From positions 248,001-312,000 of the forward strand of contig NZ_FNVD01000001.1 of the NCBI RefSeq assembly GCF_900108275.1: DNA of 64,000 nt, read 5' to 3'. Made by a program: the position numbers and the translations under genes. Shown here in pieces: positions 1 through 64,000 of the stretch. The stretch's first letter is position 1. Every line of letters starts with the position of its first letter. This stretch comes from Jhaorihella thermophila (GTDB taxonomy: Bacteria > Pseudomonadota > Alphaproteobacteria > Rhodobacterales > Rhodobacteraceae). The notes under the pieces are model-generated. The model saw only the letters and a program-made list of their open reading frames with translations. It was not told where the DNA came from and did not search any database.

Positions 1-270
1 GGGCCGCGCCTGCGCCACCGCATGGGCGGTGCCGAGCTGTTCTTCTTGCAGCACGACATCCACGCGGTCGTCGATGTCGCGCGCGGCCTTTGTGACCGCG
101 TCGGCGCCATGACCGGCCACCACGACGATCCGTTCGGGGTCAAGCGCGGCGCCGGCCCGCATGGCGTGCGCCAGCATCGGTGCCTGTCCGATCGGGTGCA
201 GAACCTTGGGCAGATCGGAATTCATCCGGGTGCCCTTGCCCGCGGCGAGGATAATCAGGGAAATGCTCAT
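1..270 (-). CDS. glmU: GlmU, N-terminal part (cut by window edge)
   Basis: Bifunctional N-acetylglucosamine-1-phosphate uridyltransferase/glucosamine-1-phosphate acetyltransferase, making UDP-GlcNAc for peptidoglycan and lipopolysaccharide. Only the first 90 codons are here, read on the minus strand from ATG at 270. They begin MSISLIILAAGKGTRMNSD and continue with DLPKVLHP, the nucleotide-binding signature of the uridyltransferase domain, then QLGTAHAVAQA near the edge. The acetyltransferase half lies outside the window. It is divergent from gph with about 130 bases between the starts, which must hold both promoters. Confidence 0.93.
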   Translation of the reverse strand, partial: MSISLIILAAGKGTRMNSDLPKVLHPIGQAPMLAHAMRAGAALDPERIVVVAGHGADAVTKAARDIDDRVDVVLQEEQLGTAHAVAQARP

Positions 271-399
271 AAACCGATTTCTCTTTGTCATTTTGTGGCG
301 CCCGTTTTATCCGCTGGCGTCAGGGGTGCAAGCGATCTGCCGTTCAAACTAGGTTGCGGCTTGCAACAAGTCTGGGCAGGAACCTGCCAAGGGGGTGCG

Positions 400-1062
400 A
401 TGCGCACGGTGATCTTCGATCTGGACGGCACGCTGGCCGATACCTCGGGCGATCTGATCGCGGCGGCGAACCATTGTTTCCGGGCGATGGGGCTGGGCGA
501 CGTGCTGGACCCGGCCAAGGACCAGGCCATCGCGCTGCGCGGCGGCAAGATGATGCTGACCCGGGGGCTGGAGCGGATCGGGCGCTTTGATCCGGCCGTG
601 GTCGAAAACTATTATCCGGTTCTTCTGGAAGCGTATGCCGAGGCGATCGACGTCTATACCTTTCTTTATCCCGGCGCCATGGAGGCGGTGGAAAGTTTGA
701 AAATTCAGGGCTTTGGGGTCGGGATCTGCACCAACAAGCCCGAGCGTCTGGCTGATCTGCTGTTGCGGCGGCTGGGGGTGCGCGAGGCGTTCGGCGCGCT
801 GGTGGGGGCGGACACGTTGCCGGTGCGCAAGCCCGACCCCGAACCCCTGCGCGAGGCGGCGCGGCGCGCGGGTGGCGATCCGGCGCGCTGCGTGCTGATC
901 GGTGATTCGGATACCGACCGCAAGACCGCGCGCGCGGCGGGCGTGCCTTGCGTTCTGGTGACCTTCGGCCCCGCGGGCGAGGACATGGCCGCGCTGGAGC
1001 CGGAGGCGCTGTTGCACCGGTTCGAGGATCTGCCGGATCTGGTCGCCGCGATCGGGGCTTGA
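400..1062 (+). CDS. gph: HAD-superfamily phosphoglycolate phosphatase
   Basis: 220-residue HAD hydrolase, most like phosphoglycolate phosphatase, which removes 2-phosphoglycolate formed by DNA repair or Rubisco oxygenation. The N-terminus carries motif I (DLDGTLADTSGDL, residues 6-18), the middle has the Thr-bearing motif II (GICTNKPERL), and the C-terminal third has motif III (IGDSDTDRKTARAAG). The open frame extends far upstream, but ATG 400 is chosen because the catalytic motif starts four residues later and an AAGGGGG ribosome site precedes it by about five bases. HAD substrate ranges overlap, so the exact substrate is inferred from family resemblance and not from a unique motif. Confidence 0.85.
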   Translation: MRTVIFDLDGTLADTSGDLIAAANHCFRAMGLGDVLDPAKDQAIALRGGKMMLTRGLERIGRFDPAVVENYYPVLLEAYAEAIDVYTFLYPGAMEAVESLKIQGFGVGICTNKPERLADLLLRRLGVREAFGALVGADTLPVRKPDPEPLREAARRAGGDPARCVLIGDSDTDRKTARAAGVPCVLVTFGPAGEDMAALEPEALLHRFEDLPDLVAAIGA

Positions 1063-1111
1063 GCGCGCCCGGGACTGCCGCGGCCGGGGGCTCTTTCCGC
1101 GGGCGGTGAAA

Positions 1112-1136
1112 GGGGTATTTGTGACCAGAAAGAAGC
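1112..1136 (+). repeat. Dispersed GTATTT...GAAG element, copy 1
   Basis: Short element GGGGTATTT, five-base spacer, then CCAGAAAGAAG. It sits just beyond the 3' end of the minus-strand apbE and matches the copy at 51673-51695 almost exactly. It is related to the GGAGTATTT...GCAAGATGAAG copies elsewhere in the window. Probably an extragenic 3'-end element; function unknown. Confidence 0.6.
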
Positions 1137-1151
1137 AGGACCGGGGGCACC

Positions 1152-2058
1152 TCAGGCGCCGCCGAGCGTAGTGAGGGCGCCGTCGCGGGCGATGAGCGTG
1201 GCGTGGGGGCGGCCTGGCAGGCGGCGCAGCGCGGTCCGGATCTGCCGGCGCGGCATCAGGCAGAACGCGGTCGAGGCGGCATCGGCGATGGTGGCGCTGT
1301 CGGCGGTGACGCTGACGGTGGACCAGCGCGGCGGGGTCGTCCCCCGCGGGTTCAGGATGTGGGATGTGCGCCGCAGCATCATTGCGGCGGGGCCGGAGGT
1401 GGCGATGCAGCGGTCGGTGAACGTGCGGGTGGCGACGAGGCCGCGCGCGGGATCGGCCAGCCCCAGCCGGAACGGGCCGCCGAGGGCCGCGAATTCGCCG
1501 ATATTGACCAGGGCGCGGGTGAAGCCGCGGGCGTGCAGCGCGGCACGGGCCAGGTCGGTGGCGAACCCCTGGGCGATGCCGTTGAAGGTCAACGCCTGGC
1601 CGGGCGCCAGTGCGATGCGGTCGGGGCGGATGACAACCCGGTCGAACCCTACCGCGCGGCGGGCGTCGGCGGGATCCTCGCCGCGCGCCAGCGCCGCCCA
1701 AAGCGGCTGGATCGTGGGGTCGAACAGCCCGTCCGTTGCGACATGAACCACCGCGGCGGCCTCCATGAGGTCGATGAATTTGCGATCCGGGTCAACGAGT
1801 TGCCCCTCTCTGTTGAGGTGCGAAAGGGCTGAGCGAGGGTCGTAGATGCTGAAGAGCTGTTCGACCTCGACCAGCAGCGCGCGGATTTCGGCGATCGCGG
1901 CGCGCGCCTGTGGTTCGGGGGCGTGGAAGGGTCAGGCTCACCTCGGCGCCGAGCGCGCGGCCCTGCCAGCGGATCGGCGGCGCGGGCGCGGCGGTCGGGC
2001 CGATGGCGGCGGTTGCGGCGGCCAGCGCGATGAAGCGGCGGCGGTTGAGCCGGGTCAT
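1152..2058 (-). pseudogene. apbE: ApbE/NosX-like FAD:protein FMN transferase, frameshifted
   Basis: Would attach FMN covalently to a Thr of an exported flavoprotein, most likely the NosR-like protein whose stop codon overlaps this start (ATGA). The start at 2058 encodes a twin-arginine signal (LNRRRFIALAAA), so the product would be periplasmic like NosX. The reading frame breaks near 1925: after GAEVSLTL the expected HAPEPQARAAI lies in the next frame, restored by removing one base. Downstream, conserved ApbE features follow: FSIYDPRSALSHLNREG, then DGLFDPTIQPLW, NGIAQGFATD and the final third to a TGA at 1152. Rejoined, it is about 301 residues, normal for the family. The lesion is in a short CC pair, not a long homopolymer, so either a true mutation or a sequencing indel is possible. 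Confidence 0.82.
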
Positions 2059-4115
2059 TCGGCGGCCTCCATGGGTCTGCCGTTGCGCCGACGCCGGTCG
2101 AGGATCAGCGGCACGCAGCGGCTGGAGCTGTTGTGGATCGTTACGCAGTCGAGGCAGGCGAAACATTCCGAATAGGTGATGGCCCCGTCGGGGCGGATCG
2201 CGCGATACCTGCACTGCACGCGACAGAGCTGGCAGGGGCTGCCGCATTCGGCGCGCCGGGCGATCCATTTGCGGCCGCGCAGCAGGCCTCCGATCGCCAT
2301 GAAGGCCCCCAAGGGGCACAGATAGCGGCAGAAGCCCTTGAACAGAAACAGCCCCGAGACCAGCCAGAACCCGGCATAGAGCACATAATACCAGTCGCGC
2401 ACGAAGAAGGTGGTGATCGCGGTCTTGAAGGGTTCGATCTCGGCCGCCTTGTCCACGTTGTCGGGGGTGATGAACACCGTCGCCACCAGCCCGGCGAGGG
2501 CGATGTATTTCAGCCCCTTCAGCCGGGCGTCCCATTTTGCCGGCAGGTCGAACTGCGGTAGGCGCAGCAGGCGGCCCAGATGGTGGGCGAATTCCTGCAA
2601 GGCTCCGAACGGGCAGAGCCAGCCGCAGAAATAGCCGCGCCCCAACAGCACGAAACCGAGGATCGCAAAGCCCCAGATCAGCAGCGAGAACGGATCATAG
2701 AGCAGGAAGGCGTAGCTGCCGCCCTCCCGCGCGGCGCGGATCGCGCCCAGAACCGTGACGATGGAGAGCTGCCCTTGGCCCCACCAGCCGATGAAACCGG
2801 TGACGACCGCCAGAATTGCTAGGCGCGCGGGGGTAAAACCCTTGTGATCGGCCAGCGGGTTCATGCGAGGGGCCAGAACGGCGGTGAGGCCGACCAGAAA
2901 GAGGCTCAGCACGATCAGGTCGCCCCGGCGGTTGCGCAGCGCGTCGAGCCAGGGCGGGGCGGCTTCGACCTTGCCGGAGCGAACAAAGAACCGTTCCGGC
3001 GTGGCATGCGGCACCTCGATCGTGACGGATCCGGTTTCGGGCTGGAACATGCCGTGTTCGCGCACCGCCAGCACCCTGAGCGTCCAGGGGCTGGCCGGGT
3101 CGAAGCCCAGCCGCCGGTCGGTGCGCAGGATCATGGCGACCCCGTCGTGCATCTCGGGCGGCAGGTCGTCGGACAGCTCCACCAGCAGGTCACTGTCGCG
3201 CAGCGCCACCGGAAGCCCGCCCTGTTCGGCGGTCAGCCAGTCGGGCGCGGTGTTGCGCACGAATTCGGGGCTGACCAGCCCGTGCCGGCCGGTTTCGATC
3301 AAGAGAATCGGCTCTTCGTCCGGCGAGAGTTCAAGAAATCCCTGCAACTCCTTGAATCCGCTGTCGGACAGAACTGCGCGGGCAATGGATTTCGGGCCGA
3401 CATCCACCACCCACAGGTCCAGATAGGGGGCGTCTGGGTTCTCTCTGGCCTCGGGGTCGTCGTCCTCCCAGAGCGTGCCGTCGAACATCGCGTCGATATC
3501 TGCATTGGTGACCACCTTGTGCGTGACGATACCGTGGTCCAGCAGATCGGCCCAGGTCAGCGGCTCGTCGTGTTCGGGGTCGGGGTGGGCGGGCGGTGTG
3601 GTGTTGATGCCCTTCATCTTTTCCCGCGCCACGGCCAGCGCGGCGGCCATGATCGATTCATGGGCGATGCGCACCGACGCGGTCGCCTTGGTCACGCCGT
3701 CCAGATAGACCAGCGACCCGCCGCCGCCCGCGCCGTAGGGGGTGCCCACGACGATCGAGTCGGAAATCGACAGCCCGCCATATTGCTGAAGGAACTGGCG
3801 AAAGGGGGCCTCGCCCAGTCCCGACACGAAGATCGGTTCGTTCTGCTCGATCAGGCGGACGTCGATGAAGCGGCCTTCGAGATCAAGCACCACCAGCATG
3901 TTGATCGGCGCGCCGGAAAAGCCAGGCAGCGGGGCCAGCGGTTCGGTTTCGAACACATAGCCGGCCAGCGCGCCGCCGGAGTTCAGCAGCTCGTGCACGC
4001 CGCGATCGTTCAGCGGCTTGCCGACCGAATAGGGCGGCATCACGTATTCGGCGATCTGTTCGGCCGTCATCGGTTCGGCCCGCGCAGGGGCGGGCGGAAG
4101 CACCGACCAGATCAT
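2055..4115 (-). CDS. NosR/NirI-family membrane flavin and iron-sulfur protein
   Basis: About 686 residues. The periplasmic N-terminal half is an FMN-binding domain with the flavinylation-type motif DGVTKAT (residues about 139-145, Dxx(T)xAT; acceptor Thr probably 145). The C-terminal half has several membrane segments (from about residue 400) with CGWLCPFGA and CRYLCPLGA motifs and ends in two ferredoxin-like cysteine clusters (CGSPCQLCRVQC and CFACLDC). NosR and NirI use this layout to pass electrons across the inner membrane in denitrifiers. Here there is no nosZ or nirS nearby; the gene is back to back with pqqA and followed by apbE. The start is odd: the only in-frame ATG leaves a stub of a signal peptide (cut after ARA), while in-frame upstream residues RVAAGALALLV look like a hydrophobic core without any ATG/GTG/TTG. 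A CTG start or small lesion is possible. Confidence 0.82.
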   Translation of the reverse strand: MIWSVLPPAPARAEPMTAEQIAEYVMPPYSVGKPLNDRGVHELLNSGGALAGYVFETEPLAPLPGFSGAPINMLVVLDLEGRFIDVRLIEQNEPIFVSGLGEAPFRQFLQQYGGLSISDSIVVGTPYGAGGGGSLVYLDGVTKATASVRIAHESIMAAALAVAREKMKGINTTPPAHPDPEHDEPLTWADLLDHGIVTHKVVTNADIDAMFDGTLWEDDDPEARENPDAPYLDLWVVDVGPKSIARAVLSDSGFKELQGFLELSPDEEPILLIETGRHGLVSPEFVRNTAPDWLTAEQGGLPVALRDSDLLVELSDDLPPEMHDGVAMILRTDRRLGFDPASPWTLRVLAVREHGMFQPETGSVTIEVPHATPERFFVRSGKVEAAPPWLDALRNRRGDLIVLSLFLVGLTAVLAPRMNPLADHKGFTPARLAILAVVTGFIGWWGQGQLSIVTVLGAIRAAREGGSYAFLLYDPFSLLIWGFAILGFVLLGRGYFCGWLCPFGALQEFAHHLGRLLRLPQFDLPAKWDARLKGLKYIALAGLVATVFITPDNVDKAAEIEPFKTAITTFFVRDWYYVLYAGFWLVSGLFLFKGFCRYLCPLGAFMAIGGLLRGRKWIARRAECGSPCQLCRVQCRYRAIRPDGAITYSECFACLDCVTIHNSSSRCVPLILDRRRRNGRPMEAAE

Positions 4116-4184
4116 GACGAGAAGAGCCAGCGCGCCGGCTGCTACCCTGGAGCCGGAGGAAACCCAGCCAGTGGAGGATGAAGG

Positions 4185-4292
4185 ATGGCCTGGAGCGCAC
4201 CGAAACTGAAGGAAGTCAACTGCGGCATGGAGATCAACATGTATTCTCCGTCCGAGGACGAGGGCCGAGACTACGAGCGCGACCTGTTCTGA
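4185..4292 (+). CDS. pqqA: PqqA, precursor peptide of PQQ
   Basis: 35-residue ribosomally made precursor whose Glu and Tyr are joined and excised to form pyrroloquinoline quinone. The peptide starts MAWSAPKLKEVNCGMEI and contains the required E-x3-Y pair (Glu16 and Tyr20, within EINMYSP). A GGAGGA ribosome site lies a few bases upstream. It is the first gene of pqqABCDE, 25 bases ahead of pqqB. Too short for most gene callers, but the sequence is diagnostic. Confidence 0.96.
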   Translation: MAWSAPKLKEVNCGMEINMYSPSEDEGRDYERDLF

Positions 4293-4317
4293 GTCGCCCC
4301 GACACGGCAGGCCCGAG

Positions 4318-5205
4318 ATGAAATTCCTGGTTCTGGGCGCTGCGGCGGGGGGCGGATTGCCGCAATGGAACTGCGGCTGCCGCAACTGCGTCGATGCCCG
4401 GGCCGGACGGATCCCGTCTTCGGGCCAGTCGTCGCTGGCCGTGTCCGCCGATGGCGGGCGTTGGTCGGTCCTGAATGCCTCGCCCGATATCCGGGCGCAG
4501 ATGCAGGCCAACCCCGCGCTGCATCCGCGGGGTCTGCGCGACACGCCGCTGCATTCGGTTCTTCTGACCAACGGCGATATCGACCATGTCGCGGGGCTGC
4601 TGAGCTTGCGCGAACAGACCCCGTTCACCGTGTTCGCCACAGCCGAGGTACTGGAGGTTCTGGCGGGCAACCGCATCTTCGACGCCCTTGCCGCGGACAA
4701 GGTCGCGCGGCGGCCGATCCGGCTGAACACGCCGTTCGACCTGCAACCGGGCCTGACGGCGGAACTTTTTCCGGTGCCCGGAAAGGTGCCGCTCTACATG
4801 GAGGGCGAGGAGGTGGAGACAGACCTCGTGGGGGAACAGACCGTGGGCGTGCGGCTGAGCGACGGCGCCAGGGTCGCCTGCTACATCCCCGGCTGCGCCG
4901 AGGTGACGCCGGATCTTCTGGCGCGGATTTCGGATGCGGATCAGCTGTTCTTCGACGGCACGCTGTGGACGGGTGACGAGATGATCCGCGAAGGCACGGG
5001 AACCAAGTCCGGTCGGCGGATGGGCCATATCTCGATCAGCGGACCCGAAGGGTCGATGGCGAAACTGGCCGGGTTGGGCGCGGCGCGGACCTACATCCAC
5101 ATCAATAACACCAACCCGGTCTGGCAGCCGGACGGGCCCGAACGCGCGGCGGTTCAGGCGGCGGGCTGGACCATTGCCGCCGATGGCATGGAGATCACGC
5201 TATGA
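4318..5205 (+). CDS. pqqB: PqqB, PQQ biosynthesis protein
   Basis: 295-residue metallo-beta-lactamase-fold protein of PQQ synthesis, thought to hydroxylate a tyrosine-derived intermediate. The start MKFLVLGAAAGGGLPQWNCG and the CRNC cysteines that follow are the family signature, and LTNGDIDHVAGLLSL carries the metal-binding Asp/His. The protein is intact and of normal length. Its stop overlaps the pqqC start by four bases (ATGA), indicating translational coupling. Confidence 0.96.
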   Translation: MKFLVLGAAAGGGLPQWNCGCRNCVDARAGRIPSSGQSSLAVSADGGRWSVLNASPDIRAQMQANPALHPRGLRDTPLHSVLLTNGDIDHVAGLLSLREQTPFTVFATAEVLEVLAGNRIFDALAADKVARRPIRLNTPFDLQPGLTAELFPVPGKVPLYMEGEEVETDLVGEQTVGVRLSDGARVACYIPGCAEVTPDLLARISDADQLFFDGTLWTGDEMIREGTGTKSGRRMGHISISGPEGSMAKLAGLGAARTYIHINNTNPVWQPDGPERAAVQAAGWTIAADGMEITL

Positions 5206-5949
5206 ACGCCCATGATCCGAAACCCGCGCAATCGCTCGAAGACCGCCTGCGCGGGATCGGCGCCGAGCGGTATCACGACAAGCACCCGTTCCACCAGCGG
5301 CTGCACAGCGGGCAATGCACGCCCGATCAGGTGCGGGCCTGGGTGATCAACCGCTGGGCCTGTCAGGCGGCGATCCCGATGAAGGACGCGGCCTTCATGT
5401 CGCGCTGCGCCGATCCCGACATGCGCCGCGCCTGGCGGTCGCGGATCGAGGATCACGACGGCGGCGTGGACGAGGGGGGGCGGTATCCGGCGCTGGCTGA
5501 AACTGGCCGAGGCGGTGGGGCTGGACCCCGATTACGTGGCCAGCGGGCGCGGCGTGCTGCCGGCCACGCAATTCGCGGTGGACGCCTATGTGCGCTATGT
5601 GCGCGACATGCCGCTGATCCAGGCGGTGGCGTCCTCGCTGACGGAACTCTTCGCGCCGAAGATCCACGAGCAGCGGATCGAGGGGCTGCTGCGACATTAC
5701 GATTTCGCCAATGACGACAGCCTGTCCTATTTCCGCAAGCGGCTCTCGGAGGCGCCGCGCGACGTGCAATTCGGGCTGGCCTGGGTGCTGGAGCACGCCG
5801 ACACGCCCGAGAAAGAGGACATGGCCTGCGAGGCGCTGATCTTCAAGACCAACGTGCTGTGGGCGCAGCTCGATTCGCTGTGGCACGCCTATGTCGAACC
5901 CGGCCACATCCCGCCCGGCGCCTGGCGGCCCGGCGAAGGCATGGCATGA
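5202..5949 (+). pseudogene. pqqC: PqqC, pyrroloquinoline-quinone synthase, frameshifted
   Basis: Cofactorless oxidase that performs the final eight-electron oxidation and ring closure of PQQ. Frame 1 reads MNAHDPKPAQSLEDRLRGIG through the helix with NRWACQAAIPMKDAAFM and IEDHDGGVDEGG, then breaks in a run of seven G at 5474-5480. Removing one G restores GGIRRWLKLAEAVGLDPDYV, and the rest (TELFAPKIHEQRIEGLLRHY, then [13 protein letters not shown]) continues to TGA 5947-5949. The rejoined length, about 248 residues, is that of the family. As written PQQ could not be completed. A homopolymer miscall is a serious alternative to a real mutation; slippage in the run could also produce some full-length protein. 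Confidence 0.88.
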
Positions 5950-6245
5950 GCGCGCCCATGCGGCTGGAGCTGGCCCCGGCCGAGCGCCCCTTTCTGCCGC
6001 GCGGCGTGCGCATGGCGCGGGACCGGGTGCGGGGCGGCGCGGTTCTGCTGGCTCTGGAAAAGGCGATCGCGCTGGACGCGATCGGCGAGGCGATCCTGTC
6101 CCGCGTCACCGGCGAAGCGACCTTCGCCGAGATCGTCGCCGACCTTGCCGCGACCTATGACGCCCCGGAGGGGCGGATCGCGGAGGACGTGCAACGCTTC
6201 TTCGTCGGACTGCGCGCGCGGCGCTATCTGGAGGTGCGGTCATGA
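5946..6245 (+). CDS. pqqD: PqqD, PqqA-binding chaperone
   Basis: 99-residue RiPP recognition element that binds the PqqA peptide and presents it to the radical SAM enzyme PqqE. Starts [20 protein letters not shown] with [13 protein letters not shown] following, and has the typical winged-helix end ([16 protein letters not shown]). Start overlaps the pqqC stop (ATGA), and its stop overlaps pqqE in the same way. Intact. Confidence 0.93.
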
Positions 6246-7351
6246 CAGTGCAGCCGCCGCTTGCCATGCTGGCCGAGCTGACCCATCGCTGCCCGCTGGC
6301 CTGTCCCTATTGTTCGAACCCCGTGAACCTGCAGGGCAGGGATACCGAGCTGGACACTGCAATCTGGGCCGACGTGTTCGCCCAGGCGGCCGAACTGGGC
6401 GTGTTGCAGCTGCACCTGTCGGGGGGCGAGCCGGCCTCGCGCCCCGATCTGGTGGAACTGACCGCGGCGGCGGCCGAGGCGGGGCTTTATACCAACCTCA
6501 TCACGTCCGGCACCGGTCTGACGCCGAAACGGCTGGACGCGCTCGAGGCCGCGGGGCTCGACCACATCCAGTTGTCGCTTCAGGGCACCAGCGCCGCGCT
6601 GGCCGACCGGATCGGCGGCTACAAGGGCGGGTTCGACCGCAAGATGGCCGTGGCAGAAGAGATCAAGCGGCGGGGAATCCCGCTGACGCTGAACGCGGTG
6701 ATGCACCGTCTGAACATGGACGATCTGGAGCGCGCCATCGAAATGGCGGTGGAACCGGGCGCGCGCCGGCTCGAGGTCGCCTGCGTCCAGTTCCACGGCT
6801 GGGCGGCCGAGAGCCGCGACGCGCTGATGCCAACCCGAGAACAGACCGAGGCGGCCAAGCGCATCGTGGCGCGCGAACAGGCGCGGCTGCGCGGGGTTCT
6901 GGCCTTCGACTTCGTGCCGCCGGACCATTACGCCGACTACCCCAAGGCCTGCATGGGGGGCTGGGGCTCGACGGGGCTGAATGTCAGCCCCGACGGCACC
7001 GTGCTGCCCTGTCATGCGGCCGAGAGCATCCCGCATCTGCGTTTCGACAATGTGCGCGACAAGAGCCTGCGCGAGATCTGGTATGACGGCGCGGCCTTCA
7101 ACGCCTATCGCGGCACCGACTGGATGCCCGAACCCTGCGCGGGCTGCGAGCGCAAGGAGATCGACTTTGGCGAATGCCGCTGTCAGGCCATGGCGCTGGC
7201 CGGCGATCCCGCGCAGGCCGATCCGGTCTGTCGCAAGTCGCCGGCGCATGGCAGGGTGACAAGGATACTGGACCGGCTGGCCGAAAACGACTCAGTCGAT
7301 ACGCTGCGATACAGGCGATATCCGGCCAGGGCCGATATGCGGCAGGAGTGA
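6242..7351 (+). CDS. pqqE: PqqE, radical SAM peptide cyclase
   Basis: 369-residue radical SAM enzyme that forms the carbon-carbon bond between Glu and Tyr of PqqA. The radical SAM cysteines CPLACPYC are at residues about 17-24, the SAM-binding GGEP motif follows ([14 protein letters not shown]), and the C-terminal SPASM domain supplies extra iron-sulfur ligands ([16 protein letters not shown] and a later VCRK). Full length and intact. Last gene of the pqq cluster. Confidence 0.96.
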
Positions 7352-7498
7352 TTCTGGAAACAATCATTCAAATTTTTCGGCGTTGTCGTCAGAGCGAGTT
7401 CAAAACTCCCCAGATTTGGGGAGGCTGTGCATGAAGGTTTTTGATTCGGGCCCCATTTGCGCCACAATCTTGCCAAAGTGTAAATTGGATGGCGTGAT

Positions 7499-7708
7499 AT
7501 GAAAAAAATGGTTTTCCTTCTGTCGGCTCCTTTGGTGCTGGCCGCGTGCGGCGACAGGACCGAGCGTTACCCTGCCGCCTGGCATCAGCTCAAGGCGGCC
7601 TGCGTCGGGGGCGATTATGCGGCTTGCGCGGATATCGGGCATCAGGCCCGTGCCGCGGCGACACCGCAGCCCGAAAAGATCGTCATTTCCGAACCGATCG
7701 TAGATTGA
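7499..7708 (+). CDS. Small putative lipoprotein
   Basis: 69 residues. The N-terminus MKKMVFLLSAPLVLAACGD is a lipoprotein signal with lipobox LAAC (Cys17). The mature part is short and has two further cysteines in AACVGGDYAACADIG, which could form a disulfide. It lies 150 bases after pqqE on the same strand and is closed by the hairpin at 7771. I do not recognise the family. It may simply be a small envelope lipoprotein unrelated to PQQ. Confidence 0.6.
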   Translation: MKKMVFLLSAPLVLAACGDRTERYPAAWHQLKAACVGGDYAACADIGHQARAAATPQPEKIVISEPIVD

Positions 7709-7770
7709 CGACCGAATTCAGCCGGGGGGCGATCCCGCCCACGGAGGCCGGGCATCCGAAATGCCCAGCC

Positions 7771-7808
7771 TGGGGAAGCCGCCAAAGGTGGCTTCCCCAC
7801 CGTCTTTT
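7771..7808. terminator. Strong intrinsic terminator
   Basis: Stem 7771-7783 pairs with 7787-7799 (one G-T pair, loop AAA) and is followed on the plus strand by a T run (CGTCTTTTTTT). Ends the pqqE/lipoprotein transcript and may also face the minus-strand metG, which stops at 7849. Confidence 0.8.
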
Positions 7809-7848
7809 TTTGGGGGGGGCGGGGTCTAAAGGAGCGGCTGGCCGCGCG

Positions 7849-9567
7849 TTAGTCCCGCTGTCCGGAAAACCGGCTCTGCCATTCCTCGCGCTGTTCATCG
7901 GTGATCTTGGCAAACAGTACATCGGGCACGGTAAACGCATGCCCCGGCGCCAGCGCCTGCAATGCCTGTTCCACGTCATCGGGCCAGCTGTCATCCTGCG
8001 TGCCCATCGCCTGCAGCATCCGTTCGGCGGTGAAGGGGATGAAGGGGGCCGACAGCACCGCGTAGAGCCGGATCAGGTTCAGCGCCAGCCGCACCTGTGC
8101 CGCCGCCGTCTCGGGATCCTCCTTGAAGGTCGCCCAGGGCGCGGCTGACTGCAGGTATTCGTTCCCCGCCACCCAGATCGCCCGCAGCTCTTGCGCGGAC
8201 TTGCGCACCTCCATCGCCTGCATCAGATCCTCATAGGCGCGTATGCGCGCGGTCAGATCGTCGATCAGGGCGCGCTCGCGCTCGCCCCACGCGCCACCCT
8301 CGGGCACCGCTTCGCCGAATTTGGAGCGGCAGAACTTGGTCACGCGGCTGACGAAATTGCCCAGCACGTCGGCCAGATCCTTGTTGACAGATTGCTGGAA
8401 GTTTTCCCAAGTGAATTCGCTGTCGCTGCTTTCGGGGGCGTGGCTCAGCAGCCACCAGCGCCAGTAATCCGCCGGCAGGATCGCCAGCGCCTGGTCCATG
8501 AACACGCCGCGCCCCTGGCTGGTCGAGAACTGGCCGCCGTCGTAGTTGAGGTAGTTGAACGACTTCAGGTGATCCACCAGCTTCCACGGCTCGCGTGACC
8601 CGATCAGCGTGGCCGGAAAGCTGAGCGTGTGAAAGGGCACGTTGTCCTTGCCCATGAACTGGACATAGGTCACGTCCTCGGCGCCCTTGTCGGTGCGCCA
8701 CCAGCGTTCCCATTCCGCATCCGCCGCGCCGCGCGCCTGTGCCCATTCGCCCGCGCAGGAGATGTATTCGATCGGGGCGTCGAACCAGACGTAGAAGACC
8801 TTGCCCTCCATGCCCTGCCATGGCGCGCCCGGAAACTGCGCCGGGATGCCCCAGCTGAGATCGCGGGTGATGCCCCGGTCCTGCAGCCCGTCGCCGTCAT
8901 GCAGCCATTTCTTGGCGATCGAGGTGGTCAGCACCGGCCAGTCGGTCTTGGAATCGATCCATTTGTCCAGCTCGTCGCGCAGCAGCGACTGGCGCAGATA
9001 CAGGTGTTTCGTCTCGCGCACCTCAAGATCGGTCGAGCCGGAAATGGCGCTGCGCGGCTCGATCAGGTCGGTCGGATCGAGCTGCTTTGTGCAGTTTTCG
9101 CACTGGTCGCCCCGGGCCTTGTCATAGCCGCAATTGGGACAGGTGCCTTCGATATAGCGGTCGGGCAGGAACCGACCGTCGGCCTTGGAATAGACCTGTT
9201 TTTCGGTCACCACCTCGATCAGCCCGTTTTCGCCCAGAACCTTGGCGAAATGCTGGGTCATGCGGTGGTTTTGGGGGCTGGAGGAGCGCCCGAAATGGTC
9301 AAAGCTCAGCCCGAAGCGGCGGGCGATGTCGGCCTGCACCTGATGCATTTCGGCGCAGTATTCGGCGACCGGCTTGCCGGCCTTGGCGGCGGCGAGTTCC
9401 GCCGGGGTGCCGTGTTCGTCGGTGGCGCAGAGAAACAGAACCTCGCGCCCGCGCCCGCGCTGGTAGCGGGCGAACAGGTCGGCCGGCAGCTGGCTGCCTA
9501 CCAGATTGCCCAGGTGCTTGATTCCATTGATGTAGGGAAGTGCCGAAGTGATGAGATAGCGTTTCAT
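7849..9567 (-). CDS. metG: Methionyl-tRNA synthetase
   Basis: 572-residue class I synthetase charging tRNA-Met. The HIGH-type motif is HLGN within [13 protein letters not shown], the zinc knuckle is [17 protein letters not shown], and the KMSKS-type motif is the FSTS variant ([15 protein letters not shown]), as in several bacterial groups. There is no C-terminal EMAP tRNA-binding domain, which fits the length. ATG 9567 is chosen because [18 protein letters not shown] is the conserved start; the open frame runs further upstream. Confidence 0.96.
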
Positions 9568-9731
9568 GTCTGGCAGGCCCGCGATTTTCCGGTTCGCGCG
9601 TCCCTTAGCAGGCGCGCCGCCAAAGCGCCAGATGGCGCGTGCCCGCCCGAATGCGCCATGCGGCATGGCGGCTCTGGACCTTGGCCGCGCTTTGGTCCAT
9701 ATCTGCCCCGACCAATGGCCGGAGGCACCTC

Positions 9732-10118
9732 ATGGGAATCCTGAACACTCTTTTGCGCGCAGTGACCTGGTGGAACGGTTCGACCCTGAACACCCAGCTC
9801 TACACCTGGCGCAAGGGCATCAAGGTGGGCGAGGACGAACAGGGCAACGTGTATTACCGCAATGCCGATGACACGCGGCGCTGGGTGATCTTCAACGGCG
9901 AGGCCGAGGCCAGCCGGATCAGCCCCGACTGGCACGGCTGGCTGCACCATACCTTTGACGCGCCGCCCACGCAGAAGCCGCTGGAGCACAAGCCGTGGGA
10001 AAAGCCGCATCAGGAAAACCTGACCGGCACGCCGCTGGCCTATATGCCCAAGGGCTCGATCCGCGACGGCCACCGCCCGGTCGAGCGGCGCGACTACGAG
10101 GCCTGGCAGCCGGAATAA
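9732..10118 (+). CDS. NDUFA12-type accessory subunit of complex I
   Basis: 128-residue homologue of the supernumerary complex I subunit NDUFA12 (B17.2), found in alphaproteobacteria. Motifs [47 protein letters not shown] and [10 protein letters not shown] are typical, as is the tail [15 protein letters not shown]. The start follows a GGAGG ribosome site. It begins a plus-strand cassette with mlaD and a DUF2155 gene, an order familiar in Rhodobacterales. Confidence 0.93.
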
Positions 10119-10133
10119 GCGGGGTCCGAACCG

Positions 10134-10604
10134 ATGGCGCACAATCTGACCGAGGTGACCGTCGGTGGCGCGGTGCTGGCGGCGGCGATCGCCTTTGCCG
10201 TCTATACCGGCCAGGCAACCGGCCTGTCGCGCGACGTGGGCGGGTATGAACTGCACGCCTCGTTCCGGTCGCTCGAAGGCGTCACGGTGGGCACCGATGT
10301 CCGTCTGGCCGGGGTCAAGATCGGCACGGTCACGGATGTCGAGTTGAACCCCGAAACCTATCGCGCCGACACGACCTTTTCGGTGGCCGAAGGGATCAAG
10401 ATCCCCGATGACAGCGCGGCGGTGGTGTCCTCCGAGGGGCTGTTGGGCGGGAATTTCCTCGAGATCATGCCGGGCGGGTCACCGTTCTACCTGGAGCCCG
10501 GCGAGGAAGTGCTGGACACCCAGGGCGCGGTCAGCCTGATTTCGCTGTTGCTCAAGTTCGTGGGCGGCAGTGGCGGCGCCGACAGCGGCGGTGGCGACCA
10601 GTGA
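10134..10604 (+). CDS. mlaD: MlaD, lipid-transport MCE protein
   Basis: 156-residue single-MCE-domain protein of the Mla pathway, which moves phospholipids between outer and inner membranes. One N-terminal membrane anchor (residues about 9-25), then the MCE signature around FRSLEGVTVGTDVRLAGVKIG, and EGLLGGNFLEIMPGG. Its stop overlaps the next start (GTGA). The ABC components MlaEF are not in the window. Confidence 0.93.
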   Translation: MAHNLTEVTVGGAVLAAAIAFAVYTGQATGLSRDVGGYELHASFRSLEGVTVGTDVRLAGVKIGTVTDVELNPETYRADTTFSVAEGIKIPDDSAAVVSSEGLLGGNFLEIMPGGSPFYLEPGEEVLDTQGAVSLISLLLKFVGGSGGADSGGGDQ

Positions 10605-11113
10605 TCCGCAGGGGTCTGACGGCCATCGCGCTGGCAGTCGTGGCCGGCGGCGCCGCGGCGCAGGACAGCATCGAGATCACGCCTCTGGAGCCCGCCGATG
10701 ACGGGATCAGCATCCAGCCGCTGAACCCGCAGGGCGGGGTGATCCAGGTGATCCCGCAGGAAGAGCCGCGCCAGGTTGGCGCCTCGGGCACGGGCGCTGT
10801 GCTGCGCGGGCTGGACAAGGTGAGCGGCCACGTTCAGGATTTCGAAGTTGCCGTCGGCGAAACCGCCCGGATCTTCGGGCTCGATGTGGCGCTGGGCGAC
10901 TGCCGCTATCCGGCCGAAAACCCCACGGGCGATGCCTTTGCCTTTCTCACCATCTGGGAAACCGGCAGGAACGATCAGCTGTTCGACGGCTGGATGGTGG
11001 CCTCGTCGCCCGCTCTGAACGCGCTGGATCACCGCCGTTACGATGTCTGGGTGTTGCGCTGTATCACCTCTTCGGCCGAAGGCACCGGCGGCGAGGCAAA
11101 ATCCGCCGACTGA
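10601..11113 (+). CDS. DUF2155 exported protein
   Basis: 170 residues with a signal peptide (IRRGLTAIALAVVAGGAAA, cleaved before QDS). The second half has the DUF2155 pattern: AVLRGLDKVSGHVQDF, CRYPAENPTGDAFAFL, then LFDGWMVASSPALNALDH and a final Cys. GTG start overlapping mlaD. Function unknown; always found with NDUFA12/Mla genes in this order in related genomes. Its last 25 codons overlap the end of the convergent aat. Confidence 0.88.
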   Translation: MIRRGLTAIALAVVAGGAAAQDSIEITPLEPADDGISIQPLNPQGGVIQVIPQEEPRQVGASGTGAVLRGLDKVSGHVQDFEVAVGETARIFGLDVALGDCRYPAENPTGDAFAFLTIWETGRNDQLFDGWMVASSPALNALDHRRYDVWVLRCITSSAEGTGGEAKSAD

Positions 11114-11670
11114 GCGATCGCGCGCTCCAGCTGCCGCCGATAAACCGCGCGCGGGATTTCGACCGCGCCCAGCGAGGCCAGATGCGGCGTCAGGAACTGG
11201 GTGTCGAACAGGGTGAATCCGCCCTGCCGCAGCCGGTCCACCAGAAAGGCCAGCGCGATCTTGGAGGCGTCGGTGCGGCGCGAGAACATGCTTTCGCCGA
11301 AGAACGCCGCGCCCAGAGTGACGCCATAGACGCCCCCGGCCAGTTCCCCGTCCATCCAGACCTCCAGCGAATGGGCATGCCCCATCTCGTGCAACTGGAT
11401 GTAAAGTGTGCGGATCACGTCGTTGATCCAGGTTTCGGCGCGGTCCGCGCATCCGTCCAGCACGCCGACAAAGTCGCGGTCGATGGTGATCTCGTAACCG
11501 CCGCGCCGCATCCGTCGTGCCAGTGACCGCGAGATGTGAAACCCGTTCAGCGGGATCACGCCGCGCAGTTTGGGATCCACCCAGAACACCTCGGGGTTGT
11601 CGCGGCTTTCCGCCATCGGGAAGACCCCGATGGCGTAGCCGTGCAACAACACTTGCGGCGTCAGCTCCAT
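11038..11670 (-). CDS. aat: Leucyl/phenylalanyl-tRNA--protein transferase
   Basis: 210-residue enzyme that adds Leu or Phe to proteins with N-terminal Arg/Lys, marking them for ClpSP degradation. Family motifs: GYAIGVFPMAESRD, VFWVDPKLRGVIPL, the catalytic region GGVYGVTLGAAFFGESMFS, and LFDTQFLTPHLASLGA. The C-terminus runs 76 bases into the convergent DUF2155 gene, an unusually long coding overlap. Eight bases after accC ends upstream, suggesting accB-accC-aat co-transcription. Confidence 0.95.
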   Translation of the reverse strand: MELTPQVLLHGYAIGVFPMAESRDNPEVFWVDPKLRGVIPLNGFHISRSLARRMRRGGYEITIDRDFVGVLDGCADRAETWINDVIRTLYIQLHEMGHAHSLEVWMDGELAGGVYGVTLGAAFFGESMFSRRTDASKIALAFLVDRLRQGGFTLFDTQFLTPHLASLGAVEIPRAVYRRQLERAIAQSADFASPPVPSAEEVIQRNTQTS

Positions 11671-11678
11671 TCCGGCGG

Positions 11679-13028
11679 TCAGCCGTCCATGTGCTCGGCC
11701 AGCCAGCGTTCCAGCCAGTGGATGTTGTAGTCGCCCGACTGGATGTCGGGTTCCTGCAGCAGCGCGTGGAACAGCGGAATCGTGGTGTCCACGCCATCCA
11801 CGATCAATTCCCCCAGCGCGCGATGCAGCCGCGCCAGCGCCTCTTGCCGGTCGCGGCCATGCACGATCAGCTTGCCGATCAGGCTGTCGTAAAAGGGCGG
11901 GATCGTGTAGCCGTCATAAAGCGCCGAATCCATCCGCACGCCAAGTCCCCCGGGCACGTGGTAATGGGTGATCTTGCCGGGGCAGGGGGTGAAGTCGGGC
12001 AGCTTCTCGGCGTTGATGCGCACTTCGATCGCGTGGCCGTCGATCTTCAGATCCTCCTGGGTGAAGGACATCGGCAGCCCTTCGGCCACCCGGATCTGTT
12101 CGCGCACCAGATCGACGCCGAAGATGGCTTCGGTCACCGGATGCTCCACCTGCAGGCGAGTGTTCATTTCGATGAAGTAGAATTCGCCGTCCTCGTAGAG
12201 GAATTCGATCGTGCCCGCGCCGCGATAGCCCATCTTGGCGACCGCATCGGCGCAGATCCGGCCGATCCGGTCGCGCTCTTCGGCCGAAATCGCCGGGCCC
12301 GGGGCCTCTTCGAACACCTTCTGGTGACGACGCTGCAGCGAACAATCCCGTTCGCCCAGATGCACGCCGTTGCCCTTGCCGTCGCCGAACACCTGGATCT
12401 CGATATGGCGGGGCTTCTGCAGGTATTTCTCGATATAGACCTCGTCATTGCCAAAGGCGGCCTGCGCCTCGGCGCGCGCGGTGCGAAACGCGGTTTCGAT
12501 CTGGTCCTCGCTGGCCGCGACCTTCATGCCGCGCCCGCCGCCGCCGGCAGTAGCCTTGATGATCACCGGATAGCCGAATTCGCGCCCGATCCGCTTGGCC
12601 TCTTCGACGGTGGCCACCCCGCCGTCAGAGCCGGGCACCACCGGGATGCCCAGTTCCCGCGCGGTTTCCTTGGCGGTGATCTTGTCGCCCATGATGCGGA
12701 TATGTTCCGCCGAGGGGCCGATGAAAGTTAGACCGTGATCCTCGACGATCTGCACGAAGCGGGCGTTTTCCGACAGAAAGCCATAGCCGGGATGGATCGC
12801 CTGCGCGCCGGTCACCTCGCAGGCGGCGATGATCGAGGGAATGGACAGATAGCTCTGCGGGCTGGGCGGGGGGCCGATGCAGACGGATTCGTCGGCCATG
12901 CGCACATGCATCGCGTCGGCATCGGCGGTGGAATGGACCGCCACCGACCGGATGCCCATTTCCCGCGCGGCGCGGATCACGCGAAGCGCGATCTCGCCGC
13001 GGTTGGCCACAAGGATCTTGTCGAACAT
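11679..13028 (-). CDS. accC: Biotin carboxylase, acetyl-CoA carboxylase subunit
   Basis: 449-residue AccC, which carboxylates the biotin on AccB in the first step of fatty acid synthesis. Starts MFDKILVANRGEIALRVIRA; ATP-grasp motifs include KATAGGGGRGMKVA and EKYLQKPRHIEIQV, with the catalytic FYFIEMNTRLQVEHPVTE segment. Ten bases downstream of accB on the same strand. Confidence 0.97.
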   Translation of the reverse strand: MFDKILVANRGEIALRVIRAAREMGIRSVAVHSTADADAMHVRMADESVCIGPPPSPQSYLSIPSIIAACEVTGAQAIHPGYGFLSENARFVQIVEDHGLTFIGPSAEHIRIMGDKITAKETARELGIPVVPGSDGGVATVEEAKRIGREFGYPVIIKATAGGGGRGMKVAASEDQIETAFRTARAEAQAAFGNDEVYIEKYLQKPRHIEIQVFGDGKGNGVHLGERDCSLQRRHQKVFEEAPGPAISAEERDRIGRICADAVAKMGYRGAGTIEFLYEDGEFYFIEMNTRLQVEHPVTEAIFGVDLVREQIRVAEGLPMSFTQEDLKIDGHAIEVRINAEKLPDFTPCPGKITHYHVPGGLGVRMDSALYDGYTIPPFYDSLIGKLIVHGRDRQEALARLHRALGELIVDGVDTTIPLFHALLQEPDIQSGDYNIHWLERWLAEHMDG

Positions 13029-13038
13029 GGGGGCCGCC

Positions 13039-13545
13039 TTACTCGATGATGACCAGGGGCGTGCCGAACTCGACCGCCGCGCCGTCCTCGACCAGGATGC
13101 GCTTGACCGTGCCGGCGCGCGGGGCCGGGATCTGGTTCATGGTCTTCATCGCCTCGACGATCAGCAGCGTGTCGCCTTCGTTGACATGCTGGCCCACGGT
13201 GATGAAGGGATCGGCGCCCGGTTCGGGCTGCATGTAGACCGTGCCCACCATCGGCGAGGTTACCGCGCCGGGATGGTTGGCAGGATCGTCCGAAGCGGCG
13301 GGGGCCGGGGCTTCGGCGGCGGGCGCCGGGGCCGCTGCGGCCGGGGCGGGCGCGGGGGCGGCGGCGGGCACGGCCACTTGAACCGGGGCCGCGGCGGTGG
13401 ACGCCACGCGGCTCACGCGGACGTCCAGGCTGTCGTCCTCGCCGTAGTCCCGCTTGACCCGCAGTTCGGCCAGGTCGTTTTCCCGCAGCAGTTCGGCCAG
13501 CGCCTTGATGAAGGCCACGTCCGCTTCGTGTCTGTTCTCTGTCAT
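13039..13545 (-). CDS. accB: Biotin carboxyl carrier protein
   Basis: 168-residue carrier of acetyl-CoA carboxylase. An N-terminal segment ([20 protein letters not shown]) and an Ala/Pro-rich linker (about residues 50-90) precede the biotinyl domain, whose acceptor Lys is in [10 protein letters not shown]. Operon with accC and probably aat. Confidence 0.96.
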
Positions 13546-13703
13546 GGGATCCCCTCAGGCGGTTCCTTGAGCGCCGCGCCGGGCGCGGGCCTCGATTTTC
13601 TTCCTGCGCGCTTATAGGCCAGGACCGCGCGGGTGAAAAGCGCCTGAATGCCGTTGCGGCACGGGACGCGCGGGTGCGGTCGGGGACGGTCAGCCGGCGG
13701 CCA

Positions 13704-14240
13704 TCACAGCGGCATCCCCGACAGTTTCGCCACCAGTTCGGGCAGCTTGCGCGCGCCGAATTTCTGCAACAGCCGCGCGCGGTGCGCCTCGACCGTGCGA
13801 TAGCTCAGCCCCAGCTCGGCGCCGATCTCCTTGGCCGAAAGCCCGTGGCAGGTGCGGATCGCCACTTCGCGTTCGCGCGGGGTCAGTTCGATCACGGGCC
13901 GGTCCTCGGAGATGTCGGCAAAGGACCAGATGCCGTGCCGGAACGGATCGTCCGGGGTGAGCGACTTGCCCCGCACCCGGCACCAGAAAAGCTCGCCATT
14001 GCGCCGCCGCATGACCCGTTCGTCGTGATATTCGCCGGTTTCGCGCATCGCCTGCAGCCCGCGTTGTCCGATCCGTTCGAAATCGGCCAGCGAAGGGTAG
14101 AGGTTCAACAGCGGCAGGTTCTGGTAGTCCTCGGGCGCGCCGCCGAACATCGTGGCGAATTCCACGTTGCAGCGCCGGATCACCCGGTTTTCCAACTCGG
14201 CCAGCCCGATCGGGGCGTGATGGAACGCAACGTCATTCAT
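13704..14240 (-). CDS. PAS-LuxR transcriptional regulator
   Basis: 178 residues from ATG 14240 (an upstream ATG at 14249 is also in frame). PAS sensor domain at about residues 1-110 (VIRRCNVEFATMFGGAPEDY, RNGELFWCRVRGKSL) followed by a LuxR helix-turn-helix (ELTPREREVAIRTCHGLSAK, TVEAHRARLLQKFG). No receiver domain, so it is likely to sense a ligand through PAS. Divergent from the thiolase/acyl-CoA synthetase/SDR operon, 131 bases apart, and therefore probably its regulator. Confidence 0.83.
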   Translation of the reverse strand: MNDVAFHHAPIGLAELENRVIRRCNVEFATMFGGAPEDYQNLPLLNLYPSLADFERIGQRGLQAMRETGEYHDERVMRRRNGELFWCRVRGKSLTPDDPFRHGIWSFADISEDRPVIELTPREREVAIRTCHGLSAKEIGAELGLSYRTVEAHRARLLQKFGARKLPELVAKLSGMPL

Positions 14241-14371
14241 GGCCCGCACTGTGGCGCGTATTTCTACGGAATTGAAGGGCCAACCGGCCCCGCGCTACAG
14301 TCCCGCGCGAGACGGCGCGGGGCGCGCGCCGGGACATTCCGCCCCTTTGGGCGCATTCGGAGGAGTTTCAC

Positions 14372-15532
14372 ATGGTCTATATCGCAGGCTGGGGCCACAC
14401 CAAGTTCGGCAAGCTCACGGACATGGATCTGCAGGATCTGATCGTCGCCGCGGGGCAGGAGGCGCTGATGGATGCCGGCATCCCGGCGGCGGATGTGGAC
14501 GGGATCTGGGTCGGCCACTTCAATGCGGGCATGGTGCCCGACGGGTTCCCGTCCTCGCTGTCGCTGGCGATCCATGACGGTCTGCGCTACAAGCCCGCGA
14601 CGCGGCTGGAAAATGCCTGCGCGTCGGGGTCGGCCGCCGTGTTCGCCGCGCGCCAGGCGATTCTGGCGGGCGAGGTTAAGGTCGCGCTGGTGATCGGGGT
14701 CGAGAAGATGACGCATCTTTCCACCCCGGACGTGACCGCCGCGCTGGGCCACGCCGCCTATCAGCGCGAAGAGGCGGGGATGAGCTTTCCGGGCGTATTC
14801 GCCCAGTTCGCGCAGGCCTATTTCGAGAAATATGGCGACCACACCCGCACGCTGGCGAAAATCGCCGCCAAGAACCACGCCAACGCGATGAAGAACCCGC
14901 TGGCCCAGTTGCACAAGGAGCTGGACGAGGAATTCTGCGCCACCGTGTCGGACCGCAACCCGGTGGTGGCCGCGCCGCTGAAGGTGACCGACTGTTCGCT
15001 GATCTCCGACGGGGCGGCGGCGCTGGTGATGGTGGCCGAGGATCTCCTGCCGGCCGTGTCCAAGGCCGCGAAGTTCCGCTCCGTGGCGCAGATCAACGAC
15101 GTGCTGCCGATGTCGCAACGCGATCTGCTGAAATTCGAAGGCCCGCGCCGGGCGATTCACACCGCTTATGAACGCGCCGGGATCACCGTCGATGACGTGG
15201 ACGTGGCCGAGGTGCATGACTGTTTCACCATCGCCGAACTCCTGATCTACGAATCGATGGGGCTGGCCGCGCACGGGCATGGCGCGGATGTGCTTGAGGC
15301 GGGAACCGTCTATCCCGGCGGCAAGCTGCCGGTGAACCTCTCGGGCGGGCTCAAGGCCAAGGGGCACCCGGTCGGCGCCACGGGCGTGTCCATGCACACG
15401 CTGGTCGCGCGCCAGGTGCTGGGGCAGGCCGACGAGATGCAGCGCCCCGGCGCCGAGCTGGGGCTTGTGTTCAACATGGGCGGCTCGGGCGTGGCCAACT
15501 ATGCCTCGATCCTCGAGGGCGTGAAGGGATGA
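14372..15532 (+). CDS. Thiolase-family acetyl-CoA acyltransferase
   Basis: 386-residue thiolase of the SCP2-like, non-classical type. The nucleophile Cys is in LENACASGSAAVFAARQ (about residue 90), with VHDCFTIAELL (the HDxF-type motif) and the C-terminal GGLKAKGHPVGATGV carrying the His of the active site. The usual last CxG is not obvious, consistent with SCP2/lipid-transfer-type thiolases. Good GGAGGAG ribosome site before ATG. First gene of an operon overlapping the next start by four bases. It would cleave or form a beta-ketoacyl-CoA; the natural chain is not visible from sequence. Confidence 0.85.
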   Translation: MVYIAGWGHTKFGKLTDMDLQDLIVAAGQEALMDAGIPAADVDGIWVGHFNAGMVPDGFPSSLSLAIHDGLRYKPATRLENACASGSAAVFAARQAILAGEVKVALVIGVEKMTHLSTPDVTAALGHAAYQREEAGMSFPGVFAQFAQAYFEKYGDHTRTLAKIAAKNHANAMKNPLAQLHKELDEEFCATVSDRNPVVAAPLKVTDCSLISDGAAALVMVAEDLLPAVSKAAKFRSVAQINDVLPMSQRDLLKFEGPRRAIHTAYERAGITVDDVDVAEVHDCFTIAELLIYESMGLAAHGHGADVLEAGTVYPGGKLPVNLSGGLKAKGHPVGATGVSMHTLVARQVLGQADEMQRPGAELGLVFNMGGSGVANYASILEGVKG

Positions 15533-17037
15533 ACCTCGCGGTCTGGCTGCACCGTCAGGCCCAGGCCAGGCCCGACCGGCCGGCGCTCTATGCGGGGCGC
15601 GATCTGGTGGCCGATTACGCCGCCTTCGCCGCCCGAGCGGCGGCGGTGGGGGCGTGGCTGCGGGGGCAGGGGGTGCGCCCCGGCGACCGGGTGGCGATCT
15701 TCATGAAGAACGCCCCGGACTACCTGATCGCGCAATACGGGATCTGGTATGCGGGCGCGGCCGCCGTGCCGATCAATGCCAAGCTGCACGGGCGCGAGGC
15801 GGCCTTCATCCTGGAAAACTCCGGCACGCGGCTGGCCTTCACCTCGCCCGGCCTGACCGAGGCGCTGCAGGCGGCGGGCGTGTCGTGCCCGCTGGTGGAC
15901 ATCTCGGACGACGACTGGGCGCGGGTGCAGCAGGCCGAACCGCTGCCCGAACCCGTCCCCCGCGCGCCGGACGATCTGGCCTGGCTCTTCTACACCTCGG
16001 GCACCACCGGCCGGCCCAAGGGGGTGGTGATCACCCACCGGATGCTGATCGCCGTGTCGCTGGCCTATTTCACCGACGTTGACGCGGCCAGCGGCGCGGA
16101 CGCGATCCTCTACGCCGCGCCGATGAGCCACGGCGCGGGGCTTTACAACATGCTGCACGTTCTGGTGGGCGCGCGCCATGTCTGCCCGCCCTCGGGCGGC
16201 TTCGACCCCGCCGAGATCTTCGACCTGGCCCGCCACCACGGCCGCGTCCACATGTTCGCCGCCCCCACCATGGTAAAGCGGATGACCGAGGCCGGCAGGG
16301 CGGCGGGCGAAACCGGCGAGGGCCTGCGCACCATCGTTTATGGCGGCGGCCCGATGTATGTGGCCGACATCCTGCAGGCGGTGGACCATTTCGGCCCCGT
16401 CTTCGTGCAGATCTACGGCCAGGGCGAATGCCCGATGGGGATTACCGCCCTGTCGCGGGACGAGGTGGCCGACCGCACCCATCCGCGCTGGCGCGACCGG
16501 CTGATGAGCGTCGGCCGCGCCCAAGCCCCGGTCGAGCTGCGCATCGGCGCGGTGGACGGCACCCCGCTGCCGCCGGGGGAAGTGGGCGAGATCATGGTGC
16601 GCGGCGACGTGGTGATGCCGGGCTACTGGCAGAACCCCGAGGCGACGGCAAAGACCCTGCGCGACGGCTGGCTGATGACCGGCGACATGGGGTTCATGGA
16701 CGAACACGGCTATGTCACGCTTCAGGACCGGTCCAAGGACGTAATCATCACCGGCGGCTCGAACGTCTACCCGCGCGAAGTGGAGGAGGTGCTGCTGACC
16801 CATCCGGCCGTGCGCGAGGTCTCGGTGGTCGGCCGCAGGCACCTCGACTGGGGCGAGGAAGTCGTGGCCTTCGTCGTGGGTGACGCCGATCCGGCGGAAC
16901 TGGACCGGCTGTGCATCGACCGCATCGCTCGGTTCAAGCGCCCCAAGGACTACCTGTTCTTGCCCGAATTGCCGAAGAACAACTACGGTAAGGTGCTCAA
17001 GACCGAGCTGCGCAAGCTTCTGGAGGACGGACAATGA
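15529..17037 (+). CDS. Acyl-CoA synthetase (AMP-forming)
   Basis: 502-residue adenylate-forming enzyme. P-loop-like motif YTSGTTGRPKGVV at about residues 155-167, A5-type YGQGECPMGI, the ATP-binding LMTGDMGFMDEHGY, and the C-terminal catalytic Lys in KNNYGKVLKTELRK. It would activate a carboxylic acid as its CoA thioester. Between the thiolase and the SDR with four-base overlaps on both sides, so the three act on one substrate series, perhaps a short or branched acid. Confidence 0.87.
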   Translation: MNLAVWLHRQAQARPDRPALYAGRDLVADYAAFAARAAAVGAWLRGQGVRPGDRVAIFMKNAPDYLIAQYGIWYAGAAAVPINAKLHGREAAFILENSGTRLAFTSPGLTEALQAAGVSCPLVDISDDDWARVQQAEPLPEPVPRAPDDLAWLFYTSGTTGRPKGVVITHRMLIAVSLAYFTDVDAASGADAILYAAPMSHGAGLYNMLHVLVGARHVCPPSGGFDPAEIFDLARHHGRVHMFAAPTMVKRMTEAGRAAGETGEGLRTIVYGGGPMYVADILQAVDHFGPVFVQIYGQGECPMGITALSRDEVADRTHPRWRDRLMSVGRAQAPVELRIGAVDGTPLPPGEVGEIMVRGDVVMPGYWQNPEATAKTLRDGWLMTGDMGFMDEHGYVTLQDRSKDVIITGGSNVYPREVEEVLLTHPAVREVSVVGRRHLDWGEEVVAFVVGDADPAELDRLCIDRIARFKRPKDYLFLPELPKNNYGKVLKTELRKLLEDGQ

Positions 17038-17837
17038 CGGATCTGAGCGGCAAGACCGCGCTGGTGACCGGTTCGGTGCAGGGGATCGGGCTGGCCATCG
17101 CCGAGGAACTGGCCAAGGCCGGCGCGCGGATTGCGGTGCATGGGATTGCGGGGGATGCGCAGATCGAGGAAGTTTGCGACCGCCTGCACAAGGCGGGCGC
17201 GCCCCAGGCCGAGTATTTCCCCGGCGATCTGCGCCATCCCGACCGCATCGCCGAGCTGATGGAGGCCGTGGCCGCCTGGGGCGGTACGGACATTCTGGTG
17301 AACAATGCCGGCATCCAGCGCACCGCGCCCTTGGTCGAAATGCCGCGCGACACCTGGGACGAGATCCTGTCGGTGAATCTCTCGGCCGCCTTCCAGACCA
17401 TGCAGGCCGCGCTGCCGCGCATGGCCGAACGCGGCTATGGCCGGGTCATCAACATCGCCAGCGTGCACGGCCTCGTCGCGTCAAAGGAAAAGGCGCCCTA
17501 TGTGGCCTCCAAATTCGGCCTCGTCGGCCTCAGCCGGGTCGCCGCGCTGGAATATGCCGCCACCGGCAGCCGCGAGGCGGGCGGCGTGACGGTGAACTGC
17601 ATCTGCCCCGGCTGGACCGAAACCGCGATCATCGAACCCCAGGTGGAGGCCCGCGCCGCACTTTTCGGCGGCGACCGGAACGCGGGCATCGCCGATCTTC
17701 TGAAGGAAAAACAGCCCAGCCTGCGAATCTCCGACCCGTCGGAGATCGGCGCGCTGGCGGTCTGGCTCTGCAACCCCATTGCGCACAACGTGACCGGCAC
17801 CGCGATTCCCGTGGACGGCGGCTGGACCGCGCAATAA
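17034..17837 (+). CDS. SDR oxidoreductase, 3-hydroxybutyrate dehydrogenase-like
   Basis: 267-residue short-chain dehydrogenase. NAD-binding TGSVQGIGLAIAEEL, NNAG motif (LVNNAGIQRTAPL), and catalytic Ser/Tyr/Lys in NIASVHGLVASKEKAPYVASK. The sequence around GGVTVNCICPGWTETAIIEPQ and LKEKQPSLRISDPSEIG resembles D-beta-hydroxybutyrate dehydrogenase, which fits with a thiolase and a CoA ligase as a beta-hydroxy acid catabolic set. Substrate inferred only. Confidence 0.85.
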   Translation: MTDLSGKTALVTGSVQGIGLAIAEELAKAGARIAVHGIAGDAQIEEVCDRLHKAGAPQAEYFPGDLRHPDRIAELMEAVAAWGGTDILVNNAGIQRTAPLVEMPRDTWDEILSVNLSAAFQTMQAALPRMAERGYGRVINIASVHGLVASKEKAPYVASKFGLVGLSRVAALEYAATGSREAGGVTVNCICPGWTETAIIEPQVEARAALFGGDRNAGIADLLKEKQPSLRISDPSEIGALAVWLCNPIAHNVTGTAIPVDGGWTAQ

Positions 17838-17901
17838 CGCCCAGGCGGTCGCATCGGTCCGCGACCGCACGGACGGGTGCCGGTGTCGATCCCCCCTGTC
17901 T

Positions 17902-17924
17902 CTTCATCTTGCCGAAAATACTCC
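17902..17924 (-). repeat. Dispersed GTATTT...GAAG element, copy 2 (tail of composite repeat)
   Basis: On the minus strand GGAGTATTT, short spacer, GCAAGATGAAG. This is the end of the composite repeat that runs back to 18084 and includes the 47-base tandem units and the palindrome. It fills the space between the convergent SDR and kinase genes. Confidence 0.7.
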
Positions 17925-17937
17925 GGGGGAGCGCGAG

Positions 17938-18053
17938 GGGGCAGCGCCCCCTCGCCTCGCCTGACTGTGCGCCTGTGGCGCAACGGGGCAGCGCCCCCTC
18001 GCCTCGCCTGACTGTGCGCCTGTGGCGCAACGGGGCAGCGCCCCCTCGCCTCG
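17938..18053. repeat. 47-base tandem repeat, two and a half units
   Basis: Two perfect 47-base units (17938-17984 and 17985-18031) and a partial third (18032-18053). Each unit starts with a small GC hairpin (GGGGCAGCGCCCC) and continues with CTCGCCTCGCCTGACTG and a short inverted segment (TGCGCCTGTGGCGCA). Sits inside the composite extragenic repeat between convergent genes and could add extra terminator hairpins. Identical units suggest recent duplication. Confidence 0.85.
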
Positions 18054-18055
18054 GT

Positions 18056-18076
18056 CGGATTGGCCTTGCCAATCCG
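18056..18076. repeat. Palindrome CGGATTGGC...GCCAATCCG
   Basis: Nine-base perfect inverted repeat with loop CTT. The same palindrome with the same flanks (TTTCGG side and CGACCGAGGCG side) occurs at 58286-58306 in the other large composite repeat. Confidence 0.8.
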
Positions 18077-18112
18077 AAACAGCCTCCACGCAACCCGGAT
18101 CAGCGCCCCTCG

Positions 18113-20314
18113 CTAACCCGCGCTTTGCAGCAGAAATTCACGCAGGACGCCGGGATCGAACGGCTTGTGCACCAGCCGTGCCCCGATCCGCTCGCACAGA
18201 TCGGCCAGATCGCTGGAGCGGTTGGCCGAGATCACGCAGGCCGGCAGGGGGCCGTAGCGCGCCCGCAGGCGGATGATGGCATCGGTGCCCAGCCGCCCGT
18301 CATCCAGCTGATAATCCACCACGATGACGTCCGGCGCGATATCCACCTCTTCCAGCAGCGCCATGGCCTCGGCCTCGTTCGCGCAGGGAAAGACGTCCAC
18401 GCCCCAGTTCTCCAGCGTGACCGCCACCGCGTTGCGCAATTCGTCATCGTTCTCGATCAGCAGAACGATGCGCTGTCCCAGATTCGAACCGGCCGGCATC
18501 CCGTCCTCGGGGCGTATCTCATCCGCGCCGGGTCGCGAGGCCAGCGGCAGGCTGACCGCAAAGCGCGTGCCATGCCCCTCTTGCGAGACAAGCTCCAGCG
18601 GGTGGTTCAGCAGGCGGCAGGCCCGGTCCACGATGGCCAGCCCCAGCCCCATCCCGTCGGCCGCGCTTGCCGCCGCGTTCAGGCGGTGGAACTCGGCGAA
18701 TATCTCCTCCTGCTGGCTTTCGGGAATGCCGGGGCCGGTGTCCCAGACCTCCAGCCGCACCCCCGGGCGCGCCCGCCGGACGCCGACCAACACGCGCCCG
18801 GTTTCGGTATAGCGCACCGCGTTCGACACCAGGTTCTGCAGGATCCGCCGCAGATAGGCCGCGTCGCTGCGCACCACCGCGCGGCTGAGCACGATGCGGA
18901 AATCCAACCCCTTGCGCGCCGCCACCGGTCCCAGTTCATCGGCCATCTGCCGCAACAGCAGATCCAGCCGCACGTCGGACAGGTGCACCTCCGCCTTGCC
19001 CGAATCGAGCTTGGAGATGTCCAGCAGCGCCCCCAGGATTCCCTCGACGCTGCGGAGCGCATTCTCCGCCTTGTCCAGCCGCTGTTTCAATTCCGCTTCG
19101 TCCGTGGCGCTGCCGATGGAGGCAATGTAGAGCTTGGCCGCCGAAAGCGGCTGCAGCAGGTCATGGCTGGCCGCGGCCACGAAACGCGACTTGGAGGCGT
19201 TGGCCCGTTCCGCTTCGGCCAGCGCGTCCTCAAGCTCCAGCGTCCGCTCCATCACGCGCCGTTCGAGCGTCTCGTTGACGTCCGATATCGCCCGCATCGC
19301 GGCCCGTTCCGCCGAAACGTCGGTAAAGCTGATGACAAAACCGCCATCGGGCATCCGCTGCGCGAACACCGTCAGCACCCGCTGCGCGCCGATCTCGATC
19401 TCCATCGACAGCGGGGCGTGGCGCTCGTCGCTGGCCACCCAGTCCAGCAGGATCTGCGCGTCAAAGGCATGGGCAAAGCGCACCTCGCGCTTGAGCTGGT
19501 CATAGACCGTCCGAAACGAGGTGCCGACGTGAAACCGGCCCATCGGCAGCGACAGGAACTCGCCCACCCGCCGGTTCCAGCCGATCAGCCGGTCCTTGCC
19601 GTCGAAGATGCAGACACCCTGGTTGAGATGTTCCAGCGTGGCGCGGATCAGCCGGGCCTGGTCGTCGCGCAGCTTTTCGCGTTCGCGCCGTTCCAGCCGC
19701 ACCATGTCGGTCACGTCCGTCTGCACCACCACCGTGCCGCCGTCGGGGGTGCGCTGTTCGCTGACCTGCAGCCAGCGGGCGCCGGCGAGGCGGGCGTTGA
19801 ACGCGACATGATCGTCCCTGTGCCGTTCCATCCGGCGGGCGGCCCAGATCTCGGGTGTCTCGCCGCGCGGCAGGATCAGGAAGGGGCTCTGCGACACCAG
19901 CCGGACATAGTCGGCATAGGCAAGGCCGGGACGGAACAGGTGGTGGATGTCGCGGGTGTGTTCGCCAAAGCGGCTGTTGCAAGTGACCAGCTCGTCCTGC
20001 GGGTTGAACAGGGCGAACCCTTCCTGGATGGTTTCGATCGCGTTCCACAAGTCGGCGCGGGCGGCCTCGGTTTCGGCATTGGCGCGGGCCAGCCGGGCGT
20101 TCGATTCGTTCAGCAGGTCGATCGCGCGTTCCAGCGCCTCGGTGCGGGCGCGGACCTCTTCCTCGAGCATGGCGGCGCGTTCGAACTGGGCATAGGCCAC
20201 GCCGGTTGCGTCCGCGCTCTGCTCGACCCGGCGCATCAGCGTGGTGGCGATCTTCAGCAGCTTCTCGTTCTGCCGCTCAAGGCTGTCGGCGGGGTTGACC
20301 AGCGTGTGCGCCAT
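18113..20314 (-). CDS. PAS-containing hybrid histidine kinase (NahK/ErcS'-like)
   Basis: 733 residues, no membrane segments. N-terminal coiled coil (about 10-90), PAS domain (IETIQEGFALFNPQDELV, about 95-200), second PAS (LNQGVCIFDGKDRLIGWN, about 240-350), HisKA with the phospho-His in SHDLLQPLSAAKLY, HATPase with LVSNAVRY and DTGPGIPESQ, and a C-terminal receiver with phospho-Asp in VIVVDYQLDDG. The SHDLLQPL type and the adjacent FIST gene resemble the NahK-NosP pair of Pseudomonas; NahK is also called ErcS', a regulator of PQQ ethanol oxidation. Start follows the FIST stop by four bases. It probably passes phosphate, directly or by a phosphotransferase, to the LuxR-type regulator in the same operon. 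Confidence 0.88.
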   Translation of the reverse strand: MAHTLVNPADSLERQNEKLLKIATTLMRRVEQSADATGVAYAQFERAAMLEEEVRARTEALERAIDLLNESNARLARANAETEAARADLWNAIETIQEGFALFNPQDELVTCNSRFGEHTRDIHHLFRPGLAYADYVRLVSQSPFLILPRGETPEIWAARRMERHRDDHVAFNARLAGARWLQVSEQRTPDGGTVVVQTDVTDMVRLERREREKLRDDQARLIRATLEHLNQGVCIFDGKDRLIGWNRRVGEFLSLPMGRFHVGTSFRTVYDQLKREVRFAHAFDAQILLDWVASDERHAPLSMEIEIGAQRVLTVFAQRMPDGGFVISFTDVSAERAAMRAISDVNETLERRVMERTLELEDALAEAERANASKSRFVAAASHDLLQPLSAAKLYIASIGSATDEAELKQRLDKAENALRSVEGILGALLDISKLDSGKAEVHLSDVRLDLLLRQMADELGPVAARKGLDFRIVLSRAVVRSDAAYLRRILQNLVSNAVRYTETGRVLVGVRRARPGVRLEVWDTGPGIPESQQEEIFAEFHRLNAAASAADGMGLGLAIVDRACRLLNHPLELVSQEGHGTRFAVSLPLASRPGADEIRPEDGMPAGSNLGQRIVLLIENDDELRNAVAVTLENWGVDVFPCANEAEAMALLEEVDIAPDVIVVDYQLDDGRLGTDAIIRLRARYGPLPACVISANRSSDLADLCERIGARLVHKPFDPGVLREFLLQSAG

Positions 20315-20318
20315 CGCG

Positions 20319-21497
20319 TCAGCCCTCGGCCGGGGGGTAGATCGCCACGCCGGTCAGCGTCTGGTTGACATGCATGGAATTGACCTGCTCGCCATAGGTG
20401 CAGAACCCCACCACCCGGTGCCGCGACAGGATCCGCGACAGCGCGCCGGCCATCTGTTTCTGCTCGGCCTCGACCCGCCGCAGCAGGCAGTCGCAGCCCA
20501 AGATCGTGTCGGGCGCGCCCGGCTCGCTCAGACGCCCCAGTTCGCGTTCCAGGTGCGAAGCCATGTCCTCGGGTTCCGACAGGGTCAGCACCACGCCTTC
20601 GTCTATGGCGGAAAAGAACACCAGGTCGCCATTGTCCGCCACGCGCTGGATCGAGCGCACATGGTGCTGGTCGCCGATGCGCACCACCACCGGGTGCGAG
20701 GCAAAGGTGAAGGTGGTCAGCTGCTCGGGATCCTTGCCCAGGATCCGGGCATATTCCCGCGCCGCCGGTTCGGCGTTGATCTCGTGCACCACGCGGCGGG
20801 CGGGGTCGGCGCCGGTCACGACCATGCGGGTTTCGGTGGGGATCAGGTGATCGGTCTTGAACACCCGGATCGGGCATCGGGTGCGCACCTGCACCAGCAC
20901 GGCGGCGTTTTCCAGCGCCTGCCCGTCATGCAGCACGAAGGTGCGTTCGAACCGGGTGCCGTCGCCCGCCGAGCCGCCAAAGAGCGGCACCGGCCCCAGC
21001 CCCAGCGCGATGTCCGACACCAGCGCGTCCTCGCGCGTGCTCAGCCCGTCGATCATCAGAAAGATGAACTCCGACCCCCAGCCGGGTTCCTCGGCCGCCA
21101 GCGCCCGGCGCGACCGGATCATGCGGTGGATGATGTCGGTGCCGTCGAAGCGGTCCAGGTCCGGAACCAGGATCGTGCGCGCGATGAAATGCGACCGGGG
21201 CAATCCCAGCGCGACGATTTCGCCCTCGGCATAGCCGTGCTGCGAGATTTCCCCGGCCGTGGTGCAGCCGACCACCCGCGCGGGGGCCAAGCGGTCGCGG
21301 GCGGCGGCGATCAGCGCGGCCACATCGGTGCGCGGGCAGGCGAAGAGGATCACGATCTCGAACGGGGTGTCGCCCAGGCCCCGCGCCAGGGTCTCGACCG
21401 CATCCGCCGCCCGGCAATCGGCGACCGCCGTGCGCACGATGCGTCCGGTCCCGGCCTCGCCCAAAGGCGCGTCCGTCAGGCCATTGATCTGGTTCAC
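20319..21497 (-). CDS. FIST domain sensor protein (NosP-like family)
   Basis: 392-residue protein with FIST-N (about 20-210: VVGCTTAGEISQHGYAEGEI, FGGSAGDGTRFERTFV) and FIST-C (about 220-380: LGCDCLLRRVEAEQKQM, VVGFCTYGEQVNSMHVNQT). FIST proteins are cytosolic ligand sensors; NosP in this family binds haem and nitric oxide and controls a partner kinase. GTG 21497 is chosen because a GGAGGAG ribosome site lies just before it; an ATG nine codons upstream is possible. Lies between the response regulator and the hybrid kinase in one operon. Whether this one binds haem, NO or a small alcohol/aldehyde-related ligand cannot be read from sequence. Confidence 0.87.
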   Translation of the reverse strand: MNQINGLTDAPLGEAGTGRIVRTAVADCRAADAVETLARGLGDTPFEIVILFACPRTDVAALIAAARDRLAPARVVGCTTAGEISQHGYAEGEIVALGLPRSHFIARTILVPDLDRFDGTDIIHRMIRSRRALAAEEPGWGSEFIFLMIDGLSTREDALVSDIALGLGPVPLFGGSAGDGTRFERTFVLHDGQALENAAVLVQVRTRCPIRVFKTDHLIPTETRMVVTGADPARRVVHEINAEPAAREYARILGKDPEQLTTFTFASHPVVVRIGDQHHVRSIQRVADNGDLVFFSAIDEGVVLTLSEPEDMASHLERELGRLSEPGAPDTILGCDCLLRRVEAEQKQMAGALSRILSRHRVVGFCTYGEQVNSMHVNQTLTGVAIYPPAEG

Positions 21498-21526
21498 CGC
21501 GTCTCCTCCCCGTGGTCGCGGCAAGT

Positions 21527-22219
21527 CTAGGTTGCCGGGGGGCCCTCCTGCAAGGCGTTCGGAAAGCTCGATTCCTTGGCGATCAGCACCGCCTGCGTGC
21601 GGCTTTGCACGCCCAGTTTGCGCATGATCGCAGTGACATGCGCCTTGACCGTGGTTTCGGCGATCGACAGGTCATAGGCGATCTGCTTGTTCAGCTTGCC
21701 TTCGCAGATCAGTTGCAGGATCCGCGCCTGTTGCGCGGTCAGCGAGGCCAGCCGCGCCGCCGCGTCGGTCTGTTCGGCGGTCGCCGTGTCGTCCAGCAGC
21801 ACATGGCCGGCGGGAATGAACTGTTCGCCCCGTGCAAGCGCCCCGATCGCCTGCTGAAACACGTCGCGCTGGCTGTGCTTGGGTACGAACCCGTTGGCGC
21901 CGGCATGGATGGCCGAGCTGATGATCCGGTTGTCGGCCATGGACGACACGACCACGATCGGCGCCCCGGTGGCGCGGCGCAGTCGGATCAGCCCGTCCAG
22001 CCCGTTCACGTCGGGCAGGTTCAGGTCGAGCACGATCAGATCCGGCCCGGATCCGCCGGCCATCCGGTCCAGGGCGTCGGCCAGACAGGCCGCGGTTTCG
22101 ATCCGGCGGATGCCGGTTATCGCCTGCAGCGTCATCGACAGCGCATCGCAAAACAGCGGATGGTCGTCCACGATCAGCGCCGATTGAAAGCCGTTTGCAT
22201 CTGAGCCGCTTTGGGTCAT
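21527..22219 (-). CDS. NarL/LuxR-type response regulator (AgmR-like)
   Basis: 230 residues. Receiver domain 12-130 with phospho-acceptor Asp65 (VLDLNLPD) and Lys in GFVPKHSQ; LuxR helix-turn-helix at the C-terminus (LTAQQARILQLICEGKLNKQ, AETTVKAHVTAIMRKLGVQS). It is the first gene of a regulator-FIST-kinase operon and lies just beyond the PQQ dehydrogenase terminator. Pseudomonas AgmR/ErbR, a regulator of the same type, controls PQQ ethanol dehydrogenase, so this is the likely activator of the dehydrogenase and perhaps of coxS via the shared upstream motif. Confidence 0.9.
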   Translation of the reverse strand: MTQSGSDANGFQSALIVDDHPLFCDALSMTLQAITGIRRIETAACLADALDRMAGGSGPDLIVLDLNLPDVNGLDGLIRLRRATGAPIVVVSSMADNRIISSAIHAGANGFVPKHSQRDVFQQAIGALARGEQFIPAGHVLLDDTATAEQTDAAARLASLTAQQARILQLICEGKLNKQIAYDLSIAETTVKAHVTAIMRKLGVQSRTQAVLIAKESSFPNALQEGPPAT

Positions 22220-22270
22220 GCCTTTGCCGGTTTGTCTGCTTTGCCCCAGCCTATCAAAGGGGGAGGCCGG

Positions 22271-22300
22271 GGAAAAATAGGCATTAGGTCGTAGGAGGAA
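22271..22300 (-). promoter_or_regulatory. Shared motif site A (response regulator upstream)
   Basis: Minus-strand CCTACGACCTAATGCC followed by TATTTTT, 52-80 bases before the response-regulator start. It matches sites B and C in the ACGAC core and the downstream AT-rich part. Consistent with an activator site for autoregulation; inference. Confidence 0.45.
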
Positions 22301-22303
22301 GAA

Positions 22304-22334
22304 AAGGCGCGCGCCCAAGGAGGACGCGCGCCTT
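22304..22334 (-). terminator. Intrinsic terminator of the PQQ dehydrogenase
   Basis: Perfect ten-base stem (AAGGCGCGCG with CGCGCGCCTT, 11-base loop); on the minus strand it is followed by TTCTTCC. It lies 22 bases after the dehydrogenase stop and separates it from the response-regulator operon. Confidence 0.75.
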
Positions 22335-22355
22335 GATCCGACAACGGGCGAGATA

Positions 22356-24116
22356 TCAGTTGGCGGCCATCTGCTTGGGCAGCTTGAAGGTCCAGAGCAT
22401 GCCGCCCTGGTTGAGATAGTTGACCTTCTTGGCCACTTCGCCGCCCCACAGCGGCACCGCGCCGCCCCAGCCGGAGATGACCGAGACATACTGTTCGCCG
22501 TCCATTTCCCATGTGATCGGCTGGCCGACGATGCCCGATCCGGTCTGGAAGCTTTACAGCACCTCGCCGGTTTCGTCGTCGAAGGCCATGAACTTGCCCT
22601 CCGGCGTGCCGGTAAAGACAAGCCCGCCGGCGGTGGCCATCACGCCGCCCCACAGCGGGGCCTCGTTCTTGTATTCCCACACGATCTTGCCGGTATCGGG
22701 GTCGATCGCCTTGAGGCTGCCGATGTGGTCCTCGTAATTGGGCTTGATGGTGAAGCCCGCGCCCAGATAGGCCGCGCCCTTCTTGTAGGTGATCGGCTCG
22801 TTCCAGATGTCCATGCCCCATTCGTTGCTGGGCACGTAGAAATTGCCGGTGCGCTGGCTGAAGGCCATAGGCATCCAGTTCTTGCCGCCCAGGAAGCTGG
22901 GCGAGGCAAAGATCACTTCGCCCTTCTTGCCGTCGGCCGCGTCGCGGGGATCGCCGGGGCGGTTGTCCTCGTTGAAGATCGGGCGGCCGTTTTCGTCGAT
23001 GCCACTGGCCCAGGTGATGTCCTTGACAAAGGGATAGGCGGCGACGAACTTGCCGTCCTCGCGGTTCAGGACATAGAAGAACCCGTTGCGGTCGGCGGTG
23101 GCGAAACGCTTGTTGCCCTGCCGGTCGGTATAGGCGATCACCTCGTTCACGCCGTCATGGTCCCAGCCTTCGCGCGGGGTGGTCTGGAAATGCCACTTGA
23201 TCTCGCCGTTATGCGGGTTCAGGCCCAGCCGCGAGGCGGCATAGAGGTTGTCGCCCGAGCCGTCGTTCTTCTGCCCCGCATCGCGCAGCCAGCTGTTCCA
23301 GGGCGCGGGGTTGCCGGTGCCAAAGACCAGAGTGTCGGTGTCGATGTCGTAGGACCCGCCCAGCCAGGTGGCGCCGCCGTCGGTCTTCCACATGTCGCCC
23401 GGCCAGCTGGCGTTCAGCGTGCCGGTCATGGTGCTTTCCTTGCCCTTGTAGGTGCCCATGTGGCTTTCGATCACGGGCCGGGTCCAGACCAGTTCGCCGG
23501 TTTCGGCGTCACGCGCCTGCACTTCGCCGACGATGCCGAATTCACCGCCCGAATTGCCGGTGATCACCAGCCCGTCCACGATGATCGGCGCGGCGGTGTA
23601 GGAATAGCCCGCCTTGTAATCGGCGATCTTCTTGCGCCACTTGACCTTTCCGGTCTTGCGGTCCAGCGCCACGATGCGCGCGTCCAGCGTGCCGAAATAG
23701 ATGTTGTCGCCATAGATGGCCGCACCGCGGTTGATCACGTCACAGCAGGGCAGGATGCCTTCGGGCAGGCGGGCGTCATATTGCCAGATCTCCTCGCCGG
23801 TCCTGACGTCGATGGCATAGACGCGGCTGTAGGATCCGGTGATGTACATCACCCCGTCATAGACCAGAGGCTGGGTCTCCTGTCCGCGCTGCTTTTCGCC
23901 GCCAAGGCTGAAGGCCCAGGCGGGGGCGAGGTTCTTGACCGTGTCCTTGTTGATCTTGTCCGGCGGGCTGTAGCGCTGAAGATGGCGCCCCATGCCGTTG
24001 GTGACCACCTGCGAGGTATTGGCCTGGTCGTTCTTCAGATCGTCCTCGGTGACGCCGGCATGGGCCATGCCCGCTGCCATGACACCCGCGACGACCAAGG
24101 TGATAAACCGGTTCAT
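22356..24116 (-). pseudogene. PQQ-dependent alcohol dehydrogenase, lanthanide type, with in-frame stop
   Basis: Periplasmic eight-bladed quinoprotein oxidising alcohols, like ExaF/PedH. Signal peptide [20 protein letters not shown]; vicinal disulfide Cys124-Cys125 (ILPCCDV); catalytic Asp319 and the extra metal-ligand Asp321 in GWDHDGVNE, the D-x-D pattern of lanthanide-dependent enzymes; PQQ-region motifs GTGNPAPWN and [21 protein letters not shown] at 22554-22556 (codon 521) interrupts the frame: TGEVL[15 protein letters not shown]. The same frame continues with conserved residues to TGA 22356, 586 residues in all. One base change (for example TAC to TAA) would explain it. The missing 66 residues include the last conserved propeller blade, so a truncated product is unlikely to fold. 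No haem motif CxxCH, so it would pass electrons to a separate cytochrome not seen here. Confidence 0.88.
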
Positions 24117-24598
24117 TGGGTTCCTCCCGTCGCAGTCCATGGCCGCTCCCGTCTGTCGCGAACAGGAAAAGAGGAAGGCCGCGTGTATTATTGAAGGCCG
24201 GGCCGCGCGGCGAAATTGCACAATGGTCGTAGGGGAAGTCGCAGGCCCGCACGGCCGCGCCGCAGGGGGGAGGCTGCCGGCGGGCGAGGCGTCCCCTCAT
24301 GTGCCCGACCGGATTTTGGTCTCTTCATGTCAGGGCCGTAGCCCGCATTCCTGAAGCAGTCGTATTTCTTGGCGGGGGAGGGGCCGGTGCGTCGGCCGGC
24401 ACCGTCGGGAAACCGATCCGCGCCCGGCCGGGCGATTCGCGTCCGGCGGGATTGAGCGGCTCCGGGGGCGAACGCGGCCGCGTACACGGGGGGGCGGCTG
24501 CGGGACCGGATGGCCGTCGCAAGGGAAACGCGGGCAGGAAGAAAGGGGCGCCAACCCTTCCGGGCGGCGCCCCCGAATGCGTTCGGATCGGGTCGGGA
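24117..24598. other. Intergenic region upstream of the PQQ dehydrogenase
   Basis: 482 bases with no convincing gene. A GGAGGAAC ribosome site precedes the dehydrogenase ATG. The regulatory-like motif (site B) lies about 95-120 bases upstream of the start. The remaining part to the bactofilin stop is very GC-rich and shows no hairpin-plus-T terminator that I can support. Confidence 0.5.
24211..24240 (-). promoter_or_regulatory. Shared motif site B (PQQ dehydrogenase upstream)
   Basis: Minus-strand CCTACGACCATTGTGC then AATTTCG. It is 95-124 bases before the dehydrogenase start, in the same orientation relative to its gene as site A. Best match to site C: CC(T/C)ACGAC, two variable bases, TGTGC, one variable base, ATTT. 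Confidence 0.5.
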
Positions 24599-25102
24599 TC
24601 AGCCTTCGGCCTTGGCCGCGGTCGCGGCGGCCGGCGCGGGCTTGGTCACCGGGCGGCCGGGGTTCAGCGGGTCGTCCTGGCGCTGCACCGAGCCTTCGAA
24701 ATGCGCACCACTTTCGATGGCGATGGTCTTATGCACGATGTCGCCCTCGACCCGCGCGGTCGAAGTCAGGCGCACCTTGAGCCCGCGCACGCGGCCCACC
24801 ACGCGACCGTTGATCACCACGTCATCGGCCACGACCTCGCCCTTGATGGTGGCGCTTTCGCCGACGGTCAGCAGGTGGGCGCGGATGTCGCCTTCGACCT
24901 TGCCCTCGACCTGGATGTCGCCGCTGGTCTTGATGTTGCCGGTGATGTGCAGGTCCGACGACAGGATCGACGCCGGCGGCTTGGGCTTGGGCGCTGCGGC
25001 CTTCATGTCGCTGGTCGGAGCCGTCGGCGCGGCGGGCGCTGCTGGCCGGGCGGTGTCCTGCGTTTTGTTGCCGGATTCGTGGATCTTGCTCTTAGAAAAC
25101 AT
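24599..25102 (-). CDS. Bactofilin (polymer-forming cytoskeletal protein)
   Basis: 167 residues. Disordered Ala/Pro-rich N-terminus (to about 45), central DUF583 beta-helix (LHITGNIKTSGDIQVEGKVE through ARVEGDIVHKTIAIESGAHF), Ala-rich tail. Polymerises without nucleotide and scaffolds cell-wall enzymes. Its start overlaps the end of the M23 peptidase gene by 11 bases, the same pairing as LmdC-BacA systems, so it probably recruits that peptidase. Confidence 0.92.
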   Translation of the reverse strand: MFSKSKIHESGNKTQDTARPAAPAAPTAPTSDMKAAAPKPKPPASILSSDLHITGNIKTSGDIQVEGKVEGDIRAHLLTVGESATIKGEVVADDVVINGRVVGRVRGLKVRLTSTARVEGDIVHKTIAIESGAHFEGSVQRQDDPLNPGRPVTKPAPAAATAAKAEG

Positions 25103-26420
25103 TTCTCGCAGCCTTGAGATAGGTCATGGGATTCACAGGTTTGCCGTTCACGCGGATCTCGTAGTGCAGATGAGGCCCGGTGGAGCGTCCGGTGCTACCC
25201 ATATCACTGATGTGGTCGCCGCGCGATACCCTTTGGCCCTTTTTCACGCGGATCCGCGAATTGTGCGCATAGTAGGTCTGGATGCCGAAGTCGTGCTGGA
25301 GGATCACCAGCTTGCCGTAGCCTGACTGCCAGCCGGCGAACTTCACCACGCCGTCGGCGGTGGCGTAGATCGGGGTGCCGACCGGGCCGGCAAAATCGCC
25401 GCCCTTGTGAAATCGCCGCCCGCCGGTCATGGGGTCGCGGCGATAGCCGAAGGGACTGGTATACCGCACCGGCGCCCGGACCGGCATCGCAAAGGGCGCC
25501 TTTTCGGCGGCGATCCGGTAGAGGTTCAGCTGGTCCAGCCGGTTCAGGATCCGGTTGGCGCGCAGCTCGTCGGCGGTGGGCTCCTCGCCGCGGGTCGAGA
25601 ACGTGATCGGCGTCAGCGGTCCGCCCATGCCGCTATAGCCGCGCCGGACCTGTTCGAGGATCTGTTCGGGTGGCATGCCGGCGGCGCGGAACATCTTTTC
25701 CAGCGGCTTGACCGAAATCATCATCGCCTCTTCGATCTGGCGGAAGATCTGGTCGTTCTGTTCCTGCATCAGGCGCAGGGCGCGCTTCAGCTCGTCGCGC
25801 TGGCGCAGGGCGTCGCGGGCATCGCGGGCGATGCGGTCGCGTTCGGCCGCGGTTTCGGCCAGCGCCTGCGCGGCAAAGTCGATTTCGGCCGGTGTGGTCT
25901 GCGCGGCGGCCAGTTGCGCGCCCTCCGCGTCCTGCCTGTCCTCGAGCGCCGCCAGCTGCGCGCGGGTCGCGTCGCGCTCCTTCAGCGCGCGGCGCAGCTT
26001 GGCCTGGACGACCTCGAGCCCGGTTTCCAGCTCTTTCGCGCGGGTTTCCGAGGCCAGCAGTTCCGATTGCATCACCGATATCTGCGCCAGCGCCGCGTTG
26101 AACCGCTCCTGCGCGGCAATCGCCTCTTTCGCGCGGGTGTCGCGTTCGGCCGCCAGTTCGTTCAGCCGCTGCTGATAGGCGATCTGGTCGCGCCGGGCCT
26201 GTTCGCGGAAATTGTCCGCCCCGATGCCGTCCATCAGCAGGATGGCGGTGGCGATGATGGTCCAGCCCACCAGCAGCGAAAGCCCCGCATAGGCGATCAG
26301 CTGGGTCGCGGGCCGCAGGCGGATGTATCGCGTGTCGGTGTCCGACTTCAGAAACACGCGGCGTTCGGGAAAGTGCCTCTCCAGAAGCGCGTGAACCCTG
26401 ATGGCCAGGCGTGAGCGCAT
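25092..26420 (-). CDS. M23 family metallopeptidase, membrane-anchored
   Basis: About 442 residues from ATG 26420; ATG 26435 is also plausible. Short cytosolic start, one membrane helix (LIAYAGLSLLVGWTIIATAI), a long coiled coil rich in Ala/Glu/Arg/Gln (about 60-230) and a C-terminal M23 domain with zinc ligands in FHKGGDFAGP and GPHLHYEIRVNG. A murein endopeptidase acting in the periplasm. Co-transcribed with bactofilin; together they resemble the bactofilin/LmdC morphogenesis module. Confidence 0.9.
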   Translation of the reverse strand: MRSRLAIRVHALLERHFPERRVFLKSDTDTRYIRLRPATQLIAYAGLSLLVGWTIIATAILLMDGIGADNFREQARRDQIAYQQRLNELAAERDTRAKEAIAAQERFNAALAQISVMQSELLASETRAKELETGLEVVQAKLRRALKERDATRAQLAALEDRQDAEGAQLAAAQTTPAEIDFAAQALAETAAERDRIARDARDALRQRDELKRALRLMQEQNDQIFRQIEEAMMISVKPLEKMFRAAGMPPEQILEQVRRGYSGMGGPLTPITFSTRGEEPTADELRANRILNRLDQLNLYRIAAEKAPFAMPVRAPVRYTSPFGYRRDPMTGGRRFHKGGDFAGPVGTPIYATADGVVKFAGWQSGYGKLVILQHDFGIQTYYAHNSRIRVKKGQRVSRGDHISDMGSTGRSTGPHLHYEIRVNGKPVNPMTYLKAARNVF

Positions 26421-26746
26421 GTGTGTCGTCCCCATTCCATCCCCGAAATGTCGGCGCCGGATCCGTGCCTGGCGCCCTTGGCCCGCTTGTCTAGCGGCCG
26501 ATCGAATTTTCGGCAAGTTTCAACGCAGTCTCAGGCGGTTGTGCCCGGAAACCGGCAGAAATCCGCCGCTTCCCGCGGGGCGGCACGGGACAATTCGCGT
26601 GCGGGTGAGGGCCGGGGATCACGGGCGCGGGCGGTGGGCTCTTGTGTTCGGGCCGGGGCGCTTTCATTCTGCGCTCCGACGAATTGGGGGGCAGACAGGG
26701 GCGTGGTGCCGTCCCATAGTGTCGGCGAGCGAGCAGGAGGAGCGAG
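26421..26746. other. Divergent intergenic region (M23 peptidase / xdhC)
   Basis: 326 bases between divergent starts. A GGAGGAGCG ribosome site precedes xdhC. Nothing else recognisable as a gene, RNA or repeat. Confidence 0.5.
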
Positions 26747-27718
26747 ATGGAGCGGTTCGACAACAGTCCCGAAACGGCGCTGGCCTGGCACCGCGAGGGG
26801 ATCGGAGCGGCGCTGGCCACCGTGGTGCAGACCTGGGGCAGTGCGCCGCGCCGGGTGGGATCGCAGCTGGCGATCGGCGGTGACGGGCGGATCGAGGGGT
26901 CGGTTTCCGGCGGCTGCGTCGAGGGCGCGGTGATCGTCGAGGCGCAGGAGGCGATCGAGGACGGCCGCCACCGGCTGCTGGAATTCGGGGTGAGCGACGA
27001 GGACGCCTTTGCGGTGGGGCTGGCCTGTGGCGGGACGATCATGGTTCTGGTCGAGCCGGTCGGCAGCGCCTTGCCCGTGGGCCTGCTGGAGGAGCTGGTG
27101 GCGGCGCGGGCGGCCCGGCAGGCTGTGGCCTACGAGGTGAACCTGAAGACCGGGGCGCGGCGGCTGGTGCGGGACGGATATCCCGAGCGGATGCGGATGG
27201 ACCGGTCGGGGATGGAGGAGGATGGCGAAACCTTCGTCGCCGTGCACAACCCGCCGCTGCGGCTGATCGTGGTGGGGGCGGTGCATATCGCGCAGGCGCT
27301 GGTGCCGATGGCGCGGATCGCGGGCTATGATCCGGTGATCGTCGATCCGCGCGAGACCTTCGCCAGCGCGGCGCGGTTTCCGGGCGAGACGATCCTGCAT
27401 GACTGGCCGGACGAGGCAGTTGCCCGGCTGGGGTTGGATTCGCGCACGGCGCTGGTGCTGCTGACCCATGATCCCAAGATCGACGACCCGGCGCTGGAGG
27501 CGGCGCTGGGGGCGGACGTGTTCTATATCGGCGCGCTGGGGTCAACCCGGACCCATGCGAAACGGGTGGAGCGGATGAAGGCGGCCGGGTTCACGGAGGC
27601 GCAGATCGCGCGGATCCACGGGCCCGTGGGGCTGGATATCGGCGCGGCGGGGCCGGCGGAGATCGCGGTGGCAATCCTGGCCGAGATGACGGCGGTGCTG
27701 CGCGGGGTTCGGCCGTGA
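26747..27718 (+). CDS. XdhC/CoxI-family molybdoenzyme maturation factor
   Basis: 323 residues. N-terminal XdhC-CoxI domain (ATVVQTWGSAPRRVGSQLAI, EGSVSGGCVEGAVI, FAVGLACGGTIMVLVEP) and a C-terminal Rossmann domain (LRLIVVGAVHIAQALVPMA, FYIGALGSTRTHAKR). XdhC proteins carry and insert the molybdenum cofactor, including its sulfur, into xanthine dehydrogenase-family enzymes. Sits upstream of the coxSLM cluster it presumably serves. Confidence 0.9.
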   Translation: MERFDNSPETALAWHREGIGAALATVVQTWGSAPRRVGSQLAIGGDGRIEGSVSGGCVEGAVIVEAQEAIEDGRHRLLEFGVSDEDAFAVGLACGGTIMVLVEPVGSALPVGLLEELVAARAARQAVAYEVNLKTGARRLVRDGYPERMRMDRSGMEEDGETFVAVHNPPLRLIVVGAVHIAQALVPMARIAGYDPVIVDPRETFASAARFPGETILHDWPDEAVARLGLDSRTALVLLTHDPKIDDPALEAALGADVFYIGALGSTRTHAKRVERMKAAGFTEAQIARIHGPVGLDIGAAGPAEIAVAILAEMTAVLRGVRP

Positions 27719-27739
27719 CTGCGGGCGGAGGGCGCGGAG

Positions 27740-27803
27740 CGGGGGCTCTGCCCCCGTCGCGGCAGGCCGCGCCTCCCCCGGAGTATTTTTCGCAAGATGA
27801 AGG
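27740..27803 (+). repeat. Dispersed repeat, copy 3 (GC hairpin plus GTATTT...GAAG tail)
   Basis: GC hairpin GGGGGCTCTGCCCCC, a second GC inverted segment, then CCCGGAGTATTT, spacer, GCAAGATGAAG (tail 27780-27803). Located between xdhC and the next start at 27819, so the tail is only 15 bases from a start codon. Confidence 0.7.
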
Positions 27804-27818
27804 GTTTGGGGGGCGAAG

Positions 27819-28823
27819 GTGAAGTTCGGTCCGGTGCCATTGGCCGAGGCCGCCGGGGCGGTGCTGGCGCATTCCGTGACGGTCGAGGGGCGCAAGTTGA
27901 AAAAGGGCAGCGTTCTGGGGGCGGGCGAGCTGGATGCGATGACGCGCGCAGGCATGGCGGAGGTGATCGTCGCGCGGCTCGAGCCCGGTGACGTGGCCGA
28001 GGACGAGGCGGCGGCGCGGTTGGCGCGGGCGCTCGTGCCCGATCCCGCAGAGGCGGGGCTGGTGCTGGCCGAACCGTTCACGGGGCGCGTCAATATCCTG
28101 GCCGCGGGGCCGGGGGTTGCGGTGCTGGATGCGGCCGCGTTGGAGGCGTTCAACCGGGTGCATCCGATGATTACGATCGCCACGGTTCCGCCTTTCCGGC
28201 AGATGGCGGCGCGTGGGATGGTGGCCACGGTCAAGGTGATTTCTTACGCGGTGCCGGGCGAGGCGGTGGCGCGGGCCTGTGCCGCGGCGCCGGCGGCGAT
28301 TCGTCTGGCGCGGCCGGTGCTGCGCGCGGCATCGCTGGTGGTGACGCGGATCCCGGGCGGGCCGGGCGACGAGAAGGGGATCGCCGCGATCGAGGCGCGG
28401 CTGGAGGCGCTGGAGATGCGGCTGGCGGCGGTGGAGACGGTGCCGCATCGCGCCGGACCGCTGGCCGAGGCGCTGGCGCGGGCGGCGGGGGATCTGGTGC
28501 TGATCCTGACCGGCTCGGCCACGTCGGATATCGACGACGTAGCGCCCTCGGCGGTGCGGGCGGCCGGCGGGCGGATCGAGCGGTTCGGGATGCCTGTCGA
28601 TCCGGGCAATCTGCTGTTCCTGGGCGAGCTGGCGGGCCGGCCGGCGATCGGGCTGCCGGGCTGTGCGCGCTCGCCCGCGCTGAACGGCGCCGACTGGGTG
28701 CTGAGCCGGGTGGCCTGCGGGATCCCGGTCACCTCGGAGGACATCGCCGGGATGGGGGTCGGGGGGCTGCTGAAGGAGATCCCGACTCGGCCCCAGCCCA
28801 GGCGCGGCCGGGAGGCGGGATAG
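27819..28823 (+). CDS. Molybdopterin-binding protein (MoeA/MogA-type domain)
   Basis: 334 residues, GTG start with GGGCGAAG before it. MoCF/MPT-binding fold in the C-terminal half (GDLVLILTGSATSDIDDVAP, MPVDPGNLLFLGEL, then IGLPGCARSPALNGADW). Related proteins often carry a C-terminal MobA/MocA nucleotidyltransferase, which is absent here; the protein ends PQPRRGREAG. With XdhC it would prepare molybdenum cofactor for the CoxL-type enzyme downstream. Exact step unknown. Confidence 0.8.
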   Translation: MKFGPVPLAEAAGAVLAHSVTVEGRKLKKGSVLGAGELDAMTRAGMAEVIVARLEPGDVAEDEAAARLARALVPDPAEAGLVLAEPFTGRVNILAAGPGVAVLDAAALEAFNRVHPMITIATVPPFRQMAARGMVATVKVISYAVPGEAVARACAAAPAAIRLARPVLRAASLVVTRIPGGPGDEKGIAAIEARLEALEMRLAAVETVPHRAGPLAEALARAAGDLVLILTGSATSDIDDVAPSAVRAAGGRIERFGMPVDPGNLLFLGELAGRPAIGLPGCARSPALNGADWVLSRVACGIPVTSEDIAGMGVGGLLKEIPTRPQPRRGREAG

Positions 28824-28870
28824 GGCGGGATTCGCGCCCCGTTCGCTGCGCCTTGCCGAAAAATTCAACG

Positions 28871-28900
28871 AAAATGGCACATTAGTCGTGGGCCGACGGG
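28871..28900. promoter_or_regulatory. Shared motif site C (coxS upstream)
   Basis: Plus strand AAAATGGCACATTAGTCGTGGG; its complement CCCACGACTAATGTGCC then ATTTT matches site B closely. About 175-205 bases before coxS, but in the opposite orientation relative to the gene compared with sites A and B. The region 28824-29074 otherwise holds only the coxS ribosome site (AGGGAGGA). Confidence 0.45.
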
Positions 28901-29074
28901 CGGTCGCGCCGTCCTACTTTAGTCTAGACGCGGTTCGGGAAAGGCCAAACATTACAAGGGCTTTTCGGCTGCCCGCGTCGGTCCGGCCGGGTTCGGGCGG
29001 AAGTTTCCTGTTCTCAACCGCAGGGCGGCGTGCTTAAACTTGCCGCCAAGGACAGAACCTTAAGGGAGGATCTC

Positions 29075-29560
29075 ATGACACAGGTCACCATGACCGTGAA
29101 CGGCAAGGCTGTGAGCGGCGAGGTGGAAGGGCGGACGTTGCTCTCCACCTTTCTGCGCGAGCATCTGGGTCTGACCGGCACCCATGTCGGCTGTGACACG
29201 GCGCAGTGCGGCGCCTGCACCGTGCATGTGGACGGCAAGGCGGTGAAGTCGTGCAACATGCTGGCGCTGGAGGCCGACGGGGCCAGCGTGGACACGATCG
29301 AGGGGCAGGCCAACCCCGACGGGTCGTTGAATGCGATCCAGGCGGCGTTCCAGGAACATCACGGGCTGCAATGCGGGTTCTGCACGCCCGGCATGGTGAT
29401 GGCGGCGGCGGCGCTGTTGAAGGAGAACCCCAAGCCGACCGAGGCGGAAATCCGTCATCACCTGAGCGGCAACCTGTGCCGCTGCACCGGTTATCACAAC
29501 ATCGTCAAGGCGATCATGGCGGCGTCCGGGCAGGACGTGGCGGCGGTCGCGGCCGAGTGA
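29075..29560 (+). CDS. CoxS-like [2Fe-2S] subunit
   Basis: 161-residue small subunit of a xanthine dehydrogenase-family hydroxylase. Plant-type [2Fe-2S] cysteines in [16 protein letters not shown] and a second set in [12 protein letters not shown] ... [16 protein letters not shown] 29075 follows AGGGAGGATCTC. First gene of a small-large-medium operon, the order of form II CO-dehydrogenase-like clusters. Confidence 0.93.
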
Positions 29561-29662
29561 GCGCACGCTGACGGCCGGAAGGCCGGCGGCTGACACGGTT
29601 TCAATTCGGATGCGCGGCCGGCGTGCCGGCAGCGGCGCATCATCAAGGGAGGTTATACAGAC

Positions 29663-32026
29663 ATGCCAAAGGATCACGGTATCGGCGCCAGCCCGAAGCG
29701 GCGCGAGGATCTGCGGTTCCTGACCGGGGCCGGGAATTACACCGACGACATCAACCTGAACGGTCAGGCCTATGTGCATTTCCTGCGCTCGGACGTGGCG
29801 CATGGGAAGATCAACAAGGTGGATACCAGCGACGCCGAGAAGATGCCCGGCGTGCTGCGCATCTTTACCGGCGCGGATTTCGAGGGCGTGGGCGGGCTGC
29901 CCTGCGGCTGGCAGGTGACTGACCGCTTCGGTCAGCCGATGCAGGAGCCCGCGCACCCGGTTCTGGCGCAGGGCAAGGTGCGCCATGTGGGCGACCCGAT
30001 CGCCGCGGTGGTGGCCGAGACGCCGGAACAGGCGCGCGACGCGGCCGAGGCGATCGTGCTGGATATCGAGGAGTTGCCGGCAGTCGTGGACATGAAGGCG
30101 GCGCTGGAGGACGGCGCGCCCAAGGTGCATGACGATCTGACCAGCAACCTGTGCTATGACTGGGGCTTTGTCGAGGAGAACCGCGAGGCGGTGGACGAGG
30201 CGATCAAGAATGCCGCGCATGTGACCACGCTGGAGCTGGTCAACAACCGGCTGGTCGCCAACCCGATGGAGCCGCGCGTGGCGATCGGCGACTACAACCC
30301 GGCCACCGACGAGAGCACCCTTTACACCACCAGCCAGAACCCGCATGTGATCCGGCTGCTGATGGGGGCCTTCGTGCTGGGCATCCCCGAGCACAAGCTG
30401 CGGGTGGTCGCGCCCGACGTGGGCGGCGGGTTCGGCTCGAAGATCTTCCACTATGCCGAAGAGGCGTTCTGCACCTTCGCCGCCAAGCAGCTCAAGCGGC
30501 CGGTGAAATGGACCGCGACCCGGTCCGAGGCCTTCATGACCGACGCCCACGGCCGCGATCACGTCACCAAGATCGAACTGGCGCTGGACGCGGATCACAA
30601 CTTTACCGCGATCCGCACCGAGACCCATGCCAACATGGGCGCCTATCTGTCCACCTTCGCGCCGAGCGTGCCGACCTGGCTGCATGGCACGCTGATGGCG
30701 GGGAACTACCGCACGCCGCTGATCTATGTGAACGTCAAGGCGGTGTTTACCAACACCGTGCCGGTGGACGCCTATCGCGGTGCGGGGCGGCCCGAGGCGA
30801 CGTTCCAGCTGGAGCGCGTGATCGACAAGGCCGCGCGCGAACTGGGCGTGGATCCGATCGAGCTGCGGCGCAAGAACTTCATCACCGAATTCCCCTATGC
30901 GACCCCGGTCGCGGTGGAATACGACACCGGCAACTATCACGCCACGATGGACAAGCTGATCGAGATCGCCGACATCGCCGGCTTCCCGGCGCGGCGGGCC
31001 GAGAGCGAAAAGCGCGGCAAGCTGCGGGGCCTGGGCATCAACTGCTATATCGAGGCCTGCGGCATCGCGCCGTCGAACCTGGTCGGTCAGCTGGGCGCGC
31101 GCGCGGGGCTGTATGAAAGCGCCACGGTGCGGGTGAACGCCACTGGCGGCATTGTGGTGATGACCGGCAGCCACAGCCACGGGCAGGGGCACGAAACCTC
31201 TTTCCCCCAGGTGATCGCCGAGATGATAGGTATCGACGAGAGCATGGTCGAGATCGTGCACGGCGACACCGCCAACACGCCGATGGGCATGGGCACCTAC
31301 GGGTCGCGCTCGATCGCGGTGGGCGGTTCCGCCATGGTGCGGGCGACCGAGAAGATTATCAACAAGGCCAAGAAGATCGCCGCGCATCTGCTGGAAGCGT
31401 CCGAGGCCGACATCGAACTGAAGGATGGTCAGTTCAGCGTGGCCGGCACCGACAAGTCGGTGGCCTGGGGCGATGTGTGCCTGGCGGCCTACGTGCCGCA
31501 CAACTATCCCTTGGAGGATATCGAGCCGGGACTTGAGGAGACGGCCTTCTACGATCCGGCGAACTTTACCTATCCTTCGGGCGCCTATGCCTGCGAGGTC
31601 GAGGTGGATCCGGACACCGGCAAGGTGACGATCGAGAGTTTCGCCGCGGCGGACGATTTCGGCAACATCATCAACCCGATGATCGTGGACGGCCAGGTGC
31701 ATGGCGGGATCGGCCAAGGGATCGGACAGGCGTTGCTGGAAAACTGCGTCTATGACGAGAACGGCCAGTTGCTGAGCGCGTCCTATATGGACTATGCGAT
31801 GCCGCGAGCCGACGACGTGCCGTTCTACAAGGTCGATCATTCCTGCCAGACGCCCTGCACCCACAACCCGCTGGGCGTGAAGGGCTGCGGCGAGGCTGGC
31901 GCGATCGGGTCGCCGCCGGCGGTGGTGAACGCGGTGATCGATGCGTTGCAGTCGGGTGGCTACAAGGTGGACCACATCGACATGCCCGTGTCGCCGGCGC
32001 GCGTCTGGGCGGCGATGCACGGCTGA
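29663..32026 (+). CDS. CoxL form II-like molybdenum hydroxylase large subunit
   Basis: 787 residues with both molybdopterin-binding domains. The active-site loop reads [12 protein letters not shown], the form II signature; true CO dehydrogenase (form I) has the AYxCSFR loop with a Cys that binds copper. The catalytic Glu is in [10 protein letters not shown] near the C-terminus. Substrate is therefore unlikely to be CO with confidence; an aldehyde or N-heterocycle is as likely. Cytosolic, no signal peptide. A 100-base gap with a GGAGG site separates it from coxS. Confidence 0.9.
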
Positions 32027-32037
32027 GGCAAGGTGCG

Positions 32038-32088
32038 GGACCGGGGGCCAGCCCCCGGACCCCCGGGATATTTCAAGCAAGAGGAAGG
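32038..32088 (+). repeat. Dispersed repeat, copy 4
   Basis: GC hairpin CCGGGGGCCAGCCCCCGG then GGGATATTT, spacer, GCAAGAGGAAG (tail 32065-32088). Located inside the cox operon between the large and medium subunit genes, 36 bases before coxM. Confidence 0.65.
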
Positions 32089-32124
32089 GGCCCAGGGGTT
32101 CCGGATTCTTGGAGGAGAGACGAG

Positions 32125-32910
32125 ATGTACAATTTCGAATTCGTGAAGCCAAAGACTCTGGAGGAGGCTGTGGCGGCGCTTTCGGCGGAAGAAGCGCAGG
32201 TTCTGGGTGGGGGGCAGACGCTGATTCCCACGTTGAAGCAGCGGCTGGCCGCGCCTGCGAAACTGGTGAGCCTGAGCGGCATCGAGGCGTTGCAGGGCGT
32301 GCGCGCCGACGGCGGTGTGCTGACCGTGGGCGCTGGCACCACCCACGCGACGGTCGCGGCCGAGGCAGGTGCCTATCCGGCCCTGGCGGCGCTGGCGGGC
32401 AATATCGCCGATCCGGCGGTGCGCAACCGGGGCACGCTGGGCGGGTCGATCGCCAACAACGATCCGGCCGCAGATTATCCGGCGGCGGTGCTGGCCAGCG
32501 GCGCGACCGTGGTGACGATTGCGCGCGAGATCGCGGCGGATGATTTCTTTCAGGGGATGTTCACCACGGCGCTGAACGATGGCGAGATCATCACGGCGGT
32601 GAAATTCCCGATCCCCGAGGCGGCGAGTTATCAGAAGTTCGAACAACCCGCCTCGCGGTTCGCCCTGGTGGGCGTGTTCGTGGCGAAATACGCCGATGGC
32701 GTTCGCGTTGCCGTGACCGGGGCGTCCGAGGACGGCGTTTTCCGCTGGTCCGAGGCCGAGGCGGCGCTGGCGGCGAATTTCGCGCCCGAGGCGCTGGAGG
32801 GTCTGGCCGTGCCGGCCGAGGGCATGATCGCCGATCTGCATGGCAGCAAGGCGTATCGCGCGCATCTGGTGGGCGTGATGACGAAACGGGCCGTGGCCGC
32901 TGCCGGCTGA
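32125..32910 (+). CDS. CoxM-like FAD-binding medium subunit
   Basis: 261-residue flavoprotein subunit that takes electrons from the iron-sulfur subunit. FAD motifs VLGGGQTLIPTLKQRL and AGNIADPAVRNRGTLGGSIA, then NDPAADYPAAVLA. Start ATG 32125 after GGAGGAGACGAG. Third gene of coxSLM. Confidence 0.92.
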   Translation: MYNFEFVKPKTLEEAVAALSAEEAQVLGGGQTLIPTLKQRLAAPAKLVSLSGIEALQGVRADGGVLTVGAGTTHATVAAEAGAYPALAALAGNIADPAVRNRGTLGGSIANNDPAADYPAAVLASGATVVTIAREIAADDFFQGMFTTALNDGEIITAVKFPIPEAASYQKFEQPASRFALVGVFVAKYADGVRVAVTGASEDGVFRWSEAEAALAANFAPEALEGLAVPAEGMIADLHGSKAYRAHLVGVMTKRAVAAAG

Positions 32911-33092
32911 GGCGAGGCACCGAGACTGGGGCGGGCCGCGCGACAATGCGCGGCCCGTTTTCGTGTTCGGTGATAGGGCAGAATCCATTCTGCGGCGATA
33001 ATGTCGCGCCTGGCCTCAAATTTGTTGCGAGAGGCGAAACTGTTTCGCATACTTGTCTCGATTGTTCGGTTGTCGTGGCCTGGGAGGGTAGA

Positions 33093-33446
33093 ATGTCCAG
33101 AAAGCGCAAGACAGACGCATCCGACGAACGCCTCGGCGGCGCGGTCCCATCGTTCTATCACAGCATCATGCAGACGCAGATGGCGGCGATTTCGTCGCTG
33201 TCATGGCTGGGGGCCGAGTGGGCCGGGGCCGCCGGTCGGATGAGCGGCGAGTTCCTGCAATTCATGGCCGATCGCGTCAAGGAAGACGTCCGGTTTCAGC
33301 ACAGCTGCCTGCAGTGCAAGTCGCCGCAGGAATTACAGAAACTTCAGGCCGAATTCATCCAGAAGGCGATCGATCAATATGTGGCCGAAACTGGAAAAAT
33401 GGTTGAAATCGGGTCTGCGGCGCTGAAACCATTTCGGGACGCTTGA
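33093..33446 (+). CDS. Phasin-family protein
   Basis: 117 residues. Charged start (MSRKRKTDASDERLGG), then an amphipathic helical stretch (FLQFMADRVKEDVRFQHSCL, ELQKLQAEFIQKAIDQYVAE) typical of phasin-2-like proteins that coat polyhydroxybutyrate granules. ATG follows GGGAGGGTAG. Standalone gene; family assignment rests on pattern only. Confidence 0.7.
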   Translation: MSRKRKTDASDERLGGAVPSFYHSIMQTQMAAISSLSWLGAEWAGAAGRMSGEFLQFMADRVKEDVRFQHSCLQCKSPQELQKLQAEFIQKAIDQYVAETGKMVEIGSAALKPFRDA

Positions 33447-33531
33447 CGCCGCGACCATGCGGCGGATCGGAGTGGCAGGTCGGGACTGGCCAAGCAGCGG
33501 CGCGATCGAACGCAGCGGCCGGAAAACGAAC

Positions 33532-33555
33532 CCCCTGAGTCGGACGACTCAGGGG
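33532..33555 (-). terminator. Probable terminator of infC
   Basis: Perfect 11-base stem (CCCCTGAGTCG with its complement, two-base loop) 41 bases beyond the infC stop; the minus strand continues GTTCGTTTTCC, an imperfect T tract. Confidence 0.6.
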
Positions 33556-33595
33556 CGCATGGGCTATCGCCGGGCAAGAGCCGGTCGGTGTCAGA

Positions 33596-34144
33596 TCACT
33601 TTTGCGGCAGGGGGCCGATCATCATGATCATCTGCCGGCCTTCCATCTTGGGCATGTTCTCGACCCGGCCGATTTCCTTGACGTCTTCGGCAACGCGTTC
33701 CAGCAGTTCGCGGCCCAGGTTCTGGTGCGCCATTTCCCGACCGCGAAAACGCAGGGTGACCTTTACCTTGTCGCCGTTTTCCAGAAACTTGAAGACGTTG
33801 CGCATCTTGACCTGATAGTCGTGCGTGTCGGTGTTGGGGCGGAATTTCACCTCCTTCACCTCGATCGTCTTCTGTTTCTTGCGCGCCTCGGCTTCGCGTT
33901 TCTGCTGTTCATACTTGAACTTGCCGAAATCCATGATCTTGCAGACCGGCGGATTGGCGTTGGGCGAGATCTCGACGAGATCGAGACCGGCCTCGTCGGC
34001 AAGCTCGAGCGCCTGCGAAGGCGGCATCACGCCCAGGTTTTCGCCATCGGCGCCGATCAGGCGGATTTCGGGGGCGCGGATCTTTTCGTTGACGCGCGGG
34101 CCGGTGTCTCTTTGCGGCGGCGCGTTATGAGGTCTGCGGGCTAT
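33596..34144 (-). CDS. infC: Translation initiation factor IF-3, ATA start
   Basis: 182 residues if it begins at ATA 34144: (M)[17 protein letters not shown], the conserved N-terminus in this group. The first in-frame ATG is 38 codons later, after [17 protein letters not shown], and would remove conserved residues. An AAGGA site lies eight bases before the ATA. IF-3 rejects non-standard starts, so an ATA start gives negative autoregulation like the AUU start of E. coli infC. Body motifs: [48 protein letters not shown]. Ends with LPQK. Confidence 0.92.
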
Positions 34145-34285
34145 GGTTTCGTTCCTTTTTCCGTTGCAGCAAGTTCGCGTTTTGAGGCCGAAATCTATCT
34201 TGGCCGCGATGCCGGTTCAAGCCGGATAAGTGCAGCGCCGCGCTAAAAAACGAACGGTGTGGACCGGGCACCTCGCCGCAGGCGT

Positions 34286-34320
34286 CACAAAGGCCGGCGC
34301 CTTGCGGGCCGGCCCTTGTG
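34286..34320 (-). terminator. Hairpin downstream of ferredoxin-NADP reductase
   Basis: 13-base stem (34286-34298 with 34308-34320, one G-T pair on the minus strand) 23 bases after the fpr stop. No T run, so a possible transcript-end stabiliser or weak terminator of the sulfur operon. Confidence 0.45.
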
Positions 34321-34342
34321 GCGCCGTTCGATGCGCCGACCG

Positions 34343-35161
34343 TCAGCCGACGAAAGCCTTTTCCACCACATACTCGCCGGGCTCGGAATTCGCGCCTTCG
34401 CGCAGGCCATAGCCTTCGAGGATCTCCTTGAGTTCCATGTTGAAGGCGAGGCTGCCGCAGACCATGGCACGGTCGGTTTCGGGGTGGATGCCGTCGATCC
34501 CGAGATCGCGGAACACGGTGCCGTCGCGCAGAAGATCGGTGATCCGGCCCATCTTGGGGCTCTCTTCGCGGGTGGTGGTGGGGTAGTATTTCACCTTGTC
34601 GTCCACCATCTCGCCGATCAGCGGATCGTCCTTCAGGCTCTCCACGATCGACTTGCCGTAGGCGAGGTCGGCCACTTCACGGCAGGTGTGGGTGATGATC
34701 ACCTCGTCGTATTTCTCGTAGGTTTCCGGTTCGCGCAGCAGCGAAGCGAAGGGGGCGAAGCCGGTGCCGGTGGCAAAGAACCAGATCCGCTTGCCCGGCA
34801 GCAGCGCGTCATGGACCAGCGTGCCGGTGGGCTTGGGGCGCAGAATCACCTGGTCGCCCGGCTTGATGTGCTGCAGCCGCGAGGTCAGCGGCCCGCCCGG
34901 CACCTTGATCGAGTAGAATTCCAGCTCGTCGTCCCAGGCGGGCGAGGCGATGGAATAGGCGCGCAGGATCGGCTTGCCGTTGTCACCCAGCAGCCCGATC
35001 ATGACGAATTCCCCGGACCGAAAGCGCAGACTGCGCGGGCGGGTCACGCGGAACGAGAACAGGCGGTCCGTCCAGTGCTTGACGTAGGTGACGGTCTGGG
35101 CGTCGGGCAGAGTCTGGGCCTTTACGGCTTTGGCTTCGGTCACGGCGGTCATCTCGGTCAT
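34343..35161 (-). CDS. fpr: Ferredoxin--NADP(+) reductase
   Basis: 272-residue FAD enzyme exchanging electrons between NADPH and ferredoxin. FAD motif RAYSIASPAWDDELEFYSIK, NADP-binding GTGFAPFASLLREPETYEKY, and the bacterial C-terminus EYVVEKAFVG. Lies 70 bases after DUF934 in the assimilatory sulfur operon, where it would supply reduced ferredoxin to the sulfite reductase. Confidence 0.94.
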   Translation of the reverse strand: MTEMTAVTEAKAVKAQTLPDAQTVTYVKHWTDRLFSFRVTRPRSLRFRSGEFVMIGLLGDNGKPILRAYSIASPAWDDELEFYSIKVPGGPLTSRLQHIKPGDQVILRPKPTGTLVHDALLPGKRIWFFATGTGFAPFASLLREPETYEKYDEVIITHTCREVADLAYGKSIVESLKDDPLIGEMVDDKVKYYPTTTREESPKMGRITDLLRDGTVFRDLGIDGIHPETDRAMVCGSLAFNMELKEILEGYGLREGANSEPGEYVVEKAFVG

Positions 35162-35231
35162 TGTTCACGTCTGCCGGCCTGATAAACCGACACCTCTGAT
35201 TAAACTTTGATTTATGTCAGGTGAAGGGGTC

Positions 35232-35639
35232 TCAGCCGCGCAGGCGGGCCTGATAGTCGCCCGCGCGCCAGTCGGCCCGGGCGATCCACTGCTCCTGTGG
35301 CTGGCGGGCAGCAAGGGCGTCGTCGATCTCCACCTCGTCAAAGCCGGACCGGCGCGCCATCGCGTATTGGTCGGCCAGAACGTGGCCCTTGGCCCGCAAA
35401 CGCCCGCGATAGCCCATCAGGCGCAGCTGGCGCGCGATGGAAAAGCCGCGCCCGTCAGCAAAGCCGGGGAAGTCCACGCGGATCATGGTCACGCCCTCCA
35501 GCCGGCCGGCCAGGGTCAGCGGATCGGTGTCGGCGGGCAGGTCCAGTGACGTTGCGTCGCGGCCCGCATCAGCCAGCGGGACAAAGCCGCCGGTCCAGTC
35601 ATCGGCGGCGAATCCGCCGTCATTCACGAGAATGGTCAT
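35232..35639 (-). CDS. DUF934 protein of the sulfur operon
   Basis: 135 residues; start overlaps the cysH stop (ATGA). Motifs DWTGGFVPLADAGRD, FPGFADGRGFSIARQLR, GRLRAKGHVLADQYAMARRS are those of DUF934, a small protein always next to cysH/cysI in alpha- and betaproteobacteria. Role unknown, presumably in sulfite reduction. Confidence 0.9.
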   Translation of the reverse strand: MTILVNDGGFAADDWTGGFVPLADAGRDATSLDLPADTDPLTLAGRLEGVTMIRVDFPGFADGRGFSIARQLRLMGYRGRLRAKGHVLADQYAMARRSGFDEVEIDDALAARQPQEQWIARADWRAGDYQARLRG

Positions 35640-36436
35640 CTGTCAGCTCCGATTCGCACGAATTTTCCGTTCACAAGGTGGATGCCGCATTCGGTCTTGT
35701 CGTGCCCGCGCCAGCGGCCCGAGCGGGGATCTTCGCCCGGCGCCACCGGCGAGGTGCAGGGCGCGCAGCCGATGGAGGGATAGCCGCGCGCCACCAGCGG
35801 GTGCCGGGGCAGGCGGTTTTCGTCCATATAGGTGGCGACGTCCTCGGGTGCCCAGTGGGCCAGCGGATTGATCTTGATCCGGCCGGTGCCTTCTTCGACC
35901 TCGAAGAAATCGAGCGCGGCGCGGGTGCCGGACTGGAACCGCTTGCGGCCGGTGATCCAGCCGTCGAACCCCGCGAGCGCCCGGTTGAGCGGCACGGTCT
36001 TGCGCAGCGCGCAGCAGGCGTCGGTGTTGTGCCGGTGCAGGGTGCCGTCGGGGTCGGCGGCGGCGATCTCCGCCTCGGCGGCGCGGATGATGCGCACATT
36101 CTTCAGCCCCAGCCGTTCGCTGAGCTCGACCTGGTAGACCAGGGTTTCGGTAAACAGCATCTCGGTGTCGATGAAGAGCACCGGGACGGTGTTGTCGATC
36201 ACCGCCGCCATGTGCAGCAGCACCACCGATTCCGCGCCGAAGCTGGAGACCAGCGCGATGCGGCCGGCCTCTTGCAGGGCGGCGCGCATCACCTCGGTCG
36301 CGCCATGGTGACGGTAGCGCGCGTTGAGCGCGGCAACCTTGTCCTCCAACGCCGCCTGCGCGGCGTCGGAGGCGCCTCCGGCGGGAGTATTTGAGGCAAG
36401 ATGAAGGGGCCGGTCTTTCATGTCGTCAAGCGGCAT
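35636..36436 (-). CDS. cysH: Adenylyl-sulfate (APS-type) reductase
   Basis: 266 residues, reducing activated sulfate to sulfite. The paired cysteines CCALRKT and CAPCTS ligate a [4Fe-4S] cluster, which marks APS rather than PAPS reductases; the catalytic Cys is in ECGIHLVNG at the C-terminus, and SSFGAESVVLLH binds the nucleotide. ATG 36436 overlaps the end of cysI. Oddity: residues about 8-23 (around PLHLASNTPAGGAS) are encoded by a copy of the dispersed repeat (36384-36407) read antisense, so this N-terminal stretch is derived from extragenic DNA and is probably not conserved. Confidence 0.92.
   Translation of the reverse strand: MPLDDMKDRPLHLASNTPAGGASDAAQAALEDKVAALNARYRHHGATEVMRAALQEAGRIALVSSFGAESVVLLHMAAVIDNTVPVLFIDTEMLFTETLVYQVELSERLGLKNVRIIRAAEAEIAAADPDGTLHRHNTDACCALRKTVPLNRALAGFDGWITGRKRFQSGTRAALDFFEVEEGTGRIKINPLAHWAPEDVATYMDENRLPRHPLVARGYPSIGCAPCTSPVAPGEDPRSGRWRGHDKTECGIHLVNGKFVRIGADR
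36384..36407 (+). repeat. Dispersed GTATTT...GAAG element, copy 5, inside cysH
   Basis: Plus strand GGAGTATTT, spacer, GCAAGATGAAG, flanked by CCTCCGGCG. All other copies are extragenic; this one is read antisense as codons near the start of cysH. Confidence 0.75.
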
Positions 36437-38090
36437 TGGCGCGGGTTTCCGGGTAGAGCGCGGCCTTGAAGGGCGCCGCCCCGAGCCTGCGCCAGGTTTC
36501 CAGGAAGGTTTCGGCGGGGCTTTCGCGCAGGTCGAGATAGGTTTCCACGATGCGTTCGATGGCCGGCACGATCTCGTCGTAGGAAAAGCCGGGGCCGGTG
36601 CGTTCGCCCAGAGTGGCCTCTTCGGTCCCGTCGCCGCCCAGCGTGATCTGGTAGGTTTCCACGCCGGCGCGGTCCAGCCCGAGGATGCCGATATGGCCCA
36701 CATGGTGGTGGCCGCAGGCGTTGATGCAGCCCGAGATCTTGATCTTGAGCGGGCCGATGTCGTGTTCCAGCTTCAATTCGTCGAAGCGGGTGGCGATCTT
36801 CTGGGCAACGGGGATCGAGCGCGCCGTGGCCAGCGCGCAATAGTCCATGCCCGGGCAGGCGATGATGTCCGAGATCAGGCCGATATTCGCGGTCGCAAGC
36901 CCGTTTTCGCGCAGCGTGGCATGGATCGCGGGCAGGTCGGATTTGTGCACATGCGGCAGGATCGCGTTCTGTTCGTGGCTGATGCGCAGTTCGCCGTAGG
37001 AATAGCGCTCGGCCAGATCCGCCATCACTCGCATCTGGTCCGAGCTGGCATCCCCCGGCGTGGCGCCGTGAGATTTCAGGCTGATGGTGACGATCGCGTG
37101 TTCGGGGTGGCGATGCGCGGTCAGGTTGGTGTCGGCCCAGCTGCGGAACACCGGGTCGGCGTCACGGGCCGCGTCGAACGCCGCGGTTGACCGCGTGCGG
37201 AAGGCGGGCGGGGCGAAGTCGGCCTTGATGCGGGCCAGCGTGTCGCGGTCCGCGCCCGACCAGGTGGGGCGGATCAGCGCGAAATGGCGTTCCACCCGGT
37301 CGCGGATGGCGTCGATGCCGTGTTCATGCACGGCGATCTTGATCCGCGCCTTGTATTTGTTGTCGCGGCGGCCGATCAGGTTGAAGGTGGTCAGCACCGC
37401 CTCGAGATAGGGCAGCAGATCGGCTTCGGGCAGGAAGTCCCGCAGCACCTTGCCGATCATCGGCGTGCGGCCCAGCCCGCCGCCCACGATCACCTCGAAA
37501 CCCAGTTGCCCGTCGCGTTCCACCAGCCGCAGCCCGACATCGTTCACGCGGGTGACGGCGCGGTCTTGGGCGCTGCCGGTCACGGCGATCTTGAACTTGC
37601 GCCCCAGGAACTGGAATTCGGGATGGTCGGTGGACCATTGCCGGATCAGCTCGGCATAGGGGCGGGGGTCGGCGATCTCGTCCGCGCTGGCGCCGGCGAA
37701 ATGGTCCGAGGTCACGTTGCGGATCGTGTTGCCGCTGGTCTGGATCGCGTGCAGGCCGACCTCGGCCAGCGCGTCCAGCATGTCCGGCACTTCACGCAGG
37801 CGCGGCCAGTTGTATTGCAGGTTCTGGCGCGTGGTGAAATGGCCATAGCCCCGGTCCCAGCGGTCGGCGACCTCGGCCAGTTTGCGCATCTGCGCCGGGT
37901 TCAGGGTGCCATAGGGGATCGCCACGCGCAGCATGTAGGCGTGCAGCTGCAGGTAGAGCCCGTTCATCAGCCGCAGCGGCTTAAATTCCTCTTCGGTCAG
38001 CGAGCCGTCGATGCGGCGTTCCACCTGGGCGCGGAACTGGGCGTTGCGGCGGGCCAGGAAGTCGCGGTCGAACTCGGTATAGCTGTACAT
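36426..38090 (-). CDS. cysI: Nitrite/sulfite reductase (siroheme, ferredoxin type)
   Basis: 554 residues, six-electron reduction of sulfite to sulfide. Siroheme/[4Fe-4S] cysteines in IIACPGMDYCALATARS and KISGCINACGHHHVGHIG; siroheme region GRTPMIGKVLRDFLPEADL, and TRQNLQYNWPRL near the N-terminus. Second gene after DUF2849; cysH start lies in its end. Could also reduce nitrite, but the cysH neighbour argues for sulfite. Confidence 0.92.
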   Translation of the reverse strand: MYSYTEFDRDFLARRNAQFRAQVERRIDGSLTEEEFKPLRLMNGLYLQLHAYMLRVAIPYGTLNPAQMRKLAEVADRWDRGYGHFTTRQNLQYNWPRLREVPDMLDALAEVGLHAIQTSGNTIRNVTSDHFAGASADEIADPRPYAELIRQWSTDHPEFQFLGRKFKIAVTGSAQDRAVTRVNDVGLRLVERDGQLGFEVIVGGGLGRTPMIGKVLRDFLPEADLLPYLEAVLTTFNLIGRRDNKYKARIKIAVHEHGIDAIRDRVERHFALIRPTWSGADRDTLARIKADFAPPAFRTRSTAAFDAARDADPVFRSWADTNLTAHRHPEHAIVTISLKSHGATPGDASSDQMRVMADLAERYSYGELRISHEQNAILPHVHKSDLPAIHATLRENGLATANIGLISDIIACPGMDYCALATARSIPVAQKIATRFDELKLEHDIGPLKIKISGCINACGHHHVGHIGILGLDRAGVETYQITLGGDGTEEATLGERTGPGFSYDEIVPAIERIVETYLDLRESPAETFLETWRRLGAAPFKAALYPETRANAA

Positions 38091-38171
38091 GGGCGGTATC
38101 CTTGCGTCGGGTCAGCCCCGGGCCGGCGGCTCGGGCAGCCGGGCCGGGGGAGAGGCGGGTTCGGCCTGGGG

Positions 38172-38498
38172 TCAGGCCCGGGGCTGTTGGCTGGACTGTT
38201 GGCGGGCTTGCTGTTTTCCGTGGAAATAGTTGGACGGGCCGGAGCGGCGGAATTCCTCACGGAAATGGGTGGGCTCGGGGCCGTTCGGGCCGATCGCCAC
38301 CTCGGCGAGATAGGCGCCGACCACGCGATTCTGCTGGGCTTCGGCAAAAAGCAGGCGCAGCTGGGCGTGGGCTTCGTCGGTGATGACCTCGGCCTCTTCC
38401 AGCTGCCGCGACCAGCGGTCGTCGGCGGTCAGGTAGATCACGTCGCCCTCGAACAGGTCCGAGGCGGTCACCACCTTGGGGGTAAAGGCGCGTTTCAT
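38172..38498 (-). CDS. DUF2849 protein
   Basis: 108 residues: MKRAFTPKVVTASDLFEGDV, YLTADDRWSRQLEEAEVI, LRLLFAEAQQNRVVGAYLAE, then a Gln/Ser-rich tail. A small protein found just upstream of cysI in Rhodobacterales; function unknown. Here it is the first gene of the operon, divergent from an Lrp regulator; the siroheme synthase gene (cysG) often found in front of it is absent. Confidence 0.88.
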   Translation of the reverse strand: MKRAFTPKVVTASDLFEGDVIYLTADDRWSRQLEEAEVITDEAHAQLRLLFAEAQQNRVVGAYLAEVAIGPNGPEPTHFREEFRRSGPSNYFHGKQQARQQSSQQPRA

Positions 38499-38645
38499 GG
38501 GGCTGGCTCCGAAATCGGTTCATCTCTTGGGTGGAATATAGGAAATTGTTCTGGTACCAGGCCATATATCCGCAGAAATAAGGACGTTCGTTTTGTTTAG
38601 GTGGCGGGCCGGGGCGAATGATCCAGCGAAAGGGGAAAATCGGGA

Positions 38646-39128
38646 ATGACGGTGCGCATTGACGCGATGGATCGGAAAATCCTCACCGAGCTGCAGCGGG
38701 ACGCCAGCCAGTCGCTGGACGAGATCGCCCGCCGCGTGGGCAGTTCAAAGACGCCGGTATGGAACCGGATTCGCAAGTTGCGCGGGGCCGGGGTGATCGG
38801 CCGGCAGACGGTGATTCTGGACCCCGAGGCGCTGGGATTCGAGGCCTGTTTCTTCGTGCTGATCCGCACGTCCGAACATGACGCGGGCTGGCAGGCGGCG
38901 TTTCTCAAGGCACTGCGCGACCGGCCCGAGGTGCAGGAGGCGCACCGGCTGGCGGGGGACATCGATTATATCCTCAAGGTGCGCGTGCCCAACGCGCGGG
39001 CCTATGATGCCTTCTACCAGGCGCTGATTTCCGAGGTGAAGGTGCACAACGTCACCGCCCTGCTGTCGATGGAGGAAATCAAGTCCACCACCGAATTGCC
39101 GCTGATGGACGGGCAGGGCCGGCGCTGA
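38646..39128 (+). CDS. Lrp/AsnC-family regulator
   Basis: 160 residues: winged helix-turn-helix (MDRKILTELQRDASQSLDEI, SKTPVWNRIRKL) and a C-terminal RAM ligand domain (FEACFFVLIRTSEHD, HRLAGDIDYILKVRVPNARA, HNVTALLSMEEIKSTTELPL). Divergent from the sulfur operon with about 147 bases between, so it probably regulates it, perhaps in response to a sulfur amino acid. Confidence 0.9.
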   Translation: MTVRIDAMDRKILTELQRDASQSLDEIARRVGSSKTPVWNRIRKLRGAGVIGRQTVILDPEALGFEACFFVLIRTSEHDAGWQAAFLKALRDRPEVQEAHRLAGDIDYILKVRVPNARAYDAFYQALISEVKVHNVTALLSMEEIKSTTELPLMDGQGRR

Positions 39129-39253
39129 CGTAAAGGAAGTGACGGGGGAAGGGGCGCGCGTCCCGAAAACGGCGCGGGCAGGTCGCAAACGAAGGCGACG
39201 GCGCGGACCGCGGGTGGCGAGGCTGGCGCAAAGCCACATGCGGGAGAGAGCGG

Positions 39254-40210
39254 ATGCGCGTCGGATTCGTCGGTCTGGGAAATGTCGGGGGCAAGCTGTC
39301 GGGCAGCCTGCTGCGCAACGGGGTGGATTTGGTCGTCCATGACCTGAACCCCGATCTGGTCGCGGCGTTCGTCGAGCGCGGCGCGGCGGCGGGCGAAGGC
39401 CCGTCGGCGATGATGCGCGACTGTGACGCGGTGATCACCTGCCTGCCCAGCCCCGCGGCGTCGGACGCGGTGATGCGCGAGATGCTGCCCGAGGTCGGCC
39501 CCGGCAAGATCTGGATGGAGATGTCCACCACCGACGAGGCCGAGGTGAAACGTCTGGGCGCGCAGGTGATCGACCGCGGCGGCGCGGCGGTGGACTGCCC
39601 GGTGTCGGGCGGCTGCCATCGCGCGGCGACGGGCAATATCAGCATCTTTGCCGGCTGCGACCGGGAAACCTTCGAACGAATCCTGCCGCTCCTGACCAAG
39701 ATGGGCCGGCGGATCCTGCACACCGGGCCGCTGGGCAGTGCGAGCATCCTAAAGGTGGTGACCAATTACCTTGCGACGGCGAACCTGGTTTCGCTGGCCG
39801 AGGCGCTGACCGTGTCCAGGGCGGCGGGGATGGACCTGAACGTGGCCTACGAGGCGATCCGCATTTCCTCGGGCAATTCCTTCGTGCATGAAACCGAAAG
39901 TCAGGTGATCCTGAACGGCAGCCGCGACATTTCCTTCACCATGGACCTGGTGGCCAAGGATATCGGGCTGTTTCAGCAGGTCGCCGACCGGGTCGGCGTG
40001 CCGCTCGAGCTGAACCCGCTGATGATAGAGATCTTCCGCGACGGAATAGACCGGTTCGGCCCGCGCGAGTTGTCGCCCAACATCATCAAGCGGCTGGAAG
40101 AGGCCACGGGGCTGGACATTCGCGCACCGGGATTTCCGGCCAAAATGGTCGATGACGAAGCCGAAGCGCCGGGCGCCGAGGTAATCGTCCGGCGTCCGGC
40201 GGCGGAATAG
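39254..40210 (+). CDS. 3-hydroxyisobutyrate dehydrogenase-family oxidoreductase
   Basis: 318 residues. N-terminal Rossmann motif MRVGFVGLGNVGGKLSGSLL, the beta-hydroxyacid signature around DCPVSGGCHRAATGNISIF, and the catalytic Lys in SASILKVVTNYLATANLVSL. Substrate class includes 3-hydroxyisobutyrate, tartronate semialdehyde and related acids; which is not resolvable. ATG follows GGAGAGAG. Confidence 0.85.
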   Translation: MRVGFVGLGNVGGKLSGSLLRNGVDLVVHDLNPDLVAAFVERGAAAGEGPSAMMRDCDAVITCLPSPAASDAVMREMLPEVGPGKIWMEMSTTDEAEVKRLGAQVIDRGGAAVDCPVSGGCHRAATGNISIFAGCDRETFERILPLLTKMGRRILHTGPLGSASILKVVTNYLATANLVSLAEALTVSRAAGMDLNVAYEAIRISSGNSFVHETESQVILNGSRDISFTMDLVAKDIGLFQQVADRVGVPLELNPLMIEIFRDGIDRFGPRELSPNIIKRLEEATGLDIRAPGFPAKMVDDEAEAPGAEVIVRRPAAE

Positions 40211-40225
40211 ACGGCTGGCGCCGGC

Positions 40226-40780
40226 TCAGACGTTGCTCCAAGCCACTTGCGGAGCAAAACGGGGGCGCGTGAAGACGAAGTTGTCCAAGTCCAAGTTGCC
40301 GAAACCGACATTGAAGATCGGCTCGTAGGTATTGCTGCTCTCGACCAGGATCACGCGCTCGCCGTCCGGCATCTGCGGCAGGCGGGCCTTGATGTCCTGG
40401 AGATTGTTGTCGTTGCGTGGATAGGTATAGATCCCCCGGACCCGCGACCAGTCCACATAGTATCGGTCCTTCGCGGCATCATAGCGCACGACGCTGATGC
40501 GCAGCCCGACCGGCGCCTGGTCGCGCACCATCGTCTGGAACAGGGCATACATGCTGTCGATATAGGTGTCGTTGATCGCCTCGGTCTCGCGCGAGATCAG
40601 GTCGCCGACAGTGTAGGCGGCCTTCACGTTCAGCGCGCTTTGGCGGTAGCCGTCAAAAAAGACGTAGCTTGCCATGAACGCCCAGAACAGAAGCGGGACG
40701 ATGAGGACGAATTCGACGGTGATACTGCCACGTTCGTCGCGGGCATATCCCGAAAGGATGCGGCGCAGAGCGTAGGGCAT
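40226..40780 (-). CDS. TadE-like pilus assembly protein
   Basis: 184 residues. Short basic start, RDERGSITVEFVLIVPLLFW (TadE/pseudopilin-like hydrophobic segment at about 17-40), then a soluble extracytoplasmic domain. Third gene of a tadG-tadE-tadE set on the minus strand; the Tad secretion machinery is not in the window. Confidence 0.85.
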   Translation of the reverse strand: MPYALRRILSGYARDERGSITVEFVLIVPLLFWAFMASYVFFDGYRQSALNVKAAYTVGDLISRETEAINDTYIDSMYALFQTMVRDQAPVGLRISVVRYDAAKDRYYVDWSRVRGIYTYPRNDNNLQDIKARLPQMPDGERVILVESSNTYEPIFNVGFGNLDLDNFVFTRPRFAPQVAWSNV

Positions 40781-40783
40781 GGT

Positions 40784-41317
40784 TTACCTCGGTTCCTGAA
40801 CAAAGACACTCACCGCAACCAGCGCGTAGCCTCCGTCGGCGGTATCGGACAGTTGCTTGCCCAGTCCGCTGCTTGGAAAGATCGGGTCGAACTTGGCGCA
40901 GGCGCGCAGCAGCATCAGTTCGTTTTCCTGGCCGTTGACAAAGTTGCGCACGGGCGAGAGTTCTTCGGCGCGGTTGATGCAATCGGGGGCGGCCAGAGCG
41001 CCGTTCCAGTTGCGCGGGTCCAGCCGGATCATTTCGAGCCGCAGTGAATTCTGGCAGTCGGTGATCACGGCCGACCGGGCGCACAACTGATCGCGGATGT
41101 CGTCATGGGTCATCACCTGCCCGGTCCCCAGCCGGATGTCGCGCACGGTCAGGTCCATGGCGCGCTCCAGCATGGCCTGTTTGAAGGTTACCATCCCCAG
41201 TTCGATCCCCGAGAACATGATGGTCATGACCGCCGGAAAGACGAGAACGAATTCGACCGTTCCCGCGCCGGTCTGGGATCGCCGGAATCGGCGCAGCAGG
41301 TGTCCAAGCCGTTTCAT
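40784..41317 (-). CDS. TadE/TadF-like pilus assembly protein
   Basis: 177 residues. FRRSQTGAGTVEFVLVFPAV carries the prepilin-like processing and hydrophobic region; the rest has paired cysteines (QLCARSAVITDCQN and CINRAEE). Start overlaps the TadG-like stop (ATGA), three bases before the next TadE. Confidence 0.85.
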   Translation of the reverse strand: MKRLGHLLRRFRRSQTGAGTVEFVLVFPAVMTIMFSGIELGMVTFKQAMLERAMDLTVRDIRLGTGQVMTHDDIRDQLCARSAVITDCQNSLRLEMIRLDPRNWNGALAAPDCINRAEELSPVRNFVNGQENELMLLRACAKFDPIFPSSGLGKQLSDTADGGYALVAVSVFVQEPR

Positions 41318-43020
41318 TGGGTCAGCCTCAGTTTGCGGATGGAAGACGCGATCGCGGCAAAGGCGTCGCGGATTTCCAGCCCCTTCACGTCGAAATAGTG
41401 ACTGTCCGAGCTGGCGCAGTCCATCAGAACCGCCTTGCCGTTCGACGGAGCCTCGAAGCTGATCGTGTAGACCACGATCCCGGCGTCCTTGGCGGCGTCG
41501 CAGATGGCATGGGAGCGCCAGTTCTTGGAATTGGGCCGGATGTCGTCATAGACGTCGATCCAGTCGTAATAGTCGCTGGCCTTGTAGTGCATCTGATAGC
41601 GCATGTAGGCATGGCCGGATACCGAGGCCAGGTTCCACAGTTGCGGGTAGCTCAGCCGATAGGCGCGCGAGCCGCCCGCGGGGGCGTCGCGCCACTTGCG
41701 ATTGTGCGGGTAGAAATAGCCCCAGTCCACGCAGGGATCCACGCCGCCGGCGTTTTCGGCGTTGTTGTGGTCGCTGGAATTGCCCGGCGCGCACTGGTCG
41801 CCATTGCCCCAGCCATTGTTGCCCTTGGACTTTTTCTTGCCCCAGATCGAGAACCGCTTGCGCTTGGGGTCGTACCAGACGTCCGTCGGCCCGTCGCGGT
41901 ATTCGTCCTTCATTACGTATTCGGTGGTGTTCTCGCCGTCGCTCATCAGCACGATGACCTTGAGCGTGCCGCCGTCGGAAAAGTCGTTCGGGCGCCCGTC
42001 AAAGCCGACATCCACGATGCCATCGTCCACCAGGTCGCCGATGGCGGGGCGGGCGGCGGGATCCAGCAGGGCGCTGCCCCACTTCATGCCGATCTCGATC
42101 GAGGTGTTGCCGCTGGCGGAAAGCTGGTTGATCTTGTTCTGAAGGGCGCTGATGTTGTTCGACACCGGAAAAATCTCTGACCCGGAATCGGTGCGGCAGA
42201 CCCGGTAATTGGCCTTCGTGCCATAGCGATAGCTCGACCACGGGTCGAAATGGCCCGACCGTTGCAGCCGCTGGGTGACCGTGATCGCCGTCGTCCGATA
42301 GTCCGCATCGTCGAAATCGACGCAGTTGTTGTAACTGTGCTCGTTCGTGACGTTGAACTTGGACAGCAGCGCGCCGCCGACATTCACCTGGCTGGAGAAC
42401 GGGACGATCGAAATGCTGGCGCCACCCGGCGCGCTGGTCGAGATCACCGTGTCCACGAATTCCTTGGCTGCGATCTTGAGGTTCTTCAGCCTGTTGCGGG
42501 ACCCCATCGAGCCCGACACGTCCAGGACCATCGACACTTCCAGCTTGTCCAGACGTTCTTCCGCCGTGGTCGAGGCCGGGACGGTCAGGGAATCCACGCC
42601 CGACATGTGCATGAACTGGGTGGGAAAGCTGAATTCCGCCGAGGCCGAGACGCTGCGATAGCCAAAGCCCTGATCCACCGTGACGTTGCTGAGATAATCC
42701 AGCATGCCGGCCTTGGCGAGATAGTCGTGCACGACCTCCTCGGGATCCTTGACCTGGTCGAGGTCTGCCGCCGCCAGCGCCGCCCGGTCCAGCGTGTTCT
42801 GCAGTGCAGCGCGATCACGCTCGAACCGCATCAGGTCCACGCCGATGCCGGCGGTTATCAGGATGATCAGGAACACGAAGATGCCCATGATCAGCAGGGC
42901 GCCGTCCTCGTCCCTTGCAAAACGGCGGGCCATGACAGCGAGGTGCTGGCGAATGGACCGTGCGGTGGCATGGCGGCTGATCCCGGTCCTGCTCAAGGGG
43001 CGATGATTGAAACCGTTCAT
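41314..43020 (-). CDS. TadG-like protein with von Willebrand A domain
   Basis: 568 residues. TadG-type N-terminus (RDEDGALLIMGIFVFLIILI, membrane helix about 40-62) and a VWA domain with MIDAS motif DVSGSMGSRNRL plus MSDGENTTEYV. An insert rich in Trp, Asn, Cys (CVDWGYFYPHNRKWRDAP) interrupts the VWA region. Extracytoplasmic adhesion or pilus-assembly role. ATG 43020 chosen for the compact N-terminus; the open frame extends further upstream. Confidence 0.87.
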   Translation of the reverse strand: MNGFNHRPLSRTGISRHATARSIRQHLAVMARRFARDEDGALLIMGIFVFLIILITAGIGVDLMRFERDRAALQNTLDRAALAAADLDQVKDPEEVVHDYLAKAGMLDYLSNVTVDQGFGYRSVSASAEFSFPTQFMHMSGVDSLTVPASTTAEERLDKLEVSMVLDVSGSMGSRNRLKNLKIAAKEFVDTVISTSAPGGASISIVPFSSQVNVGGALLSKFNVTNEHSYNNCVDFDDADYRTTAITVTQRLQRSGHFDPWSSYRYGTKANYRVCRTDSGSEIFPVSNNISALQNKINQLSASGNTSIEIGMKWGSALLDPAARPAIGDLVDDGIVDVGFDGRPNDFSDGGTLKVIVLMSDGENTTEYVMKDEYRDGPTDVWYDPKRKRFSIWGKKKSKGNNGWGNGDQCAPGNSSDHNNAENAGGVDPCVDWGYFYPHNRKWRDAPAGGSRAYRLSYPQLWNLASVSGHAYMRYQMHYKASDYYDWIDVYDDIRPNSKNWRSHAICDAAKDAGIVVYTISFEAPSNGKAVLMDCASSDSHYFDVKGLEIRDAFAAIASSIRKLRLTQ

Positions 43021-43345
43021 GGTAAACCTCGCTTGCCGGGTGGCCCGACAGGTCGTGAAACGTGCTTGTCCGAAAACGCTTATGCGCGCTGAACGTGACC
43101 GGATTGAGGCAAGAATCAAGCTGGAACGGGACATTGTTCCGCCTTCCGGAAACAGTCTCCCGCCACAGTGCCACTGTTCGTCATCCGGAAAACGGCAAGC
43201 CGGGAAATGCAAAAATTCTTGCAAACGGAAAAGTTTTCGAAGTGACCAAAAATTAGGCATTTCCCGGTTGAAGACTGGGTTACGGTGGGTCACAAGACCC
43301 CTGCGGCGACTCGCCGCAGACTCGGTTTTTCCAAGGAGGGCCCCA
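43021..43345. other. Divergent intergenic region with gdh leader hairpins
   Basis: 325 bases between tadG and the glutamate dehydrogenase. Near the gdh start are two abutting hairpins: 43287-43300 (GGGTC, ACAA, GACCC) and 43301-43319 (CTGCGGCG, ACT, CGCCGCAG), then CTCGGTTTTT and the ribosome site AAGGAGGG. Terminator-like arrangement in a leader. No small gene recognised. Confidence 0.55.
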
Positions 43346-44776
43346 ATGGCGCCGAGACAGGAACCCAGCTTTCGCGAAAGTGTTGACCTGATGTTCAACA
43401 GGGCCGCGGCCCTGATGGACCTGCCGCCGGGGCTGGAGGAAAAGATACGGGTCTGCAACGCCACCTATACGGTGCGCTTCGGCGTGCGTCTGCGCGGCCA
43501 GATCCAGACCTTCACCGGCTATCGGTCGGTCCATTCGGAACATATGGAGCCGGTCAAGGGCGGGATCCGCTATGCGCTTTCGGTGAACCAGGACGAGGTC
43601 GAGGCGCTGGCGGCGCTGATGACCTACAAATGCGCCCTGGTCGAGGCGCCGTTCGGCGGCTCCAAGGGGGGCTTGTGCATCGACCCGCGCCAGTATGACG
43701 AATACGAACTGGAAATGATCACCCGGCGCTTTGCCTATGAGCTGGCCAAGCGCGACCTGATCAACCCCGCCCAGAACGTGCCCGCCCCCGACATGGGCAC
43801 GGGCGAGCGCGAGATGGCCTGGATCGCGGATCAGTATGCGCGGATGAACACCACCGACATCAATGCCCGCGCCTGCGTCACCGGCAAGCCGCTGAACGCG
43901 GGCGGCATCGCCGGGCGGGTCGAGGCAACGGGCCGCGGCGTGCAATACGCGCTGCAGGAGTTTTTCCGCCATCCCCATGACGTGAAGAAGGCCGGCTTGT
44001 CCGGCACGCTGGATGGCAAGCGGATCATCGTGCAGGGGCTGGGCAACGTGGGCTATCACGCGGCCAAGTTCCTGTCGGAAGAAGACGGCGCGCGCATCAC
44101 CGGAATCATCGAACGCGACGGCGCCCTGTTCGACGAGGACGGGCTGGATGTCGAGGCGGTGCGCAACTGGATCGTCCACCACGGCGGGGTCACCGGCTAT
44201 CCGGATGCGCTGCACCACGCCGAAGGGGCCGCCGTTCTCGAAGAAGAGTGCGACATCCTGATTCCGGCGGCGATGGAGGGGGTGATCAACCTCTCCAACG
44301 CCGAGCGGATCAAGGCCAAACTGATCCTCGAGGCCGCAAACGGGCCGGTCACCGCCGGCGCCGACGAGATCCTGCGCGACAGGGGCGTGGTCATCATCCC
44401 CGACATGTATGCCAATGCCGGCGGCGTGACCGTGTCCTATTTCGAATGGGTCAAAAACCTCAGCCACATCCGGTTCGGCCGGATGCAGCGCCGGCAGGAA
44501 GAGGCGCGCCACCAGCTGGTGGTGGCGGAACTCGAAAGGCTCGACCGCTATCTGGGCGACGCTTGGTCGATGACCCCGGATTTCAAGAGCAAATATCTGC
44601 GCGGCGCGGACGAGCTGGAACTGGTCCGGTCGGGGCTGGATGACACGATGCGGATTGCCTACCAGTCGATGAGCGAGGTCTGGAACGACCGCGCCGATGT
44701 CGAGGATCTGCGCACGGCGGCCTATCTCGTCGCCATCGACCGCGTGGCCAAGAGCTATCGCGCCAAGGGGTTGTGA
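43346..44776 (+). CDS. Glu/Leu/Phe/Val dehydrogenase (glutamate dehydrogenase)
   Basis: 476 residues. Substrate-binding HMEPVKGGIRYALSVNQDEV and catalytic Lys in YKCALVEAPFGGSKGGLCID; NAD domain IIVQGLGNVGYHAAKFL; C-terminal PDMYANAGGVTVSYFEWVKN. Interconverts glutamate and 2-oxoglutarate with ammonia. ATG 43346 follows AAGGAGGG; the in-frame extension upstream contains the leader hairpins and is not coding. Confidence 0.92.
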   Translation: MAPRQEPSFRESVDLMFNRAAALMDLPPGLEEKIRVCNATYTVRFGVRLRGQIQTFTGYRSVHSEHMEPVKGGIRYALSVNQDEVEALAALMTYKCALVEAPFGGSKGGLCIDPRQYDEYELEMITRRFAYELAKRDLINPAQNVPAPDMGTGEREMAWIADQYARMNTTDINARACVTGKPLNAGGIAGRVEATGRGVQYALQEFFRHPHDVKKAGLSGTLDGKRIIVQGLGNVGYHAAKFLSEEDGARITGIIERDGALFDEDGLDVEAVRNWIVHHGGVTGYPDALHHAEGAAVLEEECDILIPAAMEGVINLSNAERIKAKLILEAANGPVTAGADEILRDRGVVIIPDMYANAGGVTVSYFEWVKNLSHIRFGRMQRRQEEARHQLVVAELERLDRYLGDAWSMTPDFKSKYLRGADELELVRSGLDDTMRIAYQSMSEVWNDRADVEDLRTAAYLVAIDRVAKSYRAKGL

Positions 44777-44946
44777 TCCGGCGGGGTGCCGACTGATCCG
44801 GGCTGGAGGGCGGCATGACCGCCGTCCTGCCGGTTTCACGGCACCGACCGCAGCGCGCTTCGGACTCCGCCGGTCGTTTGCGGGACCACGGGCGGGGACA
44901 CAAAGCGGGTGACGGCTCGGGCGTTTCGTGTCAGTATGCGGGTTGA

Positions 44947-47280
44947 ATGTTGCAGCCAGCGGAACGCTCGATGTCGCCTGATCCCGATCCGGCCCTGCGC
45001 ACCGGCAACCATTGGGGGCTTGGCCGTCCCGTCCTGCGTGATGGGCGCCTGGTCGAGGTCAGGCCACATCCGGCGGACCCCTGGCCCTCGGCCCTGAACG
45101 GCAACATAGCCGGCAGCTTGGGCGGGCGCGCGCGGATCCTGCGGCCGGCCATCCGCGTCGGCTGGCTCGAAAACGGGCCCGGCCCGGCCGATGGCGCGCG
45201 GGGGCGCGAGCCGTTTGTCGAGGTCGACTGGGACACCGCGCTCGACCGGCTGGCCGAGGAACTTGGCCGGGTGCGCGCCGCCCACGGCAATGGCGCGATT
45301 TATGCCGGCTCCTATGGCTGGGGCAGCGCGGGGCGGTTCCACCACCCCCAGACCCAGCTCAAGCGGTTCCTGAACGCGGTGGGCGGCTTTGTCCGGTCCG
45401 AAGGCAATTACAGCTACAACGCCGCGCTGGTCCTGCTGCCGCATGTCGTGGGCAACTACCGCGATCATGTGAAACAGGCGACGCGGTTGTCCAATATCGC
45501 CCGGCACGGGGAACTGGTGGTGATGTTCGGCGGCTTTCCGCTGCGCAACACGCAAGTGTCCGATGGCGGTCTGGGCCGACACCGTATCCAGGGGGCGCTG
45601 CGGGACTGCGCGGCCAACGGCGTGCGCTTCGTCAATGTCAGCCCGCTGAAGGGCGATGCCGACCCGGTGCTGAACGCCGAATGGATCGCGCCGCGGCCGG
45701 GAACGGATGTTGCGCTGATGATGGGACTGGCGCAGACCCTGATCGCCGAAGGGCTGCACGACCGTGCCTTTCTGGATCGCTATACGGTCGGCTTCGACCG
45801 GGTGGCCGCCTATCTGGCCGGGCAGGTGGACGGCGTCGCCAAGACGGCCGACTGGGCCGAGTCGCAATGCGGCGTGCCGGCGGACCGCATCCGTGACCTT
45901 GCGCGGGAAATGGCGGGTAAACGCACGATGATTTCGTGCGCAGCGGCGCTGCAACGGGCCGACTGGGGTGAACAGCCGCTGTGGATGACGGTCGCTCTGG
46001 CCGCGCTGCTGGGCCAGATCGGGCTGCCCGGCGGCGGCTATACGATCGGCTATGGCGTGAATGCTTCGGTGGGGGTGATGGACCGCATCCTGCGACCCGG
46101 CGCGCTGCCGCAGGGGGAAAACCCGATCGCGGATTACATCCCGGTGGCGATGGTCAGCGACATGCTACTGACCCCCGGCGGGGCCTATGACTACAACGGC
46201 GAACGCCGCCGGTTGCCCGATATCCGCATGGTCTGGTGGGCCGGCGGCAACCCGTTTCACCACCACCAGAACCTGAACCGGCTGCGCGCGGCCTTTCAGC
46301 GGCCCGAAACGGTGGTCGTGAACGATTTCAATTGGACCGCCACAGCACGGCATGCCGACATCGTCCTGCCGGTGGCCGCGCCCGAGGAGCGGCGCGATTT
46401 CGTCTGCGGCAAGCAGGACAACGCGCTGATCCCGTCGCCGGCGCTGGTGGCCCCGCCGGGGCAGGCGCGTACCGAATACGAGATCTTTTCGGATCTCGCC
46501 GACCGGCTGGGCGCGCGCGACGCCTTTACCGAGGGGCGCGGCGAAGAGGACTGGCTGCGCGACATGTGGGCGCGCACGGTGCAGACGGCGGCCGGCCACG
46601 GCATCGCCCTGCCGGACTGGGGCCGTTTCATGGCGAGCGGCCCGATCGAACTGCCCGATCCCGCGCCCGACCGGGTGTTCCTGTCGGAGTTCCGCGCCGA
46701 CCCCGACGCCAACCCGCTGCCCACGCCCAGCGGCAAAATTGAGCTTTATTCCGAGGTGATCGCGGGGTTCGGCTATGACGACTGCCCCGGCCACCCGGTC
46801 TGGATGCCGCCGCGCGGGGTGGCGGACGGGACCGCGCGGCGCTTTCCGCTGGCGCTGCTGTCGGGGCAACCCGAGGCGCGGCTGCATTCGCAGATGGACA
46901 ATGGCGGCTACAGCCTGTCGCAAAAGATCGCCGGGCGCGAACCCGTTCTCATCCACCCCGCGGACGCCGCCGCGCACGGCATCGCGGATGGCGATGTGGT
47001 CGAACTGTTCAACGACCGGGGCCGGTGCCTCGCTGGCGCGCGGGTGACCGACGCCATCGCGCCGGGCGTGGTGTTCCTGCGCACCGGCGCCTGGTATGAC
47101 CCGGACCCCGACGATCCGCAGGCCCGCGACCGCCACGGCAACCCCAACGTCCTGACCCACGACCTACGCACGTCGCGGCTGAGCCAGGGCCCGGCGGCGC
47201 AGTCGGCCTTTGTCGAGATCCGCCGCCACGACGGCCCCGCGCCCGCCGTCATGGCGCATGAACCGCCCGCGTTTGCATGA
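44947..47280 (+). CDS. Molybdopterin-dependent S/N-oxide reductase (BisC/DorA family)
   Basis: 777 residues of the DMSO reductase family. The molybdenum ligand is Ser, in YAGSYGWGSAGRFHHPQTQL, as in DMSO/TMAO and biotin sulfoxide reductases; later motifs WWAGGNPFHHHQNLNRL, NDFNWTATARHADIVLP, TPSGKIELYSE and the C-terminal LLSGQPEARLHSQMDNG. No twin-arginine signal, so cytosolic like BisC. A start at ATG 44971 is as likely. Stop overlaps an IclR regulator, unusual for this family. Probable roles: repair of oxidised biotin or methionine. Confidence 0.88.
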   Translation: MLQPAERSMSPDPDPALRTGNHWGLGRPVLRDGRLVEVRPHPADPWPSALNGNIAGSLGGRARILRPAIRVGWLENGPGPADGARGREPFVEVDWDTALDRLAEELGRVRAAHGNGAIYAGSYGWGSAGRFHHPQTQLKRFLNAVGGFVRSEGNYSYNAALVLLPHVVGNYRDHVKQATRLSNIARHGELVVMFGGFPLRNTQVSDGGLGRHRIQGALRDCAANGVRFVNVSPLKGDADPVLNAEWIAPRPGTDVALMMGLAQTLIAEGLHDRAFLDRYTVGFDRVAAYLAGQVDGVAKTADWAESQCGVPADRIRDLAREMAGKRTMISCAAALQRADWGEQPLWMTVALAALLGQIGLPGGGYTIGYGVNASVGVMDRILRPGALPQGENPIADYIPVAMVSDMLLTPGGAYDYNGERRRLPDIRMVWWAGGNPFHHHQNLNRLRAAFQRPETVVVNDFNWTATARHADIVLPVAAPEERRDFVCGKQDNALIPSPALVAPPGQARTEYEIFSDLADRLGARDAFTEGRGEEDWLRDMWARTVQTAAGHGIALPDWGRFMASGPIELPDPAPDRVFLSEFRADPDANPLPTPSGKIELYSEVIAGFGYDDCPGHPVWMPPRGVADGTARRFPLALLSGQPEARLHSQMDNGGYSLSQKIAGREPVLIHPADAAAHGIADGDVVELFNDRGRCLAGARVTDAIAPGVVFLRTGAWYDPDPDDPQARDRHGNPNVLTHDLRTSRLSQGPAAQSAFVEIRRHDGPAPAVMAHEPPAFA

Positions 47281-48074
47281 ACCGGGATCGGGCGAACCGG
47301 GGGGCGAAGCCGCCCCAGAAGCCGCCCCAGCGGCTGGACAGCACGCTGTCCAAGGGGCTGCTGATCCTCGAGACGCTCGCAACGGCGCCGGGGCCCAGGG
47401 GGGTGTCGGAACTGGCGCGCGAACTGGGGCTGACCAAGTCCAACGTGTTCCGCCTGCTGCAGACCCTGGTCGCGCTGGGCTATGTGCAGGCGACCGAAGA
47501 CAAGCTCTACCGCGCGACGCTGAAGACTTGGCGCGTGGGCCGGGCGGTGGTCGAGAATGTCAACCTGCGGGATCTGGCCGCCCCGGCCATGGAAGTGCTG
47601 GCCCGCGAAACCGGCGAGACCATCTATCTGGCGGTGCAGGAGGGGCTGAGCGTGGTCTATATCGACAAGGTCGAAAGCACCCGGCCGATCCGGTCCTGGA
47701 ACCCGATCGGGGGCACCGCGCCGCTGCACTGCGTGGGCACGGGCAAGGCGATCCTGGCCGCGCGCTATGACCGGATGCGCGCCCGGATGATCGGCCATCT
47801 CACCCGTCACACCGATCGCACCATCACTTCGATCAAGGCGTTGGACGACGAAATGGCGCTGACGCGGGACCGCGGCTTTGCCATCGACACCGGCGAGTTC
47901 CGCGAAGGCGTGCGCAGCTATGGCGCCGCGATCCGACTGCCGGGCGGCGAGCCGATCGGCGCTCTGGGAGTCTCGGTGCCCGAGGTCAATCTGAAGGACG
48001 GGGACGAGCCGCGCATCTGCGCGCTGGTCAAACGCGCCGCGGACGAGGTTTCCCAGGCGCTGGGCCAGGCCTGA
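47277..48074 (+). CDS. IclR-family transcriptional regulator
   Basis: 265 residues. Winged helix-turn-helix (RLDSTLSKGLLILETLATAP, ELARELGLTKSNVFRLLQTL) and an IclR effector domain (TIYLAVQEGLSVVYIDKVES, PLHCVGTGKAILA, GAAIRLPGGEPIGALGVSVP). Start overlaps the reductase stop (ATGA); probably controls that gene. Confidence 0.92.
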   Translation: MNRDRANRGAKPPQKPPQRLDSTLSKGLLILETLATAPGPRGVSELARELGLTKSNVFRLLQTLVALGYVQATEDKLYRATLKTWRVGRAVVENVNLRDLAAPAMEVLARETGETIYLAVQEGLSVVYIDKVESTRPIRSWNPIGGTAPLHCVGTGKAILAARYDRMRARMIGHLTRHTDRTITSIKALDDEMALTRDRGFAIDTGEFREGVRSYGAAIRLPGGEPIGALGVSVPEVNLKDGDEPRICALVKRAADEVSQALGQA

Positions 48075-48166
48075 CGCGCGATCCGGCGGCGCCCGGACCC
48101 GCGCCCGGTTGCGCCCCCGGCGGGTCGTGCCTATTCAGGCCGGGGAGCACGGCGAAAGGATGCAGC

Positions 48167-49012
48167 GTGGCGAAAAGAAGGTTTCCGAAACTGAACGGCT
48201 TGCTGGAAGAGCTGGACGTCAAGCTGGCCGATCTCGCCCCCGACCGCGAGGAACGCGCGCGCCTGCACGCCTTCGAGGCTGCCGGGGGACTCGACCGTCC
48301 GGCCTATGCCCTGTCGCCGGGGATGGAGGGGTTCGACATCGCCCCGCTGGTGCAGGAACATGCCCGCCATGCCGGGGCGCTGGCGCGGCTGAAGGATCCC
48401 GCGCGCAACGACACCGGCTATGCCCCCGGCAACGGCTATTACGACAGCCCCGACGCGGACGCGCTCTATCTCATGGTGCGGCGGTTTGCGCCCGAACGAG
48501 TGATCGAGGTGGGTTGCGGGAACTCGACCCGCGTGACGCGGCAGGCGGTGATCGACGGGGGGGTGGCGACGCGCATCACCGCGATCGACCCATGGCCGCG
48601 CGCCGACATTGCCGATGTGGTGGACCGGTTCGAACAGGCGCGATTGGAACAGGTCGATCCCGCGCTGTTCGAGGCGCTTGGACCCGGTGACATCCTGTTC
48701 ATCGACTCCAGCCACCAGGTTCGGGTTTCCAACGACGTGGCGCATCTGTTCTGCCGGATCATCCCCGCGCTCGCGCCGGGCGTGGTGATCCATGTCCACG
48801 ACGTGTTCCTGCCCTACGAATACCCCAAGCGGTTCTTTTACGACTGCCCCGGCTGGGGCGAACAATACCTGCTGCACGCGCTGCTGCAGGGCGGCGGCTT
48901 TGAGATGCTCTGGCCCGGCTACTATCTTCAGCGCGAACGGCCCGACGCGGTGGCGGCCTTGCCCTTTCTGGCCGAGGGGCGGGCGCAGAGCATCTGGGTG
49001 CGCAAGCTTTGA
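48167..49012 (+). CDS. Class I SAM-dependent methyltransferase-like protein
   Basis: 281 residues, GTG start after AAAGGATG. Rossmann motif RVIEVGCGNSTRVTRQAVID, acidic DPWPRADIADVVDRF, ILFIDSSHQVRVSNDVAHLF, and HVHDVFLPYEYPKRFFYDCP. Resembles the Methyltransf_24 group often near polysaccharide genes. Substrate unknown. Followed by a strong terminator. Confidence 0.8.
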   Translation: MAKRRFPKLNGLLEELDVKLADLAPDREERARLHAFEAAGGLDRPAYALSPGMEGFDIAPLVQEHARHAGALARLKDPARNDTGYAPGNGYYDSPDADALYLMVRRFAPERVIEVGCGNSTRVTRQAVIDGGVATRITAIDPWPRADIADVVDRFEQARLEQVDPALFEALGPGDILFIDSSHQVRVSNDVAHLFCRIIPALAPGVVIHVHDVFLPYEYPKRFFYDCPGWGEQYLLHALLQGGGFEMLWPGYYLQRERPDAVAALPFLAEGRAQSIWVRKL

Positions 49013-49016
49013 AACG

Positions 49017-49043
49017 AAAAAGCCGCCCCGGGGGGCGGCTTTC
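49017..49043. terminator. Bidirectional intrinsic terminator
   Basis: Stem GCCGCCCC with its complement, two-base loop, flanked by A run on the left and TTTC on the right. Serves the methyltransferase (plus) and metY (minus, stop at 49060). Confidence 0.85.
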
Positions 49044-49059
49044 GTACCTCTCGCAGGTG

Positions 49060-50352
49060 TCAGGCCGTGGCCTTGGCCAGCGCCTGGTCGAGGTCGCGGA
49101 TCAGGTCGTCGGCATCCTCGATCCCGATCGACACGCGCACCACGTTCGGCGCGGCGCCGGCGGCGATCTGCTGTTCTTCGGTCAGCTGCCGGTGCGTGGT
49201 CGAGGCCGAATGGATGATGAGCGACCGGGTGTCGCCGAGGTTCGCCACATGGCTGAAGAGTTCGAGGCTGTCCACCAGCTTGACGCAGGCTTCGTATCCG
49301 CCCTTGACAGCAAAGGTGAACAGCGCCCCGGCGCCCTTGGGATAGAGCCGCTGCGCCCGATCATACCAGGGCGAGGAGGGCAGGCCGGCATAGGTCACGT
49401 AGTCCACGCGCGGGTCTTTCTCCAGCCACTCGGCCACCTTGCGCGCGTTCTCCACGTGGCGCTGCATCCGCAGGCTGAGAGTTTCAATCCCCATCAGCGT
49501 GTAATGCGCGGCCTGCGGGTTCATGGTCATGCCCAGATCCCGCAGCCCGATGGCGATGCCGTAGAAGGTATAGCTGAGCGGGCCGAAGGTTTCGTGGAAC
49601 TTCAGCCCGTGATAGGCGGGCTCGGGTTCGCTGAGCGAGGGGAACTTTCCGCTGGCCGACCAGTCGAAATTGCCCGAATCCACCACCGCGCCGCCGGTCA
49701 CGGTGCCGTTGCCGGTGAGGTATTTCGTGGTCGAATGAACCACCAGCGTCGCGCCCTGTTCGATCGGGCGGCACAGGTAGGGGGTTGCCGAAGTGTTGTC
49801 GATGATGAGCGGCAGACCGGCCGCGTTCCCAACCTCGGCGATCGCGGGAATGTCGGTGACATAGCCGCCGGGGTTGGCGATGGATTCGCCAAAGATCGCG
49901 CGGGTGTCGTCGTCGATGGCGTCGCGCACCGCGTCGAGGTCGTCGAAATCGACGAACTTGGCCGACCAGCCGAACTTGCGGATCGTGTTGGAAAACTGCT
50001 GCACCGTGCCGCCGTAGAGCCGGGTCGAGGCGACCACGTTCGTGCCCGGCTGCATCAGCGGGAACAGCGCCATGATCTGCGCCGCATGGCCCGAGGAACA
50101 GCAGACCGCGCCGACGCCGCCCTCGAGCGTGGCGATGCGTTCCTGCAGCACCGCGACGGTGGGGTTGGTCAGGCGGGAATAGATGTAGCCCACCTCCTGC
50201 AGGTTGAACAGCGCCGCCGCGTGGTCGGCATCGCGGAACACATAGGCCGTGGTCTGGTAGATCGGGGTCTGCCTCGCGCCGGTGGCCGGATCGGGCCTGC
50301 TGCCGGCGTGAATCTGCAGCGTGTCGAAACCATAGGCGGGTGCGTCGGACAT
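49060..50352 (-). CDS. metY: O-acetylhomoserine sulfhydrylase
   Basis: 430 residues, PLP enzyme making homocysteine from O-acetylhomoserine and sulfide (or a cysteine synthase activity). PLP Lys in VVHSTTKYLTGNGTVTGGAV; GFDTLQIHAGSRPDPATGAR N-terminus; YIYSRLTNPTVAVLQERIAT and SHVANLGDTRSLIIHSASTT. ATG 50352 follows GAGGGAG at normal spacing; a GTG three codons upstream is possible. Confidence 0.94.
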   Translation of the reverse strand: MSDAPAYGFDTLQIHAGSRPDPATGARQTPIYQTTAYVFRDADHAAALFNLQEVGYIYSRLTNPTVAVLQERIATLEGGVGAVCCSSGHAAQIMALFPLMQPGTNVVASTRLYGGTVQQFSNTIRKFGWSAKFVDFDDLDAVRDAIDDDTRAIFGESIANPGGYVTDIPAIAEVGNAAGLPLIIDNTSATPYLCRPIEQGATLVVHSTTKYLTGNGTVTGGAVVDSGNFDWSASGKFPSLSEPEPAYHGLKFHETFGPLSYTFYGIAIGLRDLGMTMNPQAAHYTLMGIETLSLRMQRHVENARKVAEWLEKDPRVDYVTYAGLPSSPWYDRAQRLYPKGAGALFTFAVKGGYEACVKLVDSLELFSHVANLGDTRSLIIHSASTTHRQLTEEQQIAAGAAPNVVRVSIGIEDADDLIRDLDQALAKATA

Positions 50353-50489
50353 CAATTTCACTCCCTCATGCGCAATGTCGTTGGCAACGGTTTAGAACAC
50401 CGATCCCGCCCGCACAACGAGCGCGCCGAAAATCGGGAAATTGGGCCGCAAACCGGCCGTGCCCCGGAACATTGTTCCCCCGCGCGGCG

Positions 50490-51494
50490 CTAGCGCATCC
50501 AGAATCCCGCCGCGCGGATGCGATTGCGGATCGCCTGTTCCTTGCGGGGCAGGTTTTCGCGGTCGAACATGGCCCGCACCTTGGCCCCGCGCCCCTGATA
50601 GACGATACGCTTGATCGGCTCGTATCCCTTCAGCACCTTCTTGATCCGGTTCGGCGCGGCGACCTGTTCCAGCACCTCGACCACCCGGTCGCTTTCGCGC
50701 GCATAGAGCAGGGGGAGATGGCGGTAATGGCAGCTGACCGAGCCGTCCAGAAGCCCCTGGGGCAGCGTATCCCTCCCGCCGCCGAAGGAGTGGATCACCA
50801 ATGGCAGCGCCACCTGGTCGAGCCACGGGTCGAGGCTTTGGCCGACCAGTTCGGGCGGCGGGTCGTTGCGGATCGAGGTGGCATAGTCGAGGAACCGCCG
50901 GCCGAAGGCGACCGGGTCGGCATGGAAGAACCAGCCGGCGTTGAAATAGAGATAGCGCTTCCAGTATTCGTCGGGCTGGGCGAGGTCCAGGCTGCTTTCG
51001 AAATCCAGCCCGAACCGGTCGTAGAGCGATTTCCAGATGCTCGTATAGCCAGGCCCGTAGAGGGTGGGCTGCGGCCACGTCCCTTCGCGCCGCAGCGAGG
51101 CGGTCGGACGGTCGAAGTCGAACGGCACCCGGGTCAGATCGCCGGTGATCAGCGTGTCGGTGTCGAAGAACAGGAAGGGCTCGCCCTCGGGCAGGGCCAG
51201 AAGCGCCTCGATCTTGTTGCCGTGCGGATAGCTTTCGCCGAAGGCGGTGTTCTGGAAGGGCAGGATCTCGGCGCCGAGCCAATGCAGCAGCGCCAGCACC
51301 TCGCGGTTGCGGATGGCGGGGTCGAAGCTCCAGCGCGGGCCGGGCTGGGGCACGGCCACGAACAGGCGGCCCCGCCAGTCCGGGCTGCAATGGCGCAGCG
51401 AGGCGGCGAACAGGATCGCCTCGTATTGCAGCCGGCCGGCCTGGCCGACGATCATGATGTTGAAATCCCGGTTGCTTGCCTGGTCGCGTGTCAT
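50490..51494 (-). CDS. Putative glycosyltransferase-like protein
   Basis: 334 residues. N-terminal NIMIVGQAGRLQYEAILFAA, then a DxD-type motif FFDTDTLITGDLTRVPFDFD and LYFNAGWFFHADPVAFGRRF, which resemble nucleotide-sugar-dependent GT-A enzymes (GT8-like). No membrane segment. Common as a hypothetical protein in this group. Donor and acceptor unknown; sequence similarity is too weak for more. Confidence 0.55.
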   Translation of the reverse strand: MTRDQASNRDFNIMIVGQAGRLQYEAILFAASLRHCSPDWRGRLFVAVPQPGPRWSFDPAIRNREVLALLHWLGAEILPFQNTAFGESYPHGNKIEALLALPEGEPFLFFDTDTLITGDLTRVPFDFDRPTASLRREGTWPQPTLYGPGYTSIWKSLYDRFGLDFESSLDLAQPDEYWKRYLYFNAGWFFHADPVAFGRRFLDYATSIRNDPPPELVGQSLDPWLDQVALPLVIHSFGGGRDTLPQGLLDGSVSCHYRHLPLLYARESDRVVEVLEQVAAPNRIKKVLKGYEPIKRIVYQGRGAKVRAMFDRENLPRKEQAIRNRIRAAGFWMR

Positions 51495-51672
51495 GGTGGT
51501 TCCTGCCGCGGGTCGGTGATTGGCGGCGACTGCCCTTTTGCGGGACTATAGGCGCGCAGAGACGCGGCCGGAAGCCCGCAATCGCCGTCCCGCGGGATAT
51601 CGCAGGGCGTTCCGGCGCGGGGATCCCGGTCGGCCACATGCCGGCGTTGGCGCGGGCCGTGGGGGCGGAATT

Positions 51673-51695
51673 GGGTATTTTTGACCAGAAAGAAG
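51673..51695 (+). repeat. Dispersed GTATTT...GAAG element, copy 6
   Basis: GGGTATTT, spacer, CCAGAAAGAAG, directly beyond the tpiA stop (51697). Nearly identical to copy 1 at 1112-1136, also at the 3' end of a minus-strand gene. Confidence 0.65.
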
Positions 51696-51696
51696 C

Positions 51697-52446
51697 TCAG
51701 GCTGCTTCCAGAGCGCTGACGATGGGCGAGAAATCGCAGGCGTGGAGGCTCGCGCCGCCGACGAGCGCGCCATCGACATCGGGCACGGCAAAGATTTCGG
51801 CGGCGTTGGACGGCTTGACCGAGCCGCCGTAGAGGATGCGCACCGATCGGCCGACGCCCGCGCCGAAGCGGCGTTCGAGCCGGGCGCGGATGAAGGCGTG
51901 AACCTCGCCGATCTGGTCGGCGGTGGGGGTCAGGCCGGTGCCGATGGCCCAGATCGGTTCATAGGCGATCACGAGGGTTTCCCCGGTGACCAGATCGGGG
52001 ACCGAGCCCGCCAGTTGTCCGCCGATGATGTCGAGCGTATTGGCGGCCTCGCGTTCGGCGAGGCTTTCGCCGACGCAGATGATCGCGGTGAGGCCCGAGT
52101 CGATGGCATGGCGGGCCTTGGCGCGCACGTCCTCGTCGGTTTCGCCGTGGTCGGCGCGGCGCTCGGAATGGCCGAGAATCACATGGGTCGCGCCGGCATC
52201 CGACAGCATTTCGGCGCTGATGTCGCCGGTATGGGCGCCGCTGGCCGCGGCGTGGCAGTCCTGGCCGCCGATGGCGATGGCCGTGCCCCGGGTCGCGGTC
52301 GATGCGCGGTGGATCAGCGTCGCGGGCGGGCAGATCACGATGTCGCAGCCGGGGTCGGGATGCGCGGCGGCCAGCGCTTCGAGCTCTGCCAGCGCCGCGC
52401 CGGTGCCGTTCATCTTCCAGTTGCCTGCCGCCAGTTTCCGCCGCAT
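51697..52446 (-). CDS. tpiA: Triosephosphate isomerase
   Basis: 249 residues. Catalytic Lys in [11 protein letters not shown], His in [15 protein letters not shown], Glu in [14 protein letters not shown], and phosphate-binding [16 protein letters not shown]. Interconverts dihydroxyacetone phosphate and glyceraldehyde 3-phosphate. Confidence 0.97.
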
Positions 52447-52535
52447 CCGCCTCTCTCCGTTTCCGAATGATCAGGCGTGAGGTAGCATCGGGCGCGGGGC
52501 CGCGCAATTGCAGCGGATCGTCGCGCGGGGACCGG

Positions 52536-52925
52536 TCAGGCGCTACCGTCGCCCTGCGCCTCTTGCGACAATTCGTCTATGTCCTTGAACTTGATCGATT
52601 CGCCGCAGCCGCAGGCCTCGGCCACGTTGGGGTTGTTGAACCGGAACCCCGATTCCAGCAGCGAAACCTCGTAGTCGATCTCGGTCCCGAACAGGAACAT
52701 CTGCGCCATGGGCGCGATCATCACCCGCGCGCCGTCCTGTTCGACGACCTCGTCGTGCGGGTCGGGCGCGTCCACATATTCCATCGTGTATTCCATGCCC
52801 GCGCAGCCGCCCTTCTTGACCCCGATGCGCAGGCCGGCGTGACCGCCCTGTTCCATCAGTTTCCTGATCTGCGCCGCGGCGCGCGGCGTCATGGTGACGG
52901 CCTGTTTTCCCGGAATTCCGAACAT
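52536..52925 (-). CDS. IscA/ErpA-type iron-sulfur carrier
   Basis: 129 residues of the HesB/IscA family with Cys ligands GGCAGMEYTMEYVDAP and VAEACGCGESIKF. Receives or donates [Fe-S] clusters. ATG 52925 gives the family N-terminus MFGIPGKQAVTMTPRAAAQ. Ten bases after the SufT-like gene on the same strand. Confidence 0.92.
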   Translation of the reverse strand: MFGIPGKQAVTMTPRAAAQIRKLMEQGGHAGLRIGVKKGGCAGMEYTMEYVDAPDPHDEVVEQDGARVMIAPMAQMFLFGTEIDYEVSLLESGFRFNNPNVAEACGCGESIKFKDIDELSQEAQGDGSA

Positions 52926-52935
52926 CGCCGTCCCC

Positions 52936-53298
52936 TTACATGAAACCCAGTTCGAGCCGCGCGGCATCGGACATCATGTCCATGCCCCAGGGCGGCTCCC
53001 ATGTCAGTTCGACCTCGACCGAGCGCACGCCGGGCACCGCGCCGACCGCGTCCTGCACCCAGCCGGGCATGTCGCCGGCCACCGGGCAGCCCGGCGCCGT
53101 CAGCGTCATGATGATGCGCACGTCGTTGTCGTCGCTGATCTCGATCGTGTAGATCAGGCCGAGCTCGAAGATGTTGACCGGGATCTCCGGGTCATAGACC
53201 GTGCGACAGGCATCCGCCACGGCCTCGTAAAGCGGATGGTTGGTGGTCGAGGGCGCGATCAGCGGGGCGCCTTCAAGCGGTTCCTGGGGCTTGGTCAT
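52936..53298 (-). CDS. SufT/PaaD-like Fe-S assembly protein (DUF59)
   Basis: 120 residues of the MIP18 family: TVYDPEIPVNIFELGLIYTI and MTLTAPGCPVAGDMPGWVQD with the conserved Cys. Helps mature iron-sulfur proteins with an A-type carrier; the next gene is one. Confidence 0.92.
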   Translation of the reverse strand: MTKPQEPLEGAPLIAPSTTNHPLYEAVADACRTVYDPEIPVNIFELGLIYTIEISDDNDVRIIMTLTAPGCPVAGDMPGWVQDAVGAVPGVRSVEVELTWEPPWGMDMMSDAARLELGFM

Positions 53299-53387
53299 CT
53301 CGGGCCTCGGTCCTTTTTCCTGACCGATTATATAGGGAATGTCGAATGCGGCGTCCAGCCCGGTCTTTGCCGCTGGGCGATCGCCGG

Positions 53388-53954
53388 TCAGTCCTCAAGT
53401 TCGCTTTCCCAGTAGAGAAAGTCCATCCAGGTCTGGTGCAGCTGGCCGCGCACGAAGGGCAGGCGGCGTGCGGCGGCATCGAGCTGGTGGGCCGAAGGTT
53501 TGAAGGGGGGGCGGCGCAGTTTCATGCCGGCCTGTTTCAGCGTCTTGTTGCCCTTGCGGGCGTTGTCCTTGCGGCAACAGGCAACGATATTGGTCCAGAC
53601 CGACTTGCCGCCCTTGCTGCGCGGCAGAACGTGGTCAAAGGTCAGATCCTTGGCGGGAAAGCGGTTGCCGCAATACTGACAGGTGAATTCGTCCCGCAGG
53701 AACAGGTTGTAGCGGGTAAACCCGACCCGTTTGCGCTGATGATACTGTTTCAGCGCGACGACTGCCGGCACGTCGTATTCCCGCGTGGCCGAGCGGATCA
53801 CGATGTCGTCATAGGTCTTGATCTGGATCACCCGTCGCTGGTGCACGGCGACAAAGGCGTCCTGCCAGCTCCAGACAGAGAGCGGCGCCCAACTGAGCGG
53901 TTGCATGTCCGCGTTCAGCACGAGCGTGCGCAGGTGGTCGAGAGACTGGGTCAT
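53388..53954 (-). CDS. HNH endonuclease-domain protein
   Basis: 188 residues. CQYCGNRFPAKDLTFDHVLP with the second CxxC in VACCRKDNARKG: the HNH motif with zinc cysteines. N-terminal half MTQSLDHLRTLVLNADMQPL, IKTYDDIVIRSATREYDVPA is that of a conserved alphaproteobacterial HNH protein, usually single copy. Not a restriction or intron enzyme by context; role unknown. Confidence 0.88.
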   Translation of the reverse strand: MTQSLDHLRTLVLNADMQPLSWAPLSVWSWQDAFVAVHQRRVIQIKTYDDIVIRSATREYDVPAVVALKQYHQRKRVGFTRYNLFLRDEFTCQYCGNRFPAKDLTFDHVLPRSKGGKSVWTNIVACCRKDNARKGNKTLKQAGMKLRRPPFKPSAHQLDAAARRLPFVRGQLHQTWMDFLYWESELED

Positions 53955-54002
53955 GGGGCGGTCTCCATCGGCGGTAAAGACGGCGCGGGGCGCGCGGGAG
54001 GC

Positions 54003-54262
54003 AAAAAAGAAGGCGCGTGGGACTCACGCGCCTGTCGGGATCGGATATGGCTCCGGCAACTGATCGGGGTGACTATTCGGCCATGATCGTCGGGGCGGTC
54101 ATGGCCGGCCGGGCAGGGCGGCCTGACGGACCCCATGCCGCGCGCGGATCGTTCCGCGTCGGACGCGGTGGCAAGAGGATATGCGGCGAGCAACCCCATA
54201 TGCGGTTCCGGTCTCCCTGTGCCGCCGCCGAAATTGCCTGTCCGGCGGGGCCTTGATCTGTC
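54003..54262 (-). ncRNA. Candidate small transcript with promoter and terminator
   Basis: On the minus strand a sigma70-like promoter (TTGCCA, 16 bases, TATAGT; about 54296-54269) is followed about 240 bases later by a clean intrinsic terminator: stem AGGCGCGTG with CACGCGCCT (54011-54033) then TTCTTTTTTG. Between them only a weak 64-codon frame (54073-54267, ending MTAPTIMAE) is open. It could be a small RNA or that small protein. The 444-base gap 53955-54398 has no other recognised gene. Confidence 0.35.
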
Positions 54263-54398
54263 CACAACTATATATCGTGGTTGACGTCTGGCAAGCGTTC
54301 AGTTTCCACAATATGTCGCAGATACTCTTGCTCGGAAACGTAACAGGCGCGTGACGGGGGCACTTGTCTGTCTCGGCGGCGGTGGCTAAGGCGGGGCC

Positions 54399-55025
54399 AT
54401 GGCGCGCCTGATCCGCTTCAACAAACCCTATGACGTGCTGCCCCAGTTCACCGACCGGGCCGGCGGGGACAGCCCGCGGCGGACGCTGTCGGACCATATC
54501 GACGTGCCGGGCGTCTATCCGGCGGGGCGGCTGGACCGGGACAGCGAGGGGTTGATGCTGCTGACCGATGACGGGCGGCTTCAGGCACGGATCGCGGACC
54601 CGCGCCACAAGCTGGAAAAGAGCTACTGGGTGCAGGTCGAGGGCACCCCTGACCACGCGGCGCTGCAACGGCTGGAGCGGGGCGTGATGTTGAAGGACGG
54701 GCTGACAAGGCCCGCCAAAGCGCGGTTGATCGACGAACCCGCCGGACTCTGGCCGCGCGATCCGCCGATCCGTGTGCGCAAGACCGTGCCTGATTGCTGG
54801 ATCGCGCTGACCATACGCGAAGGCCGCAACCGTCAGGTGCGCCGCATGACCGCGGCGGTGGGGCATCCGACCCTGCGCCTGATCCGCTGGCGCATCGGCG
54901 ACTGGACGCTGGACGGGCTGGCCTGCGGCGAATGGGAGGATCTGCCAGTGCCGTCGCGGCCGAGTCGGACACGGGTCCGCCCCAAGGCAGGGCGGCCGGG
55001 GCGGCGAAAGCCTACTGGATCCTGA
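54399..55025 (+). CDS. RsuA/RluE-family pseudouridine synthase
   Basis: 208 residues, starts [19 protein letters not shown]; catalytic Asp in [40 protein letters not shown]. No S4 domain, so RluE-like (23S rRNA) rather than RsuA-like. Its last codons overlap the convergent usg gene by 14 bases. Confidence 0.9.
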
Positions 55026-55308
55026 ATTCCCCCACCATGTTCTGCCACTCTCCGGGCGAGATCATCTTGCGGTGGGTGAAGCGGACCGAATGCAGCGGTC
55101 CGTCGATCTCGCGCTGCCAGAACTCGATGAACTGGAACAGGCGCGGGTGGTCGGGGGCCAGATCGTATTCCTGCCAGATGAAGGTGTTCAGGACATGGAC
55201 GTGATCGGGCATGTGGTAAAAGAGCTCGGCCGTGGTCAGGCCATAGCCCCTGAGCATCAGCTCGGTTTCGGTCATGTCACTCGGGCGCGTCTCCATGAAT
55301 TGCCTCAT
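55012..55308 (-). CDS. usg: Usg-family protein
   Basis: 98 residues, or 94 from ATG 55296 which has AGGC before it. [20 protein letters not shown] and [19 protein letters not shown] match the small Usg protein of alphaproteobacteria, function unknown. Convergent with the pseudouridine synthase, divergent from gyrA. Confidence 0.9.
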
Positions 55309-55487
55309 GTCATGTTTCGGTGAAACAATGATGCGCCCAATTTCCTAATTTTCAAGAAAAACAGTGTGTTAGCAATCTTCTGGCGGTGCTGACAAATCGG
55401 TCGGAGAACTGCCATTGCACCTGATATGCGCTGTCTGGTAAGGTGCATCCACAATATCTAGTCCCCTCAAAAGATCGGGAAGAAAAC

Positions 55488-58256
<2,769 letters not shown>

Positions 58257-58285
58257 GTCCGTCCTGTCGCGACAGACGGCGGTTT

Positions 58286-58400
58286 CGGATTGGCCGGGCC
58301 AATCCGACCGAGGCGGGGGGCATCGCCCCCCGCACCCCCCAATCCAAACGGGGGGCTCTGCCCCCCGAACCCCCCGGAGTATTTGCAGGCAAGATGAAGG
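58286..58400 (+). repeat. Composite dispersed repeat, copy 7 (palindrome, hairpins, tail)
   Basis: Palindrome CGGATTGGCC/GGCCAATCCG (58286-58306), then CGACCGAGGCGG, GC hairpins (GGGGGGC...GCCCCCC twice), then the tail GGAGTATTT, spacer, GCAAGATGAAG (58376-58400). The same order is seen in reverse at 17902-18076. Lies between gyrA and tRNA-Val and may end gyrA transcription. Confidence 0.8.
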
Positions 58401-58458
58401 CATGGGGCGCGGCGGGTTCGTAATTTGCGCCAACCGTTGGAAAGGGCGAGGGGGTCGT

Positions 58459-58534
<76 letters not shown>

Positions 58535-58652
58535 GCGGGGCTGCTATTACCCGCCTCGCGCGCCGGTCGCAAGACCCGGATTGCCGGCAGACCCGCGGTG
58601 GGGGGCCTCACCGCGGTATCGGGGTCGCGGTGAGGCGGATTGCGCCGATGAT

Positions 58653-59832
58653 TTAGCTGATGATGCCGTAGGCGCGTTCACCGTGAACGCTGAGATCCAG
58701 CCCGTTGGTTTCGGTTTCGGCGTCCACGCGCAGCGGGGTCACGAGCGCAACCAGCTTGACCAGAATGACGGTCGCGACCAGCGTGAACACGCCAATGATC
58801 GCCAGGCTGCCCAGCTGCGCGGCCCAGCTGCCCACGCCGAACAGGGCGATCATTGTGGTGCCGAAGATGCCGCCCACGCCATGCACGGCAAACACGTCCA
58901 GCGTGCCGTCGATCTTCAGGACGTTGCGGACCACGTTCACCGCCTCCTGGCACAGCACGCCGGCGACGCCGCCGATGATCAGCGCCTCGACCGGTCCCAC
59001 GAAGCCGCTGGCCGGGGTGATCGAGGCCAGCCCCGCGATGGTGCCGGTGACGAGGCCCACCATCGACGCCTTGCCGTATTTCACGCGCTCCCACAGCGCC
59101 CAGGTGAGCGATGCGGCGGCGGCCGAGACATGCGTGACGGTCAGCGCCACCGCCGCGCCTCCGTCGGCGGCCAGTTGCGACCCGCCGTTGAAGCCGAACC
59201 AGCCGACCCACACCATGCCCGCGCCGATCGCGACAAAGGCGGGTGCGTGCGGCGGCGTGGTGCGGTTGCGGCGGGGGCCGAGAAAGACTGCGATCACCAG
59301 CGCGGCGATGCCGGCGGTTTCATGCACGACGATGCCCCCGGCAAAATCCTTGACGCCGGTATCGCCGAAGATGCCGCCGTCGGACAACAGCCCGCCGCCC
59401 CAGATCCAGTGGGTCACGGGCGCATAGACCAGCAGCATCCACAGCGCCGAGAACAGCAGCACGAAGCCGAAGCCGACCCGTTCCACATAGGCGCCGACGA
59501 TCAGCGCCGGCGTGATGATGGCGAAGGTCATCTGGAAGGAGAAGAACAGGATTTCCGGGATCGTGCCCGACAGGTCGTCCGGCCCCACACCGGCCAAGAA
59601 GGCCCGGCCCAGACCGCCCCACCAGGCCGAATCGGCCGGGCCGAAGGCGATGGAATATCCGACCGCGAGCCACAGAACGCTCATCAGCGCGGCGATGGAG
59701 AAACAGTGCATGAAGACGCTGAGCACGTTGCGCGCGCACCAGCCCCCCATGGAACAGGGCAAGCCCCGGCAAGGTCATGAAAAGGACCAGCGCCGTGGCG
59801 ACGATGATCCAGGCTGTGTCGGCTCCGTTCAT
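58653..59832 (-). pseudogene. amt: Ammonium transporter, frameshifted near N-terminus
   Basis: Amt/Rh channel for ammonium. Frame 1 from ATG 59832 reads MNGADTAWIIVATALVLFMT and LALFHGGLVRA, then breaks in a GC-dinucleotide run at 59730-59737; two missing bases would restore RNVLSVFMHCFSIAALMSVL. The rest is intact: FFSFQMTFAIITPALIVGA, HWIWGGGLLSDG, DFAGGIVVHETAGIAALV, FVAIGAGMVWVGWFGFNGGS, HGVGGIFGTTM. Rejoined length about 393 residues. A two-base slip in (GC)n may be a sequencing or real event. No glnK beside it. Confidence 0.85.
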
Positions 59833-59988
59833 TCGGCCGCTCCCTTGTTGCATGAGTGTCGATTGGGAGCGGCTCAAGCGGATGCGGCCTGCGGAAAAAA
59901 GAGGCGGCCGGGGCGAGGGCCGCCCATTTTCGGGGCTTTTTTCAATCTGGTCAAAATTCGGGCGCCATCCCGCGCGATTGCCCAGGAC

Positions 59989-60465
59989 TTAGGCAGTATG
60001 CGAAAGCGCGTCTTTCAGCAGTCGCAGCGCGTGGTCGCGGGCCGCGGCGCGGACATTGGGGCGGCCCAGGGCGCCGAACTCGACCGTTTCGGTGACGGTG
60101 GCGCGGCCCGTCTGCGCCAGACTGAAGCAGACACGGCCCTCGGGCTTGTGTTCGGACCCGCCGGGGCCAGCGATGCCGGTAATCGCCACGGCCAGTTGCA
60201 CCGGGGCGCGGGCCAGCGCGCCGTCGGCCATCTCGCGGGCGACCTGTTCGGACACGGCGCCATGCGCGGTGAGCGTTTCGGGGCGCACGCCCAGCAGTTC
60301 GGTCTTGGCCCGGTTCGTGTAGGTGACGAAGCCGCGTTCGAACACGTCAGACGAACCGGCGATGTCGGTGAGCGCGGCGGCGACCATGCCCCCGGTGCAG
60401 CTTTCGGCGGTGGCGATCATGATCCCGCGTTCGCGGGCGAGGTCGAGGATGTCCGCGGCGATCAT
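59989..60465 (-). CDS. pncC: Nicotinamide-nucleotide amidase (CinA C-terminal domain)
   Basis: 158 residues: IMIATAESCTGGMVAAALTD with the Ser-Cys-Thr motif, GFVTYTNRAKTELLGV, AVAITGIAGPGGSEHKPEGR. Deamidates nicotinamide mononucleotide in NAD recycling. Only the PncC domain is present, not the CinA N-terminal part. Start overlaps pgpA stop. Confidence 0.92.
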   Translation of the reverse strand: MIAADILDLARERGIMIATAESCTGGMVAAALTDIAGSSDVFERGFVTYTNRAKTELLGVRPETLTAHGAVSEQVAREMADGALARAPVQLAVAITGIAGPGGSEHKPEGRVCFSLAQTGRATVTETVEFGALGRPNVRAAARDHALRLLKDALSHTA

Positions 60466-60962
60466 GCGCCCAGCACCCCGTGCGCGATCCATGCCAGCAG
60501 CAGAACGCCCCCCGCCGCCAGTGCCCCGGCGATCACGTCGTCCAGCATCACGCCCACCGGATCGTTGTGCCGCTCGGCCCAGCCTACCGGGCCGGGTTTC
60601 CAGATATCGAACAGCCGGAACAGGACGAAGGCCGCGATCCAGCCGGGCCAGAGCGCGGTGATGTCGATGCCCAGCCGGTCGGCTGCGGCAGAGAGCGGCA
60701 TCAGCGCCATGAACTGTCCGGCGACCTCGTCGATGACGATTTCGGACGGGTCGTGATCGTCTGCGCCGCGCGTGGCCACCGCGATCGACCAGAGGCCGGC
60801 CAGGAACACGGCGATCGTGCCCGCGACCAGAAGCGGAAAGCCCCCCGCGACATGCAGCCCCCAGCCCATCGGCAAGGCGGCGAGCGAGCCCCATGTGCCC
60901 GGCGCCGGGCGCAGATAGCCCACGCCGAACACCGTCGAGATGATCCGCGCCAGCTCCGTCAT
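60462..60962 (-). CDS. pgpA: Phosphatidylglycerophosphatase A
   Basis: 166 residues: [21 protein letters not shown]-terminus, [16 protein letters not shown] catalytic Asp/Glu, [19 protein letters not shown]. Four membrane segments. Makes phosphatidylglycerol. Overlaps ispDF and pncC by four bases each. Confidence 0.94.
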
Positions 60963-62098
60963 GCCCGCACCAGAGTCGCCGTGGCCAGCGCGGCGATCCC
61001 CTCTTCGCGGCCGGTGAAGCCCAGCCTTTCGGACGTGGTTGCCTTGACCGACACCGCGTCCCTGTCCAGCCCCATGATCCGCGCCATGACGTCCCTCATC
61101 CTGTCGGCATGCGGCCCCACCTTGGGGCGTTCGCAGATCAGGGTGCAATCCACATTCGCCACGCGCCAGCCCATCTGTCCGGCCAGTTCCACCGCATGAC
61201 GCAGAAAAATGTCGCTGGCCGCGCCTTTCCATTGTGGATCGCTGGGGGGGAAGTGCTGGCCGATGTCGCCGCGCGCCAGCGCGCCATAGATCGCGTCCGT
61301 CACCGCGTGCATGCCCACATCGGCGTCCGAATGGCCCTGAAGGCCGCGGTCATGGGGCACCTTCACGCCGCACAGCGTCACATGATCGCCGGGGCCGAAA
61401 CGGTGCACGTCAAAGCCATTGCCCAGTCGAACCGTCATGTCACCTCTCAATATGCGCTCGGCCCGGGCGAAGTCCTCGGCCTGCGTGATCTTCAGATTGT
61501 CGGGGTCGCCCGGCACGATGGCAACCCGCAGCCCGGCGGCGCGTGCGACCTCCACATCGTCGGCGGTCCCGCCCGGATGCGCCGCATGGGCCGCGACGAT
61601 CGCGTCATACCGAAACCCCTGCGGCGTCTGGGCCGCGAAAAGGCCGCTGCGGTCCTGCGTGCCGGTGACTTCGCCATCGGCCCCGGTCCACAGCGCATCC
61701 GTCACCGCCAGCCCCGGCGCGGCCCCGTCATGGGTATCAAGCGCGGCCAGCACATCGGCGATCACCCGCCCGCTCACGCAGGGCCGGGCCACGTCATGGA
61801 TCAGCACCCGTGTCACGCCGCGGCCATCCAGCGCGGTCAGCCCGGCGCGCACCGATGCCGCCCGGTCCGCGCCCCCGCGCGCCAGAATCAGGCCGGGGGT
61901 ATCCGCGAACGCCTCCCACGCGGCGCGGTCGTCGGGTGACAGCACCAGCGCGATCAGGTCGATCTCGGGCGCAGCGCGGAACCGCTCCAGCGTCCAGTCG
62001 GCCACCCGCCGCCCGGCCAGCGGCCGCCACTGCTTGGGCACGCCGCCGCCTGCGCGTGTTCCGCGTCCGGCGGCGACGATCACGGCGGCTGTGGTCAT
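60959..62098 (-). CDS. ispDF: Bifunctional IspD/IspF of the MEP pathway
   Basis: 379 residues. IspD half (1-220): [54 protein letters not shown]. IspF half (221-379): [60 protein letters not shown]. Makes CDP-ME and MEcPP for isoprenoids. The fusion is typical of alphaproteobacteria. Confidence 0.96.
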
Positions 62099-62284
62099 TG
62101 CGGGCTCCTGCGGCGAATGCGTCGGACCCGTCTTTATGCGGTGGCTGATCGCTAGGCAATGACCCGGGGGTATGTGCTGAAAAAACAGGCAAATGCCCGT
62201 GCGATGCCTTCGGATTTCGCATTGATCGTTGTGTCCGGGCCGGTTTCCCCATAGCTATGGGGCGAATGCACAAGGATTGAGCAG

Positions 62285-63268
62285 TTGCCGCTGAACATTG
62301 CCGACAAATCCGTGACCCCGCCCGTGATTCTGGCGCCCATGGCTGGAATCACCGACCGGCCGTTCCGCGACCTCGTTATGTCCTTTGGCGCGGGGCTGGT
62401 GGTGAGCGAGATGATCGCCAGCCAGGAGATGATCCAGGCCAAGCCCGGCGTGCGGGAAAAGGCGGAGCTGGGCGCGGATGTGGAAAACACCGCCGTGCAG
62501 ATCGCCGGCAAGGATGCACGCTGGATGGCCGAGGCCGCGCGGTTTCTCGAGGGTCGCGGCGCGGCGATCATCGACATCAACATGGGCTGCCCGGCCAAGA
62601 AGGTGACGAACGGCTATTCCGGCTCGGCGCTGATGAAGACGCCGGACCACGCGCTGCGGCTGATCGAGGCGGTGGTGGGGGCGGTCAGCGTGCCGGTCAC
62701 GCTCAAGACCCGGCTGGGCTGGGATGATGCGATGCGCAACGCCCCCCAGATCGCCCGGCGCGCCGAAGAAGCGGGCGTGCGCATGGTGACGATCCACGGC
62801 CGCACGCGCTGCCAGTTCTACAAAGGGCGCGCCGACTGGGGCGCCGTGCGTGCGGTGAAAGAGTCCGTGTCGGTGCCGGTGGTGGTGAATGGCGACATCG
62901 TGGATGCGGGTTCCGCGCGGCAGGCGCTGGCGCAGTCGGGCGCCGACGGGGTGATGATCGGGCGCGGGGCGCAGGGCCGGCCCTGGCTCTTGGCGCAGGT
63001 GGCGCATGAGTTATACGGCGCGCCGGCGATCGAGGTGCCCGAAGGCGACGACCTTATCGACATGGTTTCAGGTCATTACGAGGCGATGCTGAGGTTCTAT
63101 GGCGCCGATCTGGGGCTGCGCGTCGCGCGCAAGCATCTGGGCTGGTACATGGATCGTGCCGGCACCGGCGCGGGGCTGCGCCGGGCGGTGCTGACGGCGC
63201 GCGACCCGGCCGAGGTTCTGCGGCTCTTGCGCGACGCGCTTGTGCCGCAAAGGGAGCGGGCGGCGTGA
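62285..63268 (+). CDS. dusB: tRNA-dihydrouridine synthase
   Basis: 327 residues, TTG start. FMN-binding VILAPMAGITDRPFRDLV, catalytic Cys in NMGCPAKKVTNGYSGSALM, VTIHGRTRCQFYKGRADWG, ADGVMIGRGAQGRPWLL. Formerly nifR3; always upstream of ntrB in this group. Overlaps ntrB by four bases. Confidence 0.95.
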   Translation: MPLNIADKSVTPPVILAPMAGITDRPFRDLVMSFGAGLVVSEMIASQEMIQAKPGVREKAELGADVENTAVQIAGKDARWMAEAARFLEGRGAAIIDINMGCPAKKVTNGYSGSALMKTPDHALRLIEAVVGAVSVPVTLKTRLGWDDAMRNAPQIARRAEEAGVRMVTIHGRTRCQFYKGRADWGAVRAVKESVSVPVVVNGDIVDAGSARQALAQSGADGVMIGRGAQGRPWLLAQVAHELYGAPAIEVPEGDDLIDMVSGHYEAMLRFYGADLGLRVARKHLGWYMDRAGTGAGLRRAVLTARDPAEVLRLLRDALVPQRERAA

Positions 63269-64000
63269 CCGGCAGCGACACGATCTGGGCCTCGCTGCCG
63301 GTACCGGCCTTCATCATCGACGCCGAGGACCGGGTGACGGAGGTCAACTCGGCCGCCGAGGGGTTCCTGAACGCCTCGCTGAAATCGGTGGCGGGCACGC
63401 CGATCTGGGATCTGCTGGCGATCGCGGTGCCGATCGAAGAGGCATTCGCCCGCGCCCGAGCCAACGGAACACCGCTTTTCGTCAATGACATCGACGTGGG
63501 GTCGGGCAATCGTGCGCCGCTGCAATGCGCGTTGCAGATCGCGCCCCTGGCGGGTCATCCGGGGGCGATGATCATGATCGTCAGCCCGCGCGAGCTGGCC
63601 GGCCGCATGACCCAGAGCCAATCGGTCAAGTCCGCCGCGCAGTCGGCGATCGGCATGGCCCAGATGCTGGCGCACGAGATCAAGAACCCGCTGGCGGGGA
63701 TCACCGGGGCGGCGCAGCTGCTGAGCATGAACCTTGCTCCGGAAGATCTTGAACTCACGGATCTTATCGTCGCCGAAAGCCGCCGTATCGTGAAGCTGCT
63801 GGAACAGGTGGAACAGTTCGGCAATCTCAGTGCGCCGGATTTCCGGCCCGTGAACATCCACGACGTTCTGGACCGCGCGCGGCGGTCAGCGCAGCTGGGC
63901 TTCGGCGCCCACATGGCCTTTGTCGAGGATTACGACCCCTCGCTGCCGCTCGCGTGGGGCGATCCCGACCAGCTGTTGCAGGTCGTGATGAACTTATTGA
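63265..64000 (+). CDS. ntrB: NtrB nitrogen-regulation sensor kinase (cut by window edge)
   Basis: First 245 codons from GTG 63265. PAS domain (VPAFIIDAEDRVTEVNSAAE, to about 110), then the HisKA phospho-His in MLAHEIKNPLAGITGAAQLL and the start of HATPase (WGDPDQLLQVVMNL). Phosphorylates NtrC under nitrogen limitation. The rest, and ntrC, lie beyond the window. Confidence 0.95.
   Translation, partial: MTGSDTIWASLPVPAFIIDAEDRVTEVNSAAEGFLNASLKSVAGTPIWDLLAIAVPIEEAFARARANGTPLFVNDIDVGSGNRAPLQCALQIAPLAGHPGAMIMIVSPRELAGRMTQSQSVKSAAQSAIGMAQMLAHEIKNPLAGITGAAQLLSMNLAPEDLELTDLIVAESRRIVKLLEQVEQFGNLSAPDFRPVNIHDVLDRARRSAQLGFGAHMAFVEDYDPSLPLAWGDPDQLLQVVMNLL

Follow-up and report, generated by a model that had tools for sequence, protein, structure and literature searches.

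Disruption of genes of one PQQ system at two unlinked loci in Jhaorihella thermophila suggests that PQQ-dependent alcohol oxidation is being lost

Results

A pqqABCDE operon with a broken pqqC

The window analysed here is a 64-kb stretch that corresponds to positions 248001-312000 of contig C44 (677,390 bases) of the draft genome of Jhaorihella thermophila (G000), an assembly of 3,771,953 bases in 69 contigs that is 99.95% complete. Coordinates without a contig name refer to this window. A pqqABCDE operon is located on its plus strand in the gene order known for such operons, and four of the five genes are open and exceed their NCBIfam cut-offs, in agreement with the original prediction that they are intact: pqqA (4185..4292; TIGR02107), pqqB (4318..5205; TIGR02108), pqqD (5946..6245; TIGR03859) and pqqE (6242..7351; TIGR02109). 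The region differs from the known operon in that pqqC (5202..5949, plus strand) is broken, and in that a NosR-like gene and an apbE gene lie divergent from it. The two pieces of pqqC correspond to positions 4-88 and 86-238 of TIGR02111, are in different frames, and join at the run of seven G at 5474-5480 where a frameshift had been predicted. They score 127.9 and 232.0 bits, while an intact PqqC is expected to score above 240 bits in one frame. This gene in two pieces is the sole pqqC of the genome. For the relatives we determined, in 90 loci, whether the two pieces of a gene, when both were found within 400 bases, lie in a single frame, and this was the case for pqqC in 24 out of 24 loci.

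The divergent pair that adjoins pqqABCDE is located on the minus strand and consists of an open gene for an FMN/4Fe-4S membrane protein (2055..4115) and an apbE-type flavin transferase gene (1152..2058), whose start is overlapped by the former. The membrane protein scored 450 bits against NF046105, which has a cut-off of 1000 bits, and is hence referred to as NosR-like and not as NosR. The apbE gene starts at the minus-strand ATG at 2058, and its first frame (MTRLNRRRF...EVSLTL) matches the relatives up to about residue 44, after which it continues as unrelated residues, the remaining protein being encoded in another frame. The longer piece (1155-1928, 258 residues) matches PF02424 with an E value of 1.2e-44. 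The frame change, seen at about 1926 and previously predicted near 1925, is outside any long run, and apbE was in one frame in all 14 loci of relatives in which both pieces were found. Among the best 80 of 590 dehydrogenase loci (see below), the fetched flanks contain the NosR-like gene in 22 and apbE in 24 cases, and because of the latter count we consider apbE to be part of this neighbourhood. The genome contains three ApbE genes including the broken one, which may be partly replaceable by the other two.

An in-frame stop in the only full-length PQQ alcohol dehydrogenase gene

An ExaF/PedH-like PQQ alcohol dehydrogenase gene is present on the minus strand (22356..24116), and is interrupted by an in-frame TAA at 22554-22556 that is preceded by 520 and followed by 65 of its 586 codons. 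Both parts are in the same frame, which bears out the earlier description of a nonsense codon with conserved protein on both sides that no indel explains. The part before the stop scores 698 bits against TIGR03075 (cut-off 480), covering positions 4-498 of a profile of 530, and is thus recognised as a member of the PedH/ExaF kind; as the TAA falls before the last 65 codons, the propeller is not complete with its last strands. The gene was compared with the best 80 of 590 dehydrogenase loci, which come mainly from Rhodobacteraceae of the Roseobacter kind (Actibacterium, Ruegeria, Phaeobacter, Tateyamaria and other genera) and to which it is 79-89% identical over the best segment. In all of these 80 loci the gene parts are in one frame and the codon at the stop site is TGG, encoding tryptophan. 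The change from TGG to TAA requires not one but two adjacent substitutions, and may have occurred either as one tandem event or as a second change in a gene that had already been stopped. On the plus strand it reads as a tandem change of CC to TT, the sort of change that is known for UV damage.

The solved structures closest to the dehydrogenase are PDB 6zcv and 6zcw, both titled quinoprotein ethanol dehydrogenase, which we take to be PedH of Pseudomonas putida, and in the comparison with solved structures the protein is nearer to PedH than to the XoxF entries. The Asp-x-Asp motif aligns as WDHDG in the J. thermophila protein and WDFDG in 6zcv, and is presumably of the lanthanide type. This gene is the only full-length PQQ alcohol dehydrogenase gene of the genome; two other matches, at 19 kb of contig C48, are weak and, judging from their translation, BamB-like.

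Three open regulatory genes follow on the same strand. They encode a LuxR-type response regulator (21527..22219; PF00072, PF00196), a FIST-domain sensor (20319..21524; PF08495, PF10442) and a NahK/ErcS'-like hybrid histidine kinase (18113..20314), whose matches to NF041831/NF041832 are below the cut-off. Among the best 80 of 590 loci, these genes are found beside the dehydrogenase gene 54, 53 and 53 times, respectively.

A ped-type accessory island on contig C48

If the pathway as a whole is being lost, lesions are predicted in those parts of the system that lie outside the window. In relatives (e.g. locus L007), the accessory island contains genes for a MoxJ-like protein, a cytochrome c, an ABC substrate-binding protein, a beta-propeller protein and a small cytochrome. 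Since these genes are absent beside the J. thermophila dehydrogenase, they were expected to have been deleted; this was ruled out, because a joined query of the relatives' island proteins located the accessory genes at 58-65.5 kb of contig C48, that is, at a second locus of the PQQ system that is unlinked to the window genes on C44. The families identified there include a substrate-binding protein (TIGR03863), a beta-propeller protein (TIGR03866), an ATPase (TIGR03864), the permease PedC (TIGR03861) and PedF (TIGR04494), and the names used are taken from the ped gene cluster of Pseudomonas as presented in the excerpt of PMC12997753 consulted here. The parts of that cluster are the same as those on C48, with the FIST, NahK-like kinase and LuxR regulator genes found in J. 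thermophila beside the dehydrogenase on C44; in contrast to the Pseudomonas cluster, the system is split over two contigs, and two of the island genes are broken.

One of these is the pedA2-like beta-propeller gene, which contains an in-frame TAG at C48:61792-61794, a site at which a sense codon is present in 68 out of 68 relatives (Phe 55, Ile 6, Val 5, Thr 1, Tyr 1). The other is pedC, which has a frame change at a run of seven C (C48:63720-63726), and the pieces of which are in one frame in 56 out of 56 relatives. A stop inside the MoxJ-like gene turned out to be its natural end, 299 codons being open. Two of the nine island genes tested are therefore broken, and the prediction of three lesions, all of which are present, has to be extended to at least five. 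Altogether, five genes of one system, located at two unlinked loci, have disrupted frames where their homologues elsewhere are intact, while the majority of the genes of the system remain open.

Concentration of lesions against the genome background

The frequency of broken genes was determined by a homology test in which proteins predicted from the loci of relatives and from a 1.16-Mb portion of another genome of the family (G004) were used as queries against about 1.0 Mb of this 3.77-Mb genome, genes being testable when identity was at least 45% and 70% was covered. This was the case for 214 genes, 18 belonging to the PQQ system and 196 others. Eight of them were broken, namely four of the 18 PQQ-system genes and four of the 196 others (p 0.002). 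After dropping two non-PQQ genes with a stop at 0.99 of their length, which we regarded as natural ends, the comparison is 4/18 against 2/196 (Fisher p 4.8e-4). Owing to its short first piece, apbE goes unrecorded in this test; counting it in gives 5/18 and p 4.5e-5. As the set of genes had been noticed before it was tested, and the C48 genes alone had been unseen, the fair value is the one obtained with the C48 island alone, 2/9 against 2/196, p 0.0099. Lesions are thus concentrated in the PQQ system beyond the genome background of about 1% for other pseudogenes.

Besides, the whole of C44 (649 coding segments) was scanned for changes in the codon-usage frame with a model whose training used a codon-position G+C rule and which included a correction for stop codons, a procedure that does not flag the in-frame stop of the dehydrogenase gene. 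The scan gave 14 events, and those in apbE and pqqC are the only ones inside the window. The neighbouring genes are whole, as had been stated for the genes surrounding the lesions. According to their translations, the 14 events comprise these two PQQ genes, several gene boundaries or changes of last residues, and about four apparently broken genes. The candidates for the latter, all named from translations, are a surface-antigen-like gene at about 38.9 kb, a FadL-like gene at 86.2 kb, an oxidoreductase-like gene with two changes at 461.2-462.4 kb and a LigB-like dioxygenase gene at 593.4 kb. Events set aside were those at NtrY/NtrX-like and LptD/SurA-like neighbours and at two same-frame neighbours (names again from translations), as well as changes affecting the C-terminal 12-16 residues of a ComEC-like and a lactamase-fold-like protein.

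Several other genes of the genome appear to be interrupted. A membrane-transporter-like gene (C44:415425-416285; L115) has an in-frame stop halfway when compared with two reference proteins, and a sulfatase-like gene, so named from its translation, is apparently split by an in-frame stop (C44:669260-670765; L128). One of the two non-PQQ broken genes that remain in the homology test is transposase-like, judging from its translation. On C48, the stretches at 1.5-5.6 kb and 88-99 kb contain several frame changes and, by reading, encode phage-like and transposase-like proteins.

Changes at conserved sites

Residues that are changed in J. thermophila at sites at least 97% conserved elsewhere were counted in the 13 PQQ-system genes for which at least 20 sequences were available. 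There are 27 of them; the resulting 2.08 per gene compares with a median of 0.67 and ranks this genome 6 of 43; five genomes exceed it in the rate of such changes without broken genes being shown there. Examples from the PedF-like cytochrome are W121R, R124L and L143P; the dehydrogenase carries G246D. The housekeeping neighbours metG, accC, mlaD, aat and accB together carry a single such change, and the corresponding ranks are 9/30, 16/30, 6/15, 8/29 and 12/30. Different comparison genomes were used for the PQQ and the housekeeping counts, so the contrast provides support and not proof. The extra changes suggest that constraint on the PQQ-system genes may have been relaxed. It had been proposed that any decay is recent. 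This holds insofar as the dehydrogenase retains 83-91% identity to its relatives, but the two-step nonsense change and the excess of conserved-site changes indicate that the decay is not brand new.

The PQQ system in related genomes

A search of 296 genomes of the family for pqqC gave matches in 71, of which 68 are single and over the cut-off, two are split and one is weak (G187). A split pqqC is therefore rare (2/70), and is found in this genome and in G048. The broken pqqC of G048 is accompanied by a lesion in pqqB (locus L169, C16:440001-460000, at about 14.7-16.6 kb), which lacks residues 57-165 (about 110 residues) and has a frame change as well. That genome retains matches to pqqA, pqqD and pqqE and a PedC-like permease, and no PQQ alcohol dehydrogenase was found when it was searched; the dehydrogenase gene that is cut in J. 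thermophila is thus gone there. Because its lesions are at other places, the loss in G048 is independent.

Three genomes that are among the nearest by MetG (82-86%), G006, G032 and G039, have an uncut dehydrogenase match and a whole pqqC, and G044 has neither. In G001, the sole other genome of the genus that was compared, we found neither a PQQ alcohol dehydrogenase nor an accessory island, and no pqqE match exceeded the cut-off; since this genome is 89% complete and in 470 contigs, the absence of the system from it is not certain.

Discussion

The genes described above would, by their mere presence in the draft genome, predict that J. thermophila oxidises alcohols with the help of PQQ, whereas their reading frames say that this ability is lost. 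We consider it probable (roughly 0.86) that this lineage is in the process of losing its PQQ-dependent oxidation of alcohols and has been caught midway through the decay of the pathway. The proposal that such a loss would explain lesions across the parts of the system, made from the window genes, is supported by the broken genes in the C48 island. Selection on the periplasmic PQQ alcohol dehydrogenase, or on the supply of PQQ, would have lapsed on this branch, after which pqqC, the pedA2-like gene, pedC and the linked apbE would have been free to gather disabling mutations. From the state of the frames we infer that the cells probably make no PQQ and are unable to oxidise alcohols by the PQQ route.

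The lesions are known from a draft assembly of many contigs alone, and each of them, taken singly, could in principle be an error of sequencing or assembly. The possibility that the apbE and pqqC frameshifts are sequencing errors had already been raised, and two of the three indels, those in pqqC and pedC, are indeed located in seven-base runs of G and C. Yet 32 coding G/C runs of at least seven bases are present on C44 and five on C48, and 35 of these 37 are not at a frame change; the two exceptions, one per contig, both fall in the PQQ system. Moreover, the other three of the five lesions (apbE and the two nonsense codons) are outside runs, the TAA in the dehydrogenase gene required two neighbouring substitutions, and errors should not favour PQQ genes, which are broken in 4/18 cases as compared with 2/196. 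These data lessen the worry about errors without removing it, and leave it improbable that errors account for the lesions as a set. Another explanation is that ordinary background pseudogenes fell into one system by chance. Broken-looking genes do exist elsewhere, such as the frame-change candidates on C44 and the sulfatase-like and transporter-like genes with an in-frame stop. With only about 1% of the genes broken elsewhere, five in the approximately 20 genes of one system would be an unlikely coincidence, and the difference persists when the two dropped genes are retained, which makes this explanation very improbable.

Alternatively, the genes might still work, through slippage at the G/C runs acting as a switch, through readthrough of the stop codons, or through the assembly of split proteins from their two pieces. 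The pieces are otherwise well conserved and the two mononucleotide runs could slip, but the lesions in apbE, the dehydrogenase and the pedA2-like gene are located outside runs. The relatives' pqqC sequences that were compared do not have the run of seven G, so that no conserved switch is seen, and the TAA and TAG replace tryptophan (80 of the best 80 of 590 loci) and sense codons (68/68 relatives), respectively. We regard continued function of these genes as hardly credible.

Loss of PQQ-dependent alcohol oxidation is therefore the reading that we retain. It represents a known process, ordinary pathway decay caught midway, of which J. thermophila provides a good case, and is not a new kind of system. 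In a narrow literature search we found no prior report of decay of this PQQ pathway. In the Roseobacter group, Marinibacterium anthonyi La 6 has an intact xoxF5 that is essential on methanol and ethanol, according to the portion of PMC5934484 available to us; there, a single PQQ alcohol dehydrogenase carries growth on both alcohols, whereas the dehydrogenase gene is broken in J. thermophila. The same portion of PMC5934484 states that many Roseobacters with xoxF5 show no growth on methanol or were untested.

With its intact, decaying and empty genomes, the family may allow the steps in the loss of a cofactor-dependent pathway to be ordered. It is conceivable, at somewhat less than even odds in our judgement, that the intact genomes, J. 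thermophila, G048 and G001 represent successive stages of one kind of loss, with decay beginning in the whole system at once. If this series is true, loss would start neither with the enzyme alone nor with PQQ synthesis alone. The five lesions also provide cheap and precise sites for checking strains of the species. Finally, a protein of family PF07995, which includes PQQ sugar dehydrogenases, remains encoded in the genome (C44:523234-524205), and may be another user of PQQ.
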